A stretch of 32,769 bases of DNA. It comes from Lachnospiraceae bacterium. GTDB taxonomy: Bacteria; Bacillota; Clostridia; Lachnospirales; Lachnospiraceae. The DNA is taken from positions 1 through 32,769 of the forward strand of contig JAQXVT010000009.1 of NCBI GenBank assembly GCA_029225065.1, read 5' to 3'. The notes below the pieces were generated by a model. It did no database searches. It worked only from the letters and a program-made list of their open reading frames with translations, and was not told the origin of the DNA. Shown here piece by piece: positions 1-32,769 of this stretch; the first letter of the stretch is position 1, and every line of letters begins with the position of its first letter. The translations under genes were made by a program, and so were the position numbers.

Positions 1-3
1 AAT

Positions 4-31
4 GTTAACTTCCACTGATTTTTCTATCTCG
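4..31. repeat. IS left terminal inverted repeat
   Basis: This 28-bp end matches the reverse complement of 2150-2177 at 26 of 28 positions. The two differences are adjacent, in the middle of the repeat. One further base pair (3 with 2178) also matches. Confidence 0.85.
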
Positions 32-41
32 AAATAATCAA

Positions 42-67
42 CGCCCCAATTCAGCTGAACTGGGGCG
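42..67 (-). terminator. hairpin at the 3' end of the IS genes
   Basis: CGCCCCA (42-48) pairs with TGGGGCG (61-67). After one mismatch the pairing continues inward through the palindrome TTCAGCTGAA. It lies just downstream of the passenger gene on the minus strand, but the following T-rich stretch is interrupted, so termination efficiency is uncertain. It may also shield the element from outside transcription. Confidence 0.5.
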
Positions 68-95
68 ATTTCTTCGTCAAAATTACCAATGGATT

Positions 96-323
96 TTATC
101 TCTCATGACTGTCTTCCTCTAAGAAACGCAGTATTTCATCGTAACTCTTTTTGCTTTTCACAACAGCTGACATGATCTCGTCTCGTCGAATAGCATCACG
201 TTTATCCAAAAGTTTCTTCAATTCTTCAGTTGCCACATCATAAGCTTTCTTTGTCCGAATTACATTCTGTTCTGCTTTTTCAATTTTTGCTTCAAGTGAT
301 TCCATGCTGATCTGTCTTGCCAT
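96..323 (-). CDS. small coiled-coil IS passenger protein (DUF4315-like)
   Basis: This 75-residue protein is almost entirely predicted helix. A charged coiled-coil segment (roughly residues 8-45, rich in E, K and A) is followed by a short C-terminal helix (EIMSAVVKSKKSYDEILRFL) ending in acidic residues. The layout resembles the DUF4315 family of small proteins carried by conjugative elements, but I make that link by eye only. The start at 323 is chosen over an in-frame ATG at 338 because GGGAG lies at a good distance upstream of 323. It begins 17 nt after the transposase stop on the same strand, so the two are very likely co-transcribed. A role in transposition or its regulation is an inference from position; no catalytic motif is present. 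Confidence 0.6.
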   Translation of the reverse strand: MARQISMESLEAKIEKAEQNVIRTKKAYDVATEELKKLLDKRDAIRRDEIMSAVVKSKKSYDEILRFLEEDSHER

Positions 324-339
324 TTTTCTTTCTCCCATC

Positions 340-2028
340 TTATCGTTTTAATTCTTCACTGATACAAGCCGCTCTATATTTTACATGGTCCGCGCCTATT
401 CCAAATGCTTCCAGTATTGTCTTCTGTTTAGCCGTCACTGCATGATCCAGTCGGTAAACACCATCCAGTTGACGCACCATTTCTATTTTTTCCAGCTCCC
501 TGATTGCTGCAGGAACTGTCATATAATTCGGTTTCTGATCCATTTTTTTCACCGCATCCTTAAGATGTGTATACATGCTGCATCTTATGATAAGGGCTAT
601 AAATTCTATAAAAATCTTTGAAACTGCTGATTCATCCGAATAAACCCGGAGGCTCTTATTCCCAAGATATGATTTATCCCCCCGAAAAAGTTTTTCAGAA
701 GTATCCCTGCTCTTATAAAGACTGATTGCATCTTTTGCACTCATTTTTTCTGATGTGACAATGGCAAAATAACCACAAAGCTTTAGTTCATCACTGACTA
801 CCTGTGTTTTGTCTTCCGGAAACAGGAACGTTTCGCCATCTGTATCATAATGCAGGATAAAATAGTTCTCATATGCAGGACCAAAGGTACGCTTCTCATT
901 TTTATGGTTCATCAGAAACCGTTTCATCTCTGTAATTTTTGCTTCGATTTCCCGTTTTTCACTGCTGGCCCGTGCGCTGTTGTAATACAGATGGAAATAC
1001 CGGTCATTCTTATCAGAGGCATACATTTTTCTCTTAATGGTTTTCCCGTAGACACCGTATTCGCTGATACTGTTAATCCACTCCTCTTCAAAAGATCCTT
1101 TGTTCTCTGTGATAAGCTGATGAATAAAAGATGCCATTCCCTTTACCATGATCACAAAGCTATATCCACACTGATCCATGTATTCGATGTTCTTTTTGCT
1201 GAAATATCCCCGGTCAAGTATAAAACCAACTTTTTTATATCCATATGCCTTTGCTTTATCCAGCATGAACTGGAACTGTGAAACATCATTGATACTTCCA
1301 GGATACTTTTCATAAAACAAAGGTTCCCGGTTGTTTGTGTCATAAGCAATCGAATAGTTAAAAACAGGAAGGCTCTTATCATCCTTTGCGTTGCCGAATT
1401 CAACCATCTCGATATCACCAGCCTGGCAGTTTTTATTCGTTGAATCGTAAGAAATATATATTTTCTGTCTATGGTCACGAGCAGAATTCCATTCATTCAA
1501 AAATCCCGCACTTTGTTCCGCTGTAAGTGAATTAAGGAAGTCAGATACTTTTGAGTCACTGTATATCGTCATCCCTTCTGTAAATAGTGGGTGGTTATAA
1601 GCATAGTCTGGATAATACTGTGCCGCATTATTTTCAGAGATAATAGAATATGCTGCAAGATCCTGGAAGAGTCCCTGATCCTTTGGTTTGAGATACACGC
1701 TCAGGATATCTGAGATACCGTTTTCTTTCATTAATTGACGAATGACAATGAACGTACCGATTCGAAGACAGCTGCTTCTGACAGATCTGTCCTTTTCTTC
1801 CGGGAGTTGTTCATCTGGAAAGAAACGAAGAAAGTTTTCATTTGGCTGAATCATATCTGGATCATCTTTGGAGCGTTTTCCAATAGTAACCCGTTTAGGA
1901 GTAGTATATCTTTTCTCCGGATCATACGTACGATCCGTTTCGTAATAAACATATGTTGTTTCCCCTTTCTTCTGGCACACAATTTTCCCTGGGGCATTTG
2001 GCATTTTGACGAGACAATCTAAGTACAT
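340..2028 (-). CDS. IS4-superfamily (IS1634-like) DDE transposase
   Basis: This 562-residue protein would cut and join the ends of the surrounding element. The DDE triad can be seen: D195 in YISYDSTNKN, D272 in GFILDRGYF, and E445 within a textbook YREK signature, Y-x2-R-x3-E-x6-K (YKSRDTSEKLFRGDK). The spacing, with a long beta-rich insertion between the second D and E, fits the IS4/IS1634 group, as does the length. The start at 2028 is preferred over an in-frame ATG at 2043 because GGAGAGGTGG sits directly upstream of 2028; starting at 2043 would put the start codon inside a perfect palindrome. No frameshift or stop interrupts the frame. Confidence 0.85.
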   Translation of the reverse strand: MYLDCLVKMPNAPGKIVCQKKGETTYVYYETDRTYDPEKRYTTPKRVTIGKRSKDDPDMIQPNENFLRFFPDEQLPEEKDRSVRSSCLRIGTFIVIRQLMKENGISDILSVYLKPKDQGLFQDLAAYSIISENNAAQYYPDYAYNHPLFTEGMTIYSDSKVSDFLNSLTAEQSAGFLNEWNSARDHRQKIYISYDSTNKNCQAGDIEMVEFGNAKDDKSLPVFNYSIAYDTNNREPLFYEKYPGSINDVSQFQFMLDKAKAYGYKKVGFILDRGYFSKKNIEYMDQCGYSFVIMVKGMASFIHQLITENKGSFEEEWINSISEYGVYGKTIKRKMYASDKNDRYFHLYYNSARASSEKREIEAKITEMKRFLMNHKNEKRTFGPAYENYFILHYDTDGETFLFPEDKTQVVSDELKLCGYFAIVTSEKMSAKDAISLYKSRDTSEKLFRGDKSYLGNKSLRVYSDESAVSKIFIEFIALIIRCSMYTHLKDAVKKMDQKPNYMTVPAAIRELEKIEMVRQLDGVYRLDHAVTAKQKTILEAFGIGADHVKYRAACISEELKR

Positions 2029-2038
2029 TTTCCACCTC

Positions 2039-2068
2039 TCCATTTAGATATAATTATATCTAAATGGA
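2039..2068. promoter_or_regulatory. 30-bp perfect palindrome upstream of the transposase
   Basis: The two 15-base halves (TCCATTTAGATATAA and its reverse complement) match perfectly with no loop. On the minus strand the palindrome contains TATAAT, a possible -10 element, and its last bases run into the GGAGAGG ribosome binding site of the transposase. It could be a repressor operator, or an mRNA hairpin that limits translation from transcripts entering from outside. Confidence 0.6.
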
Positions 2069-2149
2069 TTGTATCATAAAACCCGTATATCTGCAATGAA
2101 AACCGCAGAAATACAGGCTATTTTCAGTACTTTTTTATTCGAATCACAA

Positions 2150-2177
2150 CGAGATAGAAATTTCAGTGGAAGTTAAC
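2150..2177. repeat. IS right terminal inverted repeat
   Basis: Partner of the repeat at 4-31. It lies about 110 bp upstream of the transposase start, as expected for the promoter-proximal end of the element. Confidence 0.85.
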
Positions 2178-2200
2178 AGTTAAGTTTCTGAACACGGGTC

Positions 2201-2228
2201 GTGAAGCAGTTGTCAATGTCTGCTTTAC
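2201..2228 (+). repeat. dispersed hairpin repeat, copy 1
   Basis: GTGAAGCAG (2201-2209) pairs with CTGCTTTAC (2220-2228) through nine pairs including one G-U, around a 10-nt loop. The copy lies 23 bp from the IS right end. Confidence 0.6.
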
Positions 2229-2260
2229 AATGTCGTCTGACAGCTGAAAGAAAAAATGAG

Positions 2261-2296
2261 AGAGGAAAGTTCCGAAAGTGGAACTTTTCTCTTTTT
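2261..2296 (+). terminator. strong intrinsic terminator, possibly bidirectional
   Basis: AGAGGAAAGTTCC (2261-2273) pairs with 2280-2292 over 13 bp with one G-U, followed by TTTTT. On the opposite strand the hairpin is followed by TTTTTT within a few bases. No plus-strand gene precedes it in the window, so it probably ended a gene to the left that the IS has separated from its terminator. Confidence 0.8.
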
Positions 2297-2413
2297 GTTT
2301 CTGTATCAGGTTTATTTTGTTTCTAAAATAGTATAGGATAAGACTGCACCGGTAGAAGACTGCATCTGGATCATACCGTCCTGCTTGCAGCTGGATTCCT
2401 GGGAATTTTGTCG

Positions 2414-2445
2414 ACAGTGAAGCGAATTGCGGGGATCTGCTCTGA
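2414..2445 (+). repeat. dispersed hairpin repeat, degenerate copy 2
   Basis: GACAGTGAAGCGAATTGC followed by GGGGATCTGCTCTGA aligns with the repeat consensus, but the stem is largely broken. It is recognised by sequence rather than structure. Confidence 0.4.
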
Positions 2446-2486
2446 TATAATAGAAAAAAACTGTGCAAAAAAATGCATGTTTTCGG

Positions 2487-2515
2487 TTGACAATGAAATA
2501 CATAATTGATAATAT
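2487..2515 (+). promoter_or_regulatory. orphan sigma-A promoter upstream of recA
   Basis: TTGACA (2487-2492), a 17-nt spacer and TAATAT (2510-2515) form a near-consensus promoter. No credible gene begins in the next 350 nt until recA, so it may drive a long recA leader or a small RNA. Confidence 0.65.
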
Positions 2516-2565
2516 ATGATATATAAAAATAATTAGCAACATTAAAAGAAGATATGAGATGAAAA

Positions 2566-2672
2566 CGGCTTGTGGATGCAGGGACTTTGGAAAAATCGCT
2601 GTTGCTTTTGCGCAGGATCAGGGTCGGGCCTGAAAGATCGTAAGATGAAAGCCGCCTGAGGGCGAAGTCCTT
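2566..2672 (+). other. possible structured leader or RNA with interleaved stems
   Basis: CGGCTT (2566-2571) can pair with AAGCCG (2649-2654), and AGGGACTT (2580-2587) with AAGTCCTT (2665-2672). The two pairings interleave, which would be a pseudoknot. A small hairpin, TCAGG/CCTGA (2618-2622 with 2629-2633), lies between. The stems are short enough to arise by chance. Confidence 0.25.
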
Positions 2673-2687
2673 ATGGTTTTGCAGACT

Positions 2688-2717
2688 GTGAAGCAGATTG
2701 CAGATATCCGCCTTGAC
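2688..2717 (+). repeat. dispersed hairpin repeat, copy 3
   Basis: GTGAAGCAGATTGCAGATAT followed by CCGCCTTGAC matches the consensus. Similarity with the copy at 9183 extends about 20 nt upstream through CTTATG and TGCA. Confidence 0.6.
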
Positions 2718-2813
2718 CTGAGCCATGAAAGTATCTTTGCGGGACGAATATTCATTTTGGCGAAAGCAGATTTGACTGTGAAGAGAAAAGGCTGGAAAAA
2801 AAAACAGAAACAC

Positions 2814-2842
2814 TTGACAAGAATGTCAATGTATATTATTAT
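2814..2842 (+). promoter_or_regulatory. recA promoter
   Basis: TTGACA (2814-2819), a 17-nt spacer and TATTAT (2837-2842) lie about 40 nt upstream of the recA start codon, immediately before the LexA box. Confidence 0.85.
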
Positions 2843-2853
2843 AAAGCAAGATA

Positions 2854-2867
2854 CGAACGTGAGTTCG
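2854..2867 (+). promoter_or_regulatory. LexA (SOS) operator of recA
   Basis: CGAACGTGAGTTCG has the perfect half-sites of the Gram-positive SOS box, CGAAC-N4-GTTCG. It lies just downstream of the -10 element, where bound LexA would block transcription, and ends one base before the AAAGGAG ribosome binding site. Confidence 0.92.
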
Positions 2868-2881
2868 AAAGGAGAAAAGAT

Positions 2882-4030
2882 ATGGTACAGGAAGAAAAAT
2901 TAAAAGCATTAGATGCTGCGCTTGCGCAGATTGAAAAACAGTTTGGAAAAGGTTCCGTGATGAAGCTCGGAGATTCCGGAGCCAATATGAATATCGAGAC
3001 GGTACCGACCGGTTCCCTCAGCCTTGATATTGCGCTGGGACTCGGCGGAGTGCCGAAAGGACGTGTCGTAGAGATCTACGGTCCGGAGTCCAGCGGTAAG
3101 ACGACCGTAGCGCTTCATATGGTCGCAGAGGTACAGAAGCGCGGCGGGATTGCAGGCTTTATCGATGCAGAGCATGCACTTGACCCGGTCTATGCAAAAA
3201 ATATCGGTGTGGATATCGACAATCTTTACATTTCACAGCCGGACAACGGCGAGCAGGCGCTTGAAATCACGGAGACGATGGTGCGTTCCGGAGCAGTGGA
3301 CATTATTATCGTGGATTCTGTTGCAGCACTTGTACCGAAGGCAGAGATCGACGGCGATATGGGAGATTCCCATGTCGGATTGCAGGCACGTCTGATGTCA
3401 CAGGCACTCAGAAAGCTAACCGGTATCATCAGCAAGTCAAACTGTACGGTTATTTTTATCAACCAGCTGCGTGAGAAGGTTGGCATCATGTTCGGAAATC
3501 CGGAGACGACAACCGGCGGACGTGCACTGAAATTCTACTCGTCGATCCGTATGGATGTGCGAAGAATTGAGTCACTGAAGCAGGGCGGAGAGGTGATCGG
3601 AAACCGCACAAGAGTTAAGGTCGTAAAGAACAAGATTGCGCCGCCGTTTAAGGAAGCGGAGTTTGACATCATGTTCGGAAAGGGAATTTCCAGAGAAGGC
3701 GATGTACTGGATCTGGCAGCCAATATCAACGTCATCAACAAGAGCGGAGCATGGTATGCCTACGAAGGAAGCAAGATCGGACAGGGACGTGAGAATGCCA
3801 AGGTATATCTGAGAGAGCATCCGGAGATTATGAAAGAGGTAGACCGCAAGGTGCGTGAGCACTACGGACTGATTCCGTCGGAGGAAGCGGCGCAGCCGGA
3901 GGAGAAAACGGCAGGAAAGCCGGTGAAAGAGCTGAAATCTGTCACGGGAAACTGCATTGAGCAGGCGGAAGCAAAGCCGGAGGCAGCTTTAAATACAGAC
4001 AAGAACGATGCATCTGATCAGCAGAATTGA
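2882..4030 (+). CDS. recA: recombinase RecA
   Basis: RecA forms the ATP-dependent filament on single-stranded DNA that drives homologous recombination and triggers LexA self-cleavage. The 382-residue protein has the N-terminal oligomerisation helix, the Walker A motif GPESSGKT at residues 67-74, the Walker B strand ([16 protein letters not shown]), and the invariant loop [20 protein letters not shown]. The C-terminal tail is longer than in many RecA proteins and rich in E, K and A (about the last 50 residues). The start has AAAGGAG seven bases upstream. Control by SOS is shown by the LexA box between promoter and start codon. recX overlaps its 3' end, so the two form an operon. Confidence 0.98.
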
Positions 4031-4649
4031 GAAACGCTCCTCCGGCAGGTATCAAATCCTGCTGGAGGGGGAGGATTCCTTTCCACTCTACGTTAAAGAG
4101 CTGAGGCAGTATGGCATAGAAGAAGGCGGTATGCTGGAAGATCAGGCATATGAGGAGATTATGCGGGAACTTTTGCCTGTGCGGGCAAAGAAAAAAGCGC
4201 TGTATCTTCTGGAGCGGATGGACCGCACAGAGCAGCAGCTGTATAGAAAGCTGACAGAGGGCGGCTATCCGGAAACGATCGCAAGAGAGGCGGTCGACTA
4301 TGTGAAAAGCTATCATTATATTGATGATGTGCGGTATGCCACGGTCTATATCGAGAGCAGGAGGGCGACGAGAAGCCTGCGGCAGATCGAGCGGGAGCTG
4401 TACCAGAAGGGGATTGCAAAAGAGGACTTTCAGTGTGCGGCTGCGCAGCTGGAAGCACCGGATGAGGAACGGCAGATCCGCAGCTGGATAGAGAAAAAGG
4501 GTTTTTGCGTGTCGCGGGCAGACCGGAAAGAGACAGATCGCTTTATCCGTTTCCTGCTGTACCGTGGCTATGGAATGAGTGTGATTCAGAAAGTGTTAAG
4601 AGAATGCGCTGAGTTCGAGAATGAAAACGTTGAGTTGCACAAAAATTGA
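4008..4649 (+). CDS. recX: regulatory protein RecX
   Basis: RecX binds RecA filaments and limits their activity. The 213-residue protein has the helical tandem-repeat pattern of the family, including the typical [21 protein letters not shown] segment and the pair YIDDVRYA and [14 protein letters not shown]. The start overlaps the last 23 nt of recA in another frame and has no clear Shine-Dalgarno sequence of its own, which suggests translational coupling to recA and therefore induction by the same LexA-controlled promoter. Its length is usual for Firmicutes RecX. No terminator is evident before the rny promoter. Confidence 0.9.
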
Positions 4650-4667
4650 AAACAGGGGCACAATTAC

Positions 4668-4696
4668 TTGACACATTTACCAAAACAGTATAAAAT
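4668..4696 (+). promoter_or_regulatory. rny promoter
   Basis: TTGACA (4668-4673), a 17-nt spacer and TAAAAT (4691-4696) precede rny by about 50 nt. Confidence 0.75.
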
Positions 4697-4743
4697 TGAA
4701 GTGTTGTTTACGGACAATGAAAATTGAATAAGGAGGTGCTCCT

Positions 4744-6297
4744 GTGCCTGTAGTGACGATTATAATTGCTGTTATAATCACTCTGGTTATTGCAGTTCCG
4801 GTTAGCGGTCTTGTTGCCGTCAACTACCGCAAAAAGGTAGTGGAAGCAAAGCTCGGCAGTGCGGATGAAAAAGCAAGACAGATAATCGACGATGCGCTCA
4901 AGGTTGCAGAGACAAAAAAGCGTGAGGCACTTCTGGAAGCGAAGGAAGAATCTTTGAAGACGAAAAATGAGTTGGAAAGAGAGACGAGAGAACGCAGAAC
5001 AGAATTGCAGCGCTATGAGAAGCGAGTACTGTCAAAGGAAGAAAGTGTTGATAAGAAAGCCGATGCTCTGGAGCGGAGAGAGTCAGGGATCACAGCAAAG
5101 GAAGAAGAGCTAAAGAAGAAGAACGCAGAAGTAGAGAAGCTTCGCGGTCAGCGTATTCAGGAACTCGAAAGAATCTCAGGACTTACCTCTGAACAAGCAA
5201 AAGAATATCTTTTAAAAACTGTTGAAGATGAAGTAAAAATTGACACTGCAAAGCTTTACAAAGAGCTGGAGAGCAGAGCAAAAGAAGAAGCAGGTAAAAA
5301 AGCAAAGGAGTACGTGGTCACGGCGATTCAGAAATGTGCAGCAGACCACGTAGCAGAGACCACAATCTCTGTAGTTCAGCTTCCAAACGATGAGATGAAA
5401 GGACGAATCATCGGAAGGGAAGGAAGAAATATCCGGACACTTGAGACCCTTACCGGTGTAGATCTGATTATTGATGATACCCCGGAAGCAGTTATCTTGT
5501 CAGCTTTTGATCCGATCAGAAGAGAGGTAGCGAGAATCGCCCTCGAAAAACTGATTGTTGATGGCAGAATCCATCCGGCCAGGATCGAAGAGATGGTAGA
5601 AAAAGCACAGAAAGAAGTAGAGACAATCATTCGTGAGGAAGGTGAAGCTGCGACACTGGAAGTTGGTGTACATGGCATTCATCCCGAACTGGTACGTCTG
5701 CTTGGTCGAATGAAATTCAGAACAAGCTACGGTCAGAACGCATTGAAGCACTCGATCGAGGTTGCACAGCTTGCCGGGCTGCTTGCAGGTGAGGTCGGAG
5801 CTGACGTGAGAATGGCCAAACGTGCAGGATTGTTGCATGACATCGGGAAATCCATCGACCATGAAATTGAAGGCTCCCATGTTCAGATCGGTGCAGACCT
5901 TTGCCGGAAGTACAAAGAGTCTCCGATCGTTATCAATGCGGTAGAATCACATCATGGTGATGTTGAAGCAGAATCACTGATTGCCTGTATTGTACAGGCT
6001 GCTGATACGATTTCAGCGGCCCGTCCGGGAGCAAGACGTGAGACACTTGAAACATATACAAACAGATTAAAACAGTTGGAAGATATTACAAATACCTTTA
6101 AGGGTGTTGAGAAATCATTTGCTATTCAGGCAGGTAGAGAGATTCGAGTAATGGTAGTTCCGGATCAGGTCAATGATGCGGACATGGTACTTCTGGCAAG
6201 AGATATCGCAAAGCAGATCGAGGCAGAACTGGAATATCCAGGACAGATCAAGGTCAGTGTTATCCGCGAGAGCCGGGTAGTCGATTACGCGAAATAA
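4744..6297 (+). CDS. rny: ribonuclease Y
   Basis: RNase Y is the membrane-anchored endonuclease that starts bulk mRNA turnover in Firmicutes. The 517-residue protein has all expected parts in order: an N-terminal transmembrane helix (residues 3-26), a long charged coiled coil (about 30-190), a KH RNA-binding domain with [10 protein letters not shown] at 220-229, and an HD metal-dependent nuclease domain with HD at 365-366 ([12 protein letters not shown]). It starts at GTG, supported by AAGGAGGTG ending five bases upstream; this strong site compensates for the non-ATG start. It has its own promoter and a strong downstream terminator, so it is probably monocistronic. Confidence 0.96.
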
Positions 6298-6303
6298 GAA
6301 ACG

Positions 6304-6347
6304 GAACAGTATGGCTGGAAAATGGTCATACTGTTCTTTTTTATTTT
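6304..6347 (+). terminator. rny terminator
   Basis: GAACAGTATG (6304-6313) pairs perfectly with CATACTGTTC (6327-6336), followed by a T-rich tract with six consecutive Ts. Confidence 0.92.
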
Positions 6348-6377
6348 TAAGATACCTTATTTTTAAGAAAGCTTTGC

Positions 6378-6406
6378 GTGACAAAAATAGGATTTCCGAT
6401 TATACT
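6378..6406 (+). promoter_or_regulatory. promoter of the secreted-protein gene
   Basis: GTGACA (6378-6383), a 17-nt spacer and TATACT (6401-6406) lie 50 nt upstream of the start at 6456. Confidence 0.65.
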
Positions 6407-6455
6407 GTAGAAAGATAAAAGGTCTGTTTTAGATTGAAATTTAGGAGACGGTTTT

Positions 6456-7040
6456 ATGAATAAAGAAATTCGAAAAAAAATGGTCTGTACGGCGGCCATT
6501 CTTGGCCTCTCGCTTGGAGCACTGTCTTCTGGCAGCTTCCAGATGGAAAGCGCGGTGGCGCTGGCAGAAGAGAATGCTTCGGCTGCCATGACAGGCAGTT
6601 ATTCTGTAGACTCTGCCTGGGTCAGGATAGAGCAAAAGAGTGATACAGAAAAAGAAGTTTATAAGCAGGAAGGAAGCCAGGACATAGAGGAGACCTCGGA
6701 GATCACCTGCAGCTATCTCGATACGAATTATTCCGTGGCTGAGTATGAACATCTCAGAGACATGCTGACTAACAATCTGATGTACAGTGATGTGAAGGCG
6801 CAGATCAGTACAAGCGCCGGATATACCGATGCGAAAGATTATCTCTATACACTGACTGCAGATGACAGCGACAAGGAATACCAGGATATCTATTATTACG
6901 TGGTAGGGGATTACAGATGCTTCTGTGTGACGGTGCGCGAATACCGGGAGGAAGCTGCGCAGGCAGACTCACCAGATGATACACCGCAGGCGGTCGGAAA
7001 AAAGGCGGCGCAGGAATTTACCTGGGATCAGCAGGAATGA
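6456..7040 (+). CDS. secreted protein of unknown function
   Basis: The 194-residue product begins with a basic n-region and a hydrophobic core ending near ALA-EEN (about residue 37), a type I signal peptide. There is no lipobox cysteine. The mature part is acidic, rich in D, E, S, T and Y, with two cysteines (SYLDTNY and RCFCV regions) but no recognisable catalytic motif; the YQDIYYYVVGDYRCFCVTVREY segment looks like a beta hairpin. AGGAGACGG lies upstream of the ATG. It follows the rny terminator and has its own promoter, and is followed by the 88-nt repeat structure, so it is probably transcribed alone. I do not recognise a family. Confidence 0.75.
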   Translation: MNKEIRKKMVCTAAILGLSLGALSSGSFQMESAVALAEENASAAMTGSYSVDSAWVRIEQKSDTEKEVYKQEGSQDIEETSEITCSYLDTNYSVAEYEHLRDMLTNNLMYSDVKAQISTSAGYTDAKDYLYTLTADDSDKEYQDIYYYVVGDYRCFCVTVREYREEAAQADSPDDTPQAVGKKAAQEFTWDQQE

Positions 7041-7067
7041 GTGAAAGGAAAGATGTGTAAGTTTCTG

Positions 7068-7155
7068 TTTAACCGAGTCAAGCAAATAGCGAAGCGGATT
7101 GCGAATATCCGCTTTGACTGGTTTGCGCAACAGAGGATTTGCTGATTCGGTTAAA
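7068..7155 (+). repeat. dispersed hairpin repeat, copy 4: 88-nt nested structure
   Basis: The outer arms 7068-7087 and 7137-7155 pair over 19 bp with one G-U and one bulged A. Inside, GAAGCGGAT (7091-7099) pairs with ATCCGCTTT (7107-7115) around loop TGCGAAT. This is the most regular copy in the window. It lies between the secreted-protein gene and nudC, ending 26 nt before the nudC TTG start. Confidence 0.8.
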
Positions 7156-7181
7156 AATCAAATGTCAGAGGAGAGTATAAG

Positions 7182-8054
7182 TTGATTCAGGATATTGGAA
7201 CATTAAAATTTCATAATGAATATAAAAAGCAGGAGCCGGAGGAAAAAAGCAGGATTCTTTGCTATCGGAACGGGGAAACGCTGGTGAAAGAACTGGGCGA
7301 TGGGCAGATTGCATTTCCGACTTACAAAGAGCTGCAAAGAGAAAATGCGGACACGGAAAACAAATCGCTTTATGAGCTTACGTATCTGTTTCGGATCGAT
7401 GAGGTGACTTACTTTCTGGCACCGGTGGAAGTGGCGGATGAGTTCCTGACAGAATTTGTCTGGCGGCCTGTTTCCATTTTCCGAAGCGCAGCGCCGAAGG
7501 ATGCTGCGTTTGCAGGAATCACCGGATATCAGCTCTGGCAGTGGTATGATCAGCGAAAATTCTGCCCGAGATGCGGTAAGAAGATGGTGAAGGATGACGT
7601 GGAGCGTATGATGCGCTGCCCGGCTTGCGGAGAGATGGAGTATCCGAAGATCAGTCCGGCGGTCATTGTTGCTGTGTACAAAGGAGATCAGCTTTTGCTG
7701 ACACGTTACGCCGGGCGCGCCTACAAAAAGTATGCGCTGATTGCCGGATTTACCGAGATCGGTGAGACGGTGGAGGAGACGGTGCAGCGTGAGGTGATGG
7801 AGGAAGTCGGGCTGCATGTGAAAAATCTTCACTATTATAAAAGTCAGCCGTGGTCGTTTACCTCGACCCTTTTGATGGGCTTTTTTGCGGAGGCGGACGG
7901 CGAAGAGCCAATCCGCCTGGATCAGACAGAGCTTGCGGAGGCGGTATGGTGTGATGTGTCGGAAATTCCGGAGGATGACGGTGTGAGCCTGACCCGTGAG
8001 ATGATGCAGGTCTTTAAGGCACACGTCAACAAAAAACTTGAGTTTCAGAAATGA
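7182..8054 (+). CDS. nudC: NAD+ diphosphatase / NAD-cap hydrolase (NudC family)
   Basis: NudC enzymes split NAD(H) into NMN(H) and AMP and can remove NAD caps from RNA. The 290-residue protein carries a zinc ribbon with cysteines 128, 131, 146 and 149, then a perfect Nudix box at 189-211 (GFTEIGE ... REVMEEVGL, fitting G-x5-E-x7-RE-U-x-EE-x-G-U). Ten residues later comes the NudC-specific motif, here SQPWSFTST rather than the usual SQPWPFPxS. The start is TTG at 7182, with AGAGGAGAG seven bases upstream. The kinase gene follows 48 nt later and may be co-transcribed. Its leader contains the 88-nt repeat structure. Confidence 0.92.
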   Translation: MIQDIGTLKFHNEYKKQEPEEKSRILCYRNGETLVKELGDGQIAFPTYKELQRENADTENKSLYELTYLFRIDEVTYFLAPVEVADEFLTEFVWRPVSIFRSAAPKDAAFAGITGYQLWQWYDQRKFCPRCGKKMVKDDVERMMRCPACGEMEYPKISPAVIVAVYKGDQLLLTRYAGRAYKKYALIAGFTEIGETVEETVQREVMEEVGLHVKNLHYYKSQPWSFTSTLLMGFFAEADGEEPIRLDQTELAEAVWCDVSEIPEDDGVSLTREMMQVFKAHVNKKLEFQK

Positions 8055-8102
8055 TTGTAATATAATAAAACCAATTTAGAAACAAATGATGGAGGAAGAG
8101 TC

Positions 8103-9029
8103 ATGGATATTATTTGTATGGGAGAAGCACTGATTGATTTTACACCGGGAAAAGAAGAGCGGAGTTACGTGTGCAACCCAGGCGGAGCTCCGGCAAATGC
8201 CTGCATCGCGATCGCACGTAACGGTCTTAAGACCGCATTCCTTGGCAAACTCGGAAATGATGATTTTGGTAAGCTTCTGAAGACAACACTTGAGAAAGAC
8301 GGCGTAGAGCTGTTGTGCCCGGAGCTTACGAGTGAAGCAGTGACAACACTTGCATTCGTTACTCTGTATGAAGGCGGCGAGCGTTCCTTTACATTTGTGC
8401 GTAAGCCGGGAGCAGATATTCTTCTGAGCAAGGATGATGTGAAGGAAGAAATGATTCAGAACACAAAGATTCTGCATGCAGGATCGGTTGGCATGTCTGC
8501 AAATCCGAGCCGTGAGGCACATTTCAAGGCAATGGAGATGGCTAAGAAGGCGGGCAAGCTGGTAAGCTACGATGTAAATTACCGCAACATGATCTGGAGT
8601 TTTGAGGACGCAAAGGCTGTTGTGGATCAGGTGCTTCCGTATGTGGATCTTCTGAAAATTTCGGATGAAGAGCTGGATTTTGTCGGCGGTGAGGCAAATA
8701 TTCCGAATGTCATGAAAGAGAACAACATCAGCGTAGTGATTGAGACACTTGGTTCCAAGGGGGCGAAGTTCTTCTTCGATGGAAAAGAAGCAGTCGTAGA
8801 GGGACATAAGGTAAAGGCAGTCGATGCGACCGGAGCAGGAGATGCATTCTGGGGTGGATTCCTTTCCAGCCTGCTGATGAGCGGTGTGAGCAAGACAGAG
8901 GATCTGAACGAGGAGCTGCTGCGCAAGGCACTGGAGTATGGAAATGCATCCGGTGGTCTGTGTGTACAGAAGATGGGTGGCATCCCGGCACTTCCGACCA
9001 AAGCAGACATCGAGGCATTTCTTGCATAA
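8103..9029 (+). CDS. PfkB-family sugar kinase, probably fructokinase
   Basis: The 308-residue protein is a ribokinase-fold kinase. It has the PfkB N-terminal signature (NPGGAPANACIAIARNG, about residues 24-40) and the C-terminal signature DATGAGDAFWGGF with the catalytic base D247. Overall sequence pattern (MDIICMGEALIDFTPG at the start) is that of bacterial fructokinases that phosphorylate fructose at O6, but substrate specificity cannot be read from motifs alone. GGAGGAAGAG precedes the ATG. No sugar transporter or sucrose hydrolase is nearby, so a dedicated uptake operon is not evident. Confidence 0.85.
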   Translation: MDIICMGEALIDFTPGKEERSYVCNPGGAPANACIAIARNGLKTAFLGKLGNDDFGKLLKTTLEKDGVELLCPELTSEAVTTLAFVTLYEGGERSFTFVRKPGADILLSKDDVKEEMIQNTKILHAGSVGMSANPSREAHFKAMEMAKKAGKLVSYDVNYRNMIWSFEDAKAVVDQVLPYVDLLKISDEELDFVGGEANIPNVMKENNISVVIETLGSKGAKFFFDGKEAVVEGHKVKAVDATGAGDAFWGGFLSSLLMSGVSKTEDLNEELLRKALEYGNASGGLCVQKMGGIPALPTKADIEAFLA

Positions 9030-9059
9030 ATAAAACAGAAAATTACGAAAGAAAAATGA

Positions 9060-9094
9060 ATCAGTGTACGGCAGCGGTGCTGCTGTACACTGAT
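9060..9094 (+). terminator. hairpin after the sugar kinase gene
   Basis: ATCAGTGTAC (9060-9069) pairs with GTACACTGAT (9085-9094). The stem continues inward through one G-U and GCAGC/GCTGC to a 3-nt loop, 16 pairs in all. The T tract behind it is poor (GTTATGTT), so it may act as an mRNA 3' stabiliser as well as a terminator. Confidence 0.65.
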
Positions 9095-9114
9095 GTTATG
9101 TTAGAACGTGAAAT

Positions 9115-9209
9115 ATCATAAGGAAGGATCCATTTACGGGAAGATTCCCTATGAGCATTGATCCCTTATGATCCTGCAAGCAGTGAAGCAGATTGTGGAT
9201 ATCTGTTTG
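9115..9209 (+). repeat. dispersed hairpin repeat, copy 5, with upstream hairpin
   Basis: An upstream hairpin pairs ATCATAAGG (9115-9123) with CCTTATGAT (9164-9172) and GATC with GATC inside. It is followed by the conserved small hairpin AAGCAGAT (9186-9193) with ATCTGTTT (9201-9208). Confidence 0.65.
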
Positions 9210-9266
9210 GATAAAATAGTACAGAGCAGGAATGCATCGTGAAAAAAGAAGAGAAAGGAGAAATTC

Positions 9267-10673
9267 ATGTATCGCGATAAAATTGATGCATATATCGACA
9301 GTAAAAAGGAAGAAATGCTGGAAGATCTGATGACGCTGGTGCGGATCGACAGCCAGAGAGGTGAGGCGAAGCCGGACATGCCGTTTGGCGAAGGACCGGT
9401 ACGGGCGCTGGAAGCTGCGCAGGACCTGATGAAAAAGTACGGACTTGCGACAAAAAATTATGAGAATTACGTAGTGACCGGAGATTTCAGCGAGGAAGAG
9501 AAGGCACTCGATATTCTGGCACATCTGGATGTTGTGCCGGTGACAGAGGACTGGACAGTAACGAAACCGTTTGAGCCGAAGATCGTGGATGGAAAGATTT
9601 ACGGCAGAGGAACGGCGGACGACAAGGGACCGGCGATTGCTGCGCTGTATGCGCTCCGCGCGATTCGGGAGCTTGGCATTCCGATGAAAAAAAGCGTGCG
9701 CCTGATTCTCGGCTCGGACGAGGAGTGCGGCTCCGGCGATCTGGAGTATTACTATGCAAAGGAGCAGGAAGCACCGTATACCTTTACACCGGATGCGGAT
9801 TTCCCGCTGATAAATATTGAAAAAGGAAGCTTTCACGGCGTATTTTCCGCAAAATTAAACGAAGAGGGCAAAGCATGCGTGCGTTCTTTTCAGAGTGGAG
9901 ATAAGATCAATGTTGTGCCGGGCCGGGCTTCCATGACCGTGGACGGTGTGGCAGAGGATGTGATCCGTGCAGCGGCAGAAAAGACAGCGACGGAGACTGG
10001 CGTGTCCTTCCAGGTGACATCACTTGCGGACGGCGGCATTCAGATTGACGCGAAAGGACAGGCAGCGCATGCATCAACACCGGAAGAAGGAAAAAATGCG
10101 CTGACAGCGACACTGCAGCTCATCTCAGAGCTTCCGCTTGATGAGAGCAAAGGAAGAGAAGCGCTGCTCGGACTGCATGCCATGTTCCCATATGAGGATA
10201 CCTGCGGAAAAACCGTCGGTATTTACCGGGAAAACGAGGAGTCAGGGGCAGTGACTGTCTGCTTCAGTATCATGGATTATACAAAAACCAATCTGCATGC
10301 GGCCTTTGATGCCCGGCTTCCGATCGGCTGCAATGAGGAGAACACGAAGCTTCCGGTGAAAGCAGCGGCAGAAAAGTATGGAATGGAACTGGAAGACCTT
10401 CCACTGAACCCGCCGCACTGTGTACCGGGTGATTCCTGGTTTGTACAGACGCTGCTTGGCAGCTATGAGCGGTATTTCGGCAAGAAGGGCAAACCGCTTT
10501 CAACCGGCGGCGGCACCTACGTACATCACCTCGAGCGCGGCGTGGCGTTTGGCTGCATGACAGAGGATGTGGATAACCATATGCACGGAGATGATGAGTT
10601 TATGGTGATCGAGCGTCTTCTGACGAGTGCGAAGATTTTTGCGGATGCGATCGTAAAAATCTGCAATGCGTGA
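9267..10673 (+). CDS. pepV: M20 dipeptidase PepV (Sapep family)
   Basis: PepV is a cytoplasmic di-zinc dipeptidase that releases amino acids from dipeptides. The 468-residue length is typical. The metal-binding pattern is visible: H86 and D88 in HLDVVP, the bridging aspartate in GRGTADDKGP (D118/D119), the catalytic glutamate pair in SDEECGSGD, an Asp in TPDADFP, and a C-terminal His in the segment around HMHGDDE. AAAGGAG lies just upstream of the ATG. It has no co-directional partner within 100 nt on either side; the riboswitch promoter begins 16 nt after its stop. Confidence 0.92.
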   Translation: MYRDKIDAYIDSKKEEMLEDLMTLVRIDSQRGEAKPDMPFGEGPVRALEAAQDLMKKYGLATKNYENYVVTGDFSEEEKALDILAHLDVVPVTEDWTVTKPFEPKIVDGKIYGRGTADDKGPAIAALYALRAIRELGIPMKKSVRLILGSDEECGSGDLEYYYAKEQEAPYTFTPDADFPLINIEKGSFHGVFSAKLNEEGKACVRSFQSGDKINVVPGRASMTVDGVAEDVIRAAAEKTATETGVSFQVTSLADGGIQIDAKGQAAHASTPEEGKNALTATLQLISELPLDESKGREALLGLHAMFPYEDTCGKTVGIYRENEESGAVTVCFSIMDYTKTNLHAAFDARLPIGCNEENTKLPVKAAAEKYGMELEDLPLNPPHCVPGDSWFVQTLLGSYERYFGKKGKPLSTGGGTYVHHLERGVAFGCMTEDVDNHMHGDDEFMVIERLLTSAKIFADAIVKICNA

Positions 10674-10688
10674 CAAAATTAAAAAATG

Positions 10689-10717
10689 TTGTACTTTGAT
10701 GGCAGATATAGTATACT
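10689..10717 (+). promoter_or_regulatory. promoter of the TPP-riboswitch operon
   Basis: TTGTAC (10689-10694), a 17-nt spacer and TATACT (10712-10717) lie just upstream of the riboswitch. Confidence 0.7.
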
Positions 10718-10730
10718 GTCAGAAGAATAA

Positions 10731-10815
10731 AAACGGGGAGGCCATGGGCCTGAGAGTAAACCGTACGGTTTTGACCCTTTGAACCTGATACAGATCATAC
10801 TGGCGAAGGAAAATA
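10731..10815 (+). ncRNA. TPP riboswitch (THI element)
   Basis: The conserved blocks appear in order: GGGGAG, GGGCCTGAGAG, GACCCTTTGAACCTGAT, and ATACTGGCGAAGGAAA. The CTGAGA motif (10750-10755) and the ACCCTTTGAACCTGAT block are the parts that read the pyrimidine and pyrophosphate of TPP. It controls the downstream transporter, expected to be switched off when TPP is plentiful. Confidence 0.95.
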
Positions 10816-10868
10816 GTGACTGCAAAAGCAGAGATGATCTCTTGTGTTTTTTGTGTGCAAGAAAAAAT

Positions 10869-10909
10869 AAAGCCGGTATTTCAGGAAAGAAGTATCGGCT
10901 TTGTTTTTT
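10869..10909 (+). terminator. riboswitch expression-platform terminator
   Basis: AAAGCCGGTA (10869-10878) pairs with TATCGGCTTT (10893-10902) with one G-U, then G and six Ts. It lies about 50 nt behind the aptamer, so TPP binding probably favours this terminator. The remaining 218 bp to the permease (10910-11127) hold nothing I can identify. Confidence 0.85.
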
Positions 10910-11127
10910 GTGTATGAAAAATCTGCCAGATGTAAGACTTTCAACAAAAAGGGTGCGGAAGAAAAAAGATACATAAAAGGTCGGATGTGAGATACTGAAG
11001 GAAGCATCAGCATAAAATTGTCAGATGAGAAGAATAGAAGACGGTAAAAATACAAGACATCGAAAATGTATCAGATAGTGGAATATAAAATATCAGGTGA
11101 AAGTGCAAAAGAGAGCAGGTAAATAAA

Positions 11128-11931
11128 ATGGCGGGCGGAATGAGCAGGAAAGGAACAGACAACATGAAAAAAATAACGAACGCAGCTCCGATTTTTGTGA
11201 TTGTGGTGCTGATGATTATCTGGGAGAGTGTGGTACAGATCGCGGGGATTCCGCTGTATGTACTCCCGGCGCCGAGCGATATGCTGCGTACCTTTGTGAC
11301 GGAGTTTCCGGTGCTGCTCGGACATGCCGGTGTGACGGTGATGGAGGCGCTTGCGGGAATGGCGATCTCATTTGTGATCGGCGTGGTGATCGGAATTCTG
11401 ATCGATGCGCTTCCTCTTTTTAAAAAGTGCATTTACCCGATTCTTGTGGTGACGCAGACGGTTCCGGTCATTGTATTGGCGCCGATCTTCATTATTTATA
11501 TGGGCTTTGGCTATGCCCCAAAAATTCTGACGGTGGTGCTGATGTGCTTTTTCCCGATTGTCATCAGCTTCAGTGACGGGCTTGGAGAGATGGATGCCGG
11601 CTATCGAAATCTGGTGAGGACATACGGTGGCTCGACCTTTCAGGTTTATCGTCTGGTCAAGATTCCATCCGCGATGATCTCACTGCTGTCCGGCCTGAAA
11701 GTTGCGGCGACGTACAGCATAAGCGGAGCGGTGGTCGGAGAATGGATTGCATCGCAGAGCGGCTTGGGCTACTATCTGATCCGTGCAAAAAACGGATATA
11801 TGCTGGACAAGGTATTTGCCTGCGTATTGATGATTATTTTGCTTAGTCTCCTGATGAATGGAGCGGTGAAGCTGTTTGGGTATCTGATGATGCCGGCGAG
11901 AAGGAAACAGGGCGCGAAGGGACAGGTATAG
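11128..11931 (+). CDS. thiX: thiamine-precursor ABC transporter permease (ThiX-like)
   Basis: This integral membrane protein of 267 residues has about six transmembrane segments and the EAA-type loop contacting the ATPase (YRNLVRTYGGSTFQVYRLVKIPSAM). It belongs to the nitrate/taurine/thiamine-pyrimidine permease family. The upstream TPP riboswitch and the neighbouring THI5-like binding protein make a thiamine pyrimidine precursor the likely cargo. An in-frame ATG at 11164 (MKKITNA) has AGGAAAGGAA upstream and sits right before the first membrane helix, so it may be the true start. ThiY and ThiZ homologues follow on the same strand. Confidence 0.85.
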   Translation: MAGGMSRKGTDNMKKITNAAPIFVIVVLMIIWESVVQIAGIPLYVLPAPSDMLRTFVTEFPVLLGHAGVTVMEALAGMAISFVIGVVIGILIDALPLFKKCIYPILVVTQTVPVIVLAPIFIIYMGFGYAPKILTVVLMCFFPIVISFSDGLGEMDAGYRNLVRTYGGSTFQVYRLVKIPSAMISLLSGLKVAATYSISGAVVGEWIASQSGLGYYLIRAKNGYMLDKVFACVLMIILLSLLMNGAVKLFGYLMMPARRKQGAKGQV

Positions 11932-12113
11932 CGCATATTTTGTATAAGGACAGGCGAACAGTAGAAAAATGCATGAAATTCCAGATGGATTTTCATAGAG
12001 AGCGGCAGTGGTACAGGTATTTGCTTGCCGCAAAAAAGAGAGTTGTATTAAAAAATGCAGATGATGGAAAGATTGTCTGCATTTCCGGCAATCCCGGAGA
12101 GAAGGAGGAAAAC

Positions 12114-13112
12114 ATGAAAAAAGTATGGAAGACAACAGCAGTCCTGACGGCAGCAGTGCTGGCCATGGGAATGACAACGGCAGCATTTGCACAGGAGGAT
12201 GCGGCGGAACTGAAAAAAGTAACGGTAATTCTGGATTACGTACCGAATACAAATCATACCGGAATGTATGTAGCACTTGATAAAGGCTATTATGAGGAGG
12301 AAGGGCTGGATGTGGAGATCATCGAGCCGACCGACGGAGCAACTGCGACGCTGATCGCACAGCAGAAGGGTACCTTTGGCATCAGCTATCAGGAGGATGT
12401 AACGATTGCGCTGACCGCAGAGGATCCGCTTCCGATCAGGGCAGTTGCAACACTGATTCAGCACAATACATCCGGTTTCGTGTCGCTTGCGGACAGCGGA
12501 ATCGAATCTCCGGCTGATTTTGAGGGAAAGACGTATGCAGGCTGGGGCGGACCGGGAGAGTCAGCCGTTCTCGAAGCGTGCATGACGCAGGCTGGAGCCG
12601 ATTTTTCCAAACTGAATATTGTGGTTTCGGATGGAAGCGGTTTTGAAGCACTTGGAAAGAGCTGTGATCTGATGTGGTTCTTCGAGGGCTGGGATTGTAT
12701 TATGGCATCTATGAATGACTGCGCATTGAATTATATGGAGCTGCGTCAGCTCGATGAGCGTCTTGATTACTATACGCCGGTCATTATTACGAGCGATGCG
12801 GTAATTGATGAGGATCCGGAGATGGTATCAGCATTCCTGCGTGCGACGGAAAAAGGATATAAGGATGCAATCGCAGATCCGGATGCAGCGGCAGAGGTGC
12901 TTTCTTCCCATGTGCCGGATTACGATCCGGAGATGCTGAAGCTTTCCCAGGAGTATCTGGCAGATAAATATATGGAAGATACAGAAGTATGGGGTGAGAT
13001 GAAGGACGAAGTATGGGATAACTATACGGCCTTCCTGCAGGAGTATGGCGTAATTGACAAGGCGCTTCCGGCATCGGACTGCTACACAAATGAATTCCTG
13101 GCACAGAACTGA
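12114..13112 (+). CDS. thiY: thiamine-precursor binding protein (NMT1/THI5-like, ThiY)
   Basis: This 332-residue periplasmic-type binding protein has the NMT1/THI5 fold pattern (VTVILDYVPNTNHTGMYVALDKGYYEEEGLDVE near the mature N-terminus). Family members bind HMP or formylaminopyrimidine. The start at 12114 has GAAGGAGG at a good distance; a longer in-frame reading from 11940 is rejected because it would bury the signal peptide. The signal peptide ends AAFA-QE, a type I site, with no lipobox cysteine, which is unusual for a Gram-positive binding protein. It lies between permease and ATPase in one operon under TPP control. Confidence 0.9.
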   Translation: MKKVWKTTAVLTAAVLAMGMTTAAFAQEDAAELKKVTVILDYVPNTNHTGMYVALDKGYYEEEGLDVEIIEPTDGATATLIAQQKGTFGISYQEDVTIALTAEDPLPIRAVATLIQHNTSGFVSLADSGIESPADFEGKTYAGWGGPGESAVLEACMTQAGADFSKLNIVVSDGSGFEALGKSCDLMWFFEGWDCIMASMNDCALNYMELRQLDERLDYYTPVIITSDAVIDEDPEMVSAFLRATEKGYKDAIADPDAAAEVLSSHVPDYDPEMLKLSQEYLADKYMEDTEVWGEMKDEVWDNYTAFLQEYGVIDKALPASDCYTNEFLAQN

Positions 13113-13190
13113 TATCGAAAAATCAGAAATGAAACACAGCATCGCGGCAAGGAGAAATGGATAAATACAGCGAGAGGAACGAGCGGAAGA

Positions 13191-13919
13191 ATGAGACTGG
13201 AAGTAAAAAATCTGAATTTTGCCTACGGAGATAAAACAATTTTAAAGGATCTGTCGTTTACAGTGGAAGACGGTGAATTTATCAGCCTCCTCGGACCGTC
13301 AGGCTGTGGAAAATCGACGCTTTTGAATGTCCTGGCCGGGATTCTGACACCGGAAAGCGGGCAGATCTGCATTGATGGAAATGAAATGCACGGAATCAGC
13401 AGCCAGTTTGCTTATATGCCGCAAAATGATTTCCTTTTTCCATGGAAAACGATTCTTGATAATGTCTGCCTATATGGCGAGATTCATCATCGGAAAAAGG
13501 AAATGAAAGAGGAGGCGCGCCGCCAGATGGCGAGGTTTGGTCTGGAGGGCTGTGAAAATAAGTATCCGTCCGAGCTTTCCGGCGGAATGCGCCAGAGAGC
13601 AGCCTTTCTCCGTACGACACTTTGTGAGGCAAATATCTACCTTCTGGATGAGCCGTTTGGTGCGCTGGATGTGATTACGCGCGGCGATATGCAGGACTGG
13701 CTGCGGGAGCTTGGCGGCAATCTGAAAAAGACGACGCTGCTGGTCACGCACGATACCGACGAAGCGATTTATCTGTCTGATCGGATTCTGATTCTTGGTG
13801 CATCGGGAGAGGGAATCCGCCGCGAGATCCGGATTGAAGAGAAGGAGCGGACGCGGGAGTGGCTGTATCGGCAGGGTGCGCTGCGGGAAGAAATTCATCA
13901 TGTGATCAAAAATAAGTGA
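13191..13919 (+). CDS. thiZ: thiamine-precursor ABC transporter ATPase (ThiZ-like)
   Basis: This 242-residue ATPase powers the ThiXY transporter. Walker A is GPSGCGKST at 35-43, the Q-loop lies near MPQNDFLFPW, the ABC signature is LSGGM at 129-133, and Walker B ends with D153-E154 in LLDEPFGALD; the switch histidine is in LLVTHDTDEA. It belongs to the SsuB/TauB/ThiZ group. GGAAG lies close to the ATG. It is third in the riboswitch operon, 78 nt after thiY, and no strong terminator separates it from the TatD-like gene. Confidence 0.9.
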   Translation: MRLEVKNLNFAYGDKTILKDLSFTVEDGEFISLLGPSGCGKSTLLNVLAGILTPESGQICIDGNEMHGISSQFAYMPQNDFLFPWKTILDNVCLYGEIHHRKKEMKEEARRQMARFGLEGCENKYPSELSGGMRQRAAFLRTTLCEANIYLLDEPFGALDVITRGDMQDWLRELGGNLKKTTLLVTHDTDEAIYLSDRILILGASGEGIRREIRIEEKERTREWLYRQGALREEIHHVIKNK

Positions 13920-14093
13920 GCCACGAGATCGTCCACCAGTCGGAGCATCAGAAGATATAGTCAGTAGAGTGGCTGACATGACTTGGCTGTGAGAAAGAAG
14001 CGGAAGAGGTCATCAAAACAAGGCCGTTCTTATTATGTATGGCTGGAAAGAATCTGAGAAGATAGAATAAAAAACAACAGAAAGCAGGAAATT

Positions 14094-15008
14094 ATGAGAC
14101 AAGAAGAGTTGGCAGCTTGCCTGATAAAAACTTCTGCCGCAGGAAAAACGGCAGAATCTCCTGCTGCTGATAGTACGGAGAAACTTCGTACCATAGGACA
14201 GATGCGTGTGCTGGATATGCATGCGCATCTGTCTGTGCTTTCCGGGGAGTATGCCGGAAAGCTTCTTACGGCAGCAGCGAACAGGGGCGAACCGCTTGAG
14301 CGGGAGCAGCTTGGAAAAAAGGAACTGGATTTTCGGAAAAAAGCAGGGATAGCAACGTGCCTGAGTGCAGGGACACCGCAGGAATGGGCGTGTCTTAAGG
14401 AATTTGCAGACAGAAAGGAACTCCTTTTCAGCTTTGGAATCCATCCCTGGTATGCAGATCGGTATGAACCGCGAGAATACCTGGAATTGTTTGGAAGATG
14501 CGATGTCGTGGGCGAAATTGGAATGGATAATGTCTGGTGCGATGTTTCACTGAAGCGTCAGCGAAAGAATCTGGAAGAGCAGCTGCAGATTGCCTCCGAT
14601 CTTGGCAAGCCGATTGTACTTCATACGAAAGGACAGGAGTGGGAGATCTGGGAAATGCTGAAAGGATTTTCGTATCCGATTCTGATCCACTGGTATTCCG
14701 GAAATGAGGATGTATTTGAAAAGTTTCTGGATTTGGACTGCTACTTTACGCTGGGACCGGATTTAGCGCTGGAAAATCCGATGTATGCGGTGATGCTGCG
14801 TGAGGTGGGAGCAGATCGGCTGTTTGTAGAGACAGACGGGCTTTCGGCTGTTGCATGGGCCAAGCAGGTGGAATTCCTTGATTTTCCGCTGCTGCCGCCG
14901 GTTCTGGAAAAAAATATGGCGCTTGCCGCAGAGCAGAAAAACACAACTGCGGAAGCGCTGCACAGACAAATGACAGAAAATCTCAGACGATTTCTGGTGT
15001 CTGTTTAA
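14094..15008 (+). CDS. TatD-family metal-dependent hydrolase
   Basis: This 304-residue amidohydrolase-superfamily protein has the TatD metal-site pattern: H43 and H45 (DMHAHL), E141 (GEIGMDN), H177 (LHTKG), H199 (IHWYSGN) and D248 (VETDG). TatD enzymes are usually called DNases, but related TIM-barrel enzymes act on small amides. A 36-residue N-terminal extension precedes the first strand; a start at 14202 (MRVLDMHAH) would remove it and also has AGGA upstream. It begins 175 nt after the transporter ATPase without a terminator between, so it is probably part of the TPP-controlled operon. Its stop overlaps the convergent rqcH stop by three bases. Confidence 0.8.
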   Translation: MRQEELAACLIKTSAAGKTAESPAADSTEKLRTIGQMRVLDMHAHLSVLSGEYAGKLLTAAANRGEPLEREQLGKKELDFRKKAGIATCLSAGTPQEWACLKEFADRKELLFSFGIHPWYADRYEPREYLELFGRCDVVGEIGMDNVWCDVSLKRQRKNLEEQLQIASDLGKPIVLHTKGQEWEIWEMLKGFSYPILIHWYSGNEDVFEKFLDLDCYFTLGPDLALENPMYAVMLREVGADRLFVETDGLSAVAWAKQVEFLDFPLLPPVLEKNMALAAEQKNTTAEALHRQMTENLRRFLVSV

Positions 15009-16747
15009 TCGGACACCAGTTTTATTTTGGAGATATCAGAATCGATCATCATCGAATAATTCGTGTAATAGACGACGAAGCCAGGCTTTGCGCCGTTTGG
15101 CTTTTTGACGTGCTTCTTTTCCACGTAGTCGATCTCGACCTTTTCCGCATTCTGATTTTTGGAATAATGGGCGGCGAGCCTTGCTGCTTCCTCAAAGGTG
15201 GAATCCGGAAGCTCTTCGCCCTTTGCTTTCACTATGACGTGGGAACCAGGAGCGCCCTTGGCGTGGAACCACCAGTCGCTGCCAGAAGCAATTTTGAACG
15301 TAAGCTCATCGTTCTGGTAATTATTTTTTCCAACGTACATATCGTATCCGTCAGAGGAGACGTAGTGGTATGGACGGGAGGTGATTTTTACCCGCTTGCC
15401 GGTGTATTTGCGGCGGATGTATCCGGCGTCTGTGAGCTCTTCCTTGACCTGCACAAGATCTTCCTCTGAGAGTGCGAGATCCATGAAGGTGCAGATCGAT
15501 TCGAGCTGGTCGATATCGGCTTTCGTCTCGGCGACCTGTGTGGTCAGCGCTTCGAAGGTTCGTTTGAGCTTGTTATATTTATTGAAATAGTGCTGGGCAT
15601 TTTCGGAGGCGCTTAAGGTAGGGTCGAGCGGGATTGTAATCATTTCATTCGTATAGTAATTCAGCGCCTCGTACTGCTTTGCGCCCGGAGCGATGTCGTA
15701 TCCGTAGGCGTGGAGCAGTTCGCCGTAAAGCTGATACTTGTCACGCTTTTCCGTGTCCTTGAGCTGACGGGTTTGCAGCTCATATTTTTTGCGGCAGCGT
15801 TCCAATGCAGTCACTGCGATATGGCGCAGATCCGAAAATTTCTGGCGGATACGCGTCACAGTGTTCTTCATTGCGTAGTAGCGCTCGAGCACCTCTGAGA
15901 TCGTCCCGTAAGAAGTTGTTGTCATGTCATGATACATCGTTAGCGGAAGTGAGGAAAACTCAACCGGATCTCCGTGTGAATCCGAGATAATGAGCGGCGT
16001 GAAGCGAGCTGCCTTTACATCCTCCATTATCAGATCAAAGAGATGGTAGAGATGCGTCTGCGCAAGCGGAGGGATGGTATTGGCACTCTGGTCGGATTCA
16101 AGACCGGCGCGGTGACAGAGTTCCTCCGCGATGACCGGGCTGATGCCGGTGTAGGAGGTATAGATCGCCTTGGAAAGCTTCATCGGCTTTGCAAAGACAG
16201 TACTGGAAAATTCTTCCTCCGTGGTGTTTAAGGGATCACATTTTTCCTGGGTCTGCGCGATGAAATAGGGGCGTCCCGGGAGTACTTCGCGGACCGAACT
16301 CGTCTGGGCAGAGACGCGTTTGATGCTGTCGATAATCATTCCCTGGTCATCGCAGAAAATCAGGTTGCTGTGCTTTCCCATCAGTTCCAGCACAAGGTCC
16401 TTGCGGCACAGATCGCCCATCTCATTAAAATGCTCGATCTCAAAATGGATGATGCGCTCCAGACCAGGCTGCCAGATGCGCAGAATTTTTCCGCCGCCGA
16501 TATGCTTGCGCAGAAGCATGCAGAATGCAGGCGCAGTAACCGGGGACGGTTTGTTGACAGAAGTCAGATAAATAAGCGGAAGGCTTGCGCCTGCCGAGAG
16601 CAGAAGCCTTGCCTGTCCGGCTGAGCTTTTGCAGGTCAGCAGGATTTCGTCTGCTTCCGGCTGCGCAATCTTTGCAATCCGGGCACCCGAGAGGCGGTCG
16701 TTTAGTTCAGTTACTATATTTGAAATTACAATACCATCTAAAGCCAT
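15005..16747 (-). CDS. rqcH: ribosome quality control protein RqcH (NFACT family)
   Basis: RqcH binds the 50S subunit with a stalled nascent chain and directs tRNA-Ala to add C-terminal alanine tails for proteolysis. The 580-residue protein has the NFACT-N domain at the start (MALDGIVISNIVTEL), a middle coiled coil with helix-hairpin-helix region, and a C-terminal NFACT-R domain around DWWFHAKGAPGSHVIVK. The start at 16747 is chosen over the longer frame because AAAGGAGA lies just upstream and the family begins at this methionine. Older annotations call such proteins fibronectin-binding. It is transcribed alone, divergent from yicC. Confidence 0.93.
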   Translation of the reverse strand: MALDGIVISNIVTELNDRLSGARIAKIAQPEADEILLTCKSSAGQARLLLSAGASLPLIYLTSVNKPSPVTAPAFCMLLRKHIGGGKILRIWQPGLERIIHFEIEHFNEMGDLCRKDLVLELMGKHSNLIFCDDQGMIIDSIKRVSAQTSSVREVLPGRPYFIAQTQEKCDPLNTTEEEFSSTVFAKPMKLSKAIYTSYTGISPVIAEELCHRAGLESDQSANTIPPLAQTHLYHLFDLIMEDVKAARFTPLIISDSHGDPVEFSSLPLTMYHDMTTTSYGTISEVLERYYAMKNTVTRIRQKFSDLRHIAVTALERCRKKYELQTRQLKDTEKRDKYQLYGELLHAYGYDIAPGAKQYEALNYYTNEMITIPLDPTLSASENAQHYFNKYNKLKRTFEALTTQVAETKADIDQLESICTFMDLALSEEDLVQVKEELTDAGYIRRKYTGKRVKITSRPYHYVSSDGYDMYVGKNNYQNDELTFKIASGSDWWFHAKGAPGSHVIVKAKGEELPDSTFEEAARLAAHYSKNQNAEKVEIDYVEKKHVKKPNGAKPGFVVYYTNYSMMIDSDISKIKLVSD

Positions 16748-16904
16748 AAAAAATCTCCTTTTGTGTTTATAGCATTGCTGTTCAGAGCCTGCCTCCAAAA
16801 TGCAGGCATTTTACTGTTGTTTTATAAAATTTACCTGGCTGTGAACAGTGACATCATACCAGATTTGGCGGAAAAAAACAATTTGTTAAGAAAAACAATT
16901 GGCA

Positions 16905-16933
16905 TTGACGGCGGGGAGTCAATCGATTATAAT
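16905..16933 (+). promoter_or_regulatory. promoter of the yicC-remA-gmk-rpoZ cluster
   Basis: TTGACG (16905-16910), a 17-nt spacer and TATAAT (16928-16933) lie about 70 nt upstream of yicC. The rest of the 253-bp gap to the divergent rqcH shows nothing else clear. Confidence 0.85.
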
Positions 16934-17000
16934 ATTTCAATATGGGTAAATCTGCCGTAAAACGGCAAAGTGACAGCAAAAGCAACTGCAGAGGAGAGGA

Positions 17001-17891
17001 ATGACAAGAGCAATGATCAAGAGCATGACAGGCTTTGGCAGATGTGAAAATCATCAGGGCAGCAGAAAATTTACCGTTGAGATGAAGGCGGTAAATCACC
17101 GCTATTTTGATGTGTGCATCAAGATGCCGAAAAAGCTGAGTTTTTTTGAGGCGGCGATCCGAAATGTCCTGAAGCAGTACGTGCAGCGCGGAAAGTTGGA
17201 CGTATTTATCACGTATGAGGATTATGCGGAGGAAAATGTCGCACTGAAATATAATGAAGAACTTGCAGCGCAGTACCTGAAGTATTTCCGGCAGATGGCG
17301 GAAAAATTCGGCCTGAAGGATGATATCAGTGTATCTTCCCTTGGACGCTGTCCGGAGGTCTTCACGATGGAAGAACAGGACATTGACGAGGAGGAGATCT
17401 GGGCCGAACTGAAAACGGCAGTGGAAGGTGCCTGCGCTCAGTTTGTGAAGGCAAGAGAGCAGGAAGGCGAAGCATTAAAGGCAGATCTTCTTGACAAATT
17501 GGAGAGAATGGACGAAAATGTAACTCTCATAGAGGAGCGCTATCCGCAGATTGTAGCGGAGTACCGCAGCAAGCTCGAGGAAAAAGTAAAAGAGCTTCTC
17601 GGAGATGTGCAGATTGATGAGGGACGGATTGCGGCGGAAGTCGTGATCTTTTCCGATAAGATCTGTACCGATGAGGAGACGGTTCGTTTGAGAAGCCATA
17701 TCGCGACCATGAAAGAGACGCTGATTGCGGGTGGAAGCATCGGCCGCAAGCTTGACTTCATCGCGCAGGAGATGAACCGCGAGGCAAACACGATTCTCTC
17801 AAAAGCTAATGATCTCGCCACCTCCAACGTGGCGATCGACCTCAAAACCGAAATCGAAAAAGTCCGCGAGCAAATCCAAAACATAGAATAA
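17001..17891 (+). CDS. YicC/YloC family endoribonuclease
   Basis: YicC-type proteins are stress-related endoribonucleases. The 296-residue protein has the family N-terminus (MIKSMTGFGR, residues 5-14) and the conserved C-terminal half (GRKLDFIAQEMNREANTILSKAND) that ends with the DUF1732 signature. The frame opens at 17001 behind GAGGAGAGG; the ATG at 17013 gives the family's usual N-terminus but a longer spacing. It heads a run of genes (remA, gmk, rpoZ) in the order common in Firmicutes. Confidence 0.92.
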   Translation: MTRAMIKSMTGFGRCENHQGSRKFTVEMKAVNHRYFDVCIKMPKKLSFFEAAIRNVLKQYVQRGKLDVFITYEDYAEENVALKYNEELAAQYLKYFRQMAEKFGLKDDISVSSLGRCPEVFTMEEQDIDEEEIWAELKTAVEGACAQFVKAREQEGEALKADLLDKLERMDENVTLIEERYPQIVAEYRSKLEEKVKELLGDVQIDEGRIAAEVVIFSDKICTDEETVRLRSHIATMKETLIAGGSIGRKLDFIAQEMNREANTILSKANDLATSNVAIDLKTEIEKVREQIQNIE

Positions 17892-17962
17892 CCAGTTCTG
17901 TGGCGTACGTGCAGAACATGCCGTGAAAGCAAGCAATTTTGCGAAAGAAAGAGGGGAACGCG

Positions 17963-18235
17963 ATGGCAGGACTCGTAAACATCGGCTTTGGCAATCTGGT
18001 AAACGCCCAGAAAGTTGCAGCAGTCGTAAATCCGGATGCAGCTCCGGTCAAGCGCCTGGTACAAAGCGCGAAGGAGCAGCAGAAGGTGATTGATGCGACG
18101 CAGGGCCGCAGGACGAAATCAGTGATTGTGCTGGAGACAGAGCAGATCATTCTTTCCGCTGTGCAGCCGGACACCATTGCAAGGCGTTTCGCAGCGACAC
18201 AGCTGACAGAACAGGAAATGAGAGGAGAAGAGTAA
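17963..18235 (+). CDS. remA: DUF370 / RemA-like regulator
   Basis: RemA is a small DNA-binding protein that activates matrix genes in Bacillus by forming oligomeric rings. The 90-residue protein starts with the conserved LVNIGFGNLVNAQKVAAVV and retains the second conserved block (RRTKSVIVLETEQIILSAVQPDTIARRF). The start at 17963 has AGAGGGGAA upstream; an upstream in-frame start at 17939 lacks a site. Its stop overlaps the gmk start as TAATG, so the two are translationally coupled. Confidence 0.9.
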   Translation: MAGLVNIGFGNLVNAQKVAAVVNPDAAPVKRLVQSAKEQQKVIDATQGRRTKSVIVLETEQIILSAVQPDTIARRFAATQLTEQEMRGEE

Positions 18236-18873
18236 TGAACAGAAAAGGAATTCTCGTTGTGATTTCCGGCTTTTCCGGCGTTGGAAAGGGAACCCTGGTA
18301 AGACGTCTGATGGAGCGCTACAAAGAACAGTATGCACTTTCCATTTCAGCGACAACGCGGGATCCGCGTGAGGGAGAACAGGATGGCCGAGAATACTTCT
18401 TTAAGAAAAAAGAGGAGTTTGAGGAGCTGATCGAAAAAGATGAGCTTCTGGAATACGCCAGCTACTGCGGCAATTATTATGGCACGCCGAAAGAGTATGT
18501 GGAGGATCAGATGGCGCAGGGGCGCGATGTGATTCTTGAAATCGAGCTGCAGGGAGCGCTCAAAATCAAGGAAAAACGCCCGGATACATTTCTTGTCTAT
18601 GTGATGCCGCCGGATGCGAAGACTTTGGTTGACCGCCTGACAAACCGCGGAACAGAAACTCCGGAAAAGGTTCACGAGCGTCTGACAAGAGCGCTTGAAG
18701 AGGCAGATGAAGTGGCCAAATACGAATTTGTGGTTATTAATGATGATCTGGATCAGAGTACAGAGGAACTGCATCAGCTGATCCAGGTTCAGCATAATAA
18801 AATAGAACGGAACCTGGAATTTATCGCCCAGGTTCAAAGAGAACTCAATGCATATTTGAAAGGAGAACAATAA
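18235..18873 (+). CDS. gmk: guanylate kinase
   Basis: Guanylate kinase makes GDP from GMP with ATP. The 212-residue protein has the P-loop GFSGVGKGT at 12-20, the GMP-binding segment SATTRDPREGEQDGREYFF, and the conserved LEIELQGALKIKEKRPDTFLVYV strand. The length is normal. The start overlaps the remA stop by one base with AGAGGAG upstream. rpoZ follows two bases after its stop. Confidence 0.97.
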   Translation: MNRKGILVVISGFSGVGKGTLVRRLMERYKEQYALSISATTRDPREGEQDGREYFFKKKEEFEELIEKDELLEYASYCGNYYGTPKEYVEDQMAQGRDVILEIELQGALKIKEKRPDTFLVYVMPPDAKTLVDRLTNRGTETPEKVHERLTRALEEADEVAKYEFVVINDDLDQSTEELHQLIQVQHNKIERNLEFIAQVQRELNAYLKGEQ

Positions 18874-18875
18874 AC

Positions 18876-19133
18876 ATGCTGCATCCATCTTATTCAGAAT
18901 TAATTAAAGTAGTAAACAGTGATGTTGAGGAGGGCGAGGCTCCGGTAGTCAACAGCCGTTACTCCATCGTGCTCGCAACCGCAAAGCGTGCGCGTCAGAT
19001 CATTGACCGTCAGTCGACCGGAGATCTGGATGTTCCAGTAATCTCAAAGCCGCTTTCAAAGGCAGTCGACGAACTTTACAAGGGAGAGATCAAGATTCTT
19101 CCGGAGCAGGAAGAAGAGTCTGAAGAAGATTGA
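18876..19133 (+). CDS. rpoZ: RNA polymerase omega subunit
   Basis: Omega assists assembly of the RNA polymerase core. The 85-residue protein shows the family's NSRYSIVLATAKRARQI segment and the downstream KPLSKAVDELYKGEI, with a short acidic tail. AAAGGAG lies upstream of the ATG. It is directly coupled to gmk, the usual arrangement. Confidence 0.94.
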   Translation: MLHPSYSELIKVVNSDVEEGEAPVVNSRYSIVLATAKRARQIIDRQSTGDLDVPVISKPLSKAVDELYKGEIKILPEQEEESEED

Positions 19134-19150
19134 GAAAGGAACGATGCTTT

Positions 19151-19822
19151 TTGAAAGAAGTAAAGCAGTTCAGTAAAAGTTATATTTTTATCTCTGCATT
19201 GTATGTGGTGCTCGGAGTCGTGCTGCTCGCGTGGCCGACGCTCTCCGTTCAGATGATCTGTTATGGGCTTGCCGTCGCGATGATTGTGATCGGCATTTCC
19301 TATGGGATTATGTATTTTACCAAAGACAGTCTGGAAGGCTTCCTGCAGATGGATCTTGTGATCGGCATCGTCTGCCTGGCATTCGGCATTTTTATTTTGC
19401 TCAATCCGACCTTTTTGAGTTCGGTGCTGCCGTTTGCGATGGGAATCATTCTGCTGCTCGGAGCGATCGTCAAAATCCAGAGCGCCTTTAATATGAAAAA
19501 GCTGCGCTTAAAAAAATGGTATCTGATTCTGATCTGTGCGCTCGTGATTGGAGTGCTCGGAGCGGTGCTTCTCTGGAATCCGTTCGAAGAAGAAAAATAC
19601 ATGATTCTTTACATCGGGATCTGCCTGATTCTGGACGGGCTGACGAATCTGATCAGCCTGATCTGTATTCAGACGCGTCTTCGGAAGCTGAAAAAGATTC
19701 AGAAAGCCAATCCGGATATCGATCTGAAGGAGCTGCTTGAGCAGCAGGCGCGCGCTGAGGCAGAGAAGAATGCGGTGATCGTGCCGGGTCATACGGAAGA
19801 TGCCGGGAAAGAACAGGAGTAA
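19151..19822 (+). CDS. DUF308 (HdeD-like) membrane protein
   Basis: This protein of about 223 residues has six hydrophobic segments arranged as three similar pairs, the DUF308/HdeD pattern, and a soluble, charged C-terminal tail. The start is uncertain: TTG at 19151 has AAAGGAA about nine bases upstream and is preferred; the frame stays open to another TTG at 19130 overlapping the rpoZ stop, which has no ribosome binding site. Function is unknown; HdeD in enteric bacteria is linked to acid resistance, which should not be assumed here. rimO starts three bases after its stop. Confidence 0.75.
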   Translation: MKEVKQFSKSYIFISALYVVLGVVLLAWPTLSVQMICYGLAVAMIVIGISYGIMYFTKDSLEGFLQMDLVIGIVCLAFGIFILLNPTFLSSVLPFAMGIILLLGAIVKIQSAFNMKKLRLKKWYLILICALVIGVLGAVLLWNPFEEEKYMILYIGICLILDGLTNLISLICIQTRLRKLKKIQKANPDIDLKELLEQQARAEAEKNAVIVPGHTEDAGKEQE

Positions 19823-19825
19823 TAC

Positions 19826-21148
19826 ATGAAAATATTTTTTGTTTCTCTTGGATGCGACAAGAATCTGGTCGACTCCGAGGAAATGCTCGCGCTTCTGGAA
19901 AAGCGTGGATATAGTTTTACCGATGACGAGACACAGGCGGATGTAATCATCATCAATACCTGCTGTTTTATCAATGATGCAAAGGAAGAGAGTGTTCAGA
20001 CGATTCTTGAAATGTCTGAATACAAAAAAGAGAACTGTAAGGCTCTGATTGTAACAGGCTGTATGGCACAGCGCTATAAGCAGGAGATTCTGGATGAAGT
20101 GCCGGAAGTAGATGTGGTGCTTGGTACGACGGCTTACGATAAAATCGTGGAGGCGATCGACGAGGCGCTTGCCGGAAGCAGAAAGGTAGAGACCGAATCT
20201 TTAAACGCGCTTCCGAAAACCGGCGCAGGCCGTGTACTCACAACCGGAGGACATTATGCGTATCTGAAGATCGCTGAGGGCTGTAATAAATGCTGTACGT
20301 ACTGTATCATTCCGAAGGTGCGCGGCCGTTATCGCAGCGTGCCGATGGAAGAGCTGATTGCGCAGGCGAAGGATCTCGCGGATAAGGGTGTAAAAGAACT
20401 GATTCTTGTTGCGCAGGAGACGACCGTATACGGTGTCGATCTTTACGGAAAGAAATCACTGCATCTTTTAGTGCGGGAGCTCTGTAAGATCAGCGGTCTT
20501 CGGTGGATTCGTCTTCTCTACTGCTATCCGGAGGAGATTTATGACGAACTGATCGAGACGATGCGCGACGAGGAAAAGGTATGTCATTATCTGGATCTTC
20601 CAATCCAGCATGCAAGCGACGCGGTTCTGAAACGGATGGGACGCCGTACGACGCAGGCAGATATCAAGGAGATCGTTGCAAAGCTTCGGAAAGAGATTCC
20701 GGATATTGTGCTGCGTACAACGCTGATCGCCGGGTTTCCAGGAGAGACGCAGGAGCAGCATGAGGAGATGATAGCGTTTATCGACGAGCTGGAATTTGAC
20801 CGTCTTGGCGTATTTACGTACTCGCAGGAGGAGGATACGCCGGCTGCTGCGATGCCGGATCAGATTGACGAGGAGACGAAGCTGACCTGGCAGGAGGAGC
20901 TCATGGAGCTTCAGCAGGAGATTGCGTTTGACAAGGCGCAGGATCGCGAGGGAAGCATCGTGACGGCAATGGTAGAAGGAAAAGTCGCAGATGAAAATGC
21001 CTATGTGGCACGTACGTACGGGGATGCGCCGAATGTGGACGGACTGCTGTTTATTCAGACAGCGGAAGAGCTGAATTCGGGAGACTTTGCCCGCGTGCGG
21101 ATCACCGGATCGGCAGAGTACGATCTGATTGGAGAACTTGCAGACTGA
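19826..21148 (+). CDS. rimO: ribosomal protein S12 methylthiotransferase RimO
   Basis: RimO adds a methylthio group to an aspartate of ribosomal protein S12 using two iron-sulfur clusters. The 440-residue protein has the N-terminal UPF0004 domain with cysteines in SLGCDKN, NTCCF and VTGCMAQ, the radical-SAM CX3CX2C motif at C153, C157 and C160 (GCNKCCTYC), and a C-terminal TRAM domain (about the last 60 residues). The start MKIFFVSLGCDKNLVDSE is typical of RimO rather than MiaB. AGGAG lies just before the ATG. Confidence 0.95.
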   Translation: MKIFFVSLGCDKNLVDSEEMLALLEKRGYSFTDDETQADVIIINTCCFINDAKEESVQTILEMSEYKKENCKALIVTGCMAQRYKQEILDEVPEVDVVLGTTAYDKIVEAIDEALAGSRKVETESLNALPKTGAGRVLTTGGHYAYLKIAEGCNKCCTYCIIPKVRGRYRSVPMEELIAQAKDLADKGVKELILVAQETTVYGVDLYGKKSLHLLVRELCKISGLRWIRLLYCYPEEIYDELIETMRDEEKVCHYLDLPIQHASDAVLKRMGRRTTQADIKEIVAKLRKEIPDIVLRTTLIAGFPGETQEQHEEMIAFIDELEFDRLGVFTYSQEEDTPAAAMPDQIDEETKLTWQEELMELQQEIAFDKAQDREGSIVTAMVEGKVADENAYVARTYGDAPNVDGLLFIQTAEELNSGDFARVRITGSAEYDLIGELAD

Positions 21149-21165
21149 AAAGAGGAGTGAAAAAA

Positions 21166-21705
21166 ATGAATCTGCCAAATAAACTGACGGTACTTCGCGT
21201 ATGCATGGTGCCGGTGTTTGTGGTATTTATGTTGTGGAATGGACTTGGAGCTGCGTCCAAATATGTGGCAGCCGCAATCTTTATTCTGGCGAGTATGACG
21301 GACTGGCTGGATGGATATCTTGCGAGAAAGAACAATCTTGTCACGGATTTTGGAAAATTTATGGATCCGATCGCGGACAAGCTTCTGGTTTGCTCAGCGC
21401 TTATCTGTCTGGTGGAAAAAGGGGCGCTTGCTGCCTGGATTGTTATCATTATCATCGGACGTGAATTTATCATCAGTGGTTTCCGTCTTGTCGCTTCCGA
21501 CAAAGGCGTTGTGATCGCAGCAAGCTACTGGGGAAAATTCAAGACCGTATCGCAGATGCTGATGGTCATTCTGTTGATTCTGGATCTCGGCGGCGCATTC
21601 AATGTGGCAGCGCAGATCCTGATCTGGGTTGCTGTGATTCTGACTGTGGTATCTCTGGTGGATTATCTGGTGAAAAACCGGAGCGTGCTTGCGGGAGAGA
21701 TGTAA
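21166..21705 (+). CDS. pgsA: CDP-diacylglycerol-glycerol-3-phosphate 3-phosphatidyltransferase
   Basis: PgsA makes phosphatidylglycerol phosphate, the precursor of phosphatidylglycerol. The 179-residue membrane protein has the complete CDP-alcohol phosphotransferase motif, D46-x2-D49-G-x2-A-R-x8-G-x3-D67-x3-D71. The start at 21166 has AGAGGAG eight bases upstream and gives the usual MNLPNKLTVLR N-terminus; the frame's GTG nine bases earlier overlaps that site. It is the last gene of the cluster and ends in a terminator. Confidence 0.94.
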   Translation: MNLPNKLTVLRVCMVPVFVVFMLWNGLGAASKYVAAAIFILASMTDWLDGYLARKNNLVTDFGKFMDPIADKLLVCSALICLVEKGALAAWIVIIIIGREFIISGFRLVASDKGVVIAASYWGKFKTVSQMLMVILLILDLGGAFNVAAQILIWVAVILTVVSLVDYLVKNRSVLAGEM

Positions 21706-21796
21706 ATAATACCCTGCTGTGATATGCAGGAGTGGGAATAAGAAAAGTAAATTTATCGCTGCATTTTTTGAAGATTCGATTTGGCAGCATAATAAG

Positions 21797-21831
21797 AGGA
21801 CGGAATGTCAGATGGCATATCCGTCCTTTTT
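21797..21831 (+). terminator. terminator after pgsA
   Basis: AGGACGGA (21797-21804) pairs with TCCGTCCT (21820-21827), followed by TTTTT overlapping the stem end. ATG/CAT extends the stem inward across a bulge. A smaller hairpin, CCTGC/GCAGG (21713-21730), precedes it without a T tract. Confidence 0.85.
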
Positions 21832-21851
21832 GTCTGAATGAAGACAGGATA

Positions 21852-21978
21852 TTTAACCGAGTCAGGCAAATCCCCTGCAGGGGGTGAGGAGCAACGAGCA
21901 GTAGATAACTTGCTTATATCAGGAGTGGTACAAGACATTTCTGATAAGATGCGAAGTGAATTGCGAATATCCGCTTTG
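21852..21978 (+). repeat. dispersed hairpin repeat, copy 6, long form
   Basis: It starts with the same 20-nt box as copies 4 and 7 (TTTAACCGAGTCAGGCAAAT), then a perfect 12-bp palindrome (21872-21883). GAGCAACGAGCAGTAGATAA follows, then a hairpin TATCAG/CTGATA (21917-21922 with 21941-21946) with inner AGTG/CATT, and last the conserved core 21951-21978. It fills most of the gap between pgsA and pncC. Confidence 0.75.
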
Positions 21979-22057
21979 ATCAAAGAAAAATGAGCTGAAA
22001 AAATGGCAGCCAGAAAAAGAAAGTAAGAAATTCAGGCAGAAAGGAGCAGAAACAGCC

Positions 22058-22696
22058 ATGAAAAAGAAAGAAAAAAAACAGAAAGACGTTAAAAAAGGCA
22101 AGAAGCTTGAAAAATTAGAAAAAGTAAAAAAGAATAGCAAAGAGTGGAAGGCTCAAAAAACGGAAGATAAAAAGCATAATAATGGAAACGAGGGAGCAAA
22201 AGTTGAAAAGAGTTTAAATGAAACAACAGTATCCACGCTGGAGCAAAAGGTGGTAGCCACATTGAAAGAAAAAGGGCTTACCATGACAACGGTAGAATCC
22301 TGCACCGGAGGGATGATTGCGGCGGCGGTCACTTCAGTAGCAGGCAGTTCTTCTGTATTTCATCAGGGATATGTGACGTACTGCGATGCGGCCAAACATC
22401 AAATGGTGGGTGTCCGTAAAAAGACGCTAAAGAAATATACGGCAGTAAGCCGTCAGACCGCAAAAGAGATGGCACTTGGAGGCGCCAAAGCTGCGAAGGC
22501 GGACTGCTGCGTTTCTGTGACCGGGTATGCAGGTCCGCCTTGTGGGGAACCGGGAGAAGAAGTTGGTCTGGTTTACATTGGCTGTGCGTTTCATGGAAAA
22601 ATGAAGGTAAACGAATGCCATTTTTCCGGAACGCGCAGTGAGGTAAGGGAGCAGGCGAAACAAAAAGCGCTGAAGATGCTTGCAAATATGATTTAG
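22058..22696 (+). CDS. pncC: nicotinamide-nucleotide amidase (CinA C-terminal domain) with lysine-rich leader
   Basis: The C-terminal ~150 residues are a CinA_C/PncC domain that converts NMN to NaMN and ammonia. The catalytic-site segment ESCTGG lies at 80-85, and SVTGYAGPPCGEPGEEVGLV matches the second signature. The N-terminal COG1058 domain of full CinA is absent. In its place is a highly charged segment: 21 of the first 51 residues are lysine. The start at 22058 is supported by AAAGGAGC upstream, and no usable in-frame start exists between it and the domain, so the extension is probably real. It may bind nucleic acid or membranes. The stop overlaps the convergent neighbour's stop. Confidence 0.85.
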   Translation: MKKKEKKQKDVKKGKKLEKLEKVKKNSKEWKAQKTEDKKHNNGNEGAKVEKSLNETTVSTLEQKVVATLKEKGLTMTTVESCTGGMIAAAVTSVAGSSSVFHQGYVTYCDAAKHQMVGVRKKTLKKYTAVSRQTAKEMALGGAKAAKADCCVSVTGYAGPPCGEPGEEVGLVYIGCAFHGKMKVNECHFSGTRSEVREQAKQKALKMLANMI

Positions 22697-23007
22697 TTGC
22701 CGTTTTGCGGGGAGCCGCCTCGCCCACTCGCAGCGCGAAACTGCCGCATCAGGGCACAGGCGCGGTCAATCTGCTGAATTTCCTGCGGTGATTTTCCGAT
22801 TTTTAATACCTCAACAATAGAATCAATTTCAGATGGCTGAAAAGAGAGCTGTTTTCCCTGCGTGCCTGCTGCGGCGGACATCAAAAAGGGGAGCAGCTCA
22901 TTTTGCTTTTTATTTCCGGCCTGTGAGGCGAGCGAGAGAAGCAGCTGCAGTTTGCCCGGATCAATACCGGAGAGAGCGGGATTTTGCATCAAAGAATCCG
23001 GATTCAT
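22693..23007 (-). CDS. small helical protein of unknown function, putative sigma-K gene
   Basis: This 104-residue protein appears all-helical, with a Q- and L-rich first half (KLQLLLSLASQAGNKKQNEL), a central LPFLMSAAAG helix and a basic glycine-rich tail. I do not recognise a family. AAAGGAA precedes the ATG. Upstream lies an exact match to AC-N16-CATANNNTA, so expression in the late mother cell is likely if this organism uses the Bacillus-type consensus. A similar-looking protein is encoded just upstream on the same strand (23129-23533). Its stop overlaps that of pncC by three bases. Confidence 0.65.
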   Translation of the reverse strand: MNPDSLMQNPALSGIDPGKLQLLLSLASQAGNKKQNELLPFLMSAAAGTQGKQLSFQPSEIDSIVEVLKIGKSPQEIQQIDRACALMRQFRAASGRGGSPQNGN

Positions 23008-23045
23008 AAAAATTCCTTTCTAAAAAATGAGTAATTCCTGTTTCT

Positions 23046-23072
23046 TATGATATGCGGGAGCGGATGTTTTGT
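23046..23072 (-). promoter_or_regulatory. sigma-K-like promoter of the 104-aa gene
   Basis: On the minus strand, AC (23072-23071), 16 nt, and CATATCATA (23054-23046) match the sigma-K pattern AC-N16-CATANNNTA exactly. It lies 38 nt before the start codon. Confidence 0.6.
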
Positions 23073-23128
23073 GCAAAGCGATGGTGTAAAGTGCTTTTTG
23101 AAAAATTCTTATAAATATTTATTTATCG

Positions 23129-23533
23129 TCAATAATTTAGGGATGAACTATCACGAAATGCTCCGTTTTCAGAAGTGCTGTTTTCCGAAGCACTGTTTGG
23201 AAAGGCCGTGGCGTCAGACGTGCTCTGAGCCATCGCGCTGTACAGTTCGAGCATGGAGAGTGTCTGCAAAATCTGGTCGATGACGGCCTGTTCCCCCTCA
23301 TCACAGTAATTTCGCACATCACTCAAAATTTCCGCCGGTCCGGCAGAACAGGAATCCCCGAGCGACTGCGCGCAGCAGGTGTGACTGCGATAAAAAGCAG
23401 AGATATTCTGCAGTTCCATCATCTTGATACAGTAGCAGAGATTTTTCTGGTTTGCAGGCGGAAGGTAGGGAAGCATGGCCTTTATCAGCTGCAGGTGGTT
23501 CTGATTTGCCACCTGATCGATCATTGTCATCAT
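23129..23533 (-). CDS. small protein of unknown function, companion of the 104-aa gene
   Basis: This 134-residue protein has a helical N-terminal part (HLQLIKAMLPYLPPANQKNL), a cysteine-containing middle (five cysteines, including a CC pair) and a low-complexity S/N/E-rich tail with repeated SENSTSENG-like units. The N-terminal helix pattern resembles that of the 104-aa neighbour, hinting at a shared origin, but the match is weak. AAGGAG lies nine bases upstream of the ATG. No family is recognised. A tandem repeat lies about 65-95 bp upstream of it. Confidence 0.6.
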   Translation of the reverse strand: MMTMIDQVANQNHLQLIKAMLPYLPPANQKNLCYCIKMMELQNISAFYRSHTCCAQSLGDSCSAGPAEILSDVRNYCDEGEQAVIDQILQTLSMLELYSAMAQSTSDATAFPNSASENSTSENGAFRDSSSLNY

Positions 23534-23596
23534 AAAGAAGAGCTCCTTCGCAGCATCTTATCCTATACATACGAAAAAAGAGAAGAGAATAGAACT

Positions 23597-23626
23597 TATA
23601 CCATGATATACCATGATATACCATGA
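23597..23626. repeat. 10-bp tandem repeat, three units
   Basis: CCATGATATA is repeated twice and followed by a partial third unit, preceded by TATA. On the minus strand each unit reads CATGGTATA, one base from the sigma-K/E -10 pattern. A hairpin, CCCGCCT/AGGTGGG, follows at about 23633-23650. Confidence 0.7.
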
Positions 23627-23686
23627 GGAGGGGCCCGCCTGAAAGGTGGGAAGAGCCCTGATGGTTCCGAGGAGGGGAAGATAGGA

Positions 23687-23713
23687 ACTTAACTTCTTTC
23701 TTTGAATAGGGTA
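23687..23713 (+). promoter_or_regulatory. sigma-K-like promoter of the 53-aa gene (one mismatch)
   Basis: AC (23687-23688), 16 nt, and AATAGGGTA (23705-23713) match AC-N16-CATANNNTA except for the first base of the -10. It lies 29 nt before the start codon. Confidence 0.45.
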
Positions 23714-23742
23714 ATAAAAACAGAACAGGAAAGTGTCTCGTT

Positions 23743-23904
23743 ATGAGTTCTCATATTGTAATCGATGGAAACGCATTCTACGAGGTGGACGATGAATGCA
23801 TACGCGAAAAGGAGAGGGAAAAGGAGAGGCTGCGGAAAAGCAGTGGAAAGAAAAGTGAGGAAGAAAGAAAAGAGAAACGGGAACAGCGCAGAACAGGGGA
23901 GTGA
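23743..23904 (+). CDS. 53-aa highly charged small protein
   Basis: A short reading frame encodes 53 residues: an ordered-looking start (MSSHIVIDGNAFYEVDDECI) and a long E/K/R-rich, probably helical tail that ends RRTGE. The mixture of a hydrophobic, folded-looking head with a single cysteine and a charged tail is unlike translated noise. AGGAAAG lies nine bases upstream. A near-match to the sigma-K promoter precedes it, so it may be a sporulation gene. I do not know a named family. The overlapping minus-strand frames have no such support. Confidence 0.6.
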   Translation: MSSHIVIDGNAFYEVDDECIREKEREKERLRKSSGKKSEEERKEKREQRRTGE

Positions 23905-23998
23905 CGGTTTGTCGGTCCCCTGAAAAGTGTGTGACTGTGTGTTTATGTGGAAGTGAAAAAGGCAGTGTATTTTCATAAGAAAATTTCGACAACAATGC

Positions 23999-24029
23999 AA
24001 AAAGAGGGCGGAGCCCGGTGCTCCGCCCT
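23999..24029 (-). terminator. terminator of the Cys-rich gene
   Basis: AGGGCGGAGC (24005-24014) pairs perfectly with GCTCCGCCCT (24020-24029) around a 5-nt loop. On the minus strand it is followed after one C by TTTTT, placing it behind the Cys-rich gene. Confidence 0.85.
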
Positions 24030-24037
24030 ATCTCAGT

Positions 24038-24083
24038 ACCGTCCTCTGGGCAAAAGCCAGGGGACGGTCGCTTTTGGCACTGT
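24038..24083. repeat. REP-like palindrome
   Basis: ACCGTCCTCTGG (24038-24049) pairs with CCAGGGGACGGT (24057-24068) over 12 bp with one G-U, followed by CGCTTTTGGCACTGTC. The GGGGACGGT...TTTTGGCAC wording resembles REP-type repeats seen in many bacterial genomes, from memory only. Confidence 0.45.
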
Positions 24084-24087
24084 CAGA

Positions 24088-24342
24088 TCAGCATCCGCAG
24101 CCGTTGTTGCCGCATCCGTTCAGAAAGTTTGTGCCATTGCCGCATCCGCCGCAGAAAAGCAGGAGAATCAGAATCCACATGCAGCTGTTGTCGCCAAGAC
24201 CGTTTCCGCATCCATTGTTTCCGCATCCGCCGCAGCAGGAGAGCAGAAGGATGATCCAGATCCAGTTACAGCATCCGCCTGTCGTGTTTGAATTCTCACA
24301 TCCGCATCCACATCCGCAGTTTGTTGCTGCCAAGTCGCTCAT
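24088..24342 (-). CDS. cysteine-rich small protein, putative spore surface protein
   Basis: This 84-residue protein contains 16 cysteines and many G and N residues, with two hydrophobic stretches. It looks like an internal duplication: WIWIILLLSCCGGCGNNGCG and MWILILLLFCGGCGNG, each followed by a CG-rich tail. Such composition recalls cysteine-rich coat or exosporium proteins that cross-link by disulfides, but I recognise no named family. GGAGG lies eight bases before the ATG, an exact sigma-K-like promoter lies upstream, and a perfect terminator follows, so it is a stand-alone unit. A membrane peptide or metal-binding role is the alternative. Confidence 0.75.
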   Translation of the reverse strand: MSDLAATNCGCGCGCENSNTTGGCCNWIWIILLLSCCGGCGNNGCGNGLGDNSCMWILILLLFCGGCGNGTNFLNGCGNNGCGC

Positions 24343-24373
24343 TTCGTATTCCTCCGAAATAATTTTTACAATG

Positions 24374-24400
24374 TATCTTATGCATAAGGGGACGCGGTGT
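24374..24400 (-). promoter_or_regulatory. sigma-K-like promoter of the Cys-rich gene
   Basis: On the minus strand, AC (24400-24399), 16 nt, and CATAAGATA (24382-24374) match AC-N16-CATANNNTA exactly, 31 nt before the start codon. Confidence 0.65.
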
Positions 24401-24419
24401 GAGAAAAATGCTGAACTTT

Positions 24420-24475
24420 TTTAACCGAGTCAAGCAAATTCCCTGCGAGGCCCCGGATTGCGAATACCCGCTTTG
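24420..24475 (+). repeat. dispersed hairpin repeat, copy 7
   Basis: It has the 20-nt box TTTAACCGAGTCAAGCAAAT (24420-24439), identical to the left arm of copy 4, then a diverged core CCGGATTGCGAATACCCGCT. It lies between two minus-strand genes. Confidence 0.65.
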
Positions 24476-24485
24476 GTTTTCTTGC

Positions 24486-26171
24486 TCACGGCCGCCCGAA
24501 TGTCTCAAAAATCCGTGACAGATTCATGGTTCCATAGCCCCATTCCCGGTTGGGATAAGAATAAGATGGATTCTGGGAGGCACCGCGCAGAAAAAGATTT
24601 TTTAATTCACGACTGGAGAGGTAGCGCGTCGTATAGCGCCGCCGCCCCCACTCAGCGAGAAGGGCAGTGCTTCCGGCGGTCAGCGCGGAAGCGGAACTGG
24701 AACCGGTAAAGGTCTGGTAAGTTCCGCCAATTGCCGGAGCGCTGAGCGAGACGCCCGGGGCGGCAAAGTCCGGCTTAATCACACCGCTGCGTGGATAACC
24801 ACGTCCGGAAGCACGAAACAGACTTTTGTTGTAGGCGTCGTAAGCTCCGGCTGAGAGAAGCGGCTCGGCGCAGGAGGGGATGACAAGAGTGGTGTCAGGA
24901 TCGGGGGAGGAAAAGACAATGTCAGGCGGAACAAGTCCTGAAACCGGGAGCCACAGATGAAAACTGCCGTTAGGGGCGCCCTGACTTGTGATGCGCAGAC
25001 GCCAGAGCCCCGGGGAGGGTTCGAGCATACGGATAAATGCCATCTGATGGCCAGTGAGCATTTCAAGAGAGGTATAGTAGATCTCTATTTTCGTGTTTTC
25101 TAGAAGAAAATGAAAGGTTCTGGATGTGATCGGCCCGTGGTAGATCGGAAGAATCGACTCGCCGAGAGGGGAGAGAAATCCGATGTTGTAAAGAGAAAGC
25201 GAGTCGCTCCAGAATTCAATGGGAAAACCGGAAGTCTCACGGTCAATCAGCAGTTCAATGTCGATGGAATCCCCCGCGGAAGAGAGTCTGCCGGAATAAT
25301 GATGGGAAGCACCGACTTCATTTCCGGTGCCGGTTACGGCGTATGTTCCATTGATGGCCTGGGCGGCGGTCAGTACCTCCTCAAGAGGTGTGTTTCCGGT
25401 GTGATCGCCCTGATTGGAACCAAGTGCGACACAGATCACAAGCGGGCGTTGCAGCGCCCTGGCGGTCTGCATGAGATAACGGACACCGAGCATCAGATCG
25501 TTTTCCTGATAGGCGACGGCATCATCCGGAATGAGAAAATAATCGCGGAGATACATTTTTGCCGGTTTCAGACGTACAAAAAGCAGGTTACTTTGAGGTG
25601 CCGCGCCGATAAAATCTGATTCCGGATCGGGACTTCCGCAGGCAATTCCGGCGACGGCAGTTCCGTGGCCCTCCTCATCGGTTTCTGGTACGACAGCGCT
25701 CGGGTTGGAAGAGAAAAGTGCGGCATTGATTTCCTCAGCTGTATAGGAAGAGCCGTAGAGAAATCCCTGCGGCGGTGTGCCGCTCTGGTCAGATTGATCC
25801 CAGATGCCAAGAATCCTTGTGGTTCCATCCGGATTGCGGAAGGCGGGATGCGTGTAATCGATTCCGGAGTCCAGAAAGCCAACCAGAACATTTTCACCGG
25901 AAAGGGAAAGATACGGCTGCGTCTGTACGACGAGGATGCCGGAGGCTTCCAGGCTGGTTGTATTCTGGAATGTGAAAAGCTTCGGAACACCGGAATATCC
26001 GATTTGCGGTACCGTCGCAAGCCCTTCGGAGAGCGGCGCATAGAGAATGCTGTACTGCGCATTTACCGTCTGCTCCGGAAAAATTTTATCGGGATCAGCA
26101 GGGAGATACTGCCTCCGGACAATGATATCGGAGTAATCTTCAGATGCGGGTGGAGAAAAAATCGGAGCCAT
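24486..26171 (-). CDS. Csp-like subtilisin (S8) protease
   Basis: This 561-residue subtilase has a complete catalytic set: D101 (GFLDSGIDYTHP), H169 (DEEGHGTAVAG) and S492 in GSSSASA, where the usual GTSMAAP proline is alanine. A probable propeptide of about 90 residues precedes the domain, there is no signal peptide, and a long insertion lies between His and Ser. This is the architecture of clostridial Csp proteases, which activate the cortex hydrolase SleC during spore germination. The start at 26171 has GGGAGG six bases upstream and is preferred over 26204. No sleC homologue is in the window. A role in germination is inferred from the family. Confidence 0.85.
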   Translation of the reverse strand: MAPIFSPPASEDYSDIIVRRQYLPADPDKIFPEQTVNAQYSILYAPLSEGLATVPQIGYSGVPKLFTFQNTTSLEASGILVVQTQPYLSLSGENVLVGFLDSGIDYTHPAFRNPDGTTRILGIWDQSDQSGTPPQGFLYGSSYTAEEINAALFSSNPSAVVPETDEEGHGTAVAGIACGSPDPESDFIGAAPQSNLLFVRLKPAKMYLRDYFLIPDDAVAYQENDLMLGVRYLMQTARALQRPLVICVALGSNQGDHTGNTPLEEVLTAAQAINGTYAVTGTGNEVGASHHYSGRLSSAGDSIDIELLIDRETSGFPIEFWSDSLSLYNIGFLSPLGESILPIYHGPITSRTFHFLLENTKIEIYYTSLEMLTGHQMAFIRMLEPSPGLWRLRITSQGAPNGSFHLWLPVSGLVPPDIVFSSPDPDTTLVIPSCAEPLLSAGAYDAYNKSLFRASGRGYPRSGVIKPDFAAPGVSLSAPAIGGTYQTFTGSSSASALTAGSTALLAEWGRRRYTTRYLSSRELKNLFLRGASQNPSYSYPNREWGYGTMNLSRIFETFGRP

Positions 26172-26282
26172 AGAATTCCTCCCAAAAGAAATCAGAGTAT
26201 TCAAAACTATATGAGAAAAAATACAAAGATAGTATCAGGAGGGAGAGGTACGAAGAATATTTGCGGTGCGATTTTTGACATA

Positions 26283-26322
26283 AAAAATCCGGCTGCAGAA
26301 AAAACTGCAAAACCGGATTTTT
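26283..26322 (-). terminator. terminator of the DtxR-family gene
   Basis: AAAAATCCGG (26283-26292) pairs with CCGGATTTTT (26313-26322), with an inner TGCAG/CTGCA stem. A-rich and T-rich ends on both strands make it potentially bidirectional. Confidence 0.88.
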
Positions 26323-26354
26323 GCTGTTCAGATGGCCGGAACCTTTTTAACGGC

Positions 26355-26732
26355 TTAAACGGGTGTATCTGATAAATGAATATGTTTTTTGATTGCTTCA
26401 AAGCTCTCACGGCTGATCACATGCTCGATCTTGCAGGCGTCCTGCGTAGCTACGGTCGGATCCACGCCGAGTTCGGTAAGCCATTTGGATAAGAACTGAT
26501 GACGTTCATAAATTTCCTCTGCAATCGCACGGCCGCTTTCTGTAAGGGTGATAAAACCACTTTCAGAGACGACGATGTGATTTTTTTCGCGAAGATTTTT
26601 CATTGCAATGCTGACACTTGATTTTTTGAAGCCGAGTTCGTTTGCGATGTCGACAGAACGAACGACCGGAAGACGATGGCTGAGCACCAGGATCGTTTCC
26701 AGATAATTTTCGGCAGATTCATTAACGGCCAT
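26355..26732 (-). CDS. DtxR/MntR-family metal-dependent repressor
   Basis: This 125-residue protein has the N-terminal winged helix of the DtxR family (ENYLETILVLSHRLPVVRSVDIANELGFKKSSVSIAMKNL) followed by the metal-binding dimerisation domain with the conserved D-x-x-x-x-E-H-V-I segment (DACKIEHVIS). There is no C-terminal SH3-like domain, as in MntR. It would repress metal uptake genes when iron or manganese is sufficient. The start at 26732 has GGAGGG upstream. No metal transporter is adjacent, so its targets lie elsewhere. Manganese or iron specificity cannot be decided from sequence alone. Confidence 0.88.
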   Translation of the reverse strand: MAVNESAENYLETILVLSHRLPVVRSVDIANELGFKKSSVSIAMKNLREKNHIVVSESGFITLTESGRAIAEEIYERHQFLSKWLTELGVDPTVATQDACKIEHVISRESFEAIKKHIHLSDTPV

Positions 26733-26771
26733 AAATACCCTCCTCATAGAATCTTATTTATACTGTTGGAC

Positions 26772-26804
26772 AAAAGTTTCAGAAGCGACTGCAGCTTCTG
26801 AAAC
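26772..26804 (-). terminator. terminator of the NSS transporter gene
   Basis: GTTTCAGAAGC (26776-26786) pairs perfectly with GCTTCTGAAAC (26794-26804) around a 7-nt loop. On the minus strand four Ts follow. Confidence 0.75.
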
Positions 26805-26900
26805 TGGAGCCATCCCCATTTCGCGCTGATGCGGTTCACGTGCAGGTACTTCTGTAAACCAGTATATCACGTTTCTGAAAATAGGTAAAGAAAGAACCGC

Positions 26901-28277
26901 CTATCTGTTTGCAAAGAATTTATCATAAAGGCCGAACGCGAAGATAAAAAGAACGACGATCGGCAGAATGTACGTCAGGTAGAAACGCATCCAGTTCTGC
27001 ACCTTCAGGCCTTTGCCGGTATTGGCTTCTCTGGTATAATTCTTCCATCCCCAGCCGCGCTTTGAAACGCAGAAGAGCAGATAAACGAGGGAGCCGAGCG
27101 GCAGAAACAGATTACTGACGAGAAAATCTTCGAGGTCGAGGACTGCACCGCCGAAAATTGCGAATCCGTCCCAGCTCCACAGATTGTAGCCGAGCACGCA
27201 CGGAATCGAGAGCAGCGTAATGAGTACGAAGTTGACAGCGGAAGCTTTCTTTCGTGTCCAGCCGGTCAGCTCCATTCCGCAGCAGATGATATTCTCAAAA
27301 ACAGCGAACACGGTCGACAGTGCGGCGAACGACATGAAGAGGAAGAACAGACTTCCCCAGAGACATCCGAGCGGCATGTTTGCAAAAATGTTCGGCAATG
27401 TGATGAAAATCAGGCTCGGGCCGGAGGTTTGGTCGACGTTGTAGGTGAAGCAGGCCGGGAAAATAATCAGCCCTGCGGTGATTGCAACGAAGGTATCCAG
27501 AATGACAATGCGAAGGGATTCGCCGAGCAGCGTATGCTCTTTTCCGATGTAGCTGCCGAAGATCGCCATTGCACCGACACCAAGGCTTAAGGTAAAGAAT
27601 GCCTGATTCATGGCACTTACAAGCGTATTGACAATTCCGGTTTCTTTCATGCGGGCAAAATCCGGGATCAGATAAAAGCGAAGGCCCTCTTTGGCACCGG
27701 ACATGAAAAAGCTGTTGACTGCGAGGACAATCATGATGGCGAGCAGTGCAATCATCATAATTTTAGTGATTTTTTCCAGACCATTCTGCAGTCCTTTTGC
27801 ACAGACGATGATGCCGAGCGCGACGACAACGACCATCCAGAAGGTCATAGTGGCCGGATCTCCGAGCGTTTCCGTGAACTTTCCGGCTACAGCCAGGGAA
27901 TCCAGTCCGGAGAGCTTTCCTGTGAGTGTCAGATAAAAATAATGAAGCATCCATCCGGCAACGGTGGTGTAGAACATCATCAGCAGATAACAGCCGATCA
28001 GTGTGAAATAGCCGTGAATGTGCCATTTCTGCCCCGGCTTTTCAAGTGCCTGATAAGCCTTGACCGGACTTTTCTGGCTGGCACGTCCGACTGCAAATTC
28101 CATGCTCATGATCGGAAGTCCAAGCAGAACCAGAAATACAATGTAAAAGAGGACGAAAGCACCGCCGCCTCCCTGTCCGGCAATATACGGAAATTTCCAT
28201 ACATTACCGATTCCGATGGCGCATCCTGCAGAGAGCAGAATAAAGCCAAGACGGGATTTGAGTTTTTCTCTTTCCAT
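26901..28277 (-). CDS. neurotransmitter:sodium symporter (NSS/SNF) family transporter
   Basis: This 458-residue integral membrane protein has about eleven to twelve transmembrane segments and the LeuT-fold signature of the first helix, SAGCAIGIGNVWKFPYIAGQGGGGAF, whose unwound region binds sodium and substrate. Bacterial members take up amino acids such as leucine, tryptophan or tyrosine with sodium. The substrate cannot be assigned here. AAGGAG lies upstream of the ATG. It is transcribed alone, divergent from uppP, with its own terminator. Confidence 0.93.
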   Translation of the reverse strand: MEREKLKSRLGFILLSAGCAIGIGNVWKFPYIAGQGGGGAFVLFYIVFLVLLGLPIMSMEFAVGRASQKSPVKAYQALEKPGQKWHIHGYFTLIGCYLLMMFYTTVAGWMLHYFYLTLTGKLSGLDSLAVAGKFTETLGDPATMTFWMVVVVALGIIVCAKGLQNGLEKITKIMMIALLAIMIVLAVNSFFMSGAKEGLRFYLIPDFARMKETGIVNTLVSAMNQAFFTLSLGVGAMAIFGSYIGKEHTLLGESLRIVILDTFVAITAGLIIFPACFTYNVDQTSGPSLIFITLPNIFANMPLGCLWGSLFFLFMSFAALSTVFAVFENIICCGMELTGWTRKKASAVNFVLITLLSIPCVLGYNLWSWDGFAIFGGAVLDLEDFLVSNLFLPLGSLVYLLFCVSKRGWGWKNYTREANTGKGLKVQNWMRFYLTYILPIVVLFIFAFGLYDKFFANR

Positions 28278-28412
28278 AAAATAAATCTCCTTAAGATAAA
28301 ATGCGGTTTTTTCTTTTTGTGCATACAGTGGGAAAATACGCAGATAAAAGAAACGATATTATAAAATTCTACCATAAGCGAAACAGGAATACAATGAAAA
28401 ATCCTGCATAGC

Positions 28413-28466
28413 TTGTAAAAAGAAAATTATTGTGGTATCTTATCTCATAGCTATCATAGCGATAAG
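28413..28466 (+). promoter_or_regulatory. candidate promoter and operator of uppP
   Basis: TTGTAA (28413-28418), a 17-nt spacer and TATCTT (28436-28441) form a weak promoter. Overlapping the -10 is the inverted repeat CTTATC (28439-28444) and GATAAG (28461-28466), which encloses the direct repeat TCATAGC (28445-28451 and 28454-28460). It may be a regulator site. Confidence 0.4.
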
Positions 28467-28492
28467 TAAAAGTAAAGAGAGGACAGCTTATT

Positions 28493-29347
28493 ATGATTGA
28501 GTTTTTAAAGGCATTCCTGTTCGGAATCGTGGAGGGAATTACGGAATGGCTTCCGATCAGCAGCACAGGTCATATGATTCTGCTGAATGAGTTTGTCAAA
28601 CTGGATGTTTCAGATGATTTTTACAGTATGTTTGAGGTCGTGATCCAGCTGGGTGCGATTATGGCGGTTGTGATTTTGTTCTGGAACGATATTTTTCCGT
28701 TTGGAAAACCGGAGGGCCGCCGCAGAAGACATTCGGTGCGCGGAATTCAAAGATATATAAAGCCGGATATTTTTCTGCTGTGGGCGAAGATCCTGGTAGC
28801 CTGTGTTCCGGCCGCGATTGTCGGGATTCTGTTTAATGACCTTTTTGAGGCGCTGTTTTACAACTATATCACGGTTGCGATCATGCTCATCCTGTTTGGT
28901 GTTGCATTCCTGATCGTGGAAACACGCCATAAAGGCAAGCCGGCAAAGGTGAATTCGCTCGGAGAGCTTACTTTTAAAACGGCATTTCTGATCGGTATCT
29001 TTCAGCTGATCGCAGCAATTTTCCCGGGTACATCCCGTTCCGGTGCAACAATCGTCGGCGCGCTGATGCTCGGTGTATCGCGAACCGTAGCTGCAGAATT
29101 TACCTTTTTCCTTGCAATTCCAGTCATGTTTGGAGCAAGCCTCCTGAAAATATGGAAATTTGGCCTCGTCTTTACCCAGACAGAGATGGTAATCCTGCTG
29201 ATCGGTATGGTAACTGCGTTTGTATCGTCGCTGTTTATCATCCGTTTTCTGCTTGGGTATATTAAAAAGCATGACTTCAAAGTGTTTGGTTATTACCGGA
29301 TCGTGCTCGGCATTCTGGTGTGCCTGTATTTCTTCTTTGGAAAATAA
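28493..29347 (+). CDS. uppP: undecaprenyl-diphosphate phosphatase UppP (BacA)
   Basis: UppP removes a phosphate from undecaprenyl diphosphate to recycle the lipid carrier for cell-wall synthesis; extra copies give bacitracin resistance. The 284-residue membrane protein has both active-site motifs: GIVEGITEWLPISSTGH at 11-27 and PGTSRSG at 178-184. An extra basic loop (PEGRRRRHSVRG) follows the second helix. GAGAGG lies upstream of the ATG. It ends in a clear terminator and is monocistronic. Confidence 0.96.
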   Translation: MIEFLKAFLFGIVEGITEWLPISSTGHMILLNEFVKLDVSDDFYSMFEVVIQLGAIMAVVILFWNDIFPFGKPEGRRRRHSVRGIQRYIKPDIFLLWAKILVACVPAAIVGILFNDLFEALFYNYITVAIMLILFGVAFLIVETRHKGKPAKVNSLGELTFKTAFLIGIFQLIAAIFPGTSRSGATIVGALMLGVSRTVAAEFTFFLAIPVMFGASLLKIWKFGLVFTQTEMVILLIGMVTAFVSSLFIIRFLLGYIKKHDFKVFGYYRIVLGILVCLYFFFGK

Positions 29348-29352
29348 AAAAC

Positions 29353-29387
29353 AAAGATCTCTGCCTGCGGGTGGGGATCTTTTTATT
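29353..29387 (+). terminator. uppP terminator
   Basis: AAAGATCTC (29353-29361) pairs with GGGATCTTT (29374-29382) including one G-U, followed by a TTTTATTT tract. Confidence 0.85.
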
Positions 29388-29471
29388 TAACCGGGTATCA
29401 GAAGTGGCTTGTACCATTCCTGATACCCGGTTATGAGCAAGTAACGAAGCGGACCTGGAATATCCGCTTTG
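29388..29471 (+). repeat. dispersed hairpin repeat, copy 8, double hairpin
   Basis: TAACCGGGTATCAG (29388-29401) pairs perfectly with 29420-29433. After one mismatch, AGTGG/CCATT continues the stem to a 6-nt loop. The second hairpin is the conserved core, CGAAGCGGA (29445-29453) with TCCGCTTTG (29463-29471), nine pairs including one G-U. Confidence 0.8.
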
Positions 29472-29477
29472 ATTTTC

Positions 29478-29504
29478 ACGATCCAGAAAGAAATACATAC
29501 CATA
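29478..29504 (+). promoter_or_regulatory. sigma-K-like promoter of the second subtilisin
   Basis: AC (29478-29479), 16 nt, and CATACCATA (29496-29504) match AC-N16-CATANNNTA exactly, 50 nt before the start codon. Confidence 0.6.
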
Positions 29505-29554
29505 TTTTATAAAGAAGAAAATGAGCAGCCTGCCGGGCGGGAGAGGGAGCGGTT

Positions 29555-30445
29555 ATGGACCGGGTGAGGGAAATGCTGCATGCGGATGAGCTGCACCGAA
29601 GAGGAGTCACAGGAAGAGGCGTTAATGTGGCAATTCTGGATACCGGGATCTGTGCACATCCGGATTTTGACAGGCGGATCGTTGCGTTTTATGATTTTGT
29701 AAACGGGAAAAAAATCATGTACGATGATGCCTCACATGGAACACATGTTGCCGGAATCCTCGGGGGAAATGGCGGACTTGGGAAGGGAAGATACAGGGGA
29801 ATCGCGCCTGAATGCGGTTTGATCAGTCTGAAGGTGTTGGATCGTTTTGGACAGGGAAGGCTGGAGTACCTGATTGCGGCGCTTGACTGGGTGTGCACAA
29901 ACCATCAGAAGTATAAAATCCGCATTCTGAATATTTCAGCAGGAACGACGAAGGAGGAGGGGAACGAGGAATCATTTCGCCTGGTGCAGTGCGTGGAAAA
30001 AGTGTGGGATCTGGGAATTACGGTGGTCGTAGCGGCTGGAAATCAGGGGCCGGAGCCAAAGAGTATTACCGTTCCGGGCAACAGCAGAAAGGTGATTACG
30101 GTGGGGGCGTCAGATGATTTCAGGAAAAAACCAAAGTGGGGGAGTGTCAGCTATTCGGGCTGCGGGCCGACAATGGAGTGTGTGTGCAAGCCGGAACTGG
30201 TAGCACCGGGAACAGAGATTGTTTCCTGTTATTCCAGGTGGAAAAGCGGGCGGTATTATGCGGCAAAGAGCGGCACTTCAATGGCTGCGCCGGCAGTGGC
30301 AGGTGGTGCTGCATTGCTTCTGGAACGAGAGCCATACCTGACAAATATGCAGATCAAAATGCGGATGAAAGCATGTGCAAGGGATTTGGGACTTCTGCAT
30401 AACCGTCAGGGGTGGGGAATGCCGGATCTTGGAAAGCTGTTTTGA
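29555..30445 (+). CDS. subtilisin-like (S8) serine protease without signal peptide
   Basis: This 296-residue protease is a compact, complete subtilase: D29 (AILDTGICAHP), H61 (SHGTHVAG), oxyanion N163 (AAGNQGPEP) and S242 (SGTSMAAP). There is no signal peptide and only a very short N-terminal stretch before the catalytic domain, as in intracellular AprX-like enzymes. The ATG follows GGGAGAGGGAG. A sigma-K-like promoter upstream points to mother-cell expression during sporulation, where it could process coat proteins; this is inference. It is distinct from the Csp-like enzyme at 24486-26171, sharing only the catalytic domain. Confidence 0.9.
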   Translation: MDRVREMLHADELHRRGVTGRGVNVAILDTGICAHPDFDRRIVAFYDFVNGKKIMYDDASHGTHVAGILGGNGGLGKGRYRGIAPECGLISLKVLDRFGQGRLEYLIAALDWVCTNHQKYKIRILNISAGTTKEEGNEESFRLVQCVEKVWDLGITVVVAAGNQGPEPKSITVPGNSRKVITVGASDDFRKKPKWGSVSYSGCGPTMECVCKPELVAPGTEIVSCYSRWKSGRYYAAKSGTSMAAPAVAGGAALLLEREPYLTNMQIKMRMKACARDLGLLHNRQGWGMPDLGKLF

Positions 30446-30513
30446 GTGCAGACCGTGAAAAAAATGAGAATGTCTGCTTTCCTGTTGCGTTGTGCATGCA
30501 GGGGATATTTCGT

Positions 30514-30542
30514 TTGACGGAAGCAGAAGAAAATGATAGAAT
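30514..30542 (+). promoter_or_regulatory. icd promoter
   Basis: TTGACG (30514-30519), a 17-nt spacer and TAGAAT (30537-30542) lie about 50 nt upstream of icd. Confidence 0.8.
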
Positions 30543-30589
30543 GATACACAAAATTGCAGACGCACAGGAAAAAGAGGAGGAACACTTTT

Positions 30590-31798
30590 ATGGAAAAAAT
30601 AAAGATGACGACACCACTTGTTGAGATGGATGGTGACGAGATGACCAGAATCCTCTGGAAAATGATCAAGGACGAACTGATCTATCCGTATATCGATCTG
30701 AAAAGCGAATACTATGATCTGGGACTGGAACATCGAAACGAAACGAATGATCAGGTGACCATTGACAGTGCAAACGCGACAAAGAAATATGGCGTTGCGG
30801 TAAAATGCGCGACGATTACGCCGAATGCAGCCAGAATGAAGGAGTATGAACTGAAAGAGATGTGGAAGAGCCCGAATGGTACAATTCGTGCGATTCTGGA
30901 TGGAACGGTATTTCGTGCACCGATCACGGTAAAGGGAATTGAGCCGTATGTGAGAAGCTGGAAGAAGCCGATCACGATTGCACGTCATGCTTATGGCGAT
31001 GTATATAAAAATACCGAGATGATTGTTCCGGGAGCAGGAAAGGCAGAGCTTGTATTTACCGCGGAGGATGGAACAACCAGCAGGGAAACGATTTTTGAAT
31101 TTAAGGGGCCGGGCGTACTTCAGGGAATGCATAATCTGGATAAATCGATCGAGAGCTTTGCAAAGAGCTGCTTTAACTATGCGCTTGATACAAAGCAGGA
31201 TCTCTGGTTTGCGACAAAGGACACGATTTCCAAGAAATACGATCACACGTTCAAGGATATCTTCCAGGAAATTTTTGACCGCGACTATAAAGAAAAATTT
31301 GAAAAAGCAGGAATTACTTATTTCTATACACTGATTGACGATGCAGTAGCCCGTGTGATGAAATCAGAAGGCGGTTTTATCTGGGCGTGCAAGAATTATG
31401 ACGGAGATGTCATGAGTGATATGGTATCCTCGGCATTTGGTTCTCTTGCAATGATGACTTCCGTGCTGGTATCTCCGGATGGAAACTATGAATATGAGGC
31501 GGCGCATGGTACCGTTCAGCGTCATTATTATAAGTATCTGAAGGGCGAGGAAACCTCAACAAACTCTGTGGCAACGATTTTCGCATGGACGGGTGCGCTC
31601 AGAAAAAGAGGAGAACTGGATGGTCTTTCGGAACTTCAGGACTATGCGGAGCGGATGGAAAAAGCTGTGATTGCTACGATCGAGAGCGGAAAAATGACGA
31701 AAGATCTGGCACTGATTACTTCCCTTGAGAACGTGACCGTGTTAAACAGTGAGGACTTTATCAAGGCGGTACGTGCGACGTATGAAAGTCTTGTATAG
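30590..31798 (+). CDS. icd: NADP-dependent isocitrate dehydrogenase (eukaryotic-like type)
   Basis: This 402-residue enzyme oxidises isocitrate to 2-oxoglutarate with NADP+, supplying the carbon skeleton for glutamate. Sequence features match the dimeric type found in eukaryotes and some bacteria: [19 protein letters not shown] at the N-terminus, the substrate loop [19 protein letters not shown], and [24 protein letters not shown] with the NADP-selecting histidine and arginine. The start at 30590 has AGAGGAGGA eight bases upstream; the frame open from 30554 is not used. Neither citrate synthase nor aconitase is adjacent. 6S RNA follows. Confidence 0.95.
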
Positions 31799-31860
31799 AA
31801 TGGGATAGGCTTTATATCAATCTGTATAAATCTGGAATCTCAATTTTTATGAAAAATGGG

Positions 31861-31889
31861 TTGCGGAACTGCATATACTAGAGTATAAT
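31861..31889 (+). promoter_or_regulatory. 6S RNA promoter
   Basis: TTGCGG (31861-31866), a 17-nt spacer and TATAAT (31884-31889) predict a transcript start near 31896. Confidence 0.7.
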
Positions 31890-31895
31890 CAAAGT

Positions 31896-32093
31896 CATCA
31901 GACAATAGCATATATTCCTGGGGTGTTCGACAATCTCTGTGTTTTGAACCTACATTTACTTTAAACGGGATTCCTATATTGCGCAGTGTATGCCAGGCCT
32001 CCGTTCGCAGTGGAAGGCAGAAACTGTTGCTGCGGTTACCCACCTAGCTTTGCTAGGAGTCAAAAATGGGGAAACGGCACTCTGGGGTATTAA
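31896..32093 (+). ncRNA. ssrS: 6S RNA
   Basis: 6S RNA binds housekeeping RNA polymerase by mimicking an open promoter. The ends pair as ATATTCC/GGGGTAT and GGGTG/CACTC, and the 5' arm carries GGGGTGTTCG, matching the GAGATGTTCG of E. coli 6S. The 3' half has GGCAGAAACTG, then the side hairpin ACCTAGC-TTT-GCTAGG and GGCACTCTGGGG, in the same order as the E. coli AAAACTGCGACG, CACCTTGAACC hairpin and GGCATCTCGGAG. The GAACC...GGGATTC bubble edge is also present. The length of about 198 nt fits. A promoter precedes it. This recognition is by comparison from memory, not by covariance search. Confidence 0.8.
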
Positions 32094-32120
32094 AAAAGAA
32101 AATAAAATAATGAAAAACAG

Positions 32121-32200
32121 ATCGGATATCAGGAATTCTTGATATCCGATTATTATGTTCCTGAGTAAGTGGCAAACGCAGATTGTAAATGTCTGCTTTA
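32121..32200 (+). repeat. dispersed hairpin repeat, copy 9, double hairpin
   Basis: A 30-nt near-perfect palindrome (32121-32150; arms ATCGGATATCA and TGATATCCGAT around GAATTC) is followed by GAGTAAGTGGCAAACGCAGA and TCTGCTTTA. The second hairpin pairs GCAGA (32178-32182) with TCTGC (32192-32196). The first hairpin may end the 6S transcript. Confidence 0.65.
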
Positions 32201-32236
32201 TAGTTTTACAAATGCTGTCGGGGGAGATAAATACGC

Positions 32237-32291
32237 CGCAGAGATTTAGCTGCGAACAAGTAGCAAAGCGTATTACAAATATCAGATTTGA
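32237..32291 (+). repeat. dispersed hairpin repeat, copy 10, degenerate
   Basis: A small hairpin CGCAG/CTGCG (32237-32241 with 32250-32254) leads into GAACAAGTAGCAAAGCGTAT and ATCAGATTTGAC, which aligns with the consensus but has lost most pairing. Confidence 0.45.
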
Positions 32292-32333
32292 CAAAACTGC
32301 AAAAAGAGCTCCCCAAAAAGTTGAAAAAAGTGA

Positions 32334-32362
32334 TTGACAAAACAGAAAACAGATGATAATAT
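32334..32362 (+). promoter_or_regulatory. rRNA promoter P1
   Basis: TTGACA (32334-32339), a 17-nt spacer and TAATAT (32357-32362). The upstream stretch AAAAAGTTGAAAAAAG resembles an UP element and recurs before P2. Confidence 0.9.
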
Positions 32363-32429
32363 ATAACTCGCTGTTGAGGCAGTTCAAAAAACTGCAAAAC
32401 AGAGAAATAAAAAAAGTTGAAAAAAGTTG

Positions 32430-32458
32430 TTGACAAACCAAAAACACTGTGATATGAT
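32430..32458 (+). promoter_or_regulatory. rRNA promoter P2
   Basis: TTGACA (32430-32435), a 17-nt spacer and TATGAT (32453-32458), with the same A-rich upstream block as P1. A small hairpin GCAGTT/AACTGC (32379-32395) lies between the two promoters. The leader up to 32632 contains CTTGATAACTGAACAGTGA, typical of clostridial rRNA leaders. Confidence 0.9.
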
Positions 32459-32632
32459 ATCAGAGTTGCTCCGGTAGAGAGGCAACAGAGAAACAACTTA
32501 AGAACCTTGATAACTGAACAGTGAAACAACCTTGAAAATTCTTAAAAAGTTTTATTTTTTAAGGAACTGACCTTTAAAAACAGTAAAAAGGGAATGAATA
32601 GCCAAGTAGTTATTCTGACCTGAATCAAACAT

Positions 32633-32769
<137 letters not shown>

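Follow-up and report, generated by a model that had tools for sequence, protein, structure and literature searches.

Repeat copies in the window

The window analysed here is a 32,769-nt stretch of Lachnospiraceae bacterium DNA (GCA_029225065.1, contig JAQXVT010000009.1, positions 1 to 32,769, forward strand). It carries a family of short repeats, listed below with their scores from a covariance model (R1) and, where given, from ungapped matching to a 29-nt core.

340..2043: DDE_Tnp_1 gene, adjoining the repeat copies near recA
2189..2229, + strand: copy listed at 2201 by the first-pass annotation, membership unsupported (R1 8.4 bits, E 2.5)
2405..2446, + strand: decayed copy of the 3' module, upstream of recA (R1 31.1 bits, E 2.4e-6; 22/29)
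2676..2717, + strand: decayed copy of the 3' module, preceded by a remnant hairpin of CATAAGG type, upstream of recA (R1 39.8 bits, E 1.2e-8; 24/29)
7068..7117, + strand: 50-nt short form, TTTAACC to CTTTGA, exact core, spacing 21 (R1 60.6 bits; 29/29)
9106..9212, + strand: 3' module at 9171-9212, preceded by a CATAAGG hairpin module that spans about 9106-9170 by eye (R1 42.7 bits)
21852..21980, + strand: longest window copy, with 5' end, degenerate P2 and P3, and 3' module at 21939-21980 (R1 46.8 bits)
24420..24477, + strand: short copy with an internal deletion (R1 27.7 bits, E 2e-5)
29353..29382: intrinsic-terminator-like hairpin immediately preceding the next copy
29386..29473, + strand: fused P1+P3 hairpin and 3' module (R1 44.6 bits)
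32118..32202, + strand: diverged 3' module at 32160-32202, preceded by a fused P1+P3 hairpin at about 32118-32151 (R1 23.3 bits, E 2.9e-4, outside the model)
32251..32292, + strand: decayed copy of the 3' module, before rRNA promoters (R1 38.8 bits; 23/29)

Ungapped matching to GCGAAGCGGATTGCGAATATCCGCTTTGA finds eight plus-strand sites in the window at 22 to 29 of 29 positions, against a maximum of 19 in ten dinucleotide-matched random sequences and a top minus-strand score of 18. R1, built on 56 copies including these eight, recovers nine of the ten sites listed by the first-pass annotation at E ≤ 3e-4. The ninth match, the copy at 32121 (core 32160-32202), was absent from the training set; the copy at 2201 drops out. 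All nine supported copies lie on the plus strand, in keeping with the single orientation originally described, and none of the eight scored copies overlaps a gene in simple ORF calls, which agrees with the intergenic location proposed for them. The copies had also been said to share a core hairpin. R1 does unite them as one family, but the exact GAAGCGGAT-loop-ATCCGCTTT pattern occurs only once, at 7091, indicating that most window copies are decayed.

The upstream hairpin had been described as varying completely in sequence while keeping its pairing. The variation was overstated, as CCGGGTATCAG and TCGGATATCAG, read side by side, are identical at 9 of 11 positions; the pairing is kept, with both differences compensated on the opposite arm and one wobble. 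These two hairpins are fused P1+P3 remnants of a longer element (see below). A search of the window against Rfam at gathering and permissive thresholds places no family over the repeat copies except STnc500, whose match over 9161-9279 is at chance level (E 4) and was discarded.

Copies across the genome

When up to three mismatches are allowed, the 29-mer occurs 90 times in the whole genome from which the window derives (3.18 Mb, 88 contigs), and the reversed pattern not at all. In 1.465 Mb of it (14 contigs or parts of contigs), 183 copies score at least 20/29, against one control match. Of these, 161 are clear of predicted genes, with intergenic DNA making up about 15%, and 20 of the 22 that overlap predicted genes are 82 nt or less from an ORF end, genes having been called by a simple codon-usage script rather than a standard gene finder.

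From each of 85 left-end matches, the next core lies either within 163 nt (40 cases) or at least 842 nt away. Identical spacing, that of the 50-nt form, is seen in 17 of the 40 left-end/core pairs no more than 170 nt apart, and the extra CATAAGG hairpin is present in a few copies. A longer, autonomous version carrying genes internally was considered and rejected, there being no recurrent larger size among the 85 left-end matches.

Carriage and young copies in other genomes

Presence of the family among genomes is patchy. The core was found in 3 of 60 relatives, counting the own genome, with 90, 40, and 7 copies, and the exact 29-mer in 22 stretches from seven named genomes (Lachnospiraceae bacterium, Lachnoclostridium, Clostridium sp., and Fusicatenibacter). 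R1 at E ≤ 1e-5 matches at least 37 of 299 genomes of the same bacterial family, own included, among the best 21 or fewer candidates per genome under strict filters. At the pgsA-cinA site, no copy scoring at least 20 is present in the fetched stretch of any of the 21 congeners in which both genes were located.

Near-identical copies occur in two other genomes. G065 carries two that are 99% identical and begin exactly at TTTAACC. In G081, the 38-nt 3' module is identical in all 20 copies fetched (of 21 scored places), and mean identity is 99.1% over 37 equal-length pairs among the 14 copies whose left end is in the stretch. The G081 copies sit in differing flanks of 27 to 38% G+C, whereas the element has 52%; together with their near-identity, this contrast suggests recent arrival. 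The repeat is a real and structured family that is very probably mobile. Further, 15 of 50,697 phage records match, all named "Bacteriophage sp." and from human feces; the four of these that were inspected carry the label UNVERIFIED, and their sequence may be bacterial. The G081 element has no match among plasmids, and viral contigs yielded one matching stretch.

Orientation relative to replication

The G-rich (leading) strand carries 145 of the 183 own-genome copies, compared with 972 of 1125 genes. Because the leading fraction of the copies is below that of the genes, only gene-neutral sites are informative. At these, the leading:lagging ratio is 31:11 (17:6 convergent, 14:5 divergent; p 0.003), and it is 6:3 among tandem lagging genes. 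By contig set, the gene-neutral counts are 24:6 in the first ten contigs and about 7:5 in four that were added with gene calls retrained. The ratio in G064 is 31:5 (p 1.3e-5; a raw value uncorrected for gene direction, with 9 of 45 copies set aside near skew switches), and in G081 it is 19:1 by local skew (p 4e-5), including 4 of 4 at gene-neutral sites. Orientation, which the first-pass annotation had proposed to examine against replication, is therefore non-random genome-wide in all three genomes.

Leading-strand orientation places the as-written strand on the lagging-strand template, the orientation of IS200/IS605 elements. In the available text of PMC5371812 and PMC6006769, these are described as inserting into the lagging-strand template with an orientation that tracks replication; PMC5371812 adds that other transposon types can track replication too.

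Structure of the intact element

Intact elements, represented by copies in relatives, run from TTTAACC to CTTTGAY over approximately 143 to 179 nt. In the predicted fold, P1 (AACCGAAT/ATTCGGTT) encloses P2, P3, and P4 and is followed by GAGCAAGTAGCGAAGCGGATTGCGAATATCCGCTTTGA, with zero unpaired bases in the four-way junction. The model of the intact unit thus joins this fully paired junction to a conserved hairpin/GA-motif module on its 3' side. For copy L040, the fold lies 9.65 SD below shuffles as RNA and 11.3 SD below as DNA; further z values were -8.62 for RNA and -10.4 for DNA.

The 3' module can be drawn in two ways. The core hairpin of the first-pass annotation pairs AAGCGGAT with ATCCGCTT. 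Alignment of the same letters to Clostridiales-1 (Rfam RF01699), at 24.8 bits against a cut-off of 48, gives a different fold consisting of helix a, tandem GA/GA, helix b (GCAA/TTGC), an internal loop, and a hairpin. The core hairpin may therefore be only one of two folds of this module. The young G081 copies have a mismatch in the core stem, with the GA-motif letters intact.

Covariation between genomes and decay within one

Across 12 full-length copies from seven genomes, 95.4% of cells pair and 21 of 60 pairs are changed on both sides, so that the arms covary between genomes, a property for which the first-pass annotation had suggested a test. Double-change cells number 50, compared with 14.1 ± 2.9 in shuffles (none of 500 reaches 50) and 2 to 7 with slid partners. 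The structure in this alignment was derived from one of its sequences, four rows come from a single genome, and rows L188 and L242 are shortened by the coordinates used. The 3' hairpin is near-invariant in the 12-copy set and hence contributes no covariation signal.

Structural conservation is thus supported between genomes, but selection on the structure of individual own-genome copies is not, their core-stem changes resembling those of slid controls. Among the 183 copies, 208 of 506 single changes in the core hairpin preserve the pair, compared with 240 of 513, 260 of 540, and 200 of 516 in the controls. G>A changes (265) outnumber C>T changes (156) in the core hairpin, the opposite of the expectation for a selected RNA stem, which argues against selection on individual copies. 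Compensatory doubles in the core stem are in slight excess (35 versus 25.6 ± 4.3 expected; the largest of 1000 permutations was 40). For the GA-motif fold, 152 of 433 single changes in helices b and c keep the pair and doubles number 45 against 34.3 ± 5.1, so neither fold stands out in these copies. The own-genome copies look like decaying repeats, with structural constraint resting on master elements.

Relation to Clostridiales-1

The window family and Clostridiales-1 have in common a 3' domain of the form TGA-N4-...-N4-GAA containing the letters GAGCAAGTAGC and GCGGATTGCGA; both are also of similar size, dispersed, and multi-copy. In 2 of 30 Clostridiales-1 loci (L154 and L155), GAGCAAGTAGC and GCGGATTGCGA flank a larger hairpin. 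Helix b occurs in seven paired versions across 26 of the 30 loci, the other four having been dropped because a nearby contig end truncated the stretch. It is fully paired in 23 of the 26; one more pairs 3 of 4, and in two the pattern ended early. These counts lean toward pairing, since the script kept the best-pairing match per locus. We take the 3' module of the window family to be homologous to the GA-motif domain of Clostridiales-1.

The two families differ in other respects. Window-family elements score 25.1 (L039), 24.8 (L040), and 22.9 (L043) bits against the Clostridiales-1 gathering cut-off of 48, and no match in the own genome exceeds this cut-off, the highest being 47.1 at C73:84874. 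The window family has other upstream arms and ends and lacks the GGATTGC...GCAATCC terminal hairpin. Clostridiales-1 shows no strand bias, with ratios of 37:29 in G335 and 8:6 in G296, two of four complete genomes. The window family is therefore related to Clostridiales-1 and not a member of it.

Clostridiales-1 is itself a dispersed repeat. Among the best nine or fewer candidates per genome, it is found in at least 161 of 299 same-family genomes at E ≤ 0.001 and above the cut-off in at least 129; in the single-contig genome G335, 66 of 80 matches are over the cut-off. The table of its source paper gives it as probably RNA and not cis-regulatory, and the open-access literature searched yielded no account of Clostridiales-1 or the window repeat as a mobile element. 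These data suggest that what Rfam lists as a small-RNA family consists largely of a dispersed repeat, a point of importance for small RNA annotation in these genomes. Tentatively, and at rather less than even odds, a superfamily of structured mobile elements built around one GA-motif 3' domain, Clostridiales-1 included, extends through much of the bacterial family.

An alternative is that the repeat is a structured RNA element that is transcribed, acts at the RNA level through 3' end formation, stability, or protein binding via the GA-motif domain, spreads by duplication, and is kept by selection. The covarying arms between genomes, the stable RNA fold, the usual location of copies after genes, and the GA-motif domain in common with an Rfam small-RNA family, with its seven paired versions of helix b, would all fit such an element. 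We nonetheless regard it as unlikely: the core stem decays neutrally with G>A above C>T, presence among genomes is patchy, orientation at gene-neutral sites tracks the replication strand, and the DNA folds are equally extreme. Covariation can arise from mobile structure, not just from regulatory RNA.

Ends and insertion sites

The element has sharp ends. At the left, both positions before AACC are T in 35 of 38 cases; at the right, TTTGA is followed by Y in 61 of 68, with no conservation beyond. No recurring target site duplication was seen in 47 own-genome copies, 29 from other genomes, or 14 from G081. Flanks in the own genome are slightly more similar than expected (37% versus 25% in 47 copies, with z reaching 4.8 among 56 boundary choices), which is not replicated in the 29 copies from other genomes (z ≤ 2.4) or the 14 from G081 (z ≤ 1.6), indicating no consistent target duplication. 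Base-exact empty sites were found neither in congeners nor in Fusicatenibacter relatives, which are too diverged, nor among the fecal phage records, whose flanks are unique. G081 provides a single, ambiguous paralogous case, whose junction lacks about 9 nt. Terminators occur at 9 of 43 left ends in the own genome (p 0.047 against controls, where 326 of 3000 sites have one), at 8 of 28 in other genomes, and at 2 of 14 in G081; targeting to terminators was set aside, as this signal is too weak.

Such short, folded, high-copy, and modular repeats, with a DDE_Tnp_1 gene adjoining the copies near recA, might be miniature elements of a DDE transposase (MITE or BOX-like) moved by cut and paste through inverted ends. 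The ends TTTAACC and CTTTGAY, however, are not inverted repeats, as those of a MITE or BOX would be, and copies lack a recurrent target duplication, making this origin improbable. BOX of Streptococcus pneumoniae is likewise modular, usually under 200 nt, strongly folded, and intergenic, but as described in the available text of PMC3049150 it has inverted ends and target duplications, neither of which is seen in the window family.

REP sequences, moved by a REP-associated tyrosine transposase, offer another comparison. In the available text of PMC8266576, REP/REPIN elements are high-copy intergenic palindromes, often with GTAG in front; the window family is high-copy and intergenic, and all 15 full-length copies of alignment A1 have GTAG directly before the 3' hairpin. 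Against this, own-genome copies scoring at least 24/29 carry GTAG in 24 of 91 cases and GCAG in 25 of 91, the modular body is larger, and only 1 of 11 pairs within 400 nt is inverted, unlike the paired arrangement of REPINs and BIMEs. No REP-type transposase between two inverted copies was found among the 29 Y1 loci that were scored from 48 places. Typing of 10 Y1 proteins put every one above the IS200/IS605 cut-off and none above that for REP transposases. With no scored Y1 locus lying between two copies, IS200-class proteins, and few inverted pairs, a REP origin is highly improbable and was dropped. The accessible text of two REP surveys (PMC3733652 and PMC12306157) contains no mention of Clostridi- or Lachno-.

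A model for movement

We consider it probable, at roughly 60%, that the copies make up a family of non-autonomous mobile DNA elements in Lachnospiraceae-type bacteria and insert as a single strand. Replication-coupled single-strand movement is the mechanism we infer as best supported. The element would move as folded single-stranded DNA and insert at T-rich sites of the lagging-strand template, as IS200/IS605 elements do, with a Y1 (HUH) transposase presumably supplied in trans. An internal deletion, probably between AGCAAGT repeats, would generate the common 50-nt form, and old copies would then decay neutrally within intergenic DNA.

The likeness to IS200/IS605 derivatives extends to the lack of inverted ends and of consistent duplication, the right-end hairpin, and the lagging-strand-template orientation (PMC5371812 and PMC2817692, in their available text); the latter describes IS200/IS605 as being without terminal inverted repeats and larger target duplications. 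Unlike them, the window family has a 50-nt form without a left hairpin, and no parental insertion sequence sharing its ends was found. The spread of small folded repeats in Gram-positive gut bacteria has been little described so far, and sharp ends, a young near-identical burst, and replication-strand bias in three genomes make the mechanism directly testable.

A retron- or intron-like route, in which an RNA is copied into single-stranded DNA and this anneals at the fork, would likewise yield a replication-strand bias, and the conserved GA-motif domain is similar to a protein-binding RNA motif. Nothing points specifically to such movement, and we judge it very unlikely.

As for a partner enzyme of the proposed single-strand insertion, the own genome has one Y1_Tnp gene. 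Among the 29 scored Y1_Tnp loci, drawn from nine copy-bearing genomes other than G081, a copy lies near the gene in one (L080), on one side only; two of the nine, the draft genomes G062 and G002, have no Y1_Tnp match. No cognate TnpA element sharing the ends of the repeat was present among 30 loci inspected, again from genomes other than G081. The failure to find a partner or a base-exact empty site counts against the model, as do the unbiased orientation of the related Clostridiales-1 and the replication-tracking orientation of other transposon types. A match to GTAGCGAA at the left end of L053, the IS200 element of the own genome, is a single case that we judged to be chance.

Clostridiales-1 and a second dispersed repeat

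Clostridiales-1 (RF01699), which Rfam classes as a small RNA, is a high-copy dispersed repeat in G335:C1 and in other genomes of the same family. The single-contig genome G335 alone carries 66 places above the gathering cut-off, and part of the Clostridiales-1 places stand in tandem. The source genome holds a near-threshold match at G000:C73:84874-85016 (fetched stretch L054, 6875-7017), scoring 47.1 bits against the cut-off of 48.

Another dispersed repeat adjoins several copies of the hairpin element in G081 (fetched stretches L331-L347), the genome with a young burst of near-identical copies. In one of these stretches, L342, the element is flanked on its right by a repeat whose ends are inverted, AACTAGCACAA.

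Genes and RNAs of the window

Several annotated features accompany the hairpin repeats in the window:

340-2043, minus strand: DDE_Tnp_1 transposase gene, adjoining the hairpin-repeat copies upstream of recA
10724-10828: TPP riboswitch, upstream of the ABC transporter set
11128-13919: ABC transporter set, including an NMT1/THI5-like binding protein, downstream of the riboswitch
31912-32092: 6S RNA, directly upstream of two hairpin-repeat copies and the rRNA operon
32315-32364 and 32411-32460: promoter-bearing tandem repeat pair, 78% alike, 5' of the 16S gene
at 32634: 16S gene, preceded by these tandem repeats
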